From Flavobacterium sp. (GTDB lineage Bacteria; Bacteroidota; Bacteroidia; Flavobacteriales; Flavobacteriaceae), in the NCBI GenBank assembly GCA_012837155.1, contig CP051546.1, positions 2,106,140 through 2,170,139 of the forward strand: a stretch of DNA of 64,000 nucleotides, read 5' to 3'. Positions 1 through 64,000 of this stretch are shown here, piece by piece (position 1 is the first letter of the stretch; each line of letters opens with the position of its first letter). Both the position numbers and the translations under genes were made by a program. A model generated the notes under the pieces. It had not been told where the DNA came from, ran no database searches, and was given only the letters and a program-made list of their open reading frames with translations.

Positions 1-200
1 CTCCTTTTGACAAACTTAACTCATCAATTCCTAGATTTTCACCTATATTCTGAGGATAAATCAAATAATCTTCGGAGTGATTGAACTGATCCCAATCCTT
101 AAATCCACTAACTTTTTTCTTGTAATGGCGTTGCAATAAATTGGCTTTGACTCCGTAATAACTGGCGATATTACTTATCGTATCTTCTCGGGTCTCGACC
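1..200 (-). pseudogene. ISAon1-type transposase, second ORF, partial
   Basis: Translation of the minus strand gives a reading frame with the words SNIASYYGVKANLLQRHY, FKDWDQ and NIGENLGIDELSLSKG, running off the left edge. This is the N-terminal part of the DDE-transposase half of two-ORF insertion sequences of the kind annotated ISAon1 in Bacteroidota. It overlaps the 3' end of the small upstream ORF, the usual arrangement for these elements. Only about 65 codons are visible, so it cannot be judged intact. The element is cut on its other side by the truncated IS91-type copy starting near 610. The family name comes from memory of similar proteins. Confidence 0.6.
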
Positions 201-572
201 TGTATCTTTTAAAAAATCAGAAAGTTCAACGGTCAATTTTGAACCTTCTGCTATAAAAGTATAATCACTTTTAACTTCTATTGATTTATCAAATTTATTT
301 CGCCATCGACGCCTTCTAATGCCTAAATAAACCGCCTTTCCTCTAATTGGAAAGTCTTGAATTAAAGTTCGTTCGTAGAATCCTTTTGACTCAAATTCAT
401 TCAAATCATAATTATTTGGCAGTATGTTTTTCTCATCTAAATAAATGAATAAACAGTCTTTCTTTGTATGTAAATCTCCTAACTCTTTGAAATCGACAAT
501 ATCAAAATGTATCAATAGCCCTTCTGGTAAAAGGAAGAAAAAATTGAAAAATCCATTTGTTTTTTTAGACAA
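171..572 (-). CDS. ISAon1-type transposase N-terminal protein
   Basis: This 133-residue protein has the pattern LLPEGLL near its start, then FESKGFYERTLIQDFPIRG and YLGIRRRRWRNKFD, ending in a charged tail. It matches the small first ORF of ISAon1-like two-ORF elements, thought to be the DNA-binding subunit of the transposase. Its stop overlaps the second ORF, which runs off the window. Its 5' end lies about 40 bp from the broken IS91-type copy. It is probably a remnant carried in or beside the leftmost cassette. The start codon is not certain. Confidence 0.6.
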   Translation of the reverse strand: MSKKTNGFFNFFFLLPEGLLIHFDIVDFKELGDLHTKKDCLFIYLDEKNILPNNYDLNEFESKGFYERTLIQDFPIRGKAVYLGIRRRRWRNKFDKSIEVKSDYTFIAEGSKLTVELSDFLKDTGRDPRRYDK

Positions 573-609
573 ATTTAGAACTTCTCCCCAACTTTTTTAT
601 GTGAGCCGA

Positions 610-1200
610 AAAAAACTTCCCGTGGTACTTAGTAAGGAAGAAGTTTGGGCTATGCTTCAAAGTGCCAAACTACTCAAACACAAAATTCTCATTGGTTTAC
701 TTTATGGCTGTGGACTTCGTTGTATGGAAGCCAGAAATGTTCGTTTACAGGATTTGGATTTCGATAGAAAACAACTCAAAGTCGTTCAAGGCAAAGGTAA
801 AAAAGACCGCTATGTTCCGCTTTCGGTGCATTTAATCCGAGGTTTAAAAAAATATATCGAAGCCGAAAAATCCCAAGATTATCTCTTCAATGGTCAACCT
901 ATCGAAAGGGCTGGAGGCGATTTTGATTCACGGTATTCCCAGCGTGGCGTGCAATGGGCAGTTAGACAAGTTGCCAAAGCGGCAGGTGTGAAAAAAGAAG
1001 TACATACCCACACGCTTCGGCACAGCTATGCCACGCATTTGCTCGAAGACGGTATGGATATTATGACCCTTAAAGATCTTTTAGGACATCAAAATATCGA
1101 AACCACGATGGAATATCTGCACATTGCCCAACTCGAGAGTCAGCGCATTTTTAGTCCACTCGATACTCTTTTTGCAAAATGCAGCCGCTCTTTGAAGTAG
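610..1200 (+). pseudogene. Tyrosine recombinase of IS91-type element, 5' truncated
   Basis: From about 610 the frame encodes KLPVVLSKEEVWAMLQ through the stop at 1200, identical to the catalytic domain of the complete copy at 7560-8515. Catalytic residues are visible: Arg in YGCGLRCMEAR, Lys in GKGKKDR, HTLRHSYATH, LGHQN and the Tyr in TTMEYLH. About 120 N-terminal residues are missing, replaced by unrelated ISAon1-side sequence, so the core-binding domain is gone. An open frame upstream back to 445 is a chimera and not a real start. The 3' end overlaps the transposase by 22 bases. Confidence 0.8.
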
Positions 1201-2294
1201 CCGATGTACTGCGAAAAATTGGTTCCAAAATCGAAAACTATGGATTGAATACTTGGCAACTCCGCACGCTTTCTGCCATAAAAAAATGCAGAACCGCAGA
1301 ACTAGGTGGTCATATAGATGCTTGCGATAGTTGTGGCAATCTCTCCATAAGCTATAACTCTTGCCGCAATCGGCATTGCCCAAAGTGTCAGGGTAAAAAC
1401 AGGGAAGATTGGATAGCCAAAAGAGAAACGGAACTCTTACCAGTACCTTATTTCCACGTAGTTTTCACTTTGCCCGAGGCAATCAATTCTTTGGCGATGC
1501 ACCAGTCCAAAATCGTGTACGATACCTTGTTTGAAGCCTCTTGGGAAACGCTACAACAATTTGGAAAATCCAAAGAAATGCAAATGGGAATGATTGCCGT
1601 TTTGCACACTTGGGGGCAGCAATTGAGTTTGCATCCACACCTGCATTGCATTGTGCCAGGAGGCGGAGTGGATAAAAATGGAATTTGGAAAAACAGCCGA
1701 CTCGATGGCAAGTTTCTGTTTTCGGTAAAGGCATTATCCAAGGTTTTTAGGGCTAAATATTGTGAAAAGCTAAAAACAAAAAATCCGATTGGTTATGAGC
1801 AAATCCGTCAGGATTTATGGCAAAAACCGTGGGTGGTATTTGCCAAGAAACCTTTTGGAAATCCGAAATCGGTGGTGGAATATTTAGGAAGATATACCCA
1901 CAAAATTGCTATTAGCAACCATCGAATCAAAGATATTAGTGACCAAAACGTCACTTTTGATTATAAGAATTATCGAATGGCGGGAGTCAAAAAACAAATG
2001 ACACTCACCCATCAGGAGTTTATCAGGCGGTTTGCCTTGCATATTTTGCCCAAAGGTTTTGTAAAAATCCGCCATCATGGTTTTTTGAGTAGCACTTGGA
2101 AACGTCAAAAATTGAGGCTTTTACAGGAGAAACTTCTAGTTAAGGTCTTGGAAAAAGCAGAAAAGAAACCCTTTTTACCAAAGTGCCCTTGTTGTAAAAC
2201 GGGTAATTTGCATCGAATTGTGGTTTTTGACCAGCGTGGTCCGCCTGCTTGGTATCTTGGCAGTGGCCAAAACCCGATTCCCCGTGAAAGTTAA
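1179..2294 (+). CDS. IS91 family transposase (HUH type), copy 1, intact
   Basis: This 371-residue protein is a rolling-circle-type transposase. An N-terminal zinc ribbon (CDSCGNLSISYNSC, then CPKC) at about residues 48-70 is followed by the HUH metal-binding motif LHPHLHCIVPGGG near residue 150. A conserved tyrosine region, VVEYLGRYTHK, lies near 235, and there is a second C-terminal zinc finger (CPCCKTGN). HUH transposases nick one strand and stay attached through tyrosine. The start overlaps the preceding recombinase gene, suggesting translational coupling. This copy is uninterrupted, unlike the copy at 8494, so it could supply transposase for both. Confidence 0.9.
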   Translation: MQPLFEVADVLRKIGSKIENYGLNTWQLRTLSAIKKCRTAELGGHIDACDSCGNLSISYNSCRNRHCPKCQGKNREDWIAKRETELLPVPYFHVVFTLPEAINSLAMHQSKIVYDTLFEASWETLQQFGKSKEMQMGMIAVLHTWGQQLSLHPHLHCIVPGGGVDKNGIWKNSRLDGKFLFSVKALSKVFRAKYCEKLKTKNPIGYEQIRQDLWQKPWVVFAKKPFGNPKSVVEYLGRYTHKIAISNHRIKDISDQNVTFDYKNYRMAGVKKQMTLTHQEFIRRFALHILPKGFVKIRHHGFLSSTWKRQKLRLLQEKLLVKVLEKAEKKPFLPKCPCCKTGNLHRIVVFDQRGPPAWYLGSGQNPIPRES

Positions 2295-2373
2295 TTTTAT
2301 GGGTAAGGGATTTTATGCCCATAAGTGAAGGAAAACACAAGAAAACCAAACTTAACTACCTCAAAAAAAAAAA

Positions 2374-2393
2374 AAGAGGCACACTTGCCTCTT
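2374..2393 (-). terminator. Hairpin terminator for leftward transcripts
   Basis: AAGAGGC and GCCTCTT form a 7-bp stem with a 6-base loop. On the plus strand a run of A precedes it, so on the minus strand the stem is followed by a T run. A diverged version occurs at 9685-9705 in the second copy. Confidence 0.6.
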
Positions 2394-2474
2394 GAAATTC
2401 TTCTTATTCTTTTATCGTAAACCCCATAAGGGATGGATTTGTAATCGGTGAGCCTGTCCTGAGTTTATCGAAGG

Positions 2475-2532
2475 GTTCAACACGAGTTTCATTGTTGGCT
2501 CTGCGAGCCCAACGAAACTCTAGCTGTTGGCA
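2475..2532 (+). other. attC-like site a, short form (58 bp)
   Basis: Outer boxes are GTTCAAC (2475) and GTTGGCA (2526). The inner arms GAGTTTCATTG and CAACGAAACTC fold around a small GGCTC/GAGCC hairpin, with unpaired bases as in attC sites. It is near-identical to the site at 9763. Confidence 0.8.
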
Positions 2533-2642
2533 GAAGATTTTTTTGTCAATTTCGAAAATTTAGTTATATGACAAATTATAAAGTTGATAAATTACAATGC
2601 AAATTACAGGTAGAGAAATTATTATTTTCTCTTTAGCAAATA

Positions 2643-2858
2643 TCATATTAAATTTTTCTTTGTCGTAATAATAACACAATAATGAAAATATAATAAATAA
2701 AAACAAGCTATTGAAAACACAAGTTTTGTAACCCCAATTTTTCTAATTTCTCGGATAATTTCTAAATCTTCCGAAAAATAAGGGAATAAAACAGTTAATA
2801 AACAAAGTAAATTAATTGAATTATTAACATAAGGAATTAATTTTTTCATTTGAATCAT
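2643..2858 (-). CDS. Small membrane protein, unknown
   Basis: This 71-residue frame starts MIQMKKLIPYV and has two hydrophobic stretches, about residues 12-27 and 45-62, so a two-pass inner-membrane protein is plausible. It lies in cassette 1, 58 bp downstream of and parallel to the frameshifted lipoprotein gene. I do not recognise a family. The second methionine (position 4) is an alternative start. Support is limited to length, hydrophobic pattern and matching strand. Confidence 0.4.
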   Translation of the reverse strand: MIQMKKLIPYVNNSINLLCLLTVLFPYFSEDLEIIREIRKIGVTKLVFSIACFYLLYFHYCVIITTKKNLI

Positions 2859-2916
2859 TTTTTTTTAAACAGGTTAAATTTTTCGAATTATAGATTTCGA
2901 GAATAGCTAAAATAAT

Positions 2917-3572
2917 TTATTCTGGGCATTGACTTCTACACTTTTCAAAAGTTCTTACACAGGCCGCCTGTGCTCTATAATGAGCTAACCATCCTGCAAA
3001 AGCAGTTGCAGCTGCACCAAGTGGATTTCCTGTGTAAAATGCTACTGCACTAACACTGAAAGTGTCTCTTAAGTTGGCATTAGACATTCTGTCGCAGTAA
3101 ACAGCGTCATTAATACAACCATTAAAACAATTTCCTTGAATTTTGGCTGTGTTTTTTGTTTTTTTAATAGATGTTGCAAATTTACTTTCTGTAATTTGAT
3201 TTAAAATTTCATCAAGTTCTCCTTTTTCAGATTTTAAAAGTATTAAAAAAACATTTCATTATCCTTAAATATCTTTAGATGCAATTCATTTAATTCAGTA
3301 TAACTTTTTGATGCACTTTCTAATGAACTGAATTTTGTTTTTCCAATATTTTCCTTTAAATACTTTTTAGTATTGATTTCACTTTGAAAAACACTATTAT
3401 TTTCAATTCCAGATTTATCTAAAAAATCATTGGCTTTGATTTCAAAACTTTTAAAATCTTCGGAATTTATCATTTTAAAATACTCGTTTTCTAAAGTTGT
3501 ATCCATAATTTGTTGGTCACGACTACAGGAAACTAAAAAAACGATTGTTAAAAACAAAACTAACTTTCTCAT
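2917..3572 (-). pseudogene. Lipoprotein with cysteine-rich C-terminus, one frameshift
   Basis: The first frame (3572-3243) begins MRKLVLFLTIVFLVSCSRDQ, a signal peptide with lipobox cysteine, so the product should be an exported lipoprotein. It stops after FKDNEMFF at a run of seven A. Shifting one base there opens a frame that continues EKGELDEILNQI, then CFNGCINDAVYCDRMS and CVRTFEKCRSQCPE, ending at 2917. The repeated cysteines and the glycine/alanine segment GNPLGAAATAFAGWLAHY look like a genuine C-terminal domain. I do not recognise the family. It is the main gene of cassette 1. The break is more likely a homopolymer error than real decay. Confidence 0.6.
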
Positions 3573-3779
3573 AATATAAATTTCTTCCCTTTTTGGAAAT
3601 GTGGACTACCACAGGACGATAACTTTAGGTACTATTTTAAATTGTTAGATTAAATTGTACCGCCCCGTTGGCATACTTTTGTTTTATTACCGTGTTAAAT
3701 GAATAACCGTTTCCTTCTTTTCTTGAATAAATCAAAGTTTTTCAAGTGTTTTTTCGGACAACGTTGGTCATAAATTTTC

Positions 3780-3912
3780 TGCCAACGTCCCGCCGCTTGG
3801 CGAGGTTGGGGACTAAATTAAGATTTAATTTTCGGTTGAGCACAATTTTCCAAGTACAAGACCAACTTTAAATTATGCCTAAAACCCCAATCTAGCCAAA
3901 CGGCTGTTATAG
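3780..3912 (+). other. attC-like site b (133 bp)
   Basis: Outer boxes are TGCCAAC and GTTATAG. Arms CGCCGCTTGGCGAGGTTGGGG and CCCCAATCTAGCCAAACGG pair imperfectly around a roughly 70-base loop containing TTTCGGTT and a CCAACTT motif shared with sites c, h and m. Confidence 0.8.
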
Positions 3913-3918
3913 CACGTA

Positions 3919-4644
3919 TTATGGCGTTTCGTTTGGCTCCCAATCATTATAGAAATTCCAAAACACATCGCCAACTTTCTTAATTTCAAATTCTAGTTCT
4001 TCTCTAACTTTATTTCTAAAATCTATTGTAAATATACCTTTGTTGTCACACATATTTATGAGTTTAATTTTTAAACTGAAATCAGATTGTGTTTTTTCGA
4101 GAAGAATGCCTTTGGCTCTACAATTTCCATTATAATAGAGTTTTTCTTGTTCATCGTCTATGAACGTTCTAAGATATTTAAAGGTCAAGGTATCACCAAC
4201 TTTGAATTTTATGAAAGTTTCATTATATTCTGCTTCAGTTCTCTTTCTTATTTCTTCCCAATATACTTTATACGGTTTGATTTGTTCATCCAACTTAATT
4301 TCTTTTTTGTTGAGCTTTCGATGAAATGATGTTATGATTATAGACGAAATGTCATCAAGAGCGTAAATTCCAATTTCATCAAATGATTTTTCCAGTTTTG
4401 GATTACCATGCCTTAACCAAACGTTCCGAATGAACATTCCATAGCTGAGATGTAAACTTGATACCGCAGTTCTTTCATCTTTGGATTTAAATGTTTGCTT
4501 TTCGGCATCAGTCCATTTATACTCCATATAATCTAAAGCATCATTTAAACTTTCAGGTAAATATTTTTCAGGATAGCTTTTCGGTTTTTCCTGTGAAAAT
4601 AGGACACCGTTAATTAAAAGAAATATGATTGGGAGCAGTTTCAT
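3919..4644 (-). CDS. DUF6794-like exported protein
   Basis: This 241-residue protein has an N-terminal signal peptide (MKLLPIIFLLINGVLFS). The following region contains LPESLNDALDYMEYKW, SYGMFIRNVWLRHG, FDEIGIYALDDISSIIIT and LDEQIKPYKVYWEE. That order of motifs fits the DUF6794 family as I remember it; function is unknown. The second half, with an FKVGDTLTFKYLRTF segment, looks like a separate beta domain. The gene fills cassette 2 almost completely: its stop is 6 bases from the left site and its ATG 9 bases from the right site. There is no room for a private promoter outside the palindromes. Confidence 0.75.
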   Translation of the reverse strand: MKLLPIIFLLINGVLFSQEKPKSYPEKYLPESLNDALDYMEYKWTDAEKQTFKSKDERTAVSSLHLSYGMFIRNVWLRHGNPKLEKSFDEIGIYALDDISSIIITSFHRKLNKKEIKLDEQIKPYKVYWEEIRKRTEAEYNETFIKFKVGDTLTFKYLRTFIDDEQEKLYYNGNCRAKGILLEKTQSDFSLKIKLINMCDNKGIFTIDFRNKVREELEFEIKKVGDVFWNFYNDWEPNETP

Positions 4645-4652
4645 AATATGTG

Positions 4653-4785
4653 CTATAACGTTTGGCCGCTTGGCGATGTGGCGGATTAAGGAAGCCTAGA
4701 CTTTCGGTTAATAACTGAACTTTCAGACACAAAACCAACTTCAAATTAAGCCTAAACCCGCCATATTGCCAAACGGCGGTTACAG
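4653..4785 (+). other. attC-like site c (133 bp)
   Basis: Outer boxes are CTATAAC and GTTACAG. Arms CCGCTTGGCGATGTGGCGG and CCGCCATATTGCCAAACGG pair. The loop carries the shared words AGCCTA, TTTCGGTTAA and ACAAAACCAACTTCAAAT. Confidence 0.85.
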
Positions 4786-4971
4786 GAAGCCTTTTTGGAT
4801 TTTTCACTTTTTTACACCTAGTTTTGGTTTACAATAGCAAGTTTTTTTTTCACTATTTCAATTTTTATAAAGGGAGTAGTTGGGAAAAAATTTTAAATTT
4901 TAATAAAAGTAGGTTTTAGTTGTTTAAACTCCACCTTTATTTTTGATTAACAGTCAAATCGTTCTAAAAGG

Positions 4972-5007
4972 AAAAAGGTGTTTGGGAGAATCACAAACAC
5001 CTTTTTA
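4972..5007 (-). terminator. Rho-independent terminator after type IX cargo gene
   Basis: AAAAAGGTGTTTG and CAAACACCTTTTT form a near-perfect stem with a loop of about 9 bases, 15 bases beyond the stop codon at 5022 in the direction of transcription. Confidence 0.8.
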
Positions 5008-5021
5008 TAGCTTTTATTTCT

Positions 5022-6629
5022 TTATTCTACAATGATCCGATGACTCTCGGTTTGACCATCTAAAATTATTTTGAGAATATAAACTCCCTTTGGTACGCCT
5101 TGAACACTAAAAGTAGTATCAATATTGCTAATTTCAATATTTTTAACAACAGTTCCGTTTATGTTTACAAGCTGTCCTTTATATGTCTGGCTTAAGGTGC
5201 TATAAGAGTTGTTCAACACAACATTTACAATGTCTTTTGATGGATTAGGATAGACCATAAATGTATTTTGTTCTTGTTCATCAATTATTTCTTTTTTGTT
5301 TTTACTTGCTAATCTTTGCAGTCCTCCGCCACTTCCGACAAAAGTTCTATTTACACTGGTAGTTCCACAACTACTTATTGCTGTTGCTTTCACTTGTGTT
5401 CTACAAGTGCTACTAGAATAAAGTAATCTAGCTGTTTTTCCTAATGGAAATAATCTGCCACAGTTTGTTGGATTAGTAGAAACGATTTCCCAAACAACAT
5501 TTGTAATATTTTGAGCATTAATATCGCTTAATTCTATACCACCTCCATTTGTGTAACTTAATCCTTGCAAAATTAAATCCATCCTACCACCTCCTGTTTG
5601 TTGTATTGCAATATCAAAATGTGGTTTTCCGACTCCTATCAGCTTTGTGATTGTTGTCTTCTGACCACAGCTATTTGTGATTTCAGCATTTAAATTGCAG
5701 GATCCAACCGATAATGCAGTAAGAGTTACTTGGGAATTTGAAGCTCCACTAACGGATGCTATTGATGGATTAGAACTACTCCAAGAAATAGTACTATTGG
5801 GATCGGGGTTGCCAATTGTGAAGGTTGAAGCTGTTTGTGTATTACAAAACAGATCGATTCCAGTAATTATTGCAGAGGTTGTAAATGGTACTATGTTTAC
5901 AGTACAGGTTTTTGTTGGTTGTGAAACTCCATTAATAAATGGATATACAGTTACATTTGATACTAATGAAGTTACCGAATTAGGAGTCAATGTAATAGAA
6001 TTTGTAGAACTTGCAACAAGTGACCAACCACTATAACTCCATTGGTACGTTACTGTAGAACCGCTAGGAATGTTGGCTGGACTAACAGTAAAAGTTCTTG
6101 CACTTGTGTCTCCACAAGAAAGGCTTAAATTTGTTGGAGAAAATGAGAAACTTGGCAAAAGAGTTTTTGTTATTGTGAAATTGCAAGTTGATCTATATTC
6201 TGTACCTCCGCTTGACTTAAAAACAACAAATAGAGTGCCACCAGAAGCATTAAAGTCGGCAGAATTTATCGAAAAACTTGCTGTTGTTGAATATGTGCCA
6301 TTACCACTTGAAGGTTGATTCCAAAATGTTTCTTGAATCTGTACCCAACTTTTTTCTACTCTCGAATCTGAAGAAGATTTTTGAGTATAAACACGCAAAT
6401 CACTTAAACCAACAACTTGACTGTTTGGCTTGCTTAAGTTTATTCCTAAATTTATTGAAGTACTGGTACTTGATGCTAAATCTATATTTCCGCAATTTGC
6501 TGCTGAAATTGTAGATTGACCATTGTTTGTATATTGCAAATTTTGCATACTTACTGATACTTGAGAATAAGTGCTAAAACTAATTAAAAGTATTGCAACA
6601 AATTGTAAAAACTGTATTTTGTTTTTCAT
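5022..6629 (-). CDS. Secreted Ig-like protein with type IX sorting domain
   Basis: This 535-residue protein starts with a signal peptide (MKNKIQFLQFVAILLISFSTYSQ). The middle, about residues 150-430, is serine/threonine-rich with repeated beta-sandwich-like segments (SLSCGDTSARTFTVSPANIPSG; SVSGASNSQVTLTALSVGSC). The last 80 residues contain FMVYPNPSKDIVNVVLNN and VPKGVYILKIILDGQ, the hallmark of a type A C-terminal domain sorted by the type IX secretion system. It is therefore likely exported to the cell surface. It forms a two-gene unit with the beta-barrel gene upstream (12 bp gap), both inside cassette 3. Cell-surface binding or adhesion is a guess. Confidence 0.85.
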   Translation of the reverse strand: MKNKIQFLQFVAILLISFSTYSQVSVSMQNLQYTNNGQSTISAANCGNIDLASSTSTSINLGINLSKPNSQVVGLSDLRVYTQKSSSDSRVEKSWVQIQETFWNQPSSGNGTYSTTASFSINSADFNASGGTLFVVFKSSGGTEYRSTCNFTITKTLLPSFSFSPTNLSLSCGDTSARTFTVSPANIPSGSTVTYQWSYSGWSLVASSTNSITLTPNSVTSLVSNVTVYPFINGVSQPTKTCTVNIVPFTTSAIITGIDLFCNTQTASTFTIGNPDPNSTISWSSSNPSIASVSGASNSQVTLTALSVGSCNLNAEITNSCGQKTTITKLIGVGKPHFDIAIQQTGGGRMDLILQGLSYTNGGGIELSDINAQNITNVVWEIVSTNPTNCGRLFPLGKTARLLYSSSTCRTQVKATAISSCGTTSVNRTFVGSGGGLQRLASKNKKEIIDEQEQNTFMVYPNPSKDIVNVVLNNSYSTLSQTYKGQLVNINGTVVKNIEISNIDTTFSVQGVPKGVYILKIILDGQTESHRIIVE

Positions 6630-6641
6630 CTTAATTGTTTT

Positions 6642-7211
6642 TTAAAAGATTATTATTTTTTTTTCTAAATGTATTTGAAAACCAATACCAACTGTAAAAT
6701 TATTAGATTTTACATCTGAATTAAACTTTGATGAATCATAATTAAGGGAGAGTTCGAGAGCAACGCTACTATTAAAAAAAATAGCTGTCCCTCCTTTAAG
6801 AGTATATCCACTGCTTTTATTTGACCCACCTGATTCGCTTTTACCTTTGCTAAAACCATAACTCGTCTGTAAAAAGGGGTTAATGATTTTTGCAGATTCT
6901 CTGAAATAATATCTCACAAAAGGCGAAATGCTATAACTGTGACTATTATTGTTAGCACCCGATGGGTTTGAGAAGTTAAAACCTACAGTCGTTCCAAGTG
7001 CAAAATTATCTACAATAAAATAGCCTAAATTTGGAGAAATAGTTAAAGCATTCCCAGTTTGAGTAGTTACAGTGTTATTGCTTTCAAATGTACTTTTATA
7101 ATTTGTAAAGTTTCCACTTCCACCTACCATCCAATTTCCTTTTGTAATTTGAGAATTTGCAGAAATAGTAAATAAAATTGTTGCGATAAAAAAGAGTTTA
7201 ATTGTTTTCAT
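6642..7211 (-). CDS. Outer-membrane beta-barrel protein
   Basis: I choose the start at 7211 (MKTIKLFFIATILFTISANSQ), which gives a clean signal peptide; the open frame extends further upstream but without one. The mature part, about 168 residues, alternates hydrophobic and polar residues and has the OmpA/porin-like pattern WMVGGSGNFTNYKS, LTISPNLGYFIVDNFALGTTVGF, SYSISPFVRYYF and YTLKGGTAIFF, ending with aromatic beta strands. This fits an eight-stranded outer-membrane barrel of the Bacteroidota beta-barrel group. It is the first gene of cassette 3, followed 12 bp later by the type IX cargo gene. Confidence 0.75.
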   Translation of the reverse strand: MKTIKLFFIATILFTISANSQITKGNWMVGGSGNFTNYKSTFESNNTVTTQTGNALTISPNLGYFIVDNFALGTTVGFNFSNPSGANNNSHSYSISPFVRYYFRESAKIINPFLQTSYGFSKGKSESGGSNKSSGYTLKGGTAIFFNSSVALELSLNYDSSKFNSDVKSNNFTVGIGFQIHLEKKIIIF

Positions 7212-7362
7212 AATTGTAATTGGTTTAAAAAATGTTAAATAAAGATAATTGTGTTTTCTTTTTGGTGGGCTATTGTCTTGCAGTAGCATTTTTTTAGTAA
7301 TTTCATAATGGCAAAACGTTTTTAAAGATTCCTTTTTAGCAGTTTTTTTGCGCAAAGGTTTC

Positions 7363-7495
7363 CTGTAACGTTCGAGTGCTTGCCGTTCGGTGGAAATTTC
7401 AAGACCGAAGATAACAAAAATTAATAAACATTAAATAAGCCGAAATATTTCGGACACAACCCAATCCTGCCACTGACGGCAAACACTTGTTGAAC
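7363..7495 (+). other. attC-like site d (133 bp)
   Basis: Outer boxes are CTGTAAC and GTTGAAC. Arms GAGTGCTTGCCGTTCGGTGG and CCTGCCACTGACGGCAAACACTT pair. Confidence 0.8.
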
Positions 7496-7559
7496 TAAAC
7501 CTTCGGTAGCGCTTTACTAGATTTAGTATCTTACGAAGATAATTAAAAAAACGTAAAGT

Positions 7560-8515
7560 ATGACTACAAAAAAAAGAATGCAGAAGATTTAAGAGAAAAC
7601 AAAATACTGAATCAAGCCAAACGGGAAGTTCCAGGATTTGAGGGGCTTTTAAATCGTTTTGAGCGAACGGTTTCTGTTTTAGGCAGAAGCCAAAGTACTT
7701 TTAACAATTATTCCCGTCACGTGGCGGCAATCTCGCTCTATTTTGGTAAAATCCCGACCGAACTAGATCCCGAACAAGTGCAGGACTATTTGTTTTACCA
7801 ACAGAAAAAATCCAAAACACCCTCTCAAACTTATTTTAAACACTGCGTTTATGGCCTTCGGTTTTTACTTAAATCCGAAGGATTACCTTATGAATACCTG
7901 CGATTGCCCTCGATAAAACACGAGAAAAAACTTCCCGTGGTACTTAGTAAGGAAGAAGTTTGGGCTATGCTTCAAAGTGCCAAACTACTCAAACACAAAA
8001 TTCTCATTGGTTTACTTTATGGCTGTGGACTTCGTTGTATGGAAGCCAGAAATGTTCGTTTACAGGATTTGGATTTCGATAGAAAACAACTCAAAGTCGT
8101 TCAAGGCAAAGGTAAAAAAGACCGCTATGTTCCGCTTTCGGTGCATTTAATCCGAGGTTTAAAAAAATATATCGAAGCCGAAAAATCCCAAGATTATCTC
8201 TTCAATGGTCAACCTATCGAAAGGGCTGGAGGCGATTTTGATTCACGGTATTCCCAGCGTGGCGTGCAATGGGCAGTTAGACAAGTTGCCAAAGCGGCAG
8301 GTGTGAAAAAAGAAGTACATACCCACACGCTTCGGCACAGCTATGCCACGCATTTGCTCGAAGACGGTATGGATATTATGACCCTTAAAGATCTTTTAGG
8401 ACATCAAAATATCGAAACCACGATGGAATATCTGCACATTGCCCAACTCGAGAGTCAGCGCATTTTTAGTCCACTCGATACTCTTTTTGCAAAATGCAGC
8501 CGCTCTTTGAAGTAG
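7560..8515 (+). CDS. Tyrosine recombinase of IS91-type element (copy 2), one frameshift near the start
   Basis: The long open frame begins at 7721, but homology-like sequence continues upstream: EVPGFEGLLNRFERTVSVLGRS and STFNNYSRHV are in the same frame. An ATG at 7560 would join it if the run of eight A at about 7567 were nine. The full protein would be about 318 residues. The N-terminal SAM-like core-binding domain (to about residue 130) is followed by the catalytic domain with YGCGLRCMEAR, GKGKKDR, HTLRHSYATH, LGHQN and TTMEYLH. The C-terminal tail FSPLDTLF resembles the tail of integron integrases. It overlaps the transposase by 22 bases. Confidence 0.8.
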
Positions 8516-9608
8516 CCGATGTACTGCGAAAAATTGGTTCCAAAATCGAAAACTATGGATTGAATACTTGGCAACTCCGCACGCTTTCTGCCATAAAAAA
8601 ATGCAGAACCGCAGAACTAGGTGGTCATATAGATACTTGCGATAGTTGTGGCAATCTCTCCATAAGCTATAACTCTTGCCGCAATCGGCATTGCCCAAAG
8701 TGTCAGGGTAAAAACAGGGAAGATTGGATAGCCAAAAGAGAAACGGAACTCTTACCAGTACCTTATTTCCACGTAGTTTTCACTTTGCCCGAGGCAATCA
8801 ATTCTTTGGCGATGCACCAGTCCAAAATCGTGTACGATACCTTGTTTGAAGCCTCTTGGGAAACGCTACAACAATTTGGAAAATCCAAAGAAATGCAAAT
8901 GGGAATGATTGCCGTTTTGCACACTTGGGGGCAGCAATTGAGTTTGCATCCACACCTGCATTGCATTGTGCCAGGAGGCGGAGTGGATAAAAATGGAATT
9001 TGGAAAAACAGCCGACTCGATGGCAAGTTTCTGTTTTCGGTAAAGGCATTATCCAAGGTTTTTAGGGCTAAATATTGTGAAAAGCTAAAAACAAAAATCC
9101 GATTGGTTATGAGCAAATCCGTCAGGATTTATGGCAAAAACCGTGGGTGGTATTTGCCAAGAAACCTTTTGGAAATCCGAAATCGGTGGTGGAATATTTA
9201 GGAAGATATACCCACAAAATTGCTATTAGCAACCATCGAATCAAAGATATTAGTGACCAAAACGTCACTTTTGATTATAAGAATTATCGAATGGCGGGAG
9301 TCAAAAAACAAATGACACTCACCCATCAGGAGTTTATCAGGCGGTTTGCCTTGCATATTTTGCCCAAAGGTTTTGTAAAAATCCGCCATCATGGTTTTTT
9401 GAGTAGCACTTGGAAACGTCAAAAATTGAGGCTTTTACAGGAGAAACTTCTAGTTAAGGTCTTGGAAAAAGCAGAAAAGAAACCCTTTTTACCAAAGTGC
9501 CCTTGTTGTAAAACGGGTAATTTGCATCGAATTGTGGTTTTTGACCAGCGTGGTCCGCCTGCTTGGTATCTTGGCAGTGGCCAAAACCCGATTCCCCGTG
9601 AAAGTTAA
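8494..9608 (+). pseudogene. IS91 family transposase, copy 2, frameshifted
   Basis: Same protein as at 1179-2294, but copy 2 has one A fewer in the run at about 9097 (ACAAAAATCC versus ACAAAAAATCC). The frame closes after about 235 residues and reopens at about 9147 with VFAKKPFGNPKSVVEYLGRYTHK. The HUH motif is in the first piece and the tyrosine region in the second. If the missing base is real, this copy makes no active enzyme on its own. If it is a homopolymer error, both copies are intact. Confidence 0.85.
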
Positions 9609-9684
9609 TTTTATGGGTAAGGGATTTTATGCCCATAAGTGAAGGAAAACACAAGAAAACCAAACTTAAAACTACTCCAAAAAA

Positions 9685-9705
9685 AAGAGGACTATAAATC
9701 CTCTT
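9685..9705 (-). terminator. Hairpin terminator, second version
   Basis: AAGAGGA and TCCTCTT form a 7-bp stem with an A run on the plus-strand left side, so it acts as a T-tailed hairpin on the minus strand. It corresponds in position to 2374-2393 but differs in sequence, and keeps pairing through a compensated pair (C/G to A/T). Confidence 0.55.
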
Positions 9706-9762
9706 GAAATGATTCTAACTTATTTATTGAAAAACCCATAGGGATAGATGTAGAGCGGTTCC

Positions 9763-9820
9763 GTTCAACACGAGTTTCATTGTTGGCTCTGCGAGCCCAA
9801 CGAAACTCTAGCTGTTAGCG
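9763..9820 (+). other. attC-like site e, short form (58 bp)
   Basis: Outer boxes are GTTCAAC and GTTAGCG. The inner sequence is the same as site a. Confidence 0.8.
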
Positions 9821-9844
9821 GTTCGTTGTTTTTTCTGTCGTGTA

Positions 9845-10432
9845 TTATAGTATGTCATTGTTCAGATTAATAGTATTTGTCAATTCCACCAAATCCCGAA
9901 ATAAGTTTATTGTCCTTTGTTTTTGAATAAAGTTATTCAGTCGTTTAGTAAATTCTTCTGGTCGTTTTCTTGCACTTTCTATATATGCAATTCGTATTCG
10001 TTTGTATGGCTCTGAAAATTTTGTATAGTTATTCCAACTTTCCTTATCTTTTTTAATTTCGTCTAAAATATCCAAAGGAAAAACATACTCTTTTGAAATA
10101 ATTTCTTGAACTGTTTTAAGAAATGAATGATGAATTAGATTGTTTTCGGATAACCATTTCAGTCGTTCTTTATTAGGTTGTGAATAACTGCTCTTGGTTT
10201 GTCGAGGAGTAAATCGCTGAATTGTGTGGTCTTTGTCAAGGGTTTTATTTATGCTGTCTATCCAACCAAAACATAGGGCTTCTTCAACTGCATCGTTGTA
10301 TTGAATGCGTTGCTCACCTGTTGATTTTTTAGCATAAACCAACCAAATTTCTTTCTCTGTGTTGAAATTCTGTTGAAGCCAATTTCTCCATTCAGTTCTT
10401 GTTTTAATGTTCAGTGTTTTTTCAGTTGTCAA
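9845..10432 (-). CDS. YdeI/OmpD-associated (OmdA-like) family protein
   Basis: This 195-residue protein has the motifs EWRNWLQQNF, EIWLVYAKKSTG, YNDAVEEALCFGWIDSINK, IQRFTPRQTKSSYS and, near the C-terminus, SARKRPEEF. They match the YdeI/OmpD-associated group, often annotated as bacteriocin-protection-like; molecular role unknown. The start is a TTG at 10430-10432 that overlaps the stop of the upstream hydrolase (ATTGA), which points to translational coupling. Second gene of cassette 5. Its stop lies 24 bases from the left palindrome. Confidence 0.75.
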   Translation of the reverse strand: MTTEKTLNIKTRTEWRNWLQQNFNTEKEIWLVYAKKSTGEQRIQYNDAVEEALCFGWIDSINKTLDKDHTIQRFTPRQTKSSYSQPNKERLKWLSENNLIHHSFLKTVQEIISKEYVFPLDILDEIKKDKESWNNYTKFSEPYKRIRIAYIESARKRPEEFTKRLNNFIQKQRTINLFRDLVELTNTINLNNDIL

Positions 10433-11138
10433 TTTATTTCTTTTATAAAGTTGTTCAAAATATCACTTAATTCTTTTGGTTTACTTATCATAGGTAAATG
10501 TCCGCTGTCCAATGTTACCACTTTTTGTGTAGTTAGATTTTTATCATTTTGTCCTGTAATTGCACAGGAAACCCTTTGTCATTAGTGAGTTTTATGTATA
10601 GTTTTATAAAGTCAATATTTTTGTAGTTTACTTTTGTCGTGTATAAAAGTTTTGCTTCGGGTGTAAATCGTTTTATAATTTCTGATGTCTGTTCAGATGT
10701 GAGGTCATTGCAAAGGGTTTGCTCAATTGCTTTTTGAGGTGGTTTTGTCCCGAATAAATTCAATATTAACGGCATAAGTAAACTTTGAGGAAATGGCAAA
10801 CAAGAAATAAAAGAATTTCCGCTTGTTGGAATGGCAGAACTAATTCCAACAAAGCCAACAACTTTTTTAGCAAAATAGTCTGTCAAACTTAAACCAACGC
10901 AACCACCGATAGAATGTGTCACAATTACAAAATTGTCAATGCCCCATTTTTCTATTTGTTCAATTGCAGTTTTTTTGTAGTCGTCAAAGGTTAGATTGAC
11001 ATTTGCCTTGTCGCCAACTTCTCTGTTTGGGAATTCAATTGTCAAAACAGGATTTTTTATTAGCGGTTTCAAGTCGTCCCAAATGAAACTACCTAAACCT
11101 GCTCCTTGTATTAAAACTATTCCTATTTTATCATTCAT
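10429..11138 (-). pseudogene. Alpha/beta hydrolase, one frameshift
   Basis: MNDKIGIVLIQGAGLGSFIWDDL is a typical alpha/beta-hydrolase start with an oxyanion loop. VTHSIGGCVGLSL provides the nucleophile elbow (Ser in HSIGG). The open frame ends at 10533, but a one-base shift near 10560 continues into AITGQNDKNLTTQKVV, TLDSGHLPMISKPKELSD and a proper end at 10429, which supplies the catalytic His in SGHLPM. The complete protein is about 236 residues. It is the first gene of cassette 5, its start 44 bases from the right palindrome. Substrate unknown. Confidence 0.75.
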
Positions 11139-11181
11139 TTTTATGTCTGTTTATGTTTGGTCGGTGTCGCTCTACAATGAC

Positions 11182-11314
11182 CGCTAACGTTTCCTTGCTA
11201 GAGCTTGTGGCGGCTTATGGAAAGCTTTTTTTCCATAACCGACCAAGCGAAGTTATGAAAAGTAAACGAACAATTTACCGAAAAACTAGCCATAAGTTTT
11301 AGCAAGTGTTACCA
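11182..11314 (+). other. attC-like site f (133 bp)
   Basis: Outer boxes are CGCTAAC and GTTACCA. Arms CTTGCTAGAGCTTGTGGC and GCCATAAGTTTTAGCAAG pair. Confidence 0.85.
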
Positions 11315-11323
11315 GCTGTAGCA

Positions 11324-11848
11324 TTATTTATTTATAACAACTATTTTATGACTTGCTCGAGCTTCATTTTCAATAATTCTAACTCTATTTGTTGGTTTTG
11401 AAATCTTGTTTGTATCAATTGTAACATGATCATTTATAATTCCATATAGATAGTATGTTCCAACTTCTGTAAACTTGATGTCATAAAATGGTATTGTGTG
11501 GTTATCTATCGCTCCAACAGTATCTAATTTCATTTTTCTTAATTGGTTCAAGCTATAATTTAGATTGTTTGTTTTTATAAAACTGTAAATTATATATCTA
11601 TTAATACCATCTTTTTCTTCCATAACATTTGTAGTTACAGTATCAAGAACTCCAGAATATTTTATTTCTCCTTTGTATGATTTGTTTCTATAAATTGTAT
11701 CAGGAAATTTAAATTCTACTTCTATTTTAGTTTCTATATTTTTCTTTAGATCGGCTACTTTTTTCACTTCTGTTTTTTCTCTACAAGAAATTATTAATAA
11801 ACTTATAATAACTGTTACAAATGATAAACTGTTCCGTATTATTTTCAT
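11324..11848 (-). CDS. Putative lipoprotein, unknown
   Basis: This 174-residue protein begins MKIIRNSLSFVTVIISLLIISCREK, a signal peptide with lipobox cysteine. The mature region has a beta-rich pattern (VEFKFPDTIYRNKSYKGEIKY; IPFYDIKFTEVGTYYLYG), reminiscent of small Ig-like outer-surface lipoproteins, but I do not recognise a family. It fills cassette 6 nearly edge to edge: its stop is 9 bases from the left site and its ATG 36 bases from the right one. Confidence 0.7.
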   Translation of the reverse strand: MKIIRNSLSFVTVIISLLIISCREKTEVKKVADLKKNIETKIEVEFKFPDTIYRNKSYKGEIKYSGVLDTVTTNVMEEKDGINRYIIYSFIKTNNLNYSLNQLRKMKLDTVGAIDNHTIPFYDIKFTEVGTYYLYGIINDHVTIDTNKISKPTNRVRIIENEARASHKIVVINK

Positions 11849-11883
11849 GAGTTTTTATTTGATTTCGCGAGCGCAGCTATAGC

Positions 11884-12015
11884 TGGTAACGGTTGAGTAT
11901 AACCGAAGGTGGGGATTAGAAGTGCTAAATCCTGACTTACCTACAAAAGTAAATTAGAAGCACAATAGCTGAATTTGGGAACTACCGCCCCACTTTTGGT
12001 TATACTTTGTTAGCG
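11884..12015 (+). other. attC-like site g (132 bp)
   Basis: Outer boxes are TGGTAAC and GTTAGCG. Arms AGTATAACCGAAGGTGGGG and CCCCACTTTTGGTTATACT pair. Confidence 0.85.
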
Positions 12016-12035
12016 GTATGTAAAATTTACGGATT

Positions 12036-12233
12036 ATGAAACGAAGCGAAATTAAAGTAAGAGTAAAATTAGGTGATGTGTTAGACGCACCATACATAAA
12101 TGCTTGGGAGCAGATGTGTGAAAAGTATGGAATAAATGAATGGTGCTTGAAAGAAGGTATAGCAGATTCAGATGACACTATTGAAGTGAGTTTAGAAGAT
12201 GCTGAACATTGGGGATTGGTAGAAGCGGAGTAA
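12036..12233 (+). CDS. Small acidic protein, unknown
   Basis: This 65-residue protein starts MKRSEIKVRVKLGDV and is acidic toward the C-terminus (DSDDTIEVSLEDAEHWG). It contains WEQMCEKYGINEWCLKEG. There are no membrane or signal segments and I do not recognise it. It is the only gene of the smallest coding cassette (cassette 7, 241 bp) and reads rightward, opposite to most cassette genes. Its ATG is 20 bases from the left site and its stop 10 bases from the right one, the classical tight fit for a cassette ORF. Confidence 0.65.
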   Translation: MKRSEIKVRVKLGDVLDAPYINAWEQMCEKYGINEWCLKEGIADSDDTIEVSLEDAEHWGLVEAE

Positions 12234-12243
12234 ATTTTATTAC

Positions 12244-12375
12244 CGCTAACGTTCCCGCGCTACAAGAAGTTGGGGATTAAGGAAACCTAAAGCTTCGGAT
12301 TTGCCTGAACTTCACAGATACAAAACCATTATTATTTAAGCCTAAAACCCCAATTTATTGTAGCGTGTGTTGGCG
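12244..12375 (+). other. attC-like site h (132 bp)
   Basis: Outer boxes are CGCTAAC and GTTGGCG. Arms CGCGCTACAAGAAGTTGGGG and CCCCAATTTATTGTAGCG pair. The loop shares AAACCTAAAGCTTCGG-type words with b, c and m. Confidence 0.85.
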
Positions 12376-12457
12376 GTTCGGTTCTTTATCCACAATATTT
12401 TTCGGTTTAGTTTCTGCGCCGTTTTAAAGTCAGAAACACATTTTAAAATTAAACATT

Positions 12458-12652
12458 ATGATAGACATTACAAGTAAAATCAAAGAGGAAACTATTTCAA
12501 TTGTTTCGCTTTACGAAAATTTTGATTTTGAAAATGAACTCACAGCATTTTTAAAACAAAAAGGTTACGATGTAACTTTAGATAGTTCAGAAATTGAAGC
12601 TCCTGAAAATCAAACGCCAAGATTGATTATTTTCGTTAGGAAGCGTATTTAA
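12458..12652 (+). CDS. Small protein, unknown
   Basis: This 64-residue protein (MIDITSKIKEETISIV...) contains ENFDFENELTAFLKQKGYDVTLD and a basic end FVRKRI, resembling a small alpha/beta fold. I recognise no family. It is the first gene of cassette 8 and overlaps the 3' end of the convergent gene at 12636 by 17 bases. The leader of this cassette (12376-12450) is shared with cassette 13. Confidence 0.45.
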   Translation: MIDITSKIKEETISIVSLYENFDFENELTAFLKQKGYDVTLDSSEIEAPENQTPRLIIFVRKRI

Positions 12653-12839
12653 GCATTACTTCTAAATATGGTTTTGCACCTGAAATACGATAAGCTTCAT
12701 AATGACCTAAAACAGCAATTTGAAAAGCTTCTGGCAAATCTAATTCTGTTTTCTTTTTGAGTAATTCACTTCTTAATTCTGATTTTTCAGTTTTATCATT
12801 AGAATCGTAATACTTCATTATTAAATCTTTTAGTTCCAT
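12636..12839 (-). CDS. Small protein, unknown
   Basis: This 67-residue, helix-rich protein contains MKYYDSNDKTEKSELRSELL, LDLPEAFQIAVLGHYEAYR and KPYLEVMLKYAS. I do not recognise it. It is transcribed leftward, directly after the zinc-ribbon protein at 12865-13020 (25 bp gap), and converges on the gene at 12458. The overlap of the two ORFs at their 3' ends is short and both look real by composition. Confidence 0.45.
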   Translation of the reverse strand: MELKDLIMKYYDSNDKTEKSELRSELLKKKTELDLPEAFQIAVLGHYEAYRISGAKPYLEVMLKYAS

Positions 12840-12864
12840 TGTATTTTATGTTTAAGGTTATTAT

Positions 12865-13020
12865 TTAAGAACATTTCCAAAAATAAATTATTATGAATAT
12901 TACTATTACCACAGCCGTTATCTTGCTATGCGTTGCTTGGTCTTTTGATTTGTCATTATTGCACCAATGGCACACTTTTCCACTAAATGGCGTTTCTTTT
13001 CCGCAGTTACTACATCTCAT
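12865..13020 (-). CDS. Small zinc-ribbon membrane protein
   Basis: A 51-residue frame begins MRCSNCGKETPFSGKVCHWC, with two CxxC pairs that form a zinc ribbon, followed by a charged linker and a hydrophobic helix (ITAVVIVIFIIIYFW) near the C-terminus. The layout suggests a membrane-anchored zinc-ribbon protein facing the cytoplasm. It lies in cassette 8 upstream of and parallel to the 12636 gene. AAAAAG just before the ATG could serve as a weak ribosome-binding site. Function unknown. Confidence 0.6.
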   Translation of the reverse strand: MRCSNCGKETPFSGKVCHWCNNDKSKDQATHSKITAVVIVIFIIIYFWKCS

Positions 13021-13082
13021 CTTTTTGAATGTTTAATTGTTTAAAACGTTATTTTTTCTGCGGTCATTTCGTGTGAACTGAC

Positions 13083-13215
13083 CGCCAACGTTTTTGGGCT
13101 TGGCGAAGGTGGGGTTTAGAAAGTACTAATGTTCAAATTTAGTACAAAAGCTAATAGAAAGTACAAATGTTCAGCCTAGTACTAAAGCCCCACTTTTGCC
13201 AAACCCATGTTGAAC
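13083..13215 (+). other. attC-like site i (133 bp)
   Basis: Outer boxes are CGCCAAC and GTTGAAC. Arms TTTGGGCTTGGCGAAGGTGG and CCACTTTTGCCAAACCCA pair. The arms are almost identical to site n, which follows the related cassette 13. Confidence 0.85.
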
Positions 13216-13500
13216 TAAACCTTCGGTAGCTGTAACTCGTTTATACAGACCTTGAATTTAATGCTTCAAGGCAAATATAAATATATTTGCACTAAATAAC
13301 TTTATTTTGTAAATTTACAACAGATAACACTTGTTTATATCATTGGTAATCAGTTGATTATCGATAACTCCATATAAGAAGAATAAATCCTTCTTAATCC
13401 CGAAAAATATTGGGTAATCAAAGCATTTTTCGATAACTCCATAGTAGTAGGACGTGACTGTAATCGGTGAGCCTGTCCTGAGTTTATCGAAGGGTTCTAC
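13210..13500. ncRNA. Non-coding structured cassette, copy 1
   Basis: Cassette 9 is about 290 bp and near-identical to 14017-14307. It has no convincing gene; the open frame of 70 codons on the minus strand crosses the neighbouring palindrome. It contains several hairpins: CCTTGAA/TTCAAGG, GCAAATAT/ATATTTGC, AAGAAG/CTTCTT, and two direct copies of CGATAACTCCATA. The TATATTTG words on both strands resemble the Bacteroidota -7 element, though I see no matching -33 TTG at good spacing. It may be a promoter cassette or a structured RNA. The ncRNA label is an inference. Confidence 0.4.
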
Positions 13501-13551
13501 ACGAGTTTCATTGTTCGTGCTGCGCACGCAACGAAACCCTAGCTGTTACAG
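13494..13551 (+). other. attC-like site j, short form (58 bp)
   Basis: Outer boxes are GTTCTAC (one base off the usual AAC end) and GTTACAG. Inner stems are GTTTCATTG/CAACGAAAC and a GTGC/GCAC apex. The inner sequence is identical to site l. Confidence 0.75.
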
Positions 13552-13897
13552 GACGGTTGTCTTGTCGAAATTACAATTATCACACAAAGTTTTCACATTT
13601 CTGTTGGCAAATTTCTGTTTCTCAGTTTTCAATCTTTCCAGTTTCTTTTGGCAAATTCCAATTTTCAATCTTCGTTTTTTAGATTTCAATTTTCACGCTT
13701 CTGTTGGCAGATTTCAACTTTCATTCTTCTGCTTTTCAGTTTTCAATTTTTCAAATTTGCTTCGTCTGTTCGCTTTCTCTCGAGTCTGCGAGTAAGTTTT
13801 AATTTTTACGCTTCTGTTTTGCAAATTTTCGGTGGAAACAAATGCTTATTTTCTAATAATTTTCATCTGCGTAATTTCGGCACAACTGTCCTGTAAC
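13546..13897. other. Cassette 10, no gene, degenerate internal repeats
   Basis: This 352-bp cassette has long complementary ends (TTACAGGACGGTTGT and ACAACTGTCCTGTAA). The interior repeats variants of TTTCAATTTTCACGCTTCTG and TTGGCAAATT, giving a pyrimidine-rich plus strand. Minus-strand frames are short and stop often. Plus-strand frames of up to 82 codons are rich in Phe/Ser and look like products of the repeat. I see no supported gene. Confidence 0.5.
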
Positions 13898-14022
13898 GTT
13901 CCGCCGCTTGGCGAGGTTGCGAACTTCGTAACCGTTTATTTTCCACTAAAGATAAAATTTCTTGCGGAACGTGAACGTGAATTTACCACAAAATTCGCAA
14001 TCTTGCCAAACGGCTGTTGAAC
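13891..14022 (+). other. attC-like site k (132 bp)
   Basis: Outer boxes are CTGTAAC and GTTGAAC. Arms CCGCTTGGCGAGGTTGCGAA and TTCGCAATCTTGCCAAACGG pair. Confidence 0.85.
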
Positions 14023-14307
14023 TAAACCTTCGGTAGCTGTAACTCGTTTATACAGACCTTGAATTTAATGCTTCAAGGCAAATATAAATATATTTGCACT
14101 AAATAACTTTATTTTGTAAATTTACAACAGATAACACTTGTTTATATCATTGGTAATCAGTTGATTATCGATAACTCCATATAAGAAGAATAAATCCTTC
14201 TTAATCCCGAAAAATATTGGGTAATCAAAGCATTTTTCGATAACTCCATAGTAGTAGGACGTGACTGTAATCGGTGAGCCTGTCCTGAGTTTATCGAAGG
14301 GTTCAAC
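14017..14307. ncRNA. Non-coding structured cassette, copy 2
   Basis: Cassette 11 repeats 13210-13500 essentially base for base, including the hairpins and the tail GCCTGTCCTGAGTTTATCG. The tail also occurs at the end of the leftmost cassette (about 2441-2481). The two copies are separated by cassette 10 and followed by identical short sites j and l. Such exact duplication without an ORF suggests either recent cassette copying or a non-coding function. No gene is supported. Confidence 0.4.
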
Positions 14308-14358
14308 ACGAGTTTCATTGTTCGTGCTGCGCACGCAACGAAACCCTAGCTGTTAGCG
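14301..14358 (+). other. attC-like site l, short form (58 bp)
   Basis: Outer boxes are GTTCAAC and GTTAGCG. The inner sequence is identical to site j. Confidence 0.8.
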
Positions 14359-14383
14359 GCTGGCATTTTTTTGGGGTCTTATT

Positions 14384-15399
14384 TTATTTCTTGATTGCTT
14401 TTTCCACCGATTTTGCTGTGTCAATAACCGTTTTCTCAAAGTTGATTGGTGTCCAATTAAAAGTTTTCATCGTGTTGCTTATGTCAGCTTCTATTGTGTT
14501 TCCTACAAATGGTAACATTCCTTTCATTTCGTCATTAAAATTAGCCATAAATTTCAGTAAAAATGTTGGTGCAAGTCTGGTGCTAACTTTATCATAACCA
14601 TTTGCTTTTAAAATTTTAGCAATTTCTTGAATGGCATAAGGCTTTACAGATGTTACAATAAAACGCTTTCCATTTGCCTTTTCATTTTCTAATGCTGAAA
14701 CGTGAATAGTTGCTACATCTCTTACGTCAGACATTACCGAATACGCTTTTGGTAACATTGGTACTTGTCCTGTAATTAGTTTTTTGAAAAAGTCCATCGC
14801 TTCCGTAGCTAAATTGCCTGTCAGCGTTGGTCCATAAATTGGTCCGGGGTTTACTACAACTAATTCTAATTTATTTTCGCCTGCTTGATTTTTATAAATT
14901 CCCAAGCACTTTTTTCTGCAAGTGTTTTGCTTTTAAAGTAAGCAGTTACATTTTTTGCATTTAGGTCTGTCCAACTTTCTTGATTTAATTTTATCAAGTC
15001 TTTTTTCCCTCCACTCATAGCCACAGTTGAAGAAGTAAGCACCAGTCTTTTAACTCCTGCTTTTTTTGCAGATTTCAAGGCTCTTAATGTTCCTTCAACA
15101 GCAGGTTTGATTAGTTCGTTTTCGTCTTTTGGTACTTTTACCACAAATGGCGAAGCAATATGAAGCACATAATCACAACCTTCCATTGCTTTGTCCCAAC
15201 CTTCATCTTTCATAAGGTCAAGTTCGCAAAATTCTAAATTTCCTTTTGGGTCAATTTCTTTTTTTATGCCTTTAATCACTTCATCCGTTTTAGATAAACT
15301 CCTAACCGAGCCTCTAACTGCATAGCCTTTTTTTAATAATTCGACAGCACAATGTTGTCCTACAAATCCTGATATTCCTGTTACTAATACTTTATTCAT
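14384..15399 (-). pseudogene. NAD-dependent epimerase/reductase (extended SDR), one frameshift
   Basis: I start at 15399 (MNKVLVTGISGFVGQHCAVELL), the Rossmann GxxGxxG segment that binds NAD(P). The first frame runs through VLHIASPFVV and LTSSTVAMSGG to FIKIKQAKIN; the second, from about 14905, continues with KLELVVVNPGPIYGP, SDVRDVATIHVSALE and TFNWTPINFEKTVIDT. Joined, they give about 338 residues, the normal size for dihydroflavonol-reductase-like extended SDRs. In this copy the active-site region reads VTAYFKSKTLAEK (YxxxK). Last gene of the leftward operon in cassette 12, downstream of the DUF1330 gene. Substrate unknown. Confidence 0.8.
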
Positions 15400-15477
15400 T
15401 TTTTGAAAATTAATTGATTTAAAAAAACAACCCAAACCCAGTTTTACCAAGTTTGGATTGTCAAATTTGGTTTAAGC

Positions 15478-15819
15478 CTACATTCCTGGTATAATTACCA
15501 CTCTACCTGCTTCTGATTGAAGTTCGTTAATACGAAGGTTTTTATATGGTTGATACTCCTCCGAGTTGTACCATCCTTCGGCAGATTCCATACTTGGGAA
15601 TTGAAGTACTGCTGCCCAATTTCCGTCCCATTCTCCTTCTTTTACATTTGGAGCTGGTGTTCCTGCTATCATTTGCCCTCCGTGTTTCATTAAAATTGGA
15701 ATTGCAAATTGTGCATAGCGTTGATTAAGCTCTTCAAGGCTATCAACTTTCATTTGAACCATAATGTAGGCTGGTTTTGTAACCTGTGCACTTTCAGTGC
15801 TTTTTTCTTGATTGTCCAT
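15478..15819 (-). CDS. DUF1330 family protein
   Basis: This 113-residue protein contains AYIMVQMKVDSLEELNQRYAQ, GGQMIAGTPAPNVKEGEWDGNWAAVLQFPS (a segment of about 30 residues) and EEYQPYKNLR. These match DUF1330, a dimeric alpha+beta-barrel family related to EthD-like proteins. The function is not established. It is the first gene of the leftward pair with the SDR gene and is divergent from the HxlR regulator, with the shared operator region between them. Confidence 0.8.
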   Translation of the reverse strand: MDNQEKSTESAQVTKPAYIMVQMKVDSLEELNQRYAQFAIPILMKHGGQMIAGTPAPNVKEGEWDGNWAAVLQFPSMESAEGWYNSEEYQPYKNLRINELQSEAGRVVIIPGM

Positions 15820-15836
15820 TTTTTAAATTTAAATTA

Positions 15837-15920
15837 TTACTTTTGTATCGCAAGCAAAATTAGTGAATTACTTTTGATATGCAAGTAAAAATAGAAATAA
15901 ATTGCAACATGCAAGTAAAA
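15837..15920. promoter_or_regulatory. Divergent promoter with three HxlR-type operator repeats
   Basis: Two imperfect palindromes, TTACTTTTG...GCAAGCAAAA (15837-15859) and TTACTTTTGATATGCAAGTA (from 15868), and a half-site ATGCAAGTAAAA (15909-15920) lie between the divergent genes. On the minus strand TTG (15882-15884) and TAATTTTG (15855-15862) are 19 bases apart, a good Bacteroidota promoter for the DUF1330/SDR operon. On the plus strand TACTTTTG (15869-15876) is a candidate -7 for the regulator. The repeats overlap both promoters, so repression with autoregulation is the natural inference. Confidence 0.65.
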
Positions 15921-15936
15921 TTAACAATTAATTAAA

Positions 15937-16368
15937 ATGGATTATAAATTTAGATGTAAATGTCCTATAACTTCTGCCATTGATATTTTGGGTGATAAAT
16001 GGATTTTGGTTATCATTAAACAAATGCTGATAGAAGATAGTATGACATTTAAAGATTTTATTGAAAGTGATGAGGCAATTGCTACCAATATTCTTTCTTC
16101 TAAACTAAAATGTTTGGAAGAATTAGGAATTATTATAAAAAAACAACTTCCCGATAATAAAAAAACTAATCTGTATCTGTTGACTGAAAAGGGTTTGGCT
16201 TTAACTCCTATTATTGTTGAATTGTCGATTTGGAGTGATGAAAATGTTAGAGAACTCAATAAAATAATGAGAGATAGTCCAGAAATAGCGATAATGAAAA
16301 GCGATAAAAATTCTTTTATCAAAATGATTATCGAGAATTATAAAGCAAAAACTAAAAAATTTTATTAA
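15937..16368 (+). CDS. HxlR family transcriptional regulator
   Basis: This 143-residue winged-helix protein has the HxlR signature: CKCPITSAIDILGDKWILVIIKQML with a cysteine before the first helix, then LSSKLKCLEELGIIIKK and YLLTEKGLALTPIIVELSIW. HxlR proteins often sense electrophiles or aldehydes through that cysteine. It is divergent from the DUF1330/SDR operon and the intergenic region carries repeated TTACTT/AAGTAA motifs, so it probably controls the operon and itself. All three genes travel in cassette 12 as a self-regulated module. Confidence 0.85.
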   Translation: MDYKFRCKCPITSAIDILGDKWILVIIKQMLIEDSMTFKDFIESDEAIATNILSSKLKCLEELGIIIKKQLPDNKKTNLYLLTEKGLALTPIIVELSIWSDENVRELNKIMRDSPEIAIMKSDKNSFIKMIIENYKAKTKKFY

Positions 16369-16414
16369 GATTTTAGTTTCTCTCTGTCAAGTTTGGTGTG
16401 TCCGCTATGCTTGC

Positions 16415-16548
16415 CGCTAACGTTTCGCAGCTACAAGCAGGCTGGGGAAAAAAAAGCCTAAACTTTCGGTTAAAAACCAATTTCGGCTGATACAAAACCA
16501 GCTTCAAATTTAGCCAAATGCCCAGCTTGCTTGTAACTGCTGTTGGTG
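16415..16548 (+). other. attC-like site m (134 bp)
   Basis: Outer boxes are CGCTAAC and GTTGGTG. Arms GCAGCTACAAGCAGGCTGGG and CCCAGCTTGCTTGTAACTGC pair. The loop contains AAGCCTAAACTTTCGGTTAA and ACAAAACCAGCTTCAAAT. Confidence 0.85.
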
Positions 16549-16862
16549 GTTCGGTTCTTTATTTACAATATTTTTCGGTTTAGTTTCTGCACCGTGTTTA
16601 AGTCAGATTCAAAAAACTTTCAAGACAAAGCTCGTTAAAGATAACGAGCAATGTTCTTAAAAAGAAAAGATAATAACTAAGTCTAGCTTAATTATTTTTT
16701 GGCTTCGCATACAATTAAGTACACGAATACCAAAGTGATAATTGTTTCCATGTTATCGCAACATTAAAAGTTAAACTTAGATTATCTCAGCAGGCAAGAT
16801 TGCCTAAAAAACCTAGTTTAGTTTACAAACTAGGTTTTAACCTTAATTAAAATCTAATTATT
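16549..16862. other. Leader region of cassette 13, no gene
   Basis: The first 75 bases (TTCGGTTCTTTATTTACA, TTTTTCGGTTTAGTTTCTGC) are near-identical to the start of cassette 8. The rest has small hairpins (CTCGTTA/TAACGAG) and ends in a strong stem. No supported ORF. Confidence 0.5.
16806..16836. terminator. Terminator-like hairpin
   Basis: AAAAACCTAGTTT and AAACTAGGTTTT form a stem of about 12 bp, A-rich on one side and T-rich on the other. It lies just before the gene at 16863 and could terminate transcripts entering from either side. Confidence 0.55.
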
Positions 16863-17072
16863 ATGTCGCAAATTGAAACATCACAGGATAAAGAAATGTT
16901 TGGAAATACGGAGTTACCATTTAAAATACTTGAAAACATTTCTGAACACTTTTCTGAAACAAAACAGGATTTAGAGAATTTTAAAAAAGCAATTTTTCAT
17001 TTCAATTCTGTCGGAATTGAAATTGATATTTCACTACGTTATGATACCGTTATTCTCCAGGATAGAACATAA
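16863..17072 (+). CDS. Small protein, unknown
   Basis: This 69-residue protein starts MSQIETSQDKEMFGNTELPF and has a helical middle (ILENISEHFSETKQDLENFKKAIFHF) and a short beta end. I do not recognise it. It is the first gene of cassette 13 and overlaps the convergent gene at 17034 by 39 bases. Its position after the leader shared with cassette 8 parallels the 12458 gene, but the proteins are not obviously related. Confidence 0.4.
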   Translation: MSQIETSQDKEMFGNTELPFKILENISEHFSETKQDLENFKKAIFHFNSVGIEIDISLRYDTVILQDRT

Positions 17073-17229
17073 AGATTCAATTTCTTCCGAAGTTCCGTCT
17101 AGCGTAATTAGTCCTCCGTATGTTTTATGATTCAGTCTAACTAAAAGCCTATTATTGTCTTTTTCGGTTTTTTACAATTTCAATAGCAGACTTAAAGTCT
17201 TCGCTGTTTAATTCAATATATTTAATCAT
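17034..17229 (-). pseudogene. Small protein, unknown, one frameshift
   Basis: A start at 17229 gives MIKYIELNSEDFKSAIEIVKN. A one-base shift at the run in AAAAAACCGAAAAAG leads into EKDNNRLLVRLNHKTYGG, LITLDGTSEEIESLC and an end at 17034. The joined protein of about 64 residues is coherent. I recognise no family. It lies in cassette 13, convergent with the 16863 gene, as in cassette 8 where short genes also converge. Confidence 0.4.
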
Positions 17230-17287
17230 ATTTAAAAAATTATTATTATGAAACATTCTTTTTCCGAGTTCGTTCTGATGAACTGAC

Positions 17288-17419
17288 CACCAACGTTTTC
17301 GGGCTTGGCGAAGGTGGCGATTTTCACCACAAATGTTGATGCGGAGAACCAAACTTTGACTAACCACAAATGTGTCTGCGGAGCACTGAACCGCCACTTT
17401 TGCCAAACCCGTGTTATAG
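17288..17419 (+). other. attC-like site n (132 bp)
   Basis: Outer boxes are CACCAAC and GTTATAG. Arms TTCGGGCTTGGCGAAGGTGG and CCACTTTTGCCAAACCCG pair. The arms are nearly the same as site i. Confidence 0.85.
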
Positions 17420-17650
17420 GCTGGCGTTCCTTGTCTGTCGTGGTTTACAACCATTTTTATGTCGTCCGTTTGTATCATTTGTCGAGTGCTTTTTTGTCTG
17501 GCTTGTGTGTCGGGTGTTTTATTTTTTTTGAAGCGTTGGAAATTTTTTAAAAACAATTTTTCTTTTGGGTCGGCTTTGCAAGCTCTATTAAAAACTTTGG
17601 TCGTGTGTCGGCTTGTGCGGTTTTTAATTGTGCTTGTAAATTGCGTTGGC
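17420..17650. other. Left non-coding end of cassette 14
   Basis: This 230-bp stretch is strongly G/T-biased on the plus strand, with repeated words such as GTCGGCT, GTGTGTCGG and TTGTGCGG. The right end of the same cassette (25811-26107) has the same style. No gene or terminator is evident. Confidence 0.4.
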
Positions 17651-20600
17651 TTATTTCAAATGGTCGTTTAATATTTCCCATATTTCAGTATTAACACATT
17701 TAATTTCTCCAAGTTGTCCTTCAATATTTTTCTTGTCTACTAGAAGAACTTCTGATTTCTTCTTTAGTTCTTCTGTCGGTATCATTTTTAAAAGTCTTGC
17801 CGCTAAAACTTTGTCAACCTTTGCCAATGCACATAAACCTGCTTTCAATTGATAAAATGTAAGTGAATGTATGTCTCTTTCTAGTCTTGGAATGGAAGCA
17901 CTAAGCAAAGTATTTACTACTTCTTTATTTATCTTGCTAAGTCTGTAAAGTGCATCAGCAAATTTCGCAAACTGAATTTCTCCATTATTTGCACTTACAA
18001 GGCTTTCGGAATATGTAGCAATAATTTTATTTGCTATTTCTTCATTAATGTTAAAAGCAATACTTACGCTATTTATAAAATTTTCTATGTCTGCTTCTTG
18101 AATTTTATTTTTGAAAACATTGTGTGCAAAAAGATTATTCAATAGGTCAATAGTTTTTTCATTGTCAAGATTATATAAAGGTTTGATAGAGTTGAAAATT
18201 GGTTGAATCCTGAATTTCCTTACGAGACATTTGCGAATTATGGTGATGTTATCAATTAAGTTGTAAATCCTTTTTGCATTAACTAAATCAACATTTTTTA
18301 AGTACAATAAAATAGATGGTAAATCAGTAATTTCCGTATTACTGTCATTAATTGTTTTTATTAGTTTTTCGTCTGGAATTACTTTTACTAATTTTTACCA
18401 TACTTAGGGTCAATTTCATTTATTGCATTTACTAACTGAACCGAATGTTTAATATTTGAACTTTTGACCCTACCTTCAATAATGTCAAGATTGACCTTTT
18501 TTAATAATTCTTGACCTTCTTCTTTTACATCAAGTTGGGAAAAAAGCAGATAAAAGGTAAACAAATCTACTGTTGTTATAGTAGAGGAATTCAGTTTATT
18601 TATTACAAATCCCTTTTCTAATGTATGACGAATTAAGTTTTGAGATTTTGTAGTCTCAACTTTCTTAAACTCCTTGAGAATATGGCCAAATGCAGTCAAA
18701 GGTTTGTCTTCAAATAGGTTTGATAAAAATTCAATCTCTAATTCCTGAAATATTTCTTTTGCAATAGACTGGTCAATATCATATAAACGAGATAAGCCGA
18801 TTCCTATTTGTTCTACAGTTGCTTGCTTGGATTTTCTTTTAAGAACTTTAATATCAATTGAAGACAATATTTCGGAAGTTGTTGCAAAATCAATCTCTTT
18901 TAATTCACTTAGTGTTTTCGTGATGTAATCAAACTTTTGATAATGAATTTTTGCTGAAACTTTTTTTATGTCAACAGTTTTAAGAATCGCTGTTGCGAAC
19001 TCGGGCTTTACTTTTTTAATTTCTGCAAGTGAATTGCCATAAATACCAAAATGAATGTCGGAATTGAATTTTTTCTTCCATTCATCTACGGTTAAAACAT
19101 TAATTGCCTTCCCTCTTAATTCGTTGTTGGGAAGTAGTCTAATTGTTAATGTGAGGCTGTTTAAAGATGCTTTTATAAAAACATCTTTTAGTTCAGCAGG
19201 TTTAAAAGGAGCTAAGACATTCTTGTTTTTTAAATCATTGAAATTGTTCTTATGTGTTTCAATGTATGATATAGCCGAAGCGTTTTTTGTACCTCTTTTT
19301 AATATTTCTACCAAGTTACTATTACTGAAATAAAGGTTATTGCAATAATCCTCAAAGTTACGCTTGGCAAAAATTCTGATTAACTGAATTAAGTTAACCA
19401 ATTGGTCTGAATCCATTTGTTTGGAATCATAAACGTATTTGAAAAACTGTTTCTTAACGGTTTCACTGGACAAAATCTTGTTAAAAAGGTTAATATTATC
19501 AGATATTCCGATATTGTAAAGGAAACTATAAATATTATCTACAAAGCCGTCAGAGTCGCCTATTAATTCATTCAAATAATCCTCAATATTTTTTAAATAA
19601 AGGGCGTTTCTATCATTCTTATATCTTGCATTTAGTGTTGCGTTGGCTCTAAAAATGGAATCGAGTAATAACCTTGCAAACATTGAGTGCATAAAAGAAT
19701 GAAAATCGTTTTCATTCTTAAATAAAAGACCTTTTTGTTTTGAGGATTCAATTTGATGAGGGTCTGCCAAAAATTCTATTTCATAAGCGTATAAAGTAGC
19801 AAACTGATGAATTTTATTTAATTCATTCGGATTAAGACCGTTCAAATATTTATTGTAAATATGGATTTCAATTGTTTTTGCGGTAATTTCTGATAATTGC
19901 ACATTGTTTTCTGACCAATACTGCAACATCCAAGATAGTTTGTAAAGATTGCTTTGTGTGTTTTCTATTGCCTTTTTAATGTCTCCAATTTCACGTTGTA
20001 AGCCTTGACTTTCAAGATAGGATTTACAGTTTGAAATAATTCCAATTGATTTTTTGTAAATATGTTGAGGGGTATTGAAGGATTCTAATTTTATATTACT
20101 TCCTTCAAGTTGCTTAAAAATATCAATATTGTTTTGAATATCCCTTCTAACATCTGCACTTAGAAAGCGAGAAGTGATAATAAACTTGAAAGTCGGAAAT
20201 TCTTCTTCTAATGAAAGTAATTCTGCCCCAAAAGTCAGATTCAAGTGTATATCTTCAATTATGAAAACTAAATTTTCTCTATCGTTAAGTTTATTAAGGT
20301 CTCCCTTGAACTTGTCAAAACCAAGACTTGGTGAAATGTTCAAATAAAAAACCTCAAATCCATTATCTGTTAATTGTTTGGATATTTTTAATGTGGATAT
20401 TGTTTTACCTGTGGATGGATATCCAGTTAATAGAAAATAATTTTCAGAATCAGCTTTTATTCTTTCAACACAGTCTCTAATTTGTTCACTTTCCTCTGGC
20501 AAAAAATAGTAATAGTTCGTTTCTAATAAATCAAAAGAGGGTAGAACAAATTTTTCCGCTTCCGTTCTAAATTTTGACTTTGCAGATTTTAAAATTTCTA

Positions 20601-21102
20601 GCTTTTTTAAGCTATCTAAAACAGAATCTATTTTTTTATCAATTATTTGAAGATTCTTTGAGATGTCAAAAATTCTTTCTTTGTAATTCTCTTCTACAAA
20701 TAGCTTTTTCAAGTATTCATTGCTATTTGCATTGGTTTTGAAGAGTTCGTAAAAACTTTCTAATTGCTCATTGTTAGGCTCAATTATGTTTGGATTAGTC
20801 TTTAACTCATTTTGCAACTTTTCTTTAGAATGTTTTTCCTCGTTGAAAAGAACATACATTGAATAATGCTCCAAAAGAATCTGTGAATGGTAAAATGGAA
20901 ATTTGTTTCCGTCTTTTATTGCAGGATTTTTCTTTTCAAATTCTTCAATAGTTTTATAAATTATTCCTGTGAGTTCCTTGCCATAGCTGTCTTTTGGAAA
21001 TACCTTTTGGGATATTTTTTCAATACCTTTCTGGGTAGTAAAATCAATAATTTGACCCACTAAATATGAAACGGCTGTTGATGTGGCTAATTCTACTAAC
21101 AT
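17651..21102 (-). pseudogene. STAND-like NTPase with helical repeats, one frameshift
   Basis: The main frame (904 residues) has an N-terminal helical segment, then a P-loop NTPase: Walker A LLTGYPSTGKT near residue 225, Walker B LVFIIEDIH near 280 and an FIITSR sensor-like strand. The rest is helical repeats (for example SIAKEIFQELEIEFLSNL). After a one-base shift at about 18390 the frame continues with EKLIKTIND and IYNLIDNITI to a stop at 17651, giving about 1,150 residues. The architecture, sensor repeats behind a STAND-type ATPase, is common in phage-defence proteins. It follows the helicase gene with a 3-base gap, in the same direction, inside cassette 14. Confidence 0.7.
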
Positions 21103-21105
21103 TTA

Positions 21106-23604
21106 CTAATCTTCATTTACAAAACTTTCCTTGTATTCCTTTGAACTAATAACTGTGTCGTACAAACCAACGTCCTCGCCTTCGTGCTTGTTAATTCCGA
21201 TGTAAACCAAACTTGCATCTTCGTAGCGTTTAAATTTGTAAACAGCATCATTCATTAATCCACTATTGAAAACGCCAAGGCTAACCAACAATTCAAAGTC
21301 TTTTACATTCAATCCTGTTACCTTTTTAAAAAGTCCGGGTTCGAGTTGTGTAATTACATCCTTCAAACTTCTTTCTCGGTAGTCTGTCAGGTACATAAAT
21401 ACTGGAACACGAGTCGCAAACTTGATTAGCTTTTCTTGAATTTGTCGTCTTAGGTTTTTGTATTCCTTTTCTTCTTCTGTTAATTCCTTCTTTTCTTTTT
21501 TAGAAAGTTCTCTTTCATTTGCTTCACTCTTTGTTTTCTTAACGGATTCCGATTTATTGATAATGGTTTCAATGTCTTGATTTAAATTACGGAAACCCTC
21601 AATGCTCATTAATGCTTTCATAGCATCTGCATTGTTCATTAGGCGTTGCAATGTGTTATTGTCAACATTTACAAGCAATGCACTTTCCCAACGTCTTGCC
21701 AAAAGGGTGGCAGTTGTTCCACTCATTGCCATATCCAAAATTCCAGCAGCATCAACCTGTTTCATTGAACTTCCGTCATAAGCTAACACAGGTAAGAAGT
21801 GAATAAATTCCTCAACTTTCTTTTCAGGATTGGATTCGCCTACATTTAAACGGCAACTGTAATCAGCAATTTGTCGCAATGCTCTGTCTGGAGCAAAATC
21901 AAAAACATAGCATTCTTGTTTAATGATTTCTTCTTTGTTTGGCGATTTGCTATCAGGATTTTTAATTGTCCAAGGAGTTTGCACTCTGAAAGCCGCTTGA
22001 AAATAGGTTTCAGGACTTGAAGAATTACGCAACATAAAAATTCCTGTCCAAGGTTTTACCGAAACGCCAGTTGTGAGTTTGCCACAAGAAAGTGTAATTG
22101 ATTTTGTTTGTAATGGATTCTCCATTGCATCTTGAACTGGTGGCAATGCTTCAACACCAATTCCTGCACTTGTTCCTGCTGCCACAACTACAGTATAATC
22201 GTGATAGAATTTATTTTGCTTTTGTGCAATCAAATTACTCATTGCGTGGCAAGATGCTACTGTTGGTAAAAACCAAAATGTATGTGAAAGCACATTTAAT
22301 AATGGGGCGTGTGAAAATGGCAATGGTGGTTTTTTTTGCACCTAATTTTAAGTGGTCAATGGTTGTTTCGGAAAACGAACCACGTATTAAGTCCAACCAT
22401 TTTTGAACTTCATTTTCGTATTTGAATTTTGCTTTTTTACCCTCTCCGTCAGCAGAGAAAAATACATTCAAATCAAATTCGTTAAACTCACCTTTCATTG
22501 CTATTTCACGAATAGAATCGGGCAATTGATATGTAAGCATTACCATTCTTGGCAATGAAGCGTAAGGGTTTGGATTTCCTTTCCAATTTTCTTTTGCTTT
22601 TTGTTCGTCTGAATAAGTCCAGTTATAAATTTGTTCTTCTATAAATTCGCCTGATGCAATGGCTCTAAAAGGTGTACCCGATAAATACAAATATGAATTG
22701 GTTGTAATTGGCATATTTCCTTCATCGAAATAGTCCATTCCTTCACCTTCGCCAAATTCCAATTCTTTTTTTCCTTCCGCCTCAAAAAGGTCTTTAGCAT
22801 TTTCACGCCAAGCACCATAATGATATTCGTCAAATACTACGCAATCCCAATTTGTGGCGTGAACCCATTCGTTTCTTGCTTTAATTCCACCTGCTTCGTT
22901 TTTGCCTAAGTAATCTTGAAAAGAACCAAAGCAAACAAACGGTTTCTTTTTGTCGGCATCTTTAAAGTTTAAAACCGTTTCGTGAAATGAACTGCCAACC
23001 TTTAAAGTCAATATGTGTTTGTAAATCTTCGTCCCAAGCACTTTGAACAGCAGGCTTAAAGGTTAGTACTAATATTTTAGACCAACCCATTTTCTTTGCC
23101 AACTGGTAAGTAGCAAAAGTTTTTCCGAATCGCATTTTTGCATTCCAAAGAAAGTGAGGGGTTTTGTTTTTGTTTTCCTTTTTGAAACTTTTAAAATACT
23201 GAATGGTTTTGTCAACTGCTTCCACTTGTTCTGGTCGCATTACAAAATCAAGTGTTCGATTGTCTTCGTTTTTATACCGCTTTTAATTTCGATTAGTGCG
23301 GATTTAATTTCTTTCAAAGTACATTTAAACCATTCGCCTTGAGGATTTTTTATTTTTTTCTTTCTTAGTAATCTATGAACATCTTTATCTATAAATGCAG
23401 AGCCATCTTTGCTCATCGCAGATTCTTCAAGAAGAATTTTGTATTTAATTCCTGCTGTTTTAGTTTGTTCATCAATCCTTTTTCGGATGCACGAACTGTA
23501 TAACCAACTTTTAATAATCCTATATGCGTTGGTACGCCAATCAATTCATAAACATAAATTGTTGGGTTTGCTTCTGGTCGTTGTGGGAAAAATTTATTGC
23601 TCAT
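21106..23604 (-). pseudogene. T5orf172/GIY-YIG domain plus SF2 helicase, restriction-type, frameshifts
   Basis: Reconstructed from several overlapping frames. The start MSNKFFPQRPEANPTIYVYE with VPTHIGLLKVGYTVR looks like a T5orf172 (GIY-YIG-like) nuclease domain. Then come EWFKCTLKEIKSALIEIK and a superfamily 2 helicase: MRPEQVEAVDKT, Walker A AKMRFGKTFATYQL, DExH box VVFDEYHYGAW, LSGTPFRA and the C-terminal lobe ITLSCGKLTTGVSVKPW with ETYFQAAFRVQ. Total is about 830 residues. It probably acts as the translocating/cutting subunit of a restriction-like system with the methylase genes upstream. It overlaps the next gene by about 10 bases. The frameshifts (near 22,300, 23,000 and 23,400) look like sequence errors. 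Confidence 0.75.
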
Positions 23605-25144
23605 TTTCTATTTCCGTTGGACGAACCATTGATTCTATAAATTCAATTTCTTCGTTAGTTAACTTATATTTTTTATAAAGTTTTTCATCTGTCCAAGTCT
23701 CTTCAAAATCTTGAATTGGAACAAATTGATAAACCTTTTTCATAGCATTTTGTGTATTTTTTATTAATGAAACAAGGAAATGGAAAAACTTGGTTTGGGT
23801 ATATGCTACAACACTTTGAGCTGTTTTCTTTTTAGCGTATGGACCAATTACCAAATATGTTTCCGTACAACAAGAGTTAGGACTTATAATAAAAGGATTA
23901 AGCCAGTCCTTATCCATATTACCAATGCCCCATGCTTTTGGTATCAAAATTTTATACTCATCAATCCAACCAATATTTTTTTGAATAGTATCTTTTTTAA
24001 TATAGCCTAATCCTTCTTTCTTCCATCCATTGTAATAAAATTCTACACCATCCTTAAAGGAAGTTTTTTTGAAAGTTGGTTTTACACGTTTGTAACTATT
24101 ATTTTCTCGAACATCAAAACCAAAGGGGTCATTTGCACTTATAATATTTGCGAAACTGCTTTCCTTTAGAGACTGGACTTTTCTTAAAATTGAAATTGCT
24201 TCGTTGTATCTTACAAAGGTTTCTGTGTTTTTTTCTAACAATTGTCTTTCTGATATAGAAATATTTTTATTGCCATCGTGAGTGTGAATTTTACAAAGAC
24301 CTTTATTGTCTCTATCCCACAGGAAATAACAGACACCGCCTTTAATCTCTACTCCTGGAAAACAATCAGATGCATTTAAAAAATCGTGGATTATCCTAAT
24401 ACGAGTATCTTTTAACATTTCATCTCTAAACTCATCTAAACCCCTTCCGCCCGAAAACCAACGAGATGGGATAACCATAGTCAAATATCTTGGATTCAAT
24501 TTTTTCGCTTGATGAATAAACTTTTGGTAAATAGGCATTGCACTTGAACCAGTGCCACCTCCATCGTTTAATTGATAAGGCGGATTTCCAACGATTACAT
24601 CGAATTTCATATTCTTAAATATTTTTATTGTTATGTCTTTGTGAATGAAAGGATAAGCGTATGTTTCTAAAGCATCTTCACGGTCGTAAACCTCTTGGCT
24701 TGCTCCGCAATAACTACACTTGCCACTTACCCAAGTATGTTGCAGTCGTTCATAAACTATGTTGCCTTGTTCGTTTTTAAATTCATTGCAAACAGAGTAT
24801 TTTCCGTTAGCCGTTTTAGAACAATAAACACTTCTGCGTGAAAGCAAAGAAGTCAGTTCAGTAATGGCTATGCCATACAATTGTGTTGTGTAAATATGAT
24901 TGATGCGTTTTTGCTTGTCTGGAATTTGTTTTTCCAAACCTATCATTAAGCGTTTCGCAATTTCTCTTAGAAAAACGCCTGATTTACTCACAGGGTCAAG
25001 AAATTTTGCATCCTTATTTTCCCAAATTTCTTTTGGTAGTAAGTCCAATATTTGGTTAACCAAATTCGGGGGTGTAAATACCTCGTCATTGCTCAAATTG
25101 GCAAGGCAAGAAAGCACATCAGGGTTATAATTCGTTTGTATCAT
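23594..25144 (-). CDS. Eco57I-type adenine methyltransferase, NPPY subunit
   Basis: I prefer the ATG at 25144 (MIQTNYNPDVLSCLANLSND); a TTG nine bases upstream is possible. The protein has 516 residues: EVFTPPNLVNQILDLLP, a degenerate SAM motif I (LDPVSKSGVFLREI), a zinc-binding-like C-x2-C pair in SGKCSYCGAS, and the catalytic motif IVGNPPYQLND near residue 200, typical of N6-adenine methyltransferases. The C-terminal half is probably target recognition. It overlaps the upstream short methylase by about 20 bases and the helicase downstream, giving a tightly coupled cassette operon. Confidence 0.8.
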   Translation of the reverse strand: MIQTNYNPDVLSCLANLSNDEVFTPPNLVNQILDLLPKEIWENKDAKFLDPVSKSGVFLREIAKRLMIGLEKQIPDKQKRINHIYTTQLYGIAITELTSLLSRRSVYCSKTANGKYSVCNEFKNEQGNIVYERLQHTWVSGKCSYCGASQEVYDREDALETYAYPFIHKDITIKIFKNMKFDVIVGNPPYQLNDGGGTGSSAMPIYQKFIHQAKKLNPRYLTMVIPSRWFSGGRGLDEFRDEMLKDTRIRIIHDFLNASDCFPGVEIKGGVCYFLWDRDNKGLCKIHTHDGNKNISISERQLLEKNTETFVRYNEAISILRKVQSLKESSFANIISANDPFGFDVRENNSYKRVKPTFKKTSFKDGVEFYYNGWKKEGLGYIKKDTIQKNIGWIDEYKILIPKAWGIGNMDKDWLNPFIISPNSCCTETYLVIGPYAKKKTAQSVVAYTQTKFFHFLVSLIKNTQNAMKKVYQFVPIQDFEETWTDEKLYKKYKLTNEEIEFIESMVRPTEIENEQ

Positions 25145-25810
25145 CCTCGCCAAGTTTTAAAAAATGTGTCAATGGAAAATCACCAACTGGTGTTGGAATA
25201 AATGCTTTGTCGCCCAAGTCAGAGAACAAATTCAGTCCTTCCATAGGTTGGCTTTGCAATAAATTAATGCATAGTGTAATCACGTCTTTTAATCATACTG
25301 CCGTTTACGGCAGACCATTCCGAAAATACAATAGGGTCGGCATTTTCGTCTGGTGTTCTTAAATCCAAAGCATCGCCCCAAAGTATATTTTTGCTTAAAA
25401 TAAATTCTGCTGACCTTAAAAAATCAGACTTAGTTCTTTGTAGTTCTTTTGATAGTAATGTGTAAATATCCCCAATAGTCTGTCTCGGCAGGTTTGAACA
25501 TTGTCTTGTAAAATGTCAACACCATAAATGCTCGATAATGCAAGTATAGCGTAACGTTCGTATTCAATTTGGTTTTTAGAGTAGCGTTGTTCAATAATAG
25601 CCAATTTTCTTTTTAGAATTTCAACTAAAAAATTCCCTGTCCCACAAGCAGGCTCTAAAAAACGTGAATCAATTCTTTCGGTCTCTTGTTTTACAAGGTC
25701 AAGCATAGCGTTAACCTCACGTTGAGCAGTAAATACTTCTCCGTGGTCAGTAACCCGTTTTCTTGATTTACTTGGTCTTCGTTATGTATTTCTTCTGTCA
25801 ATTCGTTCAT
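25125..25810 (-). pseudogene. Short DNA methyltransferase-like protein, SAM-binding part, frameshifts
   Basis: Reconstructed from the ATG at 25810 (MNELTEEIHNEDQVNQ) through RVTDHGEVFTAQREVNAMLD, the SAM motif I FLEPACGTGNFLVEIL, GVDILQDNV and ILWGDALDLRTPDE, to a stop at 25125. The total is about 227 residues with two or three frameshifts. It has a canonical motif I but I see no NPPY catalytic motif, whereas the next gene has NPPY and a degenerate motif I. It is the first gene of the defence operon in cassette 14. It may be a partner subunit rather than a fragment. Confidence 0.65.
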
Positions 25811-26107
25811 TATTTTATTTATACTCTCAGTCTGCTAATTTACATTATTATGTTGGTGCGTTGGCTAAAAAGTGGCTCTTTTGGTTTTGCCGAAGGGTCG
25901 GCTTTGTGTGTCGGGGCAAAACCAAATGTGCCACTTGTGCGGCTGGCTAAAATTGTTTTTAAAAAATGCGGGTCGGCAAAAAAAATAAAACACGAAGCGT
26001 TGGGCTGTCGTGTCGGAAAAAAGTCCGCTGTTAAGTTTATATGTCGTCCTGATGTTTCGATAATTGTCTGTCAGTTTAATGGTTGTTGTGTCGGTCTTTA
26101 CGCTTGC
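25811..26107. other. Right non-coding end of cassette 14
   Basis: About 297 bp, upstream of the methylase operon, must hold its promoter. From 25850 on it is G/T-biased on the plus strand with repeated GTCGGC, GTGTCGG and GCGTTGG words like those at 17420-17650. No ORF is supported. Confidence 0.4.
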
Positions 26108-26239
26108 CTATAACGTTCCCGCGCCAGAAGCAGTCGCGGCTTGGCGACCGAGTTTTCTCCACTTTGGAGAAAACGAAATTAGGAAAATAAAACGAACAAT
26201 GAACCGAAAATCAGCGATTGCTTTTGACGCGTGTTGGCA
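26108..26239 (+). other. attC-like site o (132 bp)
   Basis: Outer boxes are CTATAAC and GTTGGCA. Arms CGCGCCAGAAGCAGTCGC and GCGATTGCTTTTGACGCG pair. An inner TTTTCTCC/GGAGAAAA hairpin lies in the loop. Confidence 0.85.
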
Positions 26240-26253
26240 GATGCCTTTCTTAT

Positions 26254-27022
26254 TTAGATTCTATTTTTCATAAATGGTTTCGTACTGTTTATAAAATAAT
26301 TACTTAACCCATTCTTGCTTTCAATTTTTATAAAATCTACAAAATCTGGAGTTTTTAAAAACTCTTTAACAGTAAATCCAGCTTCATTAATTAAATTTTG
26401 GAAATCATTTTCAGCATCTATTCCAAAAATATAGTGCGGTGGTTCTCCACTTGCAGGATCAAAAATCCAACCTAAATATGCTTTATTTACATTTGGCCTA
26501 TTTTCAAATAACACTTTTAGAGAATTTATTATTTCTGTTGGATATACACTAGGTTGACCAATTTGTATTTCAGTATCATTTTTAATTGTCAATTGTTGGT
26601 GATTTTCCGAAATAATTGTTCCGTCTAAAATTTTTTCAACTTCTATTGGTAGAAGTTCTTTGCTAAGTCAGAATATGGATTTAGAATAAAAGTTGTTCCT
26701 TTTGCTATTTCAAATAAGTTCGACGCTTTCATTTGAAGAAAGCGGACTTGCTCTTTTACAATACCTTTGTCAAATATTCTATCAGTTGTTGTAAAAATTG
26801 GCATCACTCCATTTTCAAAAGTAAAAATGTTAACATTTGTATTTTCTTTTAAAACTTGAGTTCCATTTTCAAAATCAGATTTTTGGGTAATAACAATTAA
26901 ATCTTCATTGGCAATTCTATTATAAAACTCTGCTCTGAAAGAAGGCTCATTAGCTGCTTTCTGTAAAGCATTTCTATACTTAATTCACTTTTTTTTGGCT
27001 TAAATATGTCAAATATTCCCAT
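26254..27022 (-). pseudogene. SseB-like protein, frameshifts
   Basis: Reconstructed from the ATG at 27022 (MGIFDIFKPKKSELSIE) through KAANEPSFRAEFYNRIANED, VLKENTNVNIFTFENG, MPIFTTTDRIFD and FILNPYSDLAKN, then after a shift PIEVEKILDGTI and the C-terminal domain VNKAYLGWIFDPASGEPPHY. The N-terminal part resembles SseB (enhanced serine sensitivity) N-domains and the end the SseB C-domain. Role unknown. It is the sole gene of cassette 15. Its stop is 14 bases from site o and its start 40 bases from the last site. Confidence 0.65.
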
Positions 27023-27061
27023 TAATTGGATTTGTTATGGTTTACGGTTTTTCAAGGTTTC

Positions 27062-27155
27062 TGCCAACTAGTATATAGGTCTGATAAAACCAGACCTATC
27101 ACTCCAAATTAGGGTGGATAGGTCTGACTGCAATCAGACTTTATTAGTGTTCAAA
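27062..27155 (+). other. Terminal attC-like site p (94 bp), next to recombinase
   Basis: TGCCAAC pairs with the start of cassette 15 (TTGGCAG). Outer arms AACTAGTATATAGGTCTGAT and ATCAGACTTTATTAGTGTT pair. Inside are a second inverted pair (ATAGGTCTG/CAGACCTAT) and a CACTCC/GGGTG stem, so AGGTCTGA occurs four times in alternating orientation. It ends 15 bases from the recombinase stop. It may be the array's last attC or an attI-like docking site, and could also serve as the recombinase terminator. Confidence 0.6.
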
Positions 27156-27170
27156 TATAATAATTTTTTC

Positions 27171-28213
27171 TTACAGATCATCAAAAGGACTTTTTATTTG
27201 TTGAATACTTTTCGTACTAACGTGCGTGTAGATTTCGGTGGTTTTACTACTACTATGTCCTAATAGTTCTTGTATATATCTCAAATCGGTGCCGCTTTCT
27301 AATAAATGAGTAGCGTAACTATGTCTTAACCAATGCAAGGTCACTGGTTTAGTTATACCTGTTTTTTGCAGAGCTTGTTTTAATACGCTTTGTAAACTTT
27401 TTTCAGAATATTGTTCGCCTTTAATTTGTCCTTCAAATAGCCACACTGCTGGTTTATAGTCTTTATAATATTCTCGTAGCATTTGCAGAATTTTTGGCGA
27501 TAATGGCGCAATTCGGTCTTTTTTGCCTTTGGCATTTTTGAGCAAAACTATATTTCTATTGGAATCGATATCCGAAAACCTAAGATGCAATAACTCACTA
27601 CGACGTAATCCACAACTATAAATCATCGATAGCATCACTTTGTGTTTGATGTTGCTGTGCGCATTCAAAATCAATTTTATTTCTTCCTTACTCAAAACAT
27701 TGGGTAAAACTTTAGCACGTTTAGGTCTGTGAATTTTATCGATCATCATCTTGGTGTTTCGAACGGTTTTAAAAAACAGTTTAATAGCATTAACGATTTG
27801 GTTTGATACGAAGCCGACAAATTATTTTTCAATATATACTCATTGTTGTACACAATCACATCTTCATTGGTAATTTCGGCAATGGGTTTCTCTCGAAAGT
27901 AAACCAAGAAGGATTTCAGGGCTTCGCTATACGTGACAATCGTGCTTTCGCTATACCGTTTGGAACGAAGCCATTGTTTGAATCTTCCTATGTTTTCAAC
28001 TCCTTCAACCGAGGGCTGAGAATGAGAATAGGGCACTAATTTGAATCGTTCCCTGTTTTCCTCCGTATCAGGAAGATGCCAAGCTACTAAAGATTGGCTC
28101 CAGCGTGCTCCTTCTATTTTTTTGATTCGAGCAATTAAGTCCGCATTTTTTTCAAAATAAACAGCAATTCGCTTTTCCTTTTTGTGCGAGATAATTTTGG
28201 CCACCCAATTCAT
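27171..28213 (-). pseudogene. Tyrosine recombinase beside the cassette array, one frameshift
   Basis: The first frame (28213-27746) has an N-terminal region of about 65 residues (EKRIAVYFEKNADLIARI, GARWSQSLVAWHLPD), then a core-binding domain (FKQWLRSKRYSESTIVTYSE). A one-base shift near 27810 joins it through KLFFKTVRNTKMMIDKIH to the catalytic domain: VLPNVLSKEEI, IYSCGLRRSELL (Arg), KGKKDR (Lys), HWLRHSYATHLLESG, LGHSSSKTT and EIYTHV (Tyr), ending KSPFDDL. Total is about 346 residues. ITKPVTLHWLRHS and the tail resemble IntI, but between LREYYKDYKP and VWLFEGQ there is no IntI-type insertion. It is transcribed toward the array. The recombinase family call is firm; its role in cassette movement is inferred from position. 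Confidence 0.8.
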
Positions 28214-28820
28214 AAATAGTTCATTTAACGCACTAAAGTAACTTTTTTTTTACTTATTTCAAACTTTTAAAATTTTTCTCTAGCTAAAAAACAAACCACT
28301 ATATGCTTGAAGTCCATAGGTTTTATTGGTAGGCTAAAAGCCTACATGGTTGTAATACTTATAAGTTTGCCACGAATTACACAAATTAGCACGAATTAGA
28401 ACCTGAAAGGAAAATGCACTAAAAAGGCATAGGTATAGTTTTAACCCTTTTTAAGACCAATAAAAACACCCCGCCCAATAAAAACAGCATCAATTTCTGA
28501 TTATAAATAACCTTTATGACTTAGTGCGAATCAAAAATTAAAAAAAAATTAAGTTTCCTTAGATTTGGCCGATTTGAATACTGGTACTTTTTGCGTGAGG
28601 GATGGAAGCGGCATCCTCGTAGCGCAGCGAAGAGATAGAGCGTACAGCCCGACAGCGCCGTAGCCTGCGGAGGCGGTGGCACGCCCAAATGAATTTAGGA
28701 GTAGTTTTGAGGTTGATCCCTTTGATTAGTATTAATTTAGCATATAATTAGCAACTTCCCATTATAAAAAAAGTAATTTGGTCTAATGATTTATTACTTT
28801 TGAATACTTTTTATAAAACT
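28214..28820. other. Intergenic region before porX, no gene
   Basis: It contains pieces repeated elsewhere in the window: CCATAGGTTTT with an AGGCTAAAAGCCT hairpin (28314-28360, again at 32979-33025), and ACGAATTACACAAATTAGC plus GAACCTGAAAGGAAAATGCA (28373-28425, again at 30461-30670). A GC-rich block follows at 28594-28690. TACTTTTG at 28795-28802 could be the porX -7 element, but no TTG is well spaced. Confidence 0.5.
28594..28690. repeat. GC-rich intergenic element, probably dispersed
   Basis: About 97 bp from GTGAGGGATGGAAGCGGC to GGTGGCACGCCC stands out as GC-rich against its AT-rich surroundings and has no ORF. I recall similar blocks before genes in Flavobacterium genomes. There is only one copy in this window, so the repeat label needs a genome search. 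Confidence 0.4.
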
Positions 28821-30406
28821 ATGGATAAGATAAAAATACTTTGGGTCGATGACGAAATCGACTATTTGAAACCGCATATTTTATTTCTTGAGAAGAAAAA
28901 TTACAGTGTTACCACCTGCAATAACGGTCGCGATGCGATTGATATTTTTGACTCAACTAATTTTGACATTGTTTTTCTAGACGAAAATATGCCCGGTATG
29001 AGTGGTTTAGAGACACTTTCGGAAATGAAAGAGAAGAAATCTGCCATCCCAATGATTATGATTACCAAAAGTGAGGAAGAGTATATTATGGAGGAAGCCA
29101 TTGGCTCGAAAATCGCCGATTATTTGATAAAACCTGTCAATCCGAACCAGATTTTGCTGAGTTTGAAAAAGAATCTAGATCATTCGCGATTGGTTTCTCA
29201 GAAAACGACTTTGGATTATCAGAAGGAGTTTCGGAAAATTTCGATGGAAATGGCGACGGTTAATTCCTATGAAGATTGGATTGAATTGTATAAAAAATTG
29301 ATTTTTTGGGAATTAGAACTCGAAAACATAAACGACCAAGGAATGGTTGAAATCCTGGAATCGCAAAAGACGGAAGCCAATTCGCAATTTGGCAAATTCA
29401 TAGAGCGAAATTATGAAAATTGGTTTGCTACAACAAAGGCAGACAAACCCATACAATCGCACACTTTGTTTCGCGAATTAGTGGTGCCTGAAATCGTAAA
29501 AAAAGGCACCCGAGGCGAAGCCGAACTGAGCAAAGCTAAGCCCATTTTGTTTGTTGTCATTGATAACCTGCGCTACGACCAATGGAAGGTTTTTGAAAGT
29601 GTGATAGGAAATCATTACAAATTAGAGAAAGAAGTGCCTTATTACGCCATTTTACCCACAGCAACACAATATGCGAGAAACGCCATTTTTTCAGGTTTAA
29701 CACCTCTCGAAATGGAAAAACAGTTTCCGCAATATTGGAAAAATGATCCCGACGAAGGCGGAAAAAATATGTTTGAGGCGGAGTTCTTGACAGCCCAATT
29801 AAAACGATTGGGACTAAATATCAAGCAGGATTACTTTAAAATTACCAATCTTGCTGGCGGAAAAAAACTGGTCGAAAACTTCAAATCTTTAAAAATAATG
29901 ATTTGGTTACAGTAGTTTATAATTTTGTAGATATGCTCTCGCATGCCAAAACCGAAATGGATGTTGTAAAAGAACTGGCTTCAGACGATAAGGCGTATCG
30001 CTCGTTGACTTTGAGCTGGTTTAAAAATTCTCCGCTTTTAGAAATCATTCAGCAAGCCCAAAACTTAGGTTTCAAATTAATTTTGACCACAGATCACGGA
30101 ACCATAAATGTAAAAAACCCTTCGAAAGTAATTGGCGATAAAAACACCAGTCTGAATTTGAGATACAAAACCGGACGCAGTTTATCCTATGAAAATAAGG
30201 ATGTTTATGCCGTAAAAGACCCAAAAAAAATAGGGTTACCTACAATAAATATGAGCAGTTCGTATATTTTTGCAAAAAACGATTTGTTCTTGGCGTATGT
30301 CAATAATTTTAACCATTATGTGGGTTATTATAAAAATACCTATCAGCACGGAGGAATTTCATTAGAAGAAATGATTATTCCGTTTTTGGTATTTAACCCA
30401 AAATAA
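28821..30406 (+). pseudogene. porX: PorX response regulator with PglZ phosphodiesterase domain, one frameshift
   Basis: The start at 28821 gives MDKIKILWVDDEIDYLKPHI, with receiver-domain acidic residues, phospho-acceptor Asp in IVFLDENMPGMSG, Thr/Ser in MIMITKSEE and Lys in YLIKPVNP. The C-terminal PglZ/alkaline-phosphatase-type domain has LFVVIDNLRYDQW, ILPTATQYARNAIFSGL and LILTTDHGTI. PorX is the regulator of type IX secretion in Bacteroidota and cleaves oligonucleotide messengers. A one-base loss in the A run at about 29895 splits the frame; the second part starts VTVVYNFVDMLSHAKTE. Joined length is about 529 residues, normal for PorX. Likely a sequencing error. Confidence 0.9.
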
Positions 30407-30716
30407 ATAACATTCAGTCGCAGCCTTCCTTATTTTTGCGTGGTTCTAATACGTATAAATTTACCACGAATTACACAAATTAAGTAAGTCGAAAGTTGTA
30501 ATGTCATAAAATTAAACAAATGAATAGTGATAAAAACTATTTATAATCAAAGACTTACATCATTTTATCAGATTTCAAAATGCAACATTATACCATTGTA
30601 CCACTTAGCACGAATGAATTTGCGTAATTCGTGGTCAAATTTTTAGAACCTGAAAGGAAAATGCACTAAAAGTGCCTCGTTTGAAACTATTTTTGAGACC
30701 AATAAAAAACAAAAAA
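30407..30716. other. Intergenic repeats, no gene
   Basis: ACCACGAATTACACAAATTA and its inverted form GCGTAATTCGTGGTC frame this region. GAACCTGAAAGGAAAATGCA is shared with 28398. Parts of the middle (GTCGAAAGTT, AAACTATTTATAATC) resemble 52245-52350. No ORF is supported. Confidence 0.5.
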
Positions 30717-31124
30717 ATGGAAATTACTTTTTCATTAGACGAAATTAATCGTGTTGCCAAGCAAATCTTGGAACAAAACCCAAATAAAATCATTCTATTT
30801 CACGGAGAAATGGGCGTGGGAAAAACTACTTTAATAAAGGCTTTAGCCAAAGAACTTGGTGTAAACGGGGGAACAACTAGCCCAACATTTTCTTTAGTTA
30901 ATGAATACCAAACGACTAATGACCAACTGGTTTATCATTTTGATTTTTACAGAATCAATACTGAAACAGAAGCCCTAGATATGGGAGTCGATGACTATTT
31001 ATATTCTGATAATTGGTGTTTTATTGAATGGGCCGAGAAAATTCAGAATCTCATTCCTGAGTCATATACTGTTATTACGATAACATTACTTCCTGACGGA
31101 AAACGCAGCTTAACATTAAGTTGA
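30717..31124 (+). CDS. tsaE: tRNA threonylcarbamoyladenosine biosynthesis ATPase TsaE
   Basis: The ATG at 30717 (MEITFSLDEINRVAKQI) gives 135 residues, normal for TsaE. Walker A is FHGEMGVGKTTLIKAL; then GGTTSPTFSLVNEYQ, HFDFYRI (the conserved Asp) and FIEWAEKI follow. TsaE is the ATPase that helps TsaB/TsaD put the t6A modification on ANN-decoding tRNAs in the cytoplasm. It is just upstream of alanine dehydrogenase in the same direction, a common order in Flavobacteria. The extra 15 codons upstream lack conservation and were left out. Confidence 0.9.
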   Translation: MEITFSLDEINRVAKQILEQNPNKIILFHGEMGVGKTTLIKALAKELGVNGGTTSPTFSLVNEYQTTNDQLVYHFDFYRINTETEALDMGVDDYLYSDNWCFIEWAEKIQNLIPESYTVITITLLPDGKRSLTLS

Positions 31125-31246
31125 TTTATAGCAGCATAGAATGGCTAATGGAGTGTTTTAACACAAGTACAAGCTCAATTAATCGTGCTATTATAGAAAA
31201 AATATAATTTTATTCAGTAAATTGTACCACTAATTTCAAAAGATCA

Positions 31247-32440
31247 ATGTCGATAACCCCATTTACAAAACAACAGCTATTGCCTCAAGAGGAAAAACTT
31301 GAACTAGCAAGGCATAAAAGCGAACTTTTTATTGGTATTCCAAAAGAAAACAGTTATCAAGAACGCAGAATTTGCCTTACGCCAGATGCCGTACATTCGC
31401 TAGTGTATCAAGGACACCGCGTGATGATAGAGGCTGGTGCTGGAGAAAATTCGAGTTATTCAGACAAAGAATATGCCGATGCAGGTGCCGAAATTACTAA
31501 GGATACCAAAAAGGTTTTTGGGTGTCCCATGATTTTAAAAGTGGCTCCCGCTAGCTTGACAGAAATAGAAATGATCAACCCTGAAGCCATTGTTATATCG
31601 GCAATTCAATTAAAAACACGGGAGAAATCTTATTTTACAACCTTAGCCCAAAAGAAAATTACCGCCCTTGCGCTCGAATATATTAAAGATGAAGATGGCT
31701 CCTACCCTGCCGTAAAATCATTGAGCGAAATCGCCGGAACAGCATCTATATTAATCGCCGCCGAATTAATGATTACGAATCAATTTGGAAAAGGACTGTT
31801 GTTTGGCAATATTACCGGAGTTCCTCCTACCGATGTTGTAATTATTGGGGCGGGCACCGTGGGCGAATTTGCAGCAAAAACAGCTATTGGCTTAGGAGCC
31901 AATGTAAAAGTATTTGACAATTCGATTAGAAAATTACGTCGTTTGCAAAACAATTTGAATCAAAGAATTTTTACTTCAACCATTCATCCAAAATCTTTAT
32001 TAAAAGCTTTAAGAAGATGTGATGTCGCCATTGGCGCTATGCGTGGCAAAGAACGTTGCCCTGTAATTGTTACAGAAACCATGGTCGAACACATGAAAAA
32101 AGGAGCGGTAATCGTTGATGTAAGTATTGATACCGGCGGTTGTTTTGAAACCTCGGAAGTGACCACACACGAAAAACCAACTTTTGTAAAAAGCGGTGTT
32201 TTGCACTATTCTGTGCCAAATATTCCTTCAAGATATTCGAAAACCGCCTCCCTTTCTATAAGCAATATTATCACGCCTTTTCTTTTGCAAATTGCTGAAG
32301 ATGGCGGATTTGAAAGTGCCATTCGCAGAAACATTGGACTTAGAAATGGAGTGTATTTGTACCACGGAATCCTTACCAACAAAGCCATTGGCGACTGGTT
32401 TGATTTAGCAAATAACGATATTAATTTAATCGTGTTTTAA
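31247..32440 (+). CDS. ald: Alanine dehydrogenase
   Basis: This 397-residue protein has the substrate-binding N-domain (IGIPKENSYQERRICLTPDAV), the NAD Rossmann motif VVIIGAGTVGEFAAK near residue 210 and the typical GAMRGKERCPVIVTETMV and SVPNIPSRYSKTASLSIS segments. It oxidises L-alanine to pyruvate with NAD and releases ammonia. It carries about 20 residues before the usual N-terminus, a feature of Bacteroidota versions. Intact, 122 bp after tsaE. Confidence 0.9.
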   Translation: MSITPFTKQQLLPQEEKLELARHKSELFIGIPKENSYQERRICLTPDAVHSLVYQGHRVMIEAGAGENSSYSDKEYADAGAEITKDTKKVFGCPMILKVAPASLTEIEMINPEAIVISAIQLKTREKSYFTTLAQKKITALALEYIKDEDGSYPAVKSLSEIAGTASILIAAELMITNQFGKGLLFGNITGVPPTDVVIIGAGTVGEFAAKTAIGLGANVKVFDNSIRKLRRLQNNLNQRIFTSTIHPKSLLKALRRCDVAIGAMRGKERCPVIVTETMVEHMKKGAVIVDVSIDTGGCFETSEVTTHEKPTFVKSGVLHYSVPNIPSRYSKTASLSISNIITPFLLQIAEDGGFESAIRRNIGLRNGVYLYHGILTNKAIGDWFDLANNDINLIVF

Positions 32441-32588
32441 ATAAACTTTATTTTACCTTTGCCAAAATTAATTTAGGAAATCGCCGCTAAAAAAATTTGC
32501 TACAAACCATTCCTAAAATGGGTGCCAGCAAACAACTAAGCAGCTAAAATCCTATCTCAAATCCCTAACAAATTATTTTTTTATCTAT

Positions 32589-32984
32589 ATGAAATTTGTA
32601 CACCGTTTTGCCTACTATTTATTAGGATTAATTATGGGATCCTTTGTTGTCGCCGCCATTTTTAGCGGAAAAGATACCCGATGCAATTATTTTCCGAATG
32701 CCCGCGTTTTAAATGATTTAAGAAACAAACCCTTTCATTATTCTGATAAAGCATCCCGAATATTGTCCGAAAAATGGATTGATACTACGGATATAAAAAA
32801 TACCTTAGAATTTGGAGATGTAGATTTTGACCATAGCAATATAAAAATTGGTGCAGGTAAAATATACACCATAGAAGGAAAAACAGTAAAAAAACAAGAC
32901 ATAATTCTCAAAGTCATCAATTATCCTGAGAAAGCCGTATTGGATGATATAATTAAAAATAAACCTATAAACTTTCGTCCATAG
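32589..32984 (+). CDS. DUF4258 domain protein with N-terminal membrane helix
   Basis: This 131-residue protein has one membrane helix (FAYYLLGLIMGSFVVAAIF) followed by a soluble domain with PFHYSDKASRILSEKWID, FGDVDFDHSNIKIGAGKIYT and KKQDIILKVINYPEKAVL. The domain matches the DUF4258 pattern of a histidine-rich short alpha/beta fold. Function unknown. It is parallel to ald, 148 bp downstream. Confidence 0.7.
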   Translation: MKFVHRFAYYLLGLIMGSFVVAAIFSGKDTRCNYFPNARVLNDLRNKPFHYSDKASRILSEKWIDTTDIKNTLEFGDVDFDHSNIKIGAGKIYTIEGKTVKKQDIILKVINYPEKAVLDDIIKNKPINFRP

Positions 32985-33025
32985 GTTTTGTTTGTAGGCT
33001 GAAAGTCTGCGTGGTTGTGGTACTT
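32979..33025. repeat. Copy of the CCATAGGTTTT hairpin repeat
   Basis: TCCATAGGTTTT, TGTAGGCTGAAAGTCTGC and GTGGTTGT repeat 28313-28360 with a few substitutions. It overlaps the end of the 32589 gene and could act as its terminator. Confidence 0.5.
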
Positions 33026-33051
33026 CTAGAAATCAAACCAAATAGAGTAAA

Positions 33052-34176
33052 TTATTTGATTTTTTTATAACTCCAAACAGCGATTCCGTTTAACGCAAAT
33101 GCATAAAAAACGATTATAAAAAACGGTCTCGATATATCCGATAACGTAGCTCCTTTGAGCATTACCATTCGGATAATTTCGACAAAATACCGAATAGGAT
33201 TGAATAAGGTAATGTTTTGTGCCCACTCAGGCATGCTTTCGATTGGCGTGAACAATCCGCTCATTAAAATAAAAATCACAGAAAAAAACCAAGCAATAAA
33301 CATGGCTTGTTGCTGCGTATCAGAATGGTTGGAAATAATCAGCCCGATACCCAAAATAACCAGCAAATAAACAGCCGTAAAGAAATAAATCAGAGCAATA
33401 TTCCCTAAAATGGGAACACTAAAAACGACTTTGGCAATGAGTAAACCAACGGTTAAAATTACCAATCCCAAAACCCAAAAAGGGAATAATTTCCCGATGA
33501 TAAATTGGTATTTCTTGATGGGTGTAACGTTGATTTGCTCTAAAGTGCCTATTTCTTTTTCACGAACAATATTCATTGATGATAAAAACAGCGTAAGCAT
33601 TGTTACCAATAACACCAAAATCCCAGGAACCATAAAGGTTTTGTAGTTTAAGGTATTGTTATACCAAAACAAGGGAATCGCAACAATATTTACGGGTTGC
33701 ACATAAGAATCTGCATGGTATTGATGCCATTGGGTCTGGATTTTTTGATTGAAATCGGCTACGATTTGCGAAATATACATATGCTCTACTCCTGCTGCCG
33801 CTCCATCAATAGCATTAATACTTACCGATAAATTGGTGGAATTTTCCCTGATTAAATCACGTTCAAAATGATTGGGAATTTCGAGAATAACATCAACTTT
33901 ACCCGCGTCCATTTGGAAATTAGCTTCCTTTTTAGAAGAAAAACTTCGGATGATTTGAAAATAATTAGAGGCTTGGAATTTTGAAATCAATGTTCTAGAA
34001 GCCACGGAATGATCATTGTCGATATAGGAGAATTGAATATTTTTAATTTCAAAACTGGCGGCATTCGACAAAATGAGCAATTGCACCAAAGGCAAAACAA
34101 ATATAATAGGAAGCATTCCTTTATTTCTAAAGATTTGTCGAAATTCCTTTTGAACGATGAATACTATTGTTTTCAT
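33052..34176 (-). CDS. ABC-2 type transporter permease
   Basis: This 374-residue protein has an N-terminal helix (GMLPIIFVLPLVQLLILSNAA), a large extracytoplasmic domain (residues about 45-170) and five C-terminal helices, including LNYKTFMVPGILVLLVTML, FWVLGLVILTVGLLIAKVV and FIAWFFSVIFILMSGLFTP. This is the ABC-2/YhhJ permease layout of drug or polymer exporters. The partner ATPase and adaptor genes are expected upstream (right), but an IS5-like element begins 132 bp away, so the operon may have been interrupted. Confidence 0.85.
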   Translation of the reverse strand: MKTIVFIVQKEFRQIFRNKGMLPIIFVLPLVQLLILSNAASFEIKNIQFSYIDNDHSVASRTLISKFQASNYFQIIRSFSSKKEANFQMDAGKVDVILEIPNHFERDLIRENSTNLSVSINAIDGAAAGVEHMYISQIVADFNQKIQTQWHQYHADSYVQPVNIVAIPLFWYNNTLNYKTFMVPGILVLLVTMLTLFLSSMNIVREKEIGTLEQINVTPIKKYQFIIGKLFPFWVLGLVILTVGLLIAKVVFSVPILGNIALIYFFTAVYLLVILGIGLIISNHSDTQQQAMFIAWFFSVIFILMSGLFTPIESMPEWAQNITLFNPIRYFVEIIRMVMLKGATLSDISRPFFIIVFYAFALNGIAVWSYKKIK

Positions 34177-34307
34177 GTGTTGATATTTATTGATTTTTAT
34201 CGGTCATGTGTAATTGCTTCGCCTATTCGCTATCGCTCGGGTCGCATATCATCATTGGTGTTTGCGACCCAATAACGGTTCATGCTCATTTCATAATTAG
34301 TCATTCC

Positions 34308-35659
34308 TTAAAAACTCACTTTTTGAGTTTTTAGATTTTTTATCAAAAACACATTTGCAAAAATATGCATTAAAAATTCGAGACAAAGAATAAATTGTGC
34401 TTTGATATGGTTAAACCTCATTTTTAGATTGTAACCAATACCTGCTAAAAGTGCATTATTAATATCTCCAGCCACGCCTTTGAGGAAATTTAATCCTAAA
34501 GCGTGGTTTCTTTTTAAATGGGATATTGTTGGTTCTATTGCCGCTCTGGCTCTAAATCTTTTTCGGGCAACGTCTTGTTTGTATCTTGATTTTTCTTTTG
34601 TGTTTTTTGGGATTACTATTTGTGTATTTTCAACTTGTGTGACACCTCTAAATCCTCTGTCTGTACTTGCTATTGTTGGTCTTGTACCTCCAATTTGCTC
34701 TCTAACTCGCTGGCTTTGTGCTAATGATTCTTCTAAGGTTTTGCTATCGTGAGGATTGCCTGAAAATCGTTTTATTGAGGTAATGACTCCTGTTTTTCGA
34801 CCTCTTGTTACCGCTACTTTTGTTCCAAATTCATACGCTTTATGAGCTTTCCCTTTTGCTATACAGGCTGTTTGAGGTTCGTGTAAACTGTATATTTTTT
34901 CCTTGCTGTTTCTTTCCTGAGTGAGTACTTTTTTGTAATTGCTAAATTCTGTTTCGTATTGTTTTAAAATTTCTTCAGGCAACTTGCGTTCCAATTCTCG
35001 AACGACTCGCTTACCAATGGTTCGCAACTTTTTTCGCGCCATTATAGCTTTCTTTTTTCGTTTGGGATGATGTCCAAAATAAGCATCCCGAAGATGTTGT
35101 TTGGCTACCCTTTTATAAGTTTGTCTTTGTTTAACTCCTTCTTTTTCAGCTATTTTTGTACAATTGTCAATTACCTTTTTAGCTAATTTGGCATCGGTTG
35201 GAAAAGTAATATTTTTTTCTTGAACAGTGGTGTCAATCTGAACTTCCTTTTCATTTTTCGCCTCTGGATGCAAGGCTACTGTTTGACTTAAAATAAATTC
35301 TAATCCTTTCTCTTTCAGTCTCTTTCTAAAATGAACAAACTCACTCGGGTCAAAAGGTTGCTTGTTTTGAAAAAAATATTCTCCTGTAAAATATTGCCAA
35401 TAAGGGTTTTCTATCCAACGTTCAACTACAGATTCATCACTCTCTTTAAACATCTCTTTTAACAGCAGTAAACCTGCTATTTTTCTAATCGGAATAGAGG
35501 GTCTTCCTTGCTCTGAATATAGGTTTTGGAACTCAAACTCCATTTTTGACCAATCAAGCTCCCCTGCGAGTTTTACCAAAGGATGCTCAAGGTTTATAAG
35601 ATCTGTCAGCCTAGTCTGAAATAAATTTTGCTGAAAATTCGGTTTATTTTACCTAACAT
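34308..35659 (-). pseudogene. IS5 family transposase, one frameshift near the start
   Basis: The open frame from 35579 encodes MVKLAGELDWSKMEFEF through DDE motifs: QIDTTVQEKN (Asp), ASTDRGFRG (Asp) and IEPTISHLKRNH (Glu). Upstream, NLFQTRLTDLINLEHPL is in frame, and an ATG at 35657-35659 (MLGKI) would join it if one A is restored in ATAAACCG. The full product is about 450 residues, standard for this IS5 subgroup. It lies between the ABC permease and the chromosomal end of the cysteine-synthase locus. I could not define the terminal inverted repeats confidently. Confidence 0.8.
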
Positions 35660-35888
35660 ATTGCCACTTTTTTATACCTAAATATACACTTTTTGGCAAT
35701 TTAACTTAGTGTTTTTAAGTTGTTTTTATCTACAAGTTATTAACAATCAATTTGTTGTGTCATATTTAAGGATTGACTAATTAATCAGCCACGAAGGCGC
35801 TAAGTCACAAAGTTTTTTTGCCCCAGATTTAAAGGATTATTTCTGTGTCTTTATTTTTTAAATTTTATTACTGAATTAAAGCCAACAT

Positions 35889-35922
35889 AAAAAAACTCCA
35901 TTCTGTTCGAATGGAGTTTTTC
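35889..35922 (-). terminator. Rho-independent terminator, original one of the cysteine-synthase gene
   Basis: AAAAACTCCATTCG-type arms (AAAAACTCCATTC and GAATGGAGTTTTT) form a 13-bp stem. Reading leftward it lies just past the native stop of the cysteine-synthase gene, but the ISL3 insertion now separates them. Confidence 0.75.
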
Positions 35923-36553
35923 TATGTCTTGTCTCTACGCTAATTTCTATTTTATAAATTGGTTCTACTGGATATTTTGTGAAAGTTTGTAAATTTACAA
36001 AATGGAATACGACATCAGAACAATACTAGAGAAAATTATTTTACCCATCCAAGATGGTTGGAAGTTATCTAAGTTAGATATAAGCGAAGAAAAGCTAGAA
36101 GTGCATGTTTATCTTTATTATGAGCCAAAAAAATATAAAATAGGCGATTTAGAATATGACCTTTATGATGATAGAGCGGAACGTAAATGGCGACATTTAG
36201 ATTTATGGCAATACAAGACATTTATTTATTGTAATTTGCCAAGATACAAAGACAGCAATAACAAAGTAAAAACCATCGATGTTCCTTGGGCAGAACCTTA
36301 TGAGCGGATGACTTGGTTACTTGAAAAAAAACTTTAGACACATTACAATGCACTAAAAGTCAGAGTAAAACGGCGAGATTATTAGGCTTAAGTTTTGATC
36401 AAGTACATAGAGTAATGCACAATTTTGTTGAACGAGGAATGAGTAAAAGAAGTGCCGATGATAGATATTATTATTTGAGTATTGATGAAAAATCAGTCTC
36501 AAGAGGACATGATTATTTTAGTATTCTATCGGAGGAATCTACAGGAGTAGTTA

Positions 36554-37734
36554 TACCATTGACTAATACAGTTTAGTCCAAAAAGGAGATGAAACGATAT
36601 ATTCAAATTCACAGGTTTTCTTGACAATTTCATTAGTTAGTTTTTTCACCTCATTCTCTATGAAAGAACTTACCTCTTCTAGTGATTTGTGCAGTTTTCC
36701 AGTAAAAGCCCTTTTCATTCGCCACCATATTTTTTCTGAGGGATTGAGTTCTGGTGAATATGGTGGGATAAAAAGTAACGCTATGTTATTTGGAATGGTA
36801 AGGGTCTTTGATTTGTGAAATGCACCATTATCTAAGATTATTATTTTAAATTCATCAGGTCTCTCTTTTGAAAATTCATTTAGGAATAGTTGAAAATTAT
36901 TTGAATTGCAATGGGGTAATTCCAATTCAAAATGATCTCCTGTAAATGGTGAATAAGCACCAAATAACCATGTGGCTTTGAATACTTGTTGAAAGACACA
37001 TATCGGCTTAATTCCTTTTGCCGTTAAGGCTTTTCCGTTTCTAGTAAACATCCCGAACCGACTTTCATCTTGACAATACAAGTTTATTGTTTTAAATCCC
37101 CATCCTTTTTCGTTGTAGATGTTTTCACATTCTTTACTGAAATTTTTTTAAAATCCTCAACCTTAATTTGGTCTTTCTTAACATGAATTTTTCTTGCGGT
37201 CTTTATTTTTGCCTTGAATTTTCTATAAACGTACCCTTTGAAGTGCTGTAATTAGTTTGTTTCCCAAACTTTTCATCAAACCAAGCTAACAGTTCGACGT
37301 ATCCAACAAACCCGTTTTCAGGATTAAACATCTGTTCTCTTAAAGCTTGCTCTTCTTCCAAAGTTATAACACTGGGCTTGTATCCTTTTTTAGAATGTCT
37401 TGTCAGTAGTTCAATCCCTCCATTAATATAGAGGTCGCGCCACGACTGAATACTATTATGATTAACCCCTATGGCTTGAGCAACCTCTCTTTAGAAATTC
37501 CATTCAGTTCATTTTCTTTAAAAACAAGTAAAGCATGTACTCTCTTTGCAATCATGGGGTTGCTCTTTTTTTGAATTTTTTTGAGCTCCGACAAGCTCTC
37601 CTTTATTGTAAATATTTTTGGTGACGACATATATTTTCTTTCTTAAGCCAAATATACGATTTTTATATTTTAGTCCAATGTGAATAAAAAAAATGTTTCG
37701 AGTGTTTTGGACTATTTTATAAAATCAATGGTAT
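36554..37734 (-). mobile_element. IS630 family element nested in ISL3
   Basis: Ends read TACCATTGACTAATACAG (left) and, complemented, ATACCATTGATTTTATAAAA (right), with a further shared TAGTCCAAAA block inside. It is flanked by TA (36552-36553 and 37735-37736), the IS630 target duplication. Excision restores the ISL3 reading frame. Confidence 0.8.
36563..37630 (-). pseudogene. IS630 family transposase, frameshifts
   Basis: The start at 37630 reads MSSPKIFTIKESLSELKKIQ; a helix-turn-helix region continues after a shift as VAQAIGVNHNSIQSWRDLYI, then HSKKGYKPSVITLEEEQAL. The last frame (37081-36563) holds the DDE core: YCQDESRFGMF, KIIILDNGAFHKS and IPPYSPELNPSEKIWWRMK. This is the classic IS630/Tc1 order. 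At least two one-base shifts separate the pieces, so this copy is inactive unless they are sequencing errors. Confidence 0.8.
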
Positions 37735-38354
37735 TATAGATGTTGTTGAGGGTAGAACCAAAGAAAGTGTTGACAAACTTTGCAACAAGCTCACTAAAGA
37801 CCAGCGTGATGAGGTAAAAACGATATGCACAGATATGTGGGATGCTTTTATATATGGAGCAAAAACACACTTCGAAAAAGCGATTCATTGCCATGATAAT
37901 TTTCATTTAGTAGGCTATCTCAACAAAGCCGTTGATAAAGTCCGAAGAAGAGAAGTTCGTGAGGTAGAAGAATTAAAAAAGACAAAGTACATTTGGTTAA
38001 AAGACATCTCTAATATGACTGAAAAACAACGAATTATATTTGAATCCATCGACAAAGTGAATTATGAGGTCTCTAAAGCATGGAGAATAAAAGAGAATTT
38101 TAGAGACATACAATTTAGGCAGAAAACCAAAGAAAATGCTTTTTTAATACTAGCAAATTGGAGACGAAGTGCCCTTTATAGTAAGATTCCAGAAATAGTA
38201 GAAGTAGTAAAAATGTTCGACAGGCATTTTCAAGGAATATTAAATGCAATAGTAACAGGCTCTAATAATGCTAGAGCAGAAAGAATAAACGGAGCAATTG
38301 AAGAACTAAAACGAATAGGACGTGGATACAGAAATAAGCAAAATTTCAGAACCG

Positions 38355-39446
38355 CTATCCTATTTTTTCACGGAGACTTAAATGGCTTTTCACACAAAAC
38401 CCAGTAGAACCTATAAATTCAATTTTTTGTGCTTCTTCCTCATTGATACTATCAAAGAAGCCTTGTTCATTCATCCAATCATCACTAAATACTTTGCTCA
38501 TATACCGAGAGCCATGATCAGGAAAAATGGCAATTACATTGCTATTCTCATCAAATTCTCCCTCTTCTGCATATTGTTTTATAGCCTGAAGAACTGCTCC
38601 AGAAGTATAACCCACGAACAAACCTTCTTTTTTTGCCAATTCTCTAGTTGCATGTGCGCTCTCCTCATCGGTCACTTTCATAAAATAATCGATAATTTCA
38701 AAATCTGTGGCTGATGGAATCAAATTTTTTCCTAAACCTTCGATTCGGTAAGGATAAATTTCATTATTGTCAAATTCTTTTGTTTCGTGGTATTTTTTTA
38801 GGACAGAACCAAAAGCGTCTACTCCTAAGATTCTAATATTTGGATTCTGTTCTTTCAAAAATTTTGCAGTTCCAGAAATTGTTCCTCCGGTTCCGCTACA
38901 AGCAATTAAATGTGTGATTTTACCATTAGTTTGTTCCCAAATTTCTGGTCCAGTTGATTTATAATGTGCATCAACATTGAGTTGATTAAAATACTGATTA
39001 ATGTATACGGATCCTTTGGTTTCCTCGTGTAAGCGCTTGGCAACATTGTAGTAAGATCGCTCATCATCGGCAGAAACGTGAGCTGGACAAACATATACTT
39101 TTGCTCCTAAACTGCGAAGCATATCGATTTTGTCTTTTGAGGATTTTGAACTTACTGCCAAAATACAGTTATATCCCTTTATAATGCTTACCATTGCCAA
39201 ACTAAAACCTGTATTTCCAGAAGTAGTCTCTATCAAAGTATCCCCTGGGGAGAGAATCCCTCTCTTCTCGGCCTCTTCAATTATGAATAAAGCTATTCTA
39301 TCTTTAGTGGAATGACCAGGATTAAAAGCTTCTACCTTTGCGTAAAAATTTCCTTTAAATCCTTCGGTAACCTTATTTAGCTTAATAAGTGGTGTATTAC
39401 CTATTAACTCTAAAATATTATTATAAGCATTAATTTCTTCTTTCAT
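38355..39446 (-). CDS. PLP-dependent cysteine synthase family protein with IS-derived tail
   Basis: The start at 39446 ([20 protein letters not shown]) fits the family better than the ATG 24 bases upstream. Motifs: HSTKDRIAL (PLP-binding lysine), [24 protein letters not shown] and [11 protein letters not shown]. It makes cysteine or cystathionine from activated serine in the cytoplasm. The last genuine residues are AQKIEFI. The ISL3 insertion then adds [18 protein letters not shown] from the IS end. The original ending, Lys-stop, is visible across the element at 35953-35960 and beyond (GAATTTATAAAATAG when rejoined). The enzyme is probably still functional. Confidence 0.85.
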
Positions 39447-39518
39447 AAAAAAATAGTTAATCAAGGACACTTTTTAATTTAACCTGAAATCCTCGCAAAT
39501 TTAACAAAAATTTTTGAA

Positions 39519-41578
39519 TTACTTTTCAATTTTTTCTAAATCTAACAAAAAACTGAATTCCTTAGCTAATTCTTTAATTGCCTCAAATCGTCCCGAGGCA
39601 CCACCATGGCCAGCATCCATATTTGTATCGAGAAATAATAACGAATTACCCGATTTAATACTTCGCAACTTAGCTACCCATTTAGCTGGTTCCCAGTACT
39701 GTACTTGCGAATCATGCAAGCCCGTGGAAACATACATATTGGGGTAATTTTGCTTTTTTACATTATCATAAGGCGAATAGGAGGCCATATATTTAAAATA
39801 TTTTTTAATGTTTGGATTCCCCCATTCATCATATTCCCCTGTTGTTAATGGAATACTTTCATCTAGCATTGTTGTAATCACATCTACAAATGGTACTTGA
39901 GCAATAATTCCCTTATATAATTTTGGTTCTAAATTTACAATCGCTCCCATCAATAATCCACCAGCCGAACCACCCTCGGCATACAAATGCTCTGAAGAGG
40001 TATAGTTTTGATTTATTAAATGGTTAGAACAATCAATAAAATCAGTAAACGTGTTTTTCTTTTTCAACAATTTTCCACTTTCATACCAATGCCTTCCCAA
40101 ATCTTCTCCTCCACGAATATGAGCAATAGCAAAAATAAATCCTCTATCAAGTAATGACAATCGGGTCGACGAAAAAGTAGCATCCATAGAATGTCCGTAA
40201 GAACCATAAGCATATTGCAACAAAGGATTCTTGCCATTTTTCTCCAATCCTTTTCTATAAACCATTGAAATCGGAACTTTTACTCCATCTTTGCAGTAGC
40301 CCAAATTCGCTCTTCGGTGTAATTGTTTTTATCAAATTTACCTCCCAAGACCTCTTGCTCTTTCTTGATTTCTTTGATTTTAGTTTTCATATTAAAATCA
40401 ATTACTGACGAAGGTGTTGCCATCGATTGATAAGCATAACGCAAAATATCAGTATCAAAATCGACATTGGTCGTTGTGTAGGCTGTATAAGTTTCGCTCT
40501 CAAAAGGCAAATAATACTCCCCTTTTCCGCTCCACGGTATAATTTTGATTTTGTTCAAACCATTAAAACGCTCTTCTACAACCAAAAAATTCTTGAAAAT
40601 TTCGATATCTTCTAATAAAACATTCTCACGATGCGGAATAACCTCTGTCCAATTTTCCTTAAAAGTTGCTATTTCCAGCGTTTTCATCAACTTAAAATTT
40701 GTTGCTTTATCCTTATTGGTCAAGATATAGAAACTATCTCCATAATGGTTAATGCTGTACTCTAAACCACGAACCCGTTTTTGAAAAACCCTGAATTTTC
40801 CATCAGGATTATTGGCTTCTACTATTCGATATTCGGTAGTTAGTGTGCTTTCGGATTCGATTGCTAAATACTTTCTGGACTTAGATTTAGCAATTTCAAC
40901 ACTAAAAGTTTCGTCTTTTTCAAAATAAACCAAGGCATCATCCGCTTGATTTGTGCCTAATTTATGCTTAAAAATTTTATCGGAACGCAAGGTAATCTCA
41001 TCTTGACTAGAATAAAAAATCGTTTTATTATCATTTGCCCAAACAGCAGTTCCTGTAACCTTTTCGATTGTATCCGAAAGTACTTTACCAGTCTCTAAAT
41101 TCTTTATCCGAATAGTATAAATCCTTCTTCCAACAACGTCGACAGAAAAGCTAGCTAATTTGTTGTCAGGACTGATGCTCAAACCTCCTAACTGAAAATA
41201 AGAATGTCCTTTTGACAACTTATTGCAATCGAACAAGATTTCTTCTTTTGCCGAAAGACTTTCTTTTTTTCTGGAATAAATAGGGTAGTTTTTTCCTTTT
41301 TCAAAACGAGTAATGTAGTAATATCCGTTATACAAATAAGGAACCGATTCGTCATCTTCCTTAATTCTACCTTTCATTTCTTCGAACAATTCCTTTTGAA
41401 ATCCCTTCGTATGGGCAGTCATTTTTTTGTAGTAAGCGTTTTCTTTTTTTAAGTAATCAATAACCTCGGGGTTTTCTCTGTCATTTAACCAAAAATAGTT
41501 GTCAATTCTAACTTTGCCGAATTTTTCTAATGTAGTAGGAATTATTTTGGCGACAGGAGGAATTATTTTTTTTGGCAT
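39519..41578 (-). pseudogene. ptrB: Oligopeptidase B (prolyl oligopeptidase family, S9), one frameshift
   Basis: The start at 41578 (MPKKIIPPVAKIIPTTLEKF) gives the beta-propeller domain with WLNDRENPEVIDYLKKEN and LFEEMKGRIKEDDESVPY, to about residue 430. The frame shifts near 40290. The peptidase domain then shows [30 protein letters not shown], the catalytic Ser in [14 protein letters not shown], Asp in [14 protein letters not shown] and His in [12 protein letters not shown]. The total of about 686 residues matches oligopeptidase B, which trims basic peptides. The break is probably a sequencing error. Confidence 0.85.
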
Positions 41579-41660
41579 AATGATGAGTTTCAATTTTAAA
41601 GCGTTCATCGCAAAAATAACACAATGTCCGTTTAGAATGACTATTTTTATTTATTTATTT

Positions 41661-42618
41661 AGGTATAAGCGTTTAGTTCGCACTTGTTAAGTGCTTATTT
41701 TATTGATATTTATTTACAATTCACCATCTTTCTTATTAACACATCGAATATTGTATCCATATTTGACCTTCTGTTGTATCTAAAATGGTATTCATCAAGA
41801 TAATTTTGCATACGGTCTTTACTGCAATGGTGATGAATTCCTCGGAGCCATCCTTTTATATTCATTATGTGTATATGTAGCTCTTTAAAGTTCTTTCCAT
41901 CTTCTGATGCAACTTGTTTCAAATTTTTAAACTCCTTTTTAAAGGTGTGTAACCTTTCCATTTATCCGAAACTACTTCCGCTCGCTTGAAACATATTTGG
42001 TTAAGAAAGCACCTAATTCTATTGCCGAAGAATGTTCAATAGCCTCAGCGTAAGCTCGACCAACACCATCTTCTAAAATTTCAACAGCCAAGACAATTAA
42101 TTTTTCAACCCTTTACTCCTTCCTTTTTTACCTTCTTCTGGACCTCCAATCACAAACTCATCAACGTGAATAACCCCTGTTAATGGGCTTTTTAGACTGC
42201 TCTTCATTACTTGCTGTAGTTTTTGTTTGAATGCCCAGCAGGTCATTTGTCGAAGTTCAAATTCATTACTTAATTCTAAAGAAGACATCCCTTTTTTCTT
42301 CGTACTTATTTTGAAAACAATATGAAAGGCTATTAGTATTGAAAATTTAAGCTTTTCAAACATAGTTCCTGCTGTTGGACTTTCATCATATCGGCACTTG
42401 GTACAACGTCGGTTATGGATGTTTTTTCCTTTCCCAAATTTATCATTATTACATCGTTTACAATTATAGCCACTAAGCCATTTTATCTCAGATAAATATT
42501 CTAAACAATCCTTATCTTCTTTAAATCTTGGTTAAATTTTATTGAATTCACTCCTCTGAAAATATTGCGCTCTGTCATTGACAAAGATAATTTATTTGCG
42601 ACCTAAACGCTTATACCT
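41661..42618 (-). mobile_element. IS1595 family element
   Basis: The terminal inverted repeats AGGTATAAGCGTTTAG, then TTCGCA or GTCGCA, start at 41661 and end at 42618 (about 22 bp each). The interior encodes an IS1595-type transposase. I could not confirm a target duplication by eye. Confidence 0.8.
41710..42578 (-). pseudogene. IS1595 family transposase, frameshifts
   Basis: The start at 42578 (MTERNIFRGVNSIKF) is followed after a shift by an N-terminal zinc ribbon (YNCKRCNNDKFGKG, RRCTKCRYDESPTAGTMFEK). ELRQMTCWAFKQKLQQVM, HVDEFVIGGPEEGKKG (Asp of the DDE core), VLAVEILEDGVGRAYAEAI and, in the last frame, IHIMNIKGWLRGIHHHCS with the DEYHFRYNRRS end follow. This matches the ISXO2-like/IS1595 transposase. 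Three or so one-base shifts break it. Confidence 0.8.
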
Positions 42619-42629
42619 ATATTTATTTT

Positions 42630-42842
42630 TTATACGAAACAAGAGGGGTGAAAAAAAGGAATTAAACCTCCATTCTTATCAGAAAAATCGAGTAATTCAT
42701 CATGCATTTTGCTTACTACAACAAGTTTATTGTTTGCGTTTGGTTTTGCAATAATCAAATTTATTATTTCTTCACTTTGCTTCTCAAAGTTTCAAACTCA
42801 TTCTTTTCATTTCTTTATTATAAGAATTTCATTGCCATTATT
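42630..42842 (-). pseudogene. Possible small broken ORF after the cyclase gene
   Basis: Right after the cyclase stop a frame with one or two shifts reads RNEKNEFETLRSKVK, then EIINLIIAKPNANNKLVVVS and KMHDELLDFSDKNGGLIPFF, ending at 42630 just before the IS1595 end. It could be a short gene or a 3' remnant. I recognise no family and the evidence is weak. Confidence 0.25.
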
Positions 42843-43835
42843 TTATTTAATTGCGATGGGACGTCCTGGCGACCCTGTTGCGCCTTTAAACCTGATTGGT
42901 GTAAATATAAATAGGAATTGGTAAGTTTTATCTTTTACCAGCTCTTCAAATTTAAGATTCTCCAAATTAAATATACCGTTATGGTTAATTAAGTATTGAT
43001 GCACTGGAGCTGATAATTCGGGATTAGGATATGGCGCGACTTCTGTCCCATACTGATCAGAACCTACCATTGAAGCATTCTTAGAAACGACCCATCGAGC
43101 CACTTCCAAGCCTATACCAGGAGGATTTTCATTAGATTTTTTAGGATCTCCCCACCACTTTGACCATCCGTATCGAAAAAAAATAGCATCTCCGTCTTCA
43201 ATGACATTTTCATCAAGTCCTTGTTTTTTCATAGCTCCCCTTACATCTTCTAACGTTACTTCATAACTATTAGCGAGTACTTCTACCCCTTTATAGCTGG
43301 CAATATCAATCAAAACACCTTTAGTTATAATAGGCTTAATATTTTCAATACCTAATTTACGAAGTCCATGTGGTCCGTACATTTGACTTCCTGTAAATCC
43401 GTTATAATAAACATCGTTAACTGAACCGTCTTCAAATGTTACCCGAGTACCTATATGCCCTGGTCCATCAAACTGGGTACCTACTTGACCTATTTCGGTA
43501 GCTAAAAACTCTTCATTAAATACCACTTGGTTTTTTCCTCCAGGACCTCCAGAAGGACCGTCTGGATTTGTTTTAATCTCATAACTTCGCTTGCCAAACA
43601 AAGGCATTTCAGATTCGTATACTTGCCCAAGTTCATATACTTTCCCAGATTTGACCAATGTCATCGCTTCGAGTATTTTTTTGGGAGTTATCCAATTTGA
43701 CCCTCCTGATTGGTCGCCTGCGCCCCATATAGGATGTGGCCACCAAGGGCCTTTTTCTACTGTTTGTGCATACATCACTTCAATACTCGAAAATAGCAGT
43801 ACTATCAATAAGGACAGCATATATTTTTTACACAT
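42843..43835 (-). CDS. Cyclase family protein (kynurenine-formamidase-like), exported
   Basis: This 330-residue protein begins with a signal peptide (MCKKYMLSLLIVLLFSSIEV...YAQ). The domain shows GPWWPHPIWGAGDQSGGSNW, the metal-binding-type motif GTQFDGPGHIGTRVTF, VLIDIASYKG and GDAIFFRYGWSKWW, matching the cyclase/formamidase family (Pfam Cyclase). Such enzymes hydrolyse amides or lactones with a zinc or manganese centre. The periplasmic location is inferred from the signal peptide. It is in the same direction as the GH94-like gene and transporter upstream, but separated by 132 bp. Confidence 0.8.
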   Translation of the reverse strand: MCKKYMLSLLIVLLFSSIEVMYAQTVEKGPWWPHPIWGAGDQSGGSNWITPKKILEAMTLVKSGKVYELGQVYESEMPLFGKRSYEIKTNPDGPSGGPGGKNQVVFNEEFLATEIGQVGTQFDGPGHIGTRVTFEDGSVNDVYYNGFTGSQMYGPHGLRKLGIENIKPIITKGVLIDIASYKGVEVLANSYEVTLEDVRGAMKKQGLDENVIEDGDAIFFRYGWSKWWGDPKKSNENPPGIGLEVARWVVSKNASMVGSDQYGTEVAPYPNPELSAPVHQYLINHNGIFNLENLKFEELVKDKTYQFLFIFTPIRFKGATGSPGRPIAIK

Positions 43836-43967
43836 AGTTTTATTTTTTTTAGGCTAAATCTTAATTTAGCACATTATCAAATTTAAGAATCAAAACTTCA
43901 AAATTAATCTCCAAAAATTCCAAAGCCATATCTTCTGTTTACGATTTTCCTGTTCTTAGTTAATTTA

Positions 43968-46477
43968 TTACCCCATCAATACGTCCACAATATGGGTTTT
44001 ACCATCTTTGAGTGGTTTTATAGTATTCCCCTCGATTTTTTTACCATCTACTTTTATCCATTTAACTCCTGAGATTGATGGTTTGGATTTTTTACTTTAA
44101 TTTCATAGATAGCTCCTCTAAAAGGTTTTTTAACTTCATAACCATCCCAATCTTTAGGAATCATTGGGGCTATTGTAAGTCCATCGAGTGAAGCTCTGAC
44201 ACCCAAAATATAAGAAACATAAGAATACCACATCCATCCTGTACCTTCTCCAAAACACCAGTGAAATTGACCTTCTCCAGCTCTAGCGTGATCTGGTCCA
44301 ATATAATTTTCTGGATAGGCATAAGGCTCTAATAAATACCTGTTTATATCTTTGCTTCTTTCAGACAAACTAGTCGAATTATATAGTTTATTAGCTAAAT
44401 CAGCTCTGCCTCCCATTGCAGCAGCCATAACAGCCCACCCTGCTGGTCTAAAGTAAATGTTTGCATTTCTAAAACCAGGACTATAAATGGACTGTGTGCC
44501 AATATAATCGACAAATTTATTATAAGATGGCCAAAATACAAGAGCTCCATAGTCACTCGTTAAGTATTTATCTATGGCGTCTAATGCTTTATTTTTTCTG
44601 TCTAATGGAGCAACTCCTGCAATAATTGGCCAAGATTGACCATTTAGATATATTTTTCCTTCCTCATTTTTACTACTTCCTACTGGTTGGGGAGGTGATG
44701 TTCTATCGCTAAATGCTCGGGTGTACCATTCACCATCCCAAGCATAATCGTTTATCCCTTTTTCAATTTTATGATACAAAGTCATCCATCGCGCACTATC
44801 TTCTTTTTTTCCTACTTTTTCTGCTATTTCAGAAAAACCTTTAAGGATATATGCCATCTCTGCCGCTAACATAGTACTTTCTGCCTTTCCATCTTTGCTT
44901 ATTTTGGTAAATTCATCCATCCAATCGCCAACACCTTTTGGAATAGTTGCCAATCCTCGCTCATTAATAACCATACTTGAAGCTTCTAACCCCATTTTTA
45001 TATGTTCCCAAACCGTATCTTGTGATCCATCAATATAAGGCACTTTTTCATTCAAAATTTAAAATCACCAGTCTCAAGTAAATAATAATATAAATTAAGA
45101 CAATAAACATAAAGCCAATGATGATGAGGAACAGCCCTTCCCTTTTCAATCTCTTTCGGAGGCCATTTTTGATTAATATCCTTATCCAACATCGCTGGAG
45201 GTCCCATAAATATATTGGTGTTTTTGGAATCTGGAATTTGGTTGCTGAGTAAAATATTTACCAAAGATTTTTTTACCAATCCATATCCAATCCTACCAAA
45301 GTTACCTCGGGATGCAACCATAAATTTGAATCTTCTAATCCATAAGCCCAAAAACCAGAACCAAGACTATTGGTATCCAAATCTTTTTTCAAAAATTGTC
45401 TCCAATGGTATTTTGTCCAAATATTAATAATCCTATCATTTGCTTTGTCAGGAGTATTAATTGTAATTGCTTTTTTCTACTAAATCACGATAGAACGTCT
45501 TGACTTCTTGTAATTGTGCTTCGGCATATTCCAGATTGTTGTATTTAGAAACAGTAGTTTGTACCTGTTCTCGATTTCTTTCCATACCAAGCGTGATAAC
45601 CACTTTTTTAGTCTGACCTGGTGCTATGCTCAGGTTGGATTGCAATACTCCATATGGGAATTCGTCATAATTTTGAAATGGAGTATCACTTAATTTCCCT
45701 ATTTGAATGGACTTTGGTGCATACCAATTATGTTTAGGGCCAAAGAATTTTTCTGTAGAAGTTTCAAAAGCATTTACTTTCTCACTTGAAGCCAAATAGC
45801 CCACAAACGGCCAAGGAATACATTCTCCTGTTGAACGCCAATTATTAGTCTCGGCATACATAATATTTCCGTCCAAATTAACCCTCTTATAGAGATTAGC
45901 CTGACTTCCTCCTAGACCATCAGTAGGATGATCGTCCTTTTTTTTCTGATCTCCAATACTCCCATTCTACTTGAGAGAAAAGGGAAATATTTTTTGCTTT
46001 ATCTCCTTTATTTGTTACTTCTGCCAAGATAACCAACAGGTTGTCATTCCTTGGAATGAAATAAGTAAGTTTTGTTTCCAGTCCAAGTGCTTTTTTTGAA
46101 AGCTCATTATACCCCAATCCAATTACAGATTGCCAGTCCCCTTTTTCACTAGTCTCGTTGAGCAAAGTAAATTCATTAGAATCATTGTCTCGTAAATAAA
46201 AATGCCCCGAAACCGTTTGAGGATTCACCAATCCATTGATACCTGCATCGGTCATAAAACTTTCAATATAGCCATTTTGTGTAATCCATGTAAAAAAAAC
46301 ATCGTTCCCTAAACGATTAAGCCACGGACGTATCAATTCATCTTTATGCACAATGCACTCGGTGCCATCTTTAGAAAAGGAATAAAGATTATTATTTTCC
46401 GTAGTTTGTGCCCATAGGGAAACACAGGTTCCGATGTAAGCAATCAGCACGATTCCGCTTCGAAATTTATTTTTCAT
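43968..46477 (-). pseudogene. GH94/GH36-like carbohydrate-active enzyme, several frameshifts
   Basis: The signal peptide start (MKNKFRSGIVLIAYIGTCVSLW) is followed by LYSFSKDGTECIVHKDELIR and RPWLNRLGNDVFFTWITQNG, typical of the N-terminal supersandwich of GH94 phosphorylases. Later frames contain MYAETNNWRSTGECIPWPFV, YIDGSQDTVWEHIKMGLEAS, GVGDWMDEFTK, DYAWDGEWYTRAF, LNGQSWPIIAGVAPLDRKN and FHWCFGEGTGWMWYSYVSYI. After a last shift the product ends GKTHIVDVLMG at 43968. Expected length is about 836 residues in five pieces. It has a signal peptide, so it probably cleaves or phosphorolyses oligosaccharides outside the cytoplasm. Decay is possible, but the number of shifts fits the general error pattern here. 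Confidence 0.7.
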
Positions 46478-46815
46478 ATATGTAAAATTTATTATTAGGT
46501 CACAAATAGTATTACCTTTATTATTGTACTTGCTTGTATAAACTTGTTATTGATGGCATTTTACGTAACTTAAAGACTTATTTATCTGGATTCAAATAGC
46601 ATCAATAAACAAAAATAAGTGTTTAAAAAATATATTCATACTGCTTACAACAAAACTATGAAAAAAAATAGATTGCTCCCTTTTGCAAAAAAAGGCACTT
46701 AGAAAAACGCTCTTTCTAAAACTCTTTTAATAGCTATGAGCATTCCATTTTCAATCGTTTTTTAATACCATTGACAAGATAAAAAGCAATCGAGTTTAAA
46801 ATATAAAAGAACTTC
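46478..46815. other. Intergenic region, no gene
   Basis: This AT-rich 338-bp stretch lies between the transporter stop and the GH94-like start. It should hold the promoter of the latter. No clear TAnnTTTG with spaced TTG, hairpin or ORF was found. Confidence 0.4.
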
Positions 46816-48072
46816 TTACCGAATCACTTTTTCTAATGCCGTAGCATTGTGTTTGTGCTTAAACAAAATTGCAAAAGCAATAGCAACAACCAAAGCATAA
46901 CTGGCAAAACTTAGCCAGATAGCCTGCCAATCCCGCACACCATTGTGGGTAAAAAATTGATCAATAACTCGTCCGCTTATGATGCCCCCAAAAAAGGCAC
47001 CAAAACCATTAGACATTACCATAAACAATCCCTGAGCACTAGAACGAATCGCTGGATTCGTAGTGGTTTCGATAAATAGTGAGCCCGAAATATTAAAGAA
47101 ATCGAATGCCATTCCATAAACGACACACGACATAATAATTAAAAAAGTCCCCCCAATAGAAGGATTGCCATAAGCAAAGAAGCCAAATCGTAAAGCCCAG
47201 GCCAACATTGAAATTAACATGACTTTTTTGATTCCGAATCGCCTCAAGAAAAACGGAATTGCTACTATAAATATAGTTTCAGAAAATTGGGAAATCGACA
47301 TGATTAAAGTCGATTTTTGCACTACAAAACTATCTGCATATTTTGGAATCTTACCAAACTCAGATAAAAACACATCTCCATACATATTTGTTAATTGTAA
47401 AGCTGCTCCCAAAAACATCGAGAAAATAAAAAACAATGCCATTTTATAAGAAGAAAATAATTTAAAAGCATCTAATCCTAACAATTCTACAAAGGCAACA
47501 TTTGTTGTACTCTGCCTTTGCGGAAGGCATTTGGGTAAAGTAAAAGAGTAAATTCCTAATACAAAAGCAGCAAAAGCAGCTATATAAAACATACCCGCAG
47601 TAGCCTTATTTCCTGATAAATTAGTAATCCACATGGCGGTAATAAAGCCAACAGTTCCCCAAACTCGTATAGGAGGAAAAACCTTTATCACATCGTACTC
47701 ATTGTCGATTAAAATTTTAAACGCCAATGAGTTTGACAATGAAATCGTTGGCATATAACACAACATCGCTCCAAAAATAACCCAATAAAAGCTTGTTGGG
47801 TTCTCAACTTGAGGAATATAACAAAGTGCTAAACCGCCCAAAATATGTAGTATTCCGTATACTTTTTCGGCATTTACCCATTTATCAGCAATAATACCTA
47901 TCAATGCGGGCATCAAAATAGACGAAAGCCCTAAGGTCGAAAATATAGCCCCAAACTCGGCTCCACTCCATTGCTTGTTTTCAAACCAGTAATTCCCAAC
48001 GGTAATTAACCAAGCACCCCAAACAAAAAACTGAAGAAAACTCATCAACGTTAGTCGGCTCTTAGTATTCAT
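46816..48072 (-). CDS. MFS transporter of the nucleoside permease (NupG) type
   Basis: The start at 48072 (MNTKSRLTLMSFLQFFVWGAW) gives 418 residues with twelve predicted membrane helices. FLQFFVWGAWLITVGNYWF, GIIADKWVNAEKVYGILHI and PPIRVWGTVGFITAMW are the NupG/XapB hallmarks. Members import nucleosides or, in Bacteroidota, probably sugars or related compounds with protons. It is immediately upstream of the GH94-like enzyme in the same direction, so the substrate may be a breakdown product of that enzyme. Confidence 0.8.
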   Translation of the reverse strand: MNTKSRLTLMSFLQFFVWGAWLITVGNYWFENKQWSGAEFGAIFSTLGLSSILMPALIGIIADKWVNAEKVYGILHILGGLALCYIPQVENPTSFYWVIFGAMLCYMPTISLSNSLAFKILIDNEYDVIKVFPPIRVWGTVGFITAMWITNLSGNKATAGMFYIAAFAAFVLGIYSFTLPKCLPQRQSTTNVAFVELLGLDAFKLFSSYKMALFFIFSMFLGAALQLTNMYGDVFLSEFGKIPKYADSFVVQKSTLIMSISQFSETIFIVAIPFFLRRFGIKKVMLISMLAWALRFGFFAYGNPSIGGTFLIIMSCVVYGMAFDFFNISGSLFIETTTNPAIRSSAQGLFMVMSNGFGAFFGGIISGRVIDQFFTHNGVRDWQAIWLSFASYALVVAIAFAILFKHKHNATALEKVIR

Positions 48073-48318
48073 AATAATCAAGCTTTAATTTATATTTTGA
48101 AGTTTATTACCCAATGCATAAATCTAATACTAAATTGAGATATTCTATACAAAACAGAAAGTATTTCGAAAAACTATTTTAATAAAAATCAGCCTAATGA
48201 TCTATTTTTCTCCAAATAGCATAATTGTATAAGAAAAAAGCTCTATTACAGTCAAATACAGTAGCAACCCAAGCTTTTATTATAGCAAATTACTTATTTT
48301 CGCAGAAAATAATTTGTT

Positions 48319-50410
48319 ATGTCATTTTCAAAAAAATTCTCTCCCTTTTACAACCTTATCCTTTTGTATCTTTTGGTAAGTGTTCTTTTGCGATTCGTTT
48401 TACTTTTCCACCCCATTACCCAAGCAACATTTACTGCGATCGATGTCTTAAAAATAATCACTCTTGGGATGCTGTCAGACACTTTTATTTTTATTATAGC
48501 TAGTGGTTTTTTGTGGCTTTACCTTATTTTTATATCCAATTCAAAATACTTAAAACCAATTGGTTATGTCCTATTTGGAGTCTTATTATGCTTACTAATT
48601 TATGTCTCCTTTTTCAACACAATTCTCAATGAATATGGAGGAGCTTTACCCGAAATAGGGATTAGTTTTATAGCTATAAAAACCCTCTTATTTGGCTTAT
48701 TTCTATTTCTACCAAAATACCGAAACAAAATTAGGTTTTGGCTTTTCACATTTGTCATGTTCTTGTATGTTTTACTCATTCTTCAAAATGCAATTAGCGA
48801 ATATTTTTTCTGGAATGAATTTGGAGTAAAATACAACTTCATAGCTGTTGATTATTTGGTTTACACCAATGAAGTAATCGGAAACATTATGCAATCTTAT
48901 CCTGTTATTCCGTTATTTTCGGCTTTGTTTATTCTTGCTGGTCTAGCGACTTATTTCATCGTAAAAAGGTCTAAAAATTACATCGAAATGATTCCAACTT
49001 TCGCAGAAAAAATTAAAATATCTGGAATTTATTTGGCGTTGTTTGGATTTTCACTGCTGGCAATTCCGTTTTTATCTACCAAAGAAAATTCACAAAATAC
49101 TTTTTCGAATGAATTGCAATCCAATGGCATTTATAAATTCTATTTGGCTTTCATGAACAGCGAATTAGATTATTTTAAATTTATAAAACCCTACCCGAAA
49201 AAGAAGCTTATGCGTTATTAAGCCAACAAATACCTACTATTTCGGGCACAACAACCCTAAGAGAAATTCAAAATAAGGCTGCCGAAAATCATAAAAACGT
49301 AGTCTTAATAACCATCGAAAGTTATAGTGCCGAGTTTATGAAAATGTATGGCAATGAAAAAAACCTGACCCCATTTTTAGATGATTTGGCAACAAAAAGT
49401 TTAGTCTTTACAAACCTTTATGCCGTAGGAAATAGAACTGTTCGTGGTCTTGAGGCCGTAACCTTATGCCTGCCTCCAACTGCAGGCGAAAGTGTGGTAA
49501 AACGTAAAGATAATAAAGCCAAATTTTCGACAGGGAGTGTTTTTAAACAAAAAGGATATACCGTAAAATACCTCTATGGAGGCGATGCTTTTTTTGATAA
49601 TATGCAAGACTTTTTTGGCGGAAATGGCTATGCTATTGTAGATAAAAAAACATTTCAACCTAGCGAAATTACGTTCCAAAACATTTGGGGCGTTTGTGAT
49701 GAAGATATGTACAATAAAGCAATTAAGGTAATGAATGAGGAAGCCAAGGAAAACAAACCCTTCTTTAATCATATTATGACGGTAAGCAATCATCGCCCTT
49801 TTACCTATCCTAATAACAAAATTGACATTCCAGGTAACGCAAAATCTCGGGATGGTGGGGTAAAATATACCGATTATTCAATTAAGAAATTCTTCGAAAT
49901 GGCAAAAAAACAAGCCTGGTTTAGCAATACCCTTTTGTAATTCTTGCCGATCATTGTGCCTCAAGTGCTGGAAAAACAGAGCTTCCCATAGACAAATACA
50001 GAATTCCCGCTTTGGTATATGCACCAAATTATATTAAACCAGCCCATTACACGAATCTAATGTCACAAATAGATGTCATGCCAACCGTTTTTGGCTTGTT
50101 GAATTTTAATTACCAAAGCAAATTCTTTGGACAAGATGTTTTAAAATCAGATTATAAGCCAAGAGCTTTAATAGCTACTTATCAGAATTTAGGCTTAATG
50201 AAAGATACTATTTTAACTATCATCTCGCCAAAACAACAAACCAAGCAATTACAATTAAATCTAGTGCCAAATCCTAAAATTGGAGTTGAATTTCAATTAA
50301 TGTATGACCAAAAACCATTAGAAAAAGCAAGGCCTGATTTAATCAATGAAACCATTTCTTATTACCAAACCGCCTCGGATATGTTGAAGAAAAAGAAGTA
50401 TCAAAAATAA
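48319..50410 (+). pseudogene. LTA-synthase-like sulfatase family membrane enzyme, frameshifts
   Basis: The first frame has five N-terminal membrane helices (YNLILLYLLVSVLLRFVLLF, IFIIASGFLWLYLIFI, VLFGVLLCLLIYVSFFN and others). The catalytic sulfatase-fold domain follows in two further frames: VVLITIESYSAEFMKMYG, NRTVRGLEAVTLCLPP (nucleophile Thr), NHIMTVSNHRPFTYP and VILADHCASSAGKTELP. Shifts occur near 49200 and 49935. Joined length is about 697 residues. Enzymes of this group transfer phosphoglycerol- or phosphoethanolamine-like groups at the outer face of the inner membrane. The exact substrate in a Gram-negative flavobacterium is unknown. Confidence 0.8.
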
Positions 50411-50415
50411 AAACT

Positions 50416-51146
50416 ATGTTTCGCCACAAAGGAAAAAACAGAACTTTTGCACATAATCTAAGATTAGCAACTTTGTTGTCATTTGTGGCAGGATTAGTAA
50501 ATATTACTGGTGTTTTGGCTGTAAAAACCTTGACCACAAATGTAACCGGCCATTTTGCTTTTTTTTGCTGAAGAAATTCTGAAACATAACTATGTGGCTG
50601 CAATTACATTTTTTATTTTTACAATTTGTTTCCTCATTGGTTCTTTTACCTCTAGTTTTTTAGCAGAATTTGTATCCCTAAAAATGCGGAGTTTTCACAT
50701 ATAATTCCAATTACTTTAGAAATAATAGTCTTAGTAAGCGTTGGTGTTTTCGGAACCCAATCTGGCATAGAATCATTTAATGGAAAATTAACTGCCTTTT
50801 TCATGCTTTTTGCAATGGGAATCCAAAATTCATTGGTCACAAACATCTCTAAATCGACTGTTAGAACAACCCATTTAACAGGACTTTTACCGATTTGGGG
50901 ATAGAATTATCCCAGTTGTTTTTTTATAAAAAACCAGAGGGAACTAAAAAACTCAGAACAAGTATTTATTTGCGATTGTCTATCATTACCTTCTTTTTCT
51001 TAGGTTGCCTTTCTGGAGGTTTTATGTATCATTTCCTCGAAATAAAAACACTCCTTTTTGCCGCTTTCCTCCTTTTGGTTGCGCAATGGTATGATTATAT
51101 AAGGCTAAAATTTCATATAATCAAAAGAAAAACATTCCAACATTAA
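50416..51146 (+). pseudogene. YoaK/DUF1275 family membrane protein, frameshifts
   Basis: MFRHKGKNRTFAHNLRLATL is followed by LLSFVAGLVNITGVLAVKTL and TTNVTGHFAF, the DUF1275 signature. A shift at a run of seven T leads to EEILKHNYVAAITFFIFTIC; another near 50670 leads to IPITLEIIVLVSVGVFG, MGIQNSLVTNISKSTVRTTH and LTGL, then the last frame IELSQLFFYKKPEGTKKLR. Total is about 244 residues and six helices. Function unknown; the family is sometimes called YoaK. It starts 5 bp after the sulfatase gene. Confidence 0.75.
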
Positions 51147-51155
51147 TCTAATCTT

Positions 51156-52193
51156 TTAATTGAAATACATAATCGCTACAAGCGAAGCTATTGCAATAAA
51201 CCCCCAAAGCAAAATACCTTGAAATAAAGGTTTAAATCCAACTGTTTTTAATATTCTTCTATTCAATCCTGCTCCAATTAAAAATAGGGTTAAAGAAAGT
51301 CCAGTTTTAGCGATAGAAACTAAATAAGGGGCAATTAAGACTGCTTTCGGAACATAGGTATTTATCAACATTGCCAGAATAAACAACCCAATAAAATAAG
51401 GAATCTTGATTTTTATTGATTCATTTTTGAATACTACCGAAGTAATCAAAGCAATTGGAATAATCCATAAGGCTCGGGCTAGTTTTACCGTTGTTGCAAT
51501 TTGTAAGGCCTCAAATCCATATTTATTGGCGGCACCTACAACTGAACTTGTGTCATGAATAGCAATGGCACACCACAACCCAAATTCTTTTTGTGATAAT
51601 CCTAACCAATGACCTGCAACTGGAAACAAAAATAAAGCAACCGAATTCAGAATAAATATCACTCCCAAAGCTACCGAAGTTTGCTTTTCGTCCGATTTTA
51701 TTACTGGTGCAATAGCTGCAATGGCACTTCCACCACAAATAGCAGTTCCACATGAAATTAAATGCGAAGTTTTCTTATCAATAATAAACCATTTGCCCAA
51801 TAAACTTCCCAAAATCAATGTGCTAATAATCGATACAATCGTAAAGAAAAAACCTTCCTTACCTGCCAAAAATGCATTGTTTACATTCATTCCAAAACCC
51901 AAACCTACTACTGAAAACTGTAACAAAATATGGGTTGCTTTATGGTTTAAACTCAAAAACGGATGCCCCGACAGATTAGCGACAATTAATCCCAATAGTA
52001 GCGCTATCGGAGGAGAAACCAAAGAAGTTGTACAAAATAACAGCAACAGAATAAAAATAATTCGTTGATTTCTTTTTTTTATTTTAAAGTAATAGGGAAC
52101 TTCTTTCTGAATTGTATTTTGAGGTGCTTTCAATCTAAAAATATTATTAACCTGTTGGGTGTAATTAGTTTTTGATGCGATAATCACACCCAA
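51156..52193 (-). CDS. YeiH family putative sulfate exporter (UPF0324)
   Basis: This 345-residue protein has about ten membrane helices. After a 45-residue N-terminal tail come IIFILLLLFCTTSLVSPPIA, LLGLIVANLSG, LLQFSVVGLGFGMN, the signature SCGTAICGGSAIAAIAPVI and LWCAIAIHDTSSVVGAA. These are the YeiH/UPF0324 motifs; some relatives export sulfite or sulfate or respond to cysteine/taurine metabolism. It is convergent with the DUF1275 gene (9 bp between stops). Intact. Confidence 0.85.
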   Translation of the reverse strand: MGVIIASKTNYTQQVNNIFRLKAPQNTIQKEVPYYFKIKKRNQRIIFILLLLFCTTSLVSPPIALLLGLIVANLSGHPFLSLNHKATHILLQFSVVGLGFGMNVNNAFLAGKEGFFFTIVSIISTLILGSLLGKWFIIDKKTSHLISCGTAICGGSAIAAIAPVIKSDEKQTSVALGVIFILNSVALFLFPVAGHWLGLSQKEFGLWCAIAIHDTSSVVGAANKYGFEALQIATTVKLARALWIIPIALITSVVFKNESIKIKIPYFIGLFILAMLINTYVPKAVLIAPYLVSIAKTGLSLTLFLIGAGLNRRILKTVGFKPLFQGILLWGFIAIASLVAIMYFN

Positions 52194-52368
52194 CGGGTTA
52201 TTATTATGCTACAAAGATTAGATAATTAATCCATTTAAACCAATCCTAAATAAGCCGAAAGTTTAAATATCATAAAGTCGAACGAACCAATAGCAATAAA
52301 AAACTCATAATCAGCAATTTATACTTTCTATTCGATTTTAAAATACAACATTATGCCATAGCCACTAC

Positions 52369-54393
52369 CTACAACATGCCATTATATTTTCGGATAAACC
52401 ATTCGGCAGAAAGCAAAGTTGCGATTAAAATCAGCAACCAAACCCAATCTATCAAAGGCGTTTTTGTTACCACATCTTTCTGAACTGACTTATAATTTTC
52501 ATCTTCCAAAAGACATTTTATCAATGCATCAACCTGATTAGAATAATAAATTTTGCCCTGAGTTTGCGCTGCTACTTGTTTCAGTTTTACAACATCCGGA
52601 TTTACAAATTGTTTTTCGATGTCGAAATCTAAAATTTCAAAATGACCGTTGTAAGTTGTATTCGAACCCAATTCTTTTACTGAAAAATGATAAGTTCCAG
52701 CAGACAACCCATCAAGATTTGCTTTAAAAAAATGATTTCCTTTGAGTAAATCATAATTTTTAACTTGTCTTGTTTTGACATTAGTTAGAGAAATAGTCAA
52801 GCGTGCTTTTTCGTCAAATTCGTAGTTTTTATTGAAATATTGTGCCAATATTTCTATCTTTTCTCCCGAATTATAAAAATTTTCGTGATTAACAACCAAG
52901 GCTTTTTTCGAATTTTCAGAAGCTAAATACTGAATGATTTTATCCACAAAAATATCGAATTTTTCGAAAGATTGATTTTCTACATGGCTTTGCAAACGCC
53001 ATTTCCAACTATTTTCTCCCAAAAGAAAGACAGACCGTTTTCCCTGATTTTCGGCAAAAGCCAATAAAGGCGAATGGGTTGCAATAGTTCTGATTTTCGA
53101 ATAGAGTAAGGTAGAAACAGTTCCATTTGTAGTTACCGTTCCAAAGCATTTTGCAAAGGCGGGAAATTTTCGAAGCCCAAATTCTCCATCGCAAAAAGAT
53201 TAAATTGTGCATTAAATTCAGCCGAATAATCTTCTTTTTGTTCACTCATTTTAAAAGCTAAATCACTTTGCTGTTGGTTCAAAAAATCATAATTCGTATT
53301 CACTCCAGTGATAATAAAAGTGTTCCTTTTGGCTAACTTATTCTTTCAAAAACCAACTTAAACTCAGTCGTTGGCTGGTACAATAGTAAAACATCAAAAT
53401 CTGTCAAACTACTAATATCATTAGGCTTAACAACGATAACTTTCCGTTGTGAATTTGTCTCAATAGCCCGTTTTAATGCTCCAATGTCGGGATGATTTAT
53501 TGCCGAAACTAATGCCACATTTGTTTTTGATCAATTACCTCAACGGCAAAATTCTTAGTATTGTTATAGGTGTTTTTTTCCTTTTCATTTGAAGAGATTG
53601 CAGCTTTAAACACTTGCAACCCTACTTTACTAGCAGGAAGTAAAACGTTTATAATTGCCGATTTTTTCGAAGGCGAAAAAGAAACATTTTGCTTACTCAA
53701 AACTAAATTTCCTTGTGAAATGCTAAAATTAGCTTTTACACTTTTGCTGCCTGAATACTGCAAAAACACTTCGACAGGGAATTTATTTTTATGAAAAGCA
53801 TATTTATTAGCGTTCAATTGCATTATTTTTAAATCCAAAAAAGTAGTGGTATCTCCAACGACTATTGGGTAAACTTTGCTATTTACATCAAAACTATATT
53901 CATAATCATTGCCCGAAGTTTGGTTTCCATCGGTAATCAAAACCGTAGGAAAAGCTACATTTTTATATATGCTTTTTAGATTTTTGACCACACCATCGAT
54001 ATTGGTTTGTGTCCCTTTAAAATCAAATTTTTCCGATTGTTGAAAATCATTATCAAATCGATAGGATTGCACCTCAAATTTTTCTTGTAGCTTCTTGTTT
54101 TCTGATAGCTTTTTGTATGCATCCAACACTATTTCTTTGGCTTTTAAATCGGTAATGGAACTCGAATTGTCAACAACAATCGGCAAAGGAGTTTTTACAA
54201 TTTCGAAAGTACTTCTTGAAATTATTGGATTAATCAACAACAGTAATAGCCCAAAAATGGATAAAAATCGCAAAAAAGCCAAAACTAAGTTCATATTCGA
54301 CTTCGTTTTGGCTTTATAATAATATTGAAAAAACGACAAACCGCCTGCTATTATTAGAGCGATGAATAGTAATAGAATAGCGTTTGTTGTCAT
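52369..54393 (-). pseudogene. Membrane-anchored vWA-type protein, frameshifts
   Basis: The first frame (54393-53509) has two membrane helices (ILLLFIALIIAGGLSFFQYY; LRFLSIFGLLLLLINPII) and a von Willebrand A-like segment (LPIVVDNSSSITDLKAKEIV, VLITDGNQTSGNDYEY). Later pieces read VALVSAINHPDIGALKRAIE and LTDFDVLLLYQP, then TFIITGVNTNYDFLNQQQSD, SVFLLGENSWKWR and the end TPLIDWVWLLILIATLLSAE. Joined length is about 675 residues, matching a conserved Bacteroidota membrane protein with a C-terminal helix. At least three one-base shifts. Role unknown. Confidence 0.7.
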
Positions 54394-54467
54394 ATTTTTA
54401 ATTTAAAGATTGAAAAAATCTAAATAGTTACTGTTATAAAAATCTTTTAATCATTAAATTTTTTAAT

Positions 54468-55213
54468 TTAGGTAAGCATTCCTCCGCAAACATTCAGCAC
54501 TTGTCCAGTAATGTATGCGCTCATATCCGAGGCCAAGAAAAGACACACATTAGCAACATCTTCGGTAGTTCCGCCGCGTTTCAACGGAATTCCGTCTCTC
54601 CATCCTTGAACCACTTCGTCGCTTAATTTTGCGGTCATTTCGGTTTCAATAAATCCTGGAGCAATGGCGTTACAACGAATATTACGAGAACCTAACTCCA
54701 ATGCTACTGATTTTGTAAATCCAATAACACCCGCTTTTGAAGCTGAATAATTCGTTTGTCCTGCATTTCCAGAAACCCCAACTACACTACTCATATTGAT
54801 AATTGAACCTGCACGTTGTTTCAAAAATGTACGCTGAATTGCTTGGTCATATTAAAAACCGACTTCAAGTTTACATCTATTACTTGGTCAAAATCAGCTT
54901 CGGACATACGCATCAATAAATTGTCTTTTGTGATTCCGGCGTTATTAATTAAAATATCAACCGTTCCAAACTCAGCTAAAACAGCGTCAACAAAGGCTTG
55001 TGCTTCGTTAAAATCGGCAGCATTCGATTGATACCCTTTGGCTTTAATGCCCATTGCATTCAATTCGTTTTCCAAAGCCAAAGCTGATTCAACAGACGAA
55101 CTGTATGTAAATGCTACATTTGCACCGTTTTTTGCAAAAACTTCTGCAATTCCTTTTCCTATTCCGCGGCTTGCACCAGTAATTATGGCCACTTTTCCTT
55201 CGAGTAATTTCAT
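54468..55213 (-). pseudogene. fabG: 3-oxoacyl-ACP reductase FabG, one frameshift
   Basis: MKLLEGKVAIITGASRGIGK is the SDR start, with the NADP-binding TGASRGIG, DILINNAGIT and, in the second frame, [12 protein letters not shown] and the catalytic [15 protein letters not shown] (YxxxK). Joined length is 248 residues; the span of 746 bp is one base short of 747, so a single deletion near 54830 explains the break. FabG reduces 3-oxoacyl-ACP in fatty-acid elongation and is essential, so I take the frameshift as a sequence error. Confidence 0.9.
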
Positions 55214-55366
55214 ATTTAATTTTTATTAATCCTACAAGGTTTCTCAAAAACCTTACAGGTGTGATTTATTTTTTTAATTTGAAATACCTACAAGGTCAAA
55301 AAAAGACCTTGCATAATAATTCATTTACAAATATAGATTATTTAGGCGTTTTATAAAATTGTAACA

Positions 55367-55398
55367 TAAAAAAAGCCTTACCTAAGTAAAGCTTTTCT
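55367..55398 (-). terminator. Rho-independent terminator
   Basis: AAAAAGCCTTAC and GTAAAGCTTTT form a stem with one mismatch, 16 bases past the stop of the 55414 gene. Confidence 0.7.
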
Positions 55399-55413
55399 AA
55401 AAAATATAATTCA

Positions 55414-55856
55414 TTATTCCCAAAATAGCCTAAAAAGCCACATTCCATCTTGGTAATTTACCATTTTCGTCCAAGAAATTCTGTAAAATTTGTCCTTCGA
55501 TGAAGTTGGAATTACTTTGTTTTTATCATTAAAAGTTTCGTACCAATATACTTCCAATCTTTCAATTTTTTCCAGTTTCATTTGTGCTGGCCAAGAATAT
55601 TTCTTCCAGTTTTCGCAAATTGATGACCGTTTACAATTTTATCGAACAATCCGCCGTTTTTGCTTTTTAGAGTTCCGTCGTTCTGAATCGTTCCTGTAGA
55701 ACCTACCATAAGCAATTCTTTTTCTTCTCCATCAACAGCATAAACAAGGAAAATTCCGCTTCCTGTTGCTGTGGCGTTACAAACTGCTTCTAAACTATCA
55801 TCAATTGAAAAACTAAACTGATTTTTGACTTTGAACTTTTTTAATTCTTTATACAT
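55414..55856 (-). pseudogene. Conserved small protein, unknown, one frameshift
   Basis: MYKELKKFKVKNQFSFSIDD is followed by ATATGSGIFLVYAVDGEEKE, VGSTGTIQNDGTLKSKNGGL and FDKIVNGHQF; a shift near 55600 continues WKKYSWPAQMKLEKIERLEV and ISWTKMVNYQDGMWLFRLF, ending at 55414. The joined length is about 147 residues, soluble. The sequence suggests a GIY-YIG-nuclease-like fold (YAVDGEEKELLMVGSTG), but I am not sure. It sits between two terminators, so it is its own transcription unit. Confidence 0.55.
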
Positions 55857-55872
55857 TTTTTATTTATTAATC

Positions 55873-55905
55873 AAAATGCCTCACGATTTTGTGAGGCATT
55901 TTGGA
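55873..55905 (-). terminator. Rho-independent terminator after sucD
   Basis: AAAATGCCTCAC and GTGAGGCATTTT form a perfect 12-bp stem, 25 bases beyond the sucD stop. Confidence 0.85.
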
Positions 55906-55929
55906 ATTTGTTATTTAAAACCCTGAGAT

Positions 55930-56800
55930 TTAACCCAACACTTCTTTTACTTTTTTTCCAATTTCGGCAGGAGAATCCACCACGTGAATTCCACATTCTC
56001 TCATAATGCGTTTTTTGGCTTCGGCTGTATCATCAGCACCGCCAACAATTGCACCAGCATGCCCATTGTTCTTCCTTTTGGAGCAGTTTCCCCCGCTATA
56101 ATCCAATGACTGGTTTACGATTACCATCCGCTTTGATCCATTTAGCCGCATCAGCTTCTAGTTGTCCTCCAATTTCTCCAATCATCACAATACACTCCGT
56201 TTCTGGGTCATTCATAAACAATTCGATAGCCTCTTTTGTAGTTGTTCCAATAATTGGGTCTCCACCAATACCTATTGCGGTCGTGATTCCCAATCCTTGT
56301 GTTACCACTTGATCAGCCGCTTCATAAGTTAATGTTCCTGATTTAGAAACAATTCCAACAGTTCCTTTCTTGAAAACAAAACCCGGCATAATACCCACTT
56401 TTGCTTCTCCCGGAGTAATTACTCCTGGACAGTTTGGACCAACTAATCGGCAATTTCTATTTTTGATGTAATTATTGGCTTGATCATATCAGCCACAGGA
56501 ATTCCCTCAGTGATAGCAATAATCACTTTAATACCGGCAATCGGCAGCTTCCATAATAGCATCAGCAGCAAAAGCTGGCGGTACAAAAATAATAGTGGTA
56601 TCGGCTCCTGCTTGATCTACGGCGTCTTTAACGGTATTAAAAACTGGACGATCTAAATGGGTGGTTCCTCCTTTTCCCGGGGTAACTCCACCTACAACAT
56701 TAGTCCCATACTCAATCATCTGAGAAGCATGGAAGGTTCCTTCGCTTCCTGTAAAACCTTGAACAATTATTTTGGAATCTTTATTAACTAAAACACTCAT
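55930..56800 (-). pseudogene. sucD: Succinyl-CoA ligase alpha subunit, frameshifts
   Basis: [20 protein letters not shown] has the CoA-binding Rossmann start, then [18 protein letters not shown] and [13 protein letters not shown]. Later frames give [57 protein letters not shown] and the active-site histidine region NNGHAGAIVGGADD. The span is 871 bp; 290 codons plus stop would need 873, so the net loss is two bases. SucD and SucC make succinate and ATP/GTP from succinyl-CoA in the TCA cycle. sucC is not adjacent here. The breaks are most likely errors. Confidence 0.9.
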
Positions 56801-56944
56801 GATATATATTTTTATGTCGTTTTTTTAATTGTGTTGCAAAAGTATAAAATAGAAAACAGTTATTGGGAATTAGGATTCAGTTTTTTAAAGCTAAATTATA
56901 ATCATTCGCTCATTTTACAACTCTTATTTTTCTTGATTAATAGG

Positions 56945-57891
56945 TTATAGAACAGTGCTAAGGGAATCTATTTTACTCAGAATTTCTGGTATCTTTTTAA
57001 CATTTGCAAGTTGTTTCAATTTTTCTCTAGATTCCTCGATTGGCGTTCCAAAATAAGTTTTGCCTCCTTCAACTGATTTTGTAACCCCTGTTTGCCCCAA
57101 AATCACTGCCTTCGCTCCTATCGTAATTCCGCTAGTCGTCCCCACTTGTCCCCAAATTGTAACCTCATCCTCGATAATTACACAACCTGCAATTCCTGTT
57201 TGCGAGGCAATCAAACATTTTTTTCCAATGACAGTATCGTGACCAACATGCACTTGATTATCAATTTTTGTACCTTCGCCAATGGTTGTATCGCCTGTAA
57301 CTCCTTTGTCAATAGTACAAAGAGCGCCAATACCAACATTGTCTTTAATAACGACTCTACCTCCAGAGATTAATTGATCGTATCCTTCGGGACGTTTTTA
57401 TAATAAAAAGCATCTGCGCCAAGAATGGTTCCTGCATGAACAATCACATTATCGCCTATTTCTGTATAATCATAAACGGAAACATTCGAATGAATCAAAC
57501 AATTCTTTCCAATTTGCACGTGGTTTCCAATGAAACAATTGGGCTGAATTATTGTTCCCTCTCCTATTTTAGCCGAAGCTGCAATTGTGGCACTAGCGAA
57601 CTGAAAAGGCTTAAAATAGTTTGTTAAAATATTAAAATCCCTAAAAGGATCATCCGAAATCAACAATGCTTTCCCTTCAGGACAAGCTACCTTTTTATTA
57701 ATTAAAATAGTGGTAGCTTCCGAATTTAAGGCTTTTTCATAATATTTTGGATGATCAACAAAAACAATATCTCCTGCTTTTACAACATGAATCTCATTCA
57801 TTCCAGAGACTAAAAAATCTGAATTGCCAACATACTCACAATTGATAATGCTGGCAATTTCTTGTAATCGAAAGGTTTTATTGAATTTCAT
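56945..57891 (-). pseudogene. Second LpxD-like acyltransferase, one frameshift
   Basis: The start at 57891 (MKFNKTFRLQEIASIINCEY) is chosen over a longer open frame because it matches the LpxD N-domain. GDIVFVDHPKYYEKAL and the hexapeptide repeats (IGEGTIIQPNCFIGNHVQIG, IGDNVIVHAGTILGADAF) follow. After one lost base near 57380 come [30 protein letters not shown] (the catalytic-type His) and [14 protein letters not shown]. The total is about 315 residues. A full lpxD lies at 60802, so this is a paralogue, conserved beside efp in Flavobacteria. It may acylate a different nucleotide sugar. Confidence 0.8.
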
Positions 57892-57961
57892 TTTGATTTT
57901 ACTAGGATCATAATTTATTAAAGTCTCGACAAACTCATCTTTTGACTTTGTGATTTCTCGA

Positions 57962-58528
57962 CTATTCTTTAACGCGCTCCATATAATTTCCAGAAGTGGT
58001 GTCGATTTTAATTTTATCGCCTTCATTAATAAACAAAGGAACATTTACTGTTGCTCCAGTTTCAACCGTAGCCGATTTTGTAGCATTTGTCGCTGTATTT
58101 CCTTTAATTCCCAGCTCAGCATAAGTCACTTCGAGCACAACAGATGAAGGCATATCAACCGAAAGAGGTAAATCGGTTTCTGTATTTATGCTTACCATTA
58201 CACTTTCTCCTTCTTTTAATAAATCTGGTGCATCTAAAATATTTTTGTTTAAAGAAATTTGTTCAAAAGTTTCTACATTCATAAAATGGAACAAATCTCC
58301 TTCGGGATATAAATATTGAAATTTATGATTTTCAACTCTAACCTCGTCAATCTTATGTCCTGCCGAAAAAGTATTATCTAAAACTTTTCCGTTTGTCAAG
58401 CTTTTTAATTTTGTACGAACAAAAGCAGGTCCTTTTCCTGGCTTAACGTGAAGAAATTCAATAATTTTATAAATATCGTTGTTGTATTTTATACACAATC
58501 CGTTTTTAATATCTGATGTAGATGCCAT
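57962..58528 (-). CDS. efp: Elongation factor P
   Basis: This 188-residue protein has the three-domain EF-P layout: MASTSDIKNGLCIKYNNDIY, the loop HVKPGKGPAFVRTKLKSL with the tip lysine, LDNTFSAGHKIDEVRV, and the C-terminal OB domain ending VPLFINEGDKIKIDTTSGNY. EF-P relieves ribosome stalling at proline runs. It is intact, between the two acyltransferase genes, 71 bp upstream of the lpxD paralogue. Confidence 0.95.
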   Translation of the reverse strand: MASTSDIKNGLCIKYNNDIYKIIEFLHVKPGKGPAFVRTKLKSLTNGKVLDNTFSAGHKIDEVRVENHKFQYLYPEGDLFHFMNVETFEQISLNKNILDAPDLLKEGESVMVSINTETDLPLSVDMPSSVVLEVTYAELGIKGNTATNATKSATVETGATVNVPLFINEGDKIKIDTTSGNYMERVKE

Positions 58529-58568
58529 TTTTATTTTATTTGTTAATTCGTAATTTTTAATTCCTAAT

Positions 58569-59354
58569 TTAGTAATTCCCTGTATAGCCTTTCATAACTC
58601 CCCTTGATGAGTTTCTAATAAAATCGATGATTTCATCGCGTTCTGGTGTCGCCTCCATTTCGCCTTCGATAATTCCCAATGCCTGAGTCACATTGTAATT
58701 TTTTTGATATAAAATCCGGTATATTTCCTGAATTTCTTTTATTTTTTCGGAAGTAAATCCACGTCTTCTCAAACCTACTGAATTGATTCCAACGTAAGAC
58801 AGGGGTTCTTTTGCCGCTTTAGTAAAGGGCGGAACATCTTTTCTTAATAACGAACCTCCCGAAATCATGGCGTGATCACCCACACTAATAAATTGATGCA
58901 CCGCCGATAAACCTCCAATAATGGCGTAATTACCAATCGTTACATGACCTCCCAAAAGAACGCCATTGACAATAATTGCATTATTCCCAATATGACAATC
59001 GTGAGCAATATGTGCTGCGGCCATAATTAAGCAATTATTACCAATTACTGTCTGACCCGAAGCAATTGTCCCTCGATTAATGGTTACACATTCTCGAATG
59101 GTACAATTATCGCCAATTATTGCCAACGAATCTTCTCCGCCAAATTTTAAATCTTGTGGAATCGCAGAAATGACAGCTCCTGGGAAAATATTGCAGTTTT
59201 TTCCAATTCTTGCTCCCTCCATTATGGTAACATTTGAACCTATCCAAGTTCCATCACCTATGATAACATTATTATGAATGGTTGTAAAAGGCTCAATAAC
59301 TACGTTTTTCGCAATTTTTGCTCCTGGATGAACATAAGCTAAAGGTTGATTCAT
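58569..59354 (-). CDS. lpxA: Acyl-ACP:UDP-GlcNAc O-acyltransferase LpxA
   Basis: The start at 59354 (MNQPLAYVHPGAKIAKNVVI) gives 261 residues, the normal length. Left-handed beta-helix hexapeptides are followed by AAHIAHDCHIGNNAI with the catalytic histidine, GGLSAVHQFISVGDHAM and the helical tail EIQEIYRILYQKNYNVTQAL. LpxA catalyses the first step of lipid A synthesis in the cytoplasm. It follows lpxC/fabZ in the same direction. Intact. Confidence 0.95.
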   Translation of the reverse strand: MNQPLAYVHPGAKIAKNVVIEPFTTIHNNVIIGDGTWIGSNVTIMEGARIGKNCNIFPGAVISAIPQDLKFGGEDSLAIIGDNCTIRECVTINRGTIASGQTVIGNNCLIMAAAHIAHDCHIGNNAIIVNGVLLGGHVTIGNYAIIGGLSAVHQFISVGDHAMISGGSLLRKDVPPFTKAAKEPLSYVGINSVGLRRRGFTSEKIKEIQEIYRILYQKNYNVTQALGIIEGEMEATPERDEIIDFIRNSSRGVMKGYTGNY

Positions 59355-59421
59355 TAGTATGTTTTTATTTGGCCTGAACAAAACCTTGTTTACAAAAGGA
59401 ATACTGTTTGGCGATTTATAT

Positions 59422-60818
59422 TTATTGTTTTTTGGCTATTTGTGCCATTAATTCTGCTTCTGCAACGAGTTTTCCATTGGCATAAGCATTGGCTTGCATG
59501 TGACAAATTCCTCTTCGAATGGGGGTAATCAAATCACATTTAAATAGCAAAGTATCTCCCGGTAATACTTTATGTTTAAATTTGACATTGTCAATTTTCA
59601 TAAAATAAGTCAAATAATTCTCTGGATCTGGAACGGTACTTAGTACTAATATTCCTCCAGTTTGCGCCATTGCTTCAACAATTATTACACCTGGCATTAC
59701 TGGTGCTCCAGGAAAATGACCCACAAAAAATGCTCGTTCATTGTCACGTTCTTCAATCCTACGATATGACTTTCCGACATTTCGATTATTCTGTCGATAA
59801 ACAAAAATGGGGGTCTGTGTGGAAGTACCGACATAATTTTATGAATATCCATCAAAGGTTCTTGATTCAAATCATAAACAGGAACGTGATTTCTTTGCTC
59901 AATTTTTATGATTTTTGCCATTTTTTTAGCAAACTGCGTATTAACAAAATGACCCCGGTTTATTCGCAATTACTTTTCCTTGAATTCTTGTTCCAATTAA
60001 TGATAAATCGCCAATGACATCAAGAAGTTTGTGTCTGGCGGCCTCATTTGGATAGTGTAATGTTAGATTATCTAAAATACCATTTGGTTTTACTGATATT
60101 TCTTCCTTTCCAAAAGCAACTTTCAAATTATTCATTGTTTTTTCAGAAATTTCCTTGTCTACATACACAATGGCGTTATTCAAATCGCCTCCTTTTATTA
60201 AACCTTCCTCTAAAAGTGATTCTAGTTCATGCAAAAAGCTAAATGTTCTGGAGTCGGCAATTTCTGCCTTAAACTCAGAAATATTTTTCATCGTAGCATT
60301 TGAGTACCAAGTACTTTTGTACCAAAATCTACCATTGCGGTAACTTGATAATCATCGCTTGGCATGACTAAAATTTCGCTGCCTGTTTCTTCATCAGTAA
60401 AAGAAATAACTTCTTTTACCACATATACTTTTCGTTTGGCATCTTGCTCTTGAACTCCTGCTTCTTCGATAGCTTCAACAAAATATTTTGAAGAACCATC
60501 CATAATAGGAAGCTCAGAAGCATCTAATTCGATGATGATATTATCTAAATCACAACCAACCAAAGCTGCCAAAACATGCTCAGGCGTTTGAATTTTGACT
60601 CCCAATTTCTCTAAATTGGTTCCTCTTTGTGTGTTTACAACATAATTGGCATCGGCTTCAATAACAGGTTGTCCTTCTAGATCTTTTCGAACAAAAGTAA
60701 ATCCATTATTTATTGGGGCTGGTTTAAAAGTTATTTTCACTTCTTTTCCTGTGTGTAATCCAACACCAGTAAGCGAAACTTCTGTTTTGATGGTCTTCTG
60801 TTTAACCATTTTTTCCAT
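59422..60818 (-). pseudogene. lpxC/fabZ: Bifunctional LpxC deacetylase / FabZ dehydratase, frameshifts
   Basis: The N-terminal half is Lpx[33 protein letters not shown] with the metal-binding His, and in the next frame NGILDNLTLHYPNEAARHKL (LDxxGD follows in DVIGDLSLIG). The C-terminal half is Fab[15 protein letters not shown], then [20 protein letters not shown] with the catalytic His. The fusion is a known trait of Bacteroidota. It makes both the committed lipid A intermediate and trans-2-enoyl-ACP. Three shifts (about 60290, 59950 and 59720) break it, certainly errors in view of essentiality. It overlaps lpxD by 17 bases. Confidence 0.9.
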
Positions 60819-61848
60819 TTTTTTGGTTTAATATTTGCTTTTTTAATTCTTCTATTTCTAAAACAATTTTGGGTAAATTCTTGAAATGAACATACGATTT
60901 ATTGAAATCATTATACCCAAATGTTGGACTTCCTTGAATTATTTCATTGTCTTTGATGTTTCTACCAACTCCTGATTGGGCTTGAATTCGTACATTATTC
61001 CCTATCGATAAATGTCCCGCAATGCCTACCTGACCACCAATCATTCCGTTTTTTCCAATTTTTGTCGAACCCGCAATTCCTGTTTGGGCGGCAACTACGG
61101 TATTTTCTCCAATTTCTACATTATGACCAATCTGGATTTGATTATCCAGCTTCACTCCTTTCCTTACAATGGTAGAACCCATTGTAGCCTTGTCAATAGT
61201 TGTATTTGCTCCAACATCGACATTATCCTCTAAAACCACATTCCCTATTTGAGGAATTTTCGAAAATGTGCCATCAGGATTTGGTGCAAAACCAAAACCA
61301 TCTGCCCCAATAACAGCCCCTGAATAGATATTGCAATTGTTCCCTATTTGCGTCTCCGAATGTATTTTTGCTCCGGCAAAAATACTAACATTGTCGCCTA
61401 TAATAACATTTTCGCCTATGAAACAATTAGGATAAATTTTTACGTTCTTGCCTAAAATCACATTTTCAGCGATATAGCTAAAATTTCCTAGGTAAAAATT
61501 TTCTCCATATTTAGCACTTTCAGAAATAAATGAAGGCTGTTCTATCCCCGTTTTATTTTCTTTTTTTGCCTGATCGTAAAATTCTAGTAATTTTGAAAAA
61601 GACAAATAAGCGTCTTCAACTTTTATTAGCGTGGTAGTCAATTCGCCTTCAGGAATAAAGGTGTTGTTGACGATTGTTATCGTGGCTTGTGTAGTGTATA
61701 TATGATTTAGATATTTAGGATTTGCCAAAAAAGTAAGTGACCCTTCAGTTCCTTCTTCGATTTTAGATAATTTATACACTTCGGCATAAGGATTACCAAC
61801 GACTTCTCCTTCTAAAATCCCCGCTATTTGCTCTGCTGTAAATTTCAT
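60802..61848 (-). CDS. lpxD: UDP-3-O-acylglucosamine N-acyltransferase LpxD
   Basis: This 348-residue protein has [20 protein letters not shown] with the uridine-binding N-domain and [18 protein letters not shown], then hexapeptide repeats with [16 protein letters not shown] and the catalytic His in [15 protein letters not shown], and the C-terminal coil [20 protein letters not shown]. It adds the N-linked acyl chain in lipid A synthesis. It is the first of the lpxD-lpxC/fabZ-lpxA-efp group, with overlapping stop/start toward lpxC. Intact. Confidence 0.95.
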
Positions 61849-61978
61849 CTTATCTGATCATATTTTTAATAGGAATAAGATGGAACGCTCTATATAATGT
61901 TCTGCTTATATTCAAAAAAAATGGGCTGATTTGTTTCATCCGACAAAAATATAAAAAATAGATTTTAAATGTAGGTTT

Positions 61979-63230
61979 TTAAACAAGTTGTTTTGGAAAA
62001 CACACATAATATTTGGTTACAAATTTAGACAATGACTTTAAATTCAACTGGTCAGAGACTTCGACAACATCCTCAATGGTTCGGTCTTTTTTTAAAATCC
62101 GAATAGGCTCAGCTTCTTTGCTATACGCTTGACTTTTAATTTTACCTTTAAAATAAAATAATTGGTTTCGTCCAAAGTTAGATTCGTTTTTAGTGCAAAA
62201 CGCTCCTTTAAGAGATAAAATTCTGCTGCCGACACCTTTTCATTGCCTACTTTTATTTTCAATAAATCTCTATTAATAATCATTTTACTCAGGGATGACA
62301 GTATAAAATCATCTTGATTTTGCCACGATTTTAGAGCACTAATAATATCAAAATCATCTAATTGAGAAAATAAATTTAGATTTGTAGTGTCAAAAGTTTC
62401 AAAGGTAATCTTGTGCTGCATAAAGAACCTTAAAGGCTCGCTACAAGGCAAAACAACTCCTTTTTGAGTCAGTTCTTTGGCACGTTTCAAAATTTTTGTC
62501 AAAATCAGTTCAGCAACTAAACTTGTTTTATGCAAATAAACCTGCCAATACATCAATCGTCTTGACATTAAGAATTTTTCGACCGAATAAATTCCTTTTT
62601 CTTCAATGACCAACACATCATCGACCACATTCATCATCTGAATTAATCGTTCTGAATTAACATTCCTTCTGCCACACCTGAATAAAAACTGTCTCGTTTT
62701 AAATAATCCATTCGATCCATATCAAGCTGACTCGAAATCAATTGCAACATGAATTTTCTGTGATAATCGCCCTTAAAAACCTGAATAGCTAAACTTAATT
62801 GTCCTTTAAATTCGGTATTCAATTGATTCATAAACAATAACGAAATAGATTCATGATGCACATCTTCAACAATGCTTTTTTCCATTGCGTGCGAAAACGG
62901 CCCATGACCAATATCGTGCAATAAAATAGCAATATACAAGGCGTTTTCCTCTTCCTTAGAAACAAGAACTCCTTTAAAACGAAGGGTTTCGACCGCTTTT
63001 TGCATGATATGCATACATCCCAAAGCGTGATGAAAACGGGTGTGATTTGCGCCGGGATAAACTAAATACGACAATCCCATTTGAGAAATGCGTCGCAAAC
63101 GCTGAAAATACGGATGCTGGATTAAATCGTAAATTAAGGCATTGGGGATTGTAATAAACCCGTAAATGGGATCGTTAAATATTTTTAGCTTATTAATTTC
63201 GCTCACTCTATGATTTATTTTGAGGAACAA
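61979..63230 (-). pseudogene. HD-domain phosphohydrolase, frameshifts
   Basis: The first frame reads KLKIFNDPIYGFITIPNALI, the HD-family start, with HTRFHHALGCMHIMQKAVE and the metal site ILLHDIGHGPFSHAMEKSIV. The second (62637-62092) continues MMNVVDDVLVIEEKGIYSVE. A last shift near 62100 gives RILKKDRTIEDVVEVSDQLN to a stop at 61979. Total is about 415 residues. Relatives are dGTPase-like HD hydrolases of unknown substrate. A GTG at 63206 (VSEINKLKIF) is an alternative start. Confidence 0.8.
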
Positions 63231-63261
63231 ATATAAGCAAAGCTAAAATGCTATCAATAAT

Positions 63262-63299
63262 AAATAGTCAAAATGATAGAAAAATCATTTTGACTATTT
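63262..63299 (-). terminator. Rho-independent terminator after folE
   Basis: AATAGTCAAAATGAT and ATCATTTTGACTATT form a perfect 15-bp stem with a 6-base loop, about 100 bases past the folE stop in the transcription direction. Confidence 0.85.
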
Positions 63300-63400
63300 A
63301 CTCCATATTGTATTTCGTTAGGCAATTTAAAATAACCGAATGATTTAATCTCTAGCTGCAAATCTCCTTGATTATTTTGTTAAACAAATAAACTCATTTT

Positions 63401-64000
63401 TTACTTTTCGCTTTGAAATTTTCCCGAGTAATGAGCAGTAATTGTACTGGTATTTGTGTCTTTAATGCCACGCGAAGCAACGCAAAGATGTGTTGCATCG
63501 ATAATAACGGCAACATCGTCAGATTGTAATGCTTCTTTTAAACCTTCTGCAATTTGGTTTGTTAATCGCTCTTGAACTTGTGGTCGTTTTGCATAATATT
63601 GCACTAACCGATTTATTTTTGACAGGCCAATTACCTGTCCGTTAGAGATATAAGCCACGTGAACTTTTCCAATAATTGGCACAAAATGATGTTCACAATA
63701 AGAATATAAAGTGATGTCTTTTTCAATCAGCATTTCGTTGTATTCATACTTATTTTCAAATAGTTTGGCTTCTGGTTTATTTGCTGGATTTAAACCACTA
63801 AAAACTTCTTTCACATACATCTTTGCCACTCGATATGGCGTTCCGCTTAAACTATCATCCTTTAAATCTAAACCTAAAATATGCATTATTTCTTTGAAAT
63901 GATTTTGTATCAAATCAATTTTTTGCTCGTCACTTATATCAAAAGCATGCTCTCGCATTGGGGTTTCTAATGAAGTTCCTATATGGTCTTCGCCAATTAA
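63401..64000 (-). CDS. folE: GTP cyclohydrolase I, partial (5' end beyond window)
   Basis: The frame runs from the right edge (IGEDHIGTSLETPMREHAF) to a stop at 63401. It shows DDSLSGTPYRVAKMYVKEVF, the zinc-site YCEHHFVPIIGKVHVAYI and RPQVQERLTNQIAEGL, with the third ligand in HLCVASRG. FolE opens GTP to dihydroneopterin triphosphate, the first step to folate and other pterins. An internal ATG (63958) gives the same protein minus the N-terminal extension, but conservation continues upstream, so the true start is outside the window. Confidence 0.95.
   Translation of the reverse strand, partial: LIGEDHIGTSLETPMREHAFDISDEQKIDLIQNHFKEIMHILGLDLKDDSLSGTPYRVAKMYVKEVFSGLNPANKPEAKLFENKYEYNEMLIEKDITLYSYCEHHFVPIIGKVHVAYISNGQVIGLSKINRLVQYYAKRPQVQERLTNQIAEGLKEALQSDDVAVIIDATHLCVASRGIKDTNTSTITAHYSGKFQSEK

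What the first reader, a model, noticed from the sequence alone, without database searches (positions are those of the whole stretch)
2475..27155. A large integron-like cassette array in a Bacteroidota chromosome
Seen: sixteen imperfect palindromes with AAC...GTT boundaries, almost all either 132-134 bp or 58 bp, separate short gene sets with no common function. Each interval starts and ends with its own complementary word. Known: in integrons the attC of a circular cassette is split so that TTRRRY opens and RYYYAAC closes the integrated cassette, which produces exactly this. Inference: at least 15 cassettes have been captured here by site-specific recombination. Integrons are, as far as I know, seldom described from this phylum.
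Basis: partly seen in the sequence, partly recalled or inferred. Interest (0 to 1): 0.95.

Follow-up and report, generated by a model that had tools for sequence, protein, structure and literature searches.

The report
Integron-like gene cassettes without an IntI
This stretch of a bacterial chromosome is a row of twelve DNA cassettes, each with its own pair of matching ends and set apart by sites predicted to fold into hairpins, likely captured one by one by a neighbouring recombinase of a kind that lacks the domain defining the known integron enzymes, so gene capture of the integron kind would exist, largely unnoticed, in a second enzyme lineage.

Summary
Eleven 124-126 bp sites (AAC...GTT) set apart 12 cassettes. 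In 12 of 12 the two ends of the same interval match at 6-7 of 7 variable bases; the two ends of one palindrome do not. The stem is kept by covariation. Four 58-bp sites belong to an IS91-like element and its derivatives, and the 86-bp one is an attI-like landing site: 12 cassettes, not 15.

At the array end lies a tyrosine recombinase gene, split here into two frames. Homologues sit beside such sites in related genomes, always on the same side (19 of 39 loci). Two Chryseobacterium plasmids with the recombinase match up to GTT and differ right after it. One relative repeats whole site-plus-gene units (652-777 bp, 0-3 mismatches) at new places. Sites occur in 60 of 100 genomes searched, own included.

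It works like an integron but fails the membership test: the recombinase lacks the IntI additional domain (58-59 against 100 residues), scores below the IntI cut-off, and the core is GTTR, not GTTRRRY (2 of 125). That this recombinase acts, on a folded strand, is inferred. I found no description in the held literature.

The parts
27171..27749 (-). Tyrosine recombinase, catalytic part (192 aa; R, K, H-x-x-R, H, Y motifs present)
   Evidence: PF00589 1.3e-41; 76-87% identity to the eleven closest homologues in 28 genomes; separate frame from the N-terminal part
27746..28213 (-). Same recombinase, N-terminal part with about 76 residues before a SAM-like domain (155 aa); the reading frame is broken between the two parts
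   Evidence: PF13495 9.4e-12; translation
27066..27170 (-). attI-like landing site between recombinase stop and first cassette; ends TATATACTA|GTT, with inverted repeats
   Evidence: 13 aligned rows: last 10 nt 85% identical, GTT 100%, diverging after it
26233..27068 (-). Cassette c12 (first from the recombinase); SseB_C-domain gene 26254-26592
   Evidence: own ends 6/7; PF14581
26112..26235 (-). attC-like site of c12
   Evidence: R1 108 bits
17413..26114 (-). Cassette c11, 8.7 kb: 904-aa ATPase-like gene, several broken restriction/helicase-like frames, Eco57I-type methylase
   Evidence: own ends 6/7
17292..17415 (-). attC-like site of c11
   Evidence: R1 107.6 bits
16542..17294 (-). Cassette c10; ends resemble c7
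   Evidence: own ends 6/7
16419..16544 (-). attC-like site of c10
   Evidence: R1 122 bits
14352..16421 (-). Cassette c9: epimerase-like gene in two frames, DUF1330 gene, HxlR gene (plus strand)
   Evidence: own ends 6/7; Pfam
14016..14354 (+). Short derivative of the IS91-like element with its 58-bp site, sitting between c9 and its site
   Evidence: coordinates
13895..14018 (-). attC-like site (of c9, separated from it by the short derivative)
   Evidence: R1 116.9 bits
13545..13897 (-). Cassette c8; only an 82-aa TTG-started ORF on the opposite strand (13648-13896) inside it
   Evidence: own ends 7/7; ORF list
13209..13547 (+). Second short derivative of the IS91-like element with 58-bp site (TAC for AAC)
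13087..13211 (-). attC-like site (of c8, separated from it by the short derivative)
   Evidence: R1 125.9 bits
12369..13089 (-). Cassette c7
   Evidence: own ends 6/7
12248..12371 (-). attC-like site of c7
   Evidence: R1 125.4 bits
12009..12250 (-). Cassette c6 (242 bp; 65-aa ORF on the opposite strand)
   Evidence: own ends 7/7
11888..12011 (-). attC-like site of c6
   Evidence: R1 95 bits
11308..11890 (-). Cassette c5, 174-aa gene 11324-11848
   Evidence: own ends 7/7
11186..11310 (-). attC-like site of c5
   Evidence: R1 106.4 bits
9814..11188 (-). Cassette c4: OmdA-domain and alpha/beta-hydrolase genes
   Evidence: own ends 6/7; Pfam
7489..9816 (+). IS91-like element: tyrosine recombinase 7721-8515 and transposase in two frames (8494-9608), with 58-bp site 9767-9816
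   Evidence: NF033538, PF00589, PF04986; further copies
7367..7491 (-). attC-like site (of c4, separated from it by the IS91-like element)
   Evidence: R1 96.7 bits
4779..7369 (-). Cassette c3: Por secretion-tail protein and outer-membrane beta-barrel gene
   Evidence: own ends 7/7; Pfam
4657..4781 (-). attC-like site of c3
   Evidence: R1 130 bits
3906..4659 (-). Cassette c2: DUF6794 gene
   Evidence: own ends 7/7; Pfam
3784..3908 (-). attC-like site of c2
   Evidence: R1 119.9 bits
2526..3786 (-). Cassette c1 (last); no long attC-like site found beyond it
   Evidence: own ends 7/7; no R1 match in L049
610..2531 (+). Second IS91-like copy lacking its first 436 bases, with 58-bp site 2479-2528
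   Evidence: 97% identity to the copy at 7489 from its position 437 on

Best explanation
The region is an integron-like cassette array in which circular gene cassettes are likely inserted at an attI-like site beside a XerA-like tyrosine recombinase, each bringing a roughly 125-bp attC-like site whose predicted hairpin, more than its sequence, is conserved. Shown: cassettes with their own matching ends; sites kept by covariation; a recombinase at the array end whose homologues elsewhere also have such sites on their 3' side; two related plasmids identical in layout up to the GTT point and different after it; whole units repeated at new places in one relative; single cassettes elsewhere in the genome, one at a spot where relatives have none. 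Inferred: that this recombinase does the joining, that cassettes pass through a circular form, that the site is used as a folded single strand (pairing is conserved while sequence is not), and that joining occurs at or next to G|TT. Polarity: the cassettes run leftward on the minus strand, in the direction of the recombinase gene and with sites downstream of the genes, as in the atypical Treponema layout. The IS91-like element in this genome likely uses these sites as insertion targets.
For: Own-end match 12 of 12 here and 125 of 140 over the window and 22 other loci (same palindrome 5 of 166, random about 3%). Covariation. Units of 652-777 bp repeated in G045 with 0-3 mismatches and unrelated flanks; in 6 of 10 comparisons the matching block ends within 5 bases of the AAC at both ends, in 4 it overruns one end by 9 to about 18 bases into similar words. 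Recombinase homologues with a site on the 3' side within the fetched flank: 19 of 39 loci, none on the 5' side; none at 13 Xer and 20 IntI loci. attI: last 10 nt 85% identical, GTT 100%, then 47, 36 and 30%. Two plasmids 86-90% identical up to GTT, 22% in the next 60 nt. Single cassette between an epimerase and a UDP-glucose dehydrogenase gene: gap 913 here, 20-108 in 11 of 14 assessable relatives, and no R1 site in 19 relatives' loci. Longest ORF points to its site in 107 of 125 cassettes.
Against: No recombination was seen. The window's own recombinase is split by a frame break, so this copy may be dead, or it may be an assembly error. Presence of sites and of the recombinase is only loosely linked among the 61 same-genus genomes (both 29, sites only 23, recombinase only 3, neither 6, by the thresholds used), so many genomes with sites have no detectable recombinase of this family. 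20 of 39 homologue loci show no site within the short flank. Upstream of its last 10 bases the landing site is only 42-53% identical in ungapped comparison. On the C. oryzae plasmid only one R1 site was found, against six on the SNU WT5 plasmid. Two distinct recombinase clades are found at arrays. Not all sites prefer the long stem when folded singly. XerCD enzymes, which lack I2, are described as having no adaptation to single-stranded substrates (PMC4792948, passages).
Confidence: 0.85

Rival explanations
1. It is an ordinary integron with an IntI integrase, only diverged.
For: Same architecture; intact homologues score 197.6-203.8 bits with the IntI model TIGR02249; in a fold search VchIntI (2a3v) is the second entry after XerA 5hxy, with a slightly higher query TM-score (0.51 against 0.46, model pLDDT 80.7, pTM 0.51).
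Against: Below the 265-bit cut-off in 5 of 5; additional domain absent (58-59 against 100 residues; 22 against 64); IntI is one clade at 100/100 without these recombinases; core GTTRRRY in 2 of 125; no R1 site at 20 IntI loci.
Confidence: 0.05
2. The recombinase carried by the IS91-like element moves the cassettes, and the gene at 27171-28213 is a passenger.
For: 10 of 12 IS or short-derivative copies with an intact left end lie directly at the GTT of an R1 site; its 58-bp end is itself a small hairpin site; an IS91-like pair also lies downstream of the recombinase on the C. oryzae plasmid, twice.
Against: The attI-like stretch lies next to the other recombinase, and sites lie on a fixed side of its homologues; the IS-type genes in the window lie inside the array and at its far end.
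Confidence: 0.06
3. Host XerC/XerD do the joining at the hairpins, as for CTX phage.
For: Xer-like homologues turn up in the genomes searched, and the family is related.
Against: No R1 site at 13 Xer loci; a separate recombinase is tied to the landing site.
Confidence: 0.04
4. The palindromes are static intergenic repeats.
For: 17 of the 28 sites in the genome are outside the array.
Against: Ends match per interval, not per palindrome; repeated units; differences at GTT.
Confidence: 0.01

Closest known systems
Integrons (IntI, attI, attC)
   Same: Recombinase plus adjacent landing site; cassettes with a site downstream of the gene; split ends; single cassettes elsewhere; arrays without a detected recombinase
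   Different: Recombinase lacks the IntI additional domain and is below the family cut-off; core GTTR instead of GTTRRRY; long sites of 124-126 bp here with a 4-bp plus 12-bp stem, C facing A or G at one position and an internal loop of about 5 against 1 nt
Treponema-type integrons (atypical orientation)
   Same: Recombinase gene in the same direction as the cassette genes (passages of PMC3607928)
   Different: Those are described with intI; additional domain there recalled, not checked
XerA / archaeal Xer recombinases
   Same: Best sequence matches (5hxy, 4a8e); 5hxy first in the fold search, 4a8e after 2a3v; NF040815 203-221 bits, 1 of 5 over the 220 cut-off
   Different: About 75 extra N-terminal residues; found beside cassette arrays
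Elements that target attC (IS1111-attC, group II introns; recalled and search listings)
   Same: The IS91-like element lies at the sites here; an IS110-family and a group II intron gene lie in the SNU WT5 plasmid array
   Different: IS91-like with its own recombinase and a hairpin end; exact insertion points of the other two not checked

Membership tests
Integron | Integrase with the IntI additional domain around patch III (definition read in passages of PMC9668308) | tested here: not met
   KxxR-to-HxxRH spacing 58-59 aa in 34 homologues of the window's recombinase against 100 in 17 IntI; 22 against 64 aa versus 2a3v
Integron | Integrase over the TIGR02249 cut-off (265 bits) | tested here: not met
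   197.6-203.8 bits in 5 of 5 intact homologues; the window's own pieces 163.5 and 27.1 bits
Integron | Core sites RYYYAAC / GTTRRRY | tested here: not met
   AAC/GTT kept; GTTR 125 of 125, GTTRRRY 2 of 125
Integron | attC: imperfect palindrome conserved in fold rather than sequence | tested here: met
   covariation; single folds mixed
Integron | Extrahelical bases that set strand choice | tested here: inconclusive
   A fixed C facing A or G and a lopsided internal loop are conserved; equivalence unknown
Integron | attI next to the integrase gene, cassettes inserted there | tested here: met
   (by comparison)
Integron | Each cassette carries its own split site | tested here: met
   12 of 12; 125 of 140
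Integron | Cassettes move as units | tested here: met
   whole units repeated at new places, by comparison only
Integron | Recombination of the folded single strand, circular cassettes | not testable with these tools
   needs bench work
Integron | Cassette promoter, SOS control | not tested
   no call made
XerA (NF040815) | Score over 220 bits | tested here: inconclusive
   220.7 in one, 203-218 in four of five
IS91 family (elements at 610-2531 and 7489-9816) | IS91 transposase over cut-off (NF033538, 125 bits) | tested here: met
   432 bits for the unbroken gene 1179-2294, 279 and 136 for the two pieces of the other

The most novel reading that the evidence does not exclude
A second lineage of integrons: in Flavobacteriales a XerA-like recombinase with no I2-type domain captures genes through folded attC-like hairpins, runs arrays of about 35 sites in a chromosome and others on plasmids, and has supplied cassettes to other phyla, including the blaVEB resistance cassette.
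Probability: 0.6. Interest if true: 0.92.

Novelty: new variant of a known kind. Interest (0 to 1): 0.86.

Why it matters
Single-strand attC recombination is explained by the joint evolution of extrahelical bases and the IntI I2 domain, and how that began is put as a chicken-and-egg question (passages of PMC4792948). A cassette system whose recombinase lacks the domain would give a direct test: either it uses another solution for strand choice and one-sided exchange, or the domain is not needed. It would also mean that a common gene-capture route in Flavobacteriales is missed by searches tuned to IntI: IntegronFinder 2.0 names Salinibacter ruber as its complete integron in Bacteroidetes (passages of PMC9024848). 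And it offers a possible source for the unusually long, poorly recombining blaVEB cassette site.

Tried and rejected
Rfam gathering scan: no match. tRNA: none. First idea, that the sites belong to the right-hand (plus) side of each interval because c7 and c10 share similar right-hand sites and the IS carries its 58-bp site on the right, was dropped: single cassettes elsewhere (L058, L060), the absence of a long site at the recombinase end, the repeated units of G045 and gene direction fit the minus-strand reading. Idea that c11 and the ATPase-methylase-helicase set on the C. oryzae plasmid are one cassette: no tblastn match at 1e-5, dropped. Presence-absence link of sites and recombinase: only loose (see evidence against). 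Shared cassettes between genomes: of the cassette comparison only two pairs between different genomes passed 40% coverage (77% and 69% identity). Tree: relation of these recombinases to IntI is not resolved; IntI joins the IS-type recombinases on flagged long branches. PADLOC: only restriction-modification-like and single weak other matches in c11. R1 on the Aeromonas blaVEB-3 stretch: no site. Papers seen in passages: PMC8618304, PMC9024848, PMC9668308, PMC8352920, PMC2426708, PMC3607928, PMC4792948, PMC3668210, PMC3518468; all others only as search listings.

Rows dropped before counts: 8 of 175 hits (cut, partial or reverse-strand echoes) and 12 of 178 sites without AAC...GTT, 24 of 42 sequences without the gene-end motif sought, five more (L107 misplaced; L106, L128, L129, L132 without the searched core, of which L128 and L129 show a variant ending CGA|GTT and L132 lacks GTT), five loci without a usable frame, three wrong or cut extractions, 12 near-duplicates, 5 of 19 relatives not assessable, 13 of 150 sites outside the length or end filter.
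Full report
WHAT IS THERE. The window is G000:C1:2106140-2170139 of a 3.1-Mb single-contig genome, 86% complete. Between 2479 and 27151 sixteen palindromes with AAC...GTT ends were re-found. Eleven are 124-126 bp long. They align over near-fixed distances from both ends and share this form: AAC, about five unpaired bases, a 4-bp stem, one C facing A or G (mostly), a 12-bp stem, a loop of about 80 bases, and on the other side a single base before GTT. Sequence varies but pairing is kept: 14 of 16 pairs of the inner stem change on both sides, 96.7% of cells pair against 66.8% in 500 shuffles and 34-48% when slid. In 137 sites from other genomes and one plasmid, not used for the model though found with it, 91% of pairs form, against 56% when arms of different sites are combined and 37-50% when slid. 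Folded singly, ten of the eleven were tried; 13885-14028 has another best fold, 11176-11320 a partly different one, and 7357-7501 is no better than its shuffles.

CASSETTE ENDS. If these were plain palindromes, the words flanking one site should match each other. They do not: in the window the 11 sites score 1-5 of 7. What matches is the two ends of the interval between sites: 12 of 12 cassette intervals score 6 or 7 of 7, and a permutation never reached this in 20,000; the IS91-like element and its two derivatives score 4-5. Over 178 sites in the window and 22 other loci, 125 of 140 neighbouring pairs under 5 kb score at least 6 of 7, against 5 of 166 for the two ends of one site and about 3% for random pairs. 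Of the 15 others 14 were printed: five open with the IS word GTTGAACTAA, seven are gaps over 1.4 kb in which a site may have been missed, one holds Ns, and one (717 bp) scores 4. The median interior is about 700 bp, and the longest ORF runs towards its site in 107 of 125, away in 7, with none of 60 aa in 11. The word after GTT begins with R in 125 of 125 but fits GTTRRRY in 2 only.

POLARITY. Two single cassettes elsewhere in the same genome (L058, L060) have one site each, on the same side of the cassette in both. So the unit is cassette plus one site, read on the minus strand of the window, beginning beside the recombinase gene.

THE RECOMBINASE. The gene at 28213-27171 is split into two frames. 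The catalytic frame has the family's motifs (Pfam; translation). Intact close homologues have 347 aa; the catalytic residues are invariant in 24 aligned proteins. A database search gave 8000 proteins at E up to 1e-20 (8000 scored, the ceiling); among the best 120, every source name that gives a genus says Flavobacterium, and one more says Flavobacteriaceae. Contig lengths in that list equal those of G005 and G007, which are of the window's genus, so the genus is probably Flavobacterium (inference). Of 39 loci with a homologue, 19 hold an R1 site within the fetched flank, all 19 on the 3' side; 13 Xer and 20 IntI loci hold none. Two clades of these recombinases lie at arrays.

LANDING SITE. From the stop codon to the first cassette lies a stretch of about 105 bp with inverted repeats and a TATATACWA end. 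In 13 rows mean pairwise identity, ungapped, is 42-53% over the 90 bases before, 85% in the last ten, 100% at GTT, then 47, 36 and 30%. Two Chryseobacterium plasmids (NZ_CP041688, NZ_CP094530) match at 86-90% in the backbone next to the recombinase, through the recombinase (96% over 1041 nt) and the landing site, and stop matching right after GTT, where each has other genes. Downstream R1 finds six sites on the first and one on the second.

MOVEMENT. In G045, which has 40 sites genome-wide, about 35 of them in one array, whole units recur: three copies each of about 720, 761-777 and 747-754 bp and two of 652 bp, with 0-3 mismatches and unrelated flanks. In 6 of 10 comparisons the matching block ends within 5 bases of AAC at both ends; in 4 it overruns one end by 9 to about 18 bases because the neighbouring words are alike. 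In G000 a single cassette lies between an epimerase and a UDP-glucose dehydrogenase gene: the gap is 913 bp, against 20-108 bp in 11 of 14 assessable relatives (204, 328 and 785 in three), and none of 19 relatives' loci has an R1 site (20 loci including its own were fetched of 265 genomes with a match).

DISTRIBUTION. 60 of 100 genomes searched (own included) have at least one site at 1e-5: 52 of 61 in the genus, 8 of 39 outside (strict filters). Recombinase homologues, by my thresholds (at least 50% identity over the query, E up to 1e-50), are in 32 of 61 same-genus genomes with G000; short remnants with stops in G017 and G036 are not counted. Sites without recombinase are frequent (23), recombinase without sites rare (3); the association by presence is weak and I do not rest on it. 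TIGR02249 is over its cut-off in 105 of 395 genomes drawn from the phylum; of these one is marked as of the window's class and none as of its order or genus, while 20 same-genus genomes (own included) are listed without a match and 270 more unlisted.

IS IT AN INTEGRON. By working, very likely; by definition, no. The additional domain is missing, the score is below the cut-off in 5 of 5, and the core differs. By sequence XerA and an archaeal Xer come first, then VchIntI; by fold XerA, VchIntI, archaeal Xer (the model is middling, pTM 0.51). The tree puts IntI in one clade with full support and these recombinases outside it; deeper order is unsure.

THE IS91-LIKE ELEMENT. It carries a tyrosine recombinase and an IS91 transposase and ends in the 58-bp hairpin; two shorter derivatives lie in the array. 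Of 12 copies with an intact left end in the loci fetched, 10 start at the GTT of an R1 site, two (L052, L053) do not. It likely targets the sites.

LITERATURE. Ten searches of the held library listed no paper that by title or abstract start describes such arrays in Flavobacterium; several lists were cut (30 of 62, 25 of 105, 10 of 22, 15 of 35), and subscription papers and preprints are not held. Bacteroidota is among the phyla given for integrons (PMC8618304, passage), and IntegronFinder 2.0 names Salinibacter ruber as its complete case in Bacteroidetes (PMC9024848, passages).

SIDE LEAD. On an Aeromonas plasmid a truncated homologue (49% over the part aligned) lies directly before blaVEB-3, followed by a stretch resembling the landing site and GTTAGCGG. 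No R1 site was found on that stretch. The site after blaVEB-1 on two other plasmids matches R1 over its full length in the expected orientation, weakly (19.4 bits, E 0.0013 for 8.5 kb). The published site is 133 bp and poor for IntI1 (PMC3518468, passages), and identical 135-bp repeats flank the gene in some isolates (PMC3668210, passage). This suggests, but does not show, that blaVEB came from such an array.

Noticed in passing
L213 1601-2464; L214 and L215 1603-1747: Truncated recombinase of this family and a landing-site-like stretch directly before blaVEB-3; the blaVEB-1 site matches the R1 model weakly but full-length.
   Followed up: partly
window 7489-9816, 13209-13547, 14016-14354 and loci L050, L051, L054, L057, L059: IS91-like element with its own tyrosine recombinase and short derivatives lie at the GTT of R1 sites in 10 of 12 copies with an intact left end.
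   Followed up: partly
L171 31679-31781: A second copy of the landing-site stretch (93% to the C. oryzae plasmid's) lies further along the SNU WT5 plasmid.
   Followed up: no
L171 20299-24081: An IS110-family transposase and a group II intron reverse transcriptase are annotated among the cassette genes of the plasmid, kinds of element known from IntI arrays (recalled).
   Followed up: no
window 14384-15450, 21106-23240, 8494-9608: Several genes look split into two or more frames, as is the recombinase; uncorrected assembly errors are possible.
   Followed up: no
R1 pair 32/27 in 137 sites: One stem position is a G-T wobble in 116 of 137 sites, which may mark strand or orientation.
   Followed up: no
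L112, L149, L150: Open frames of about 590-610 aa ending in a recombinase of this kind form their own clade; the N-terminal half was not examined.
   Followed up: no
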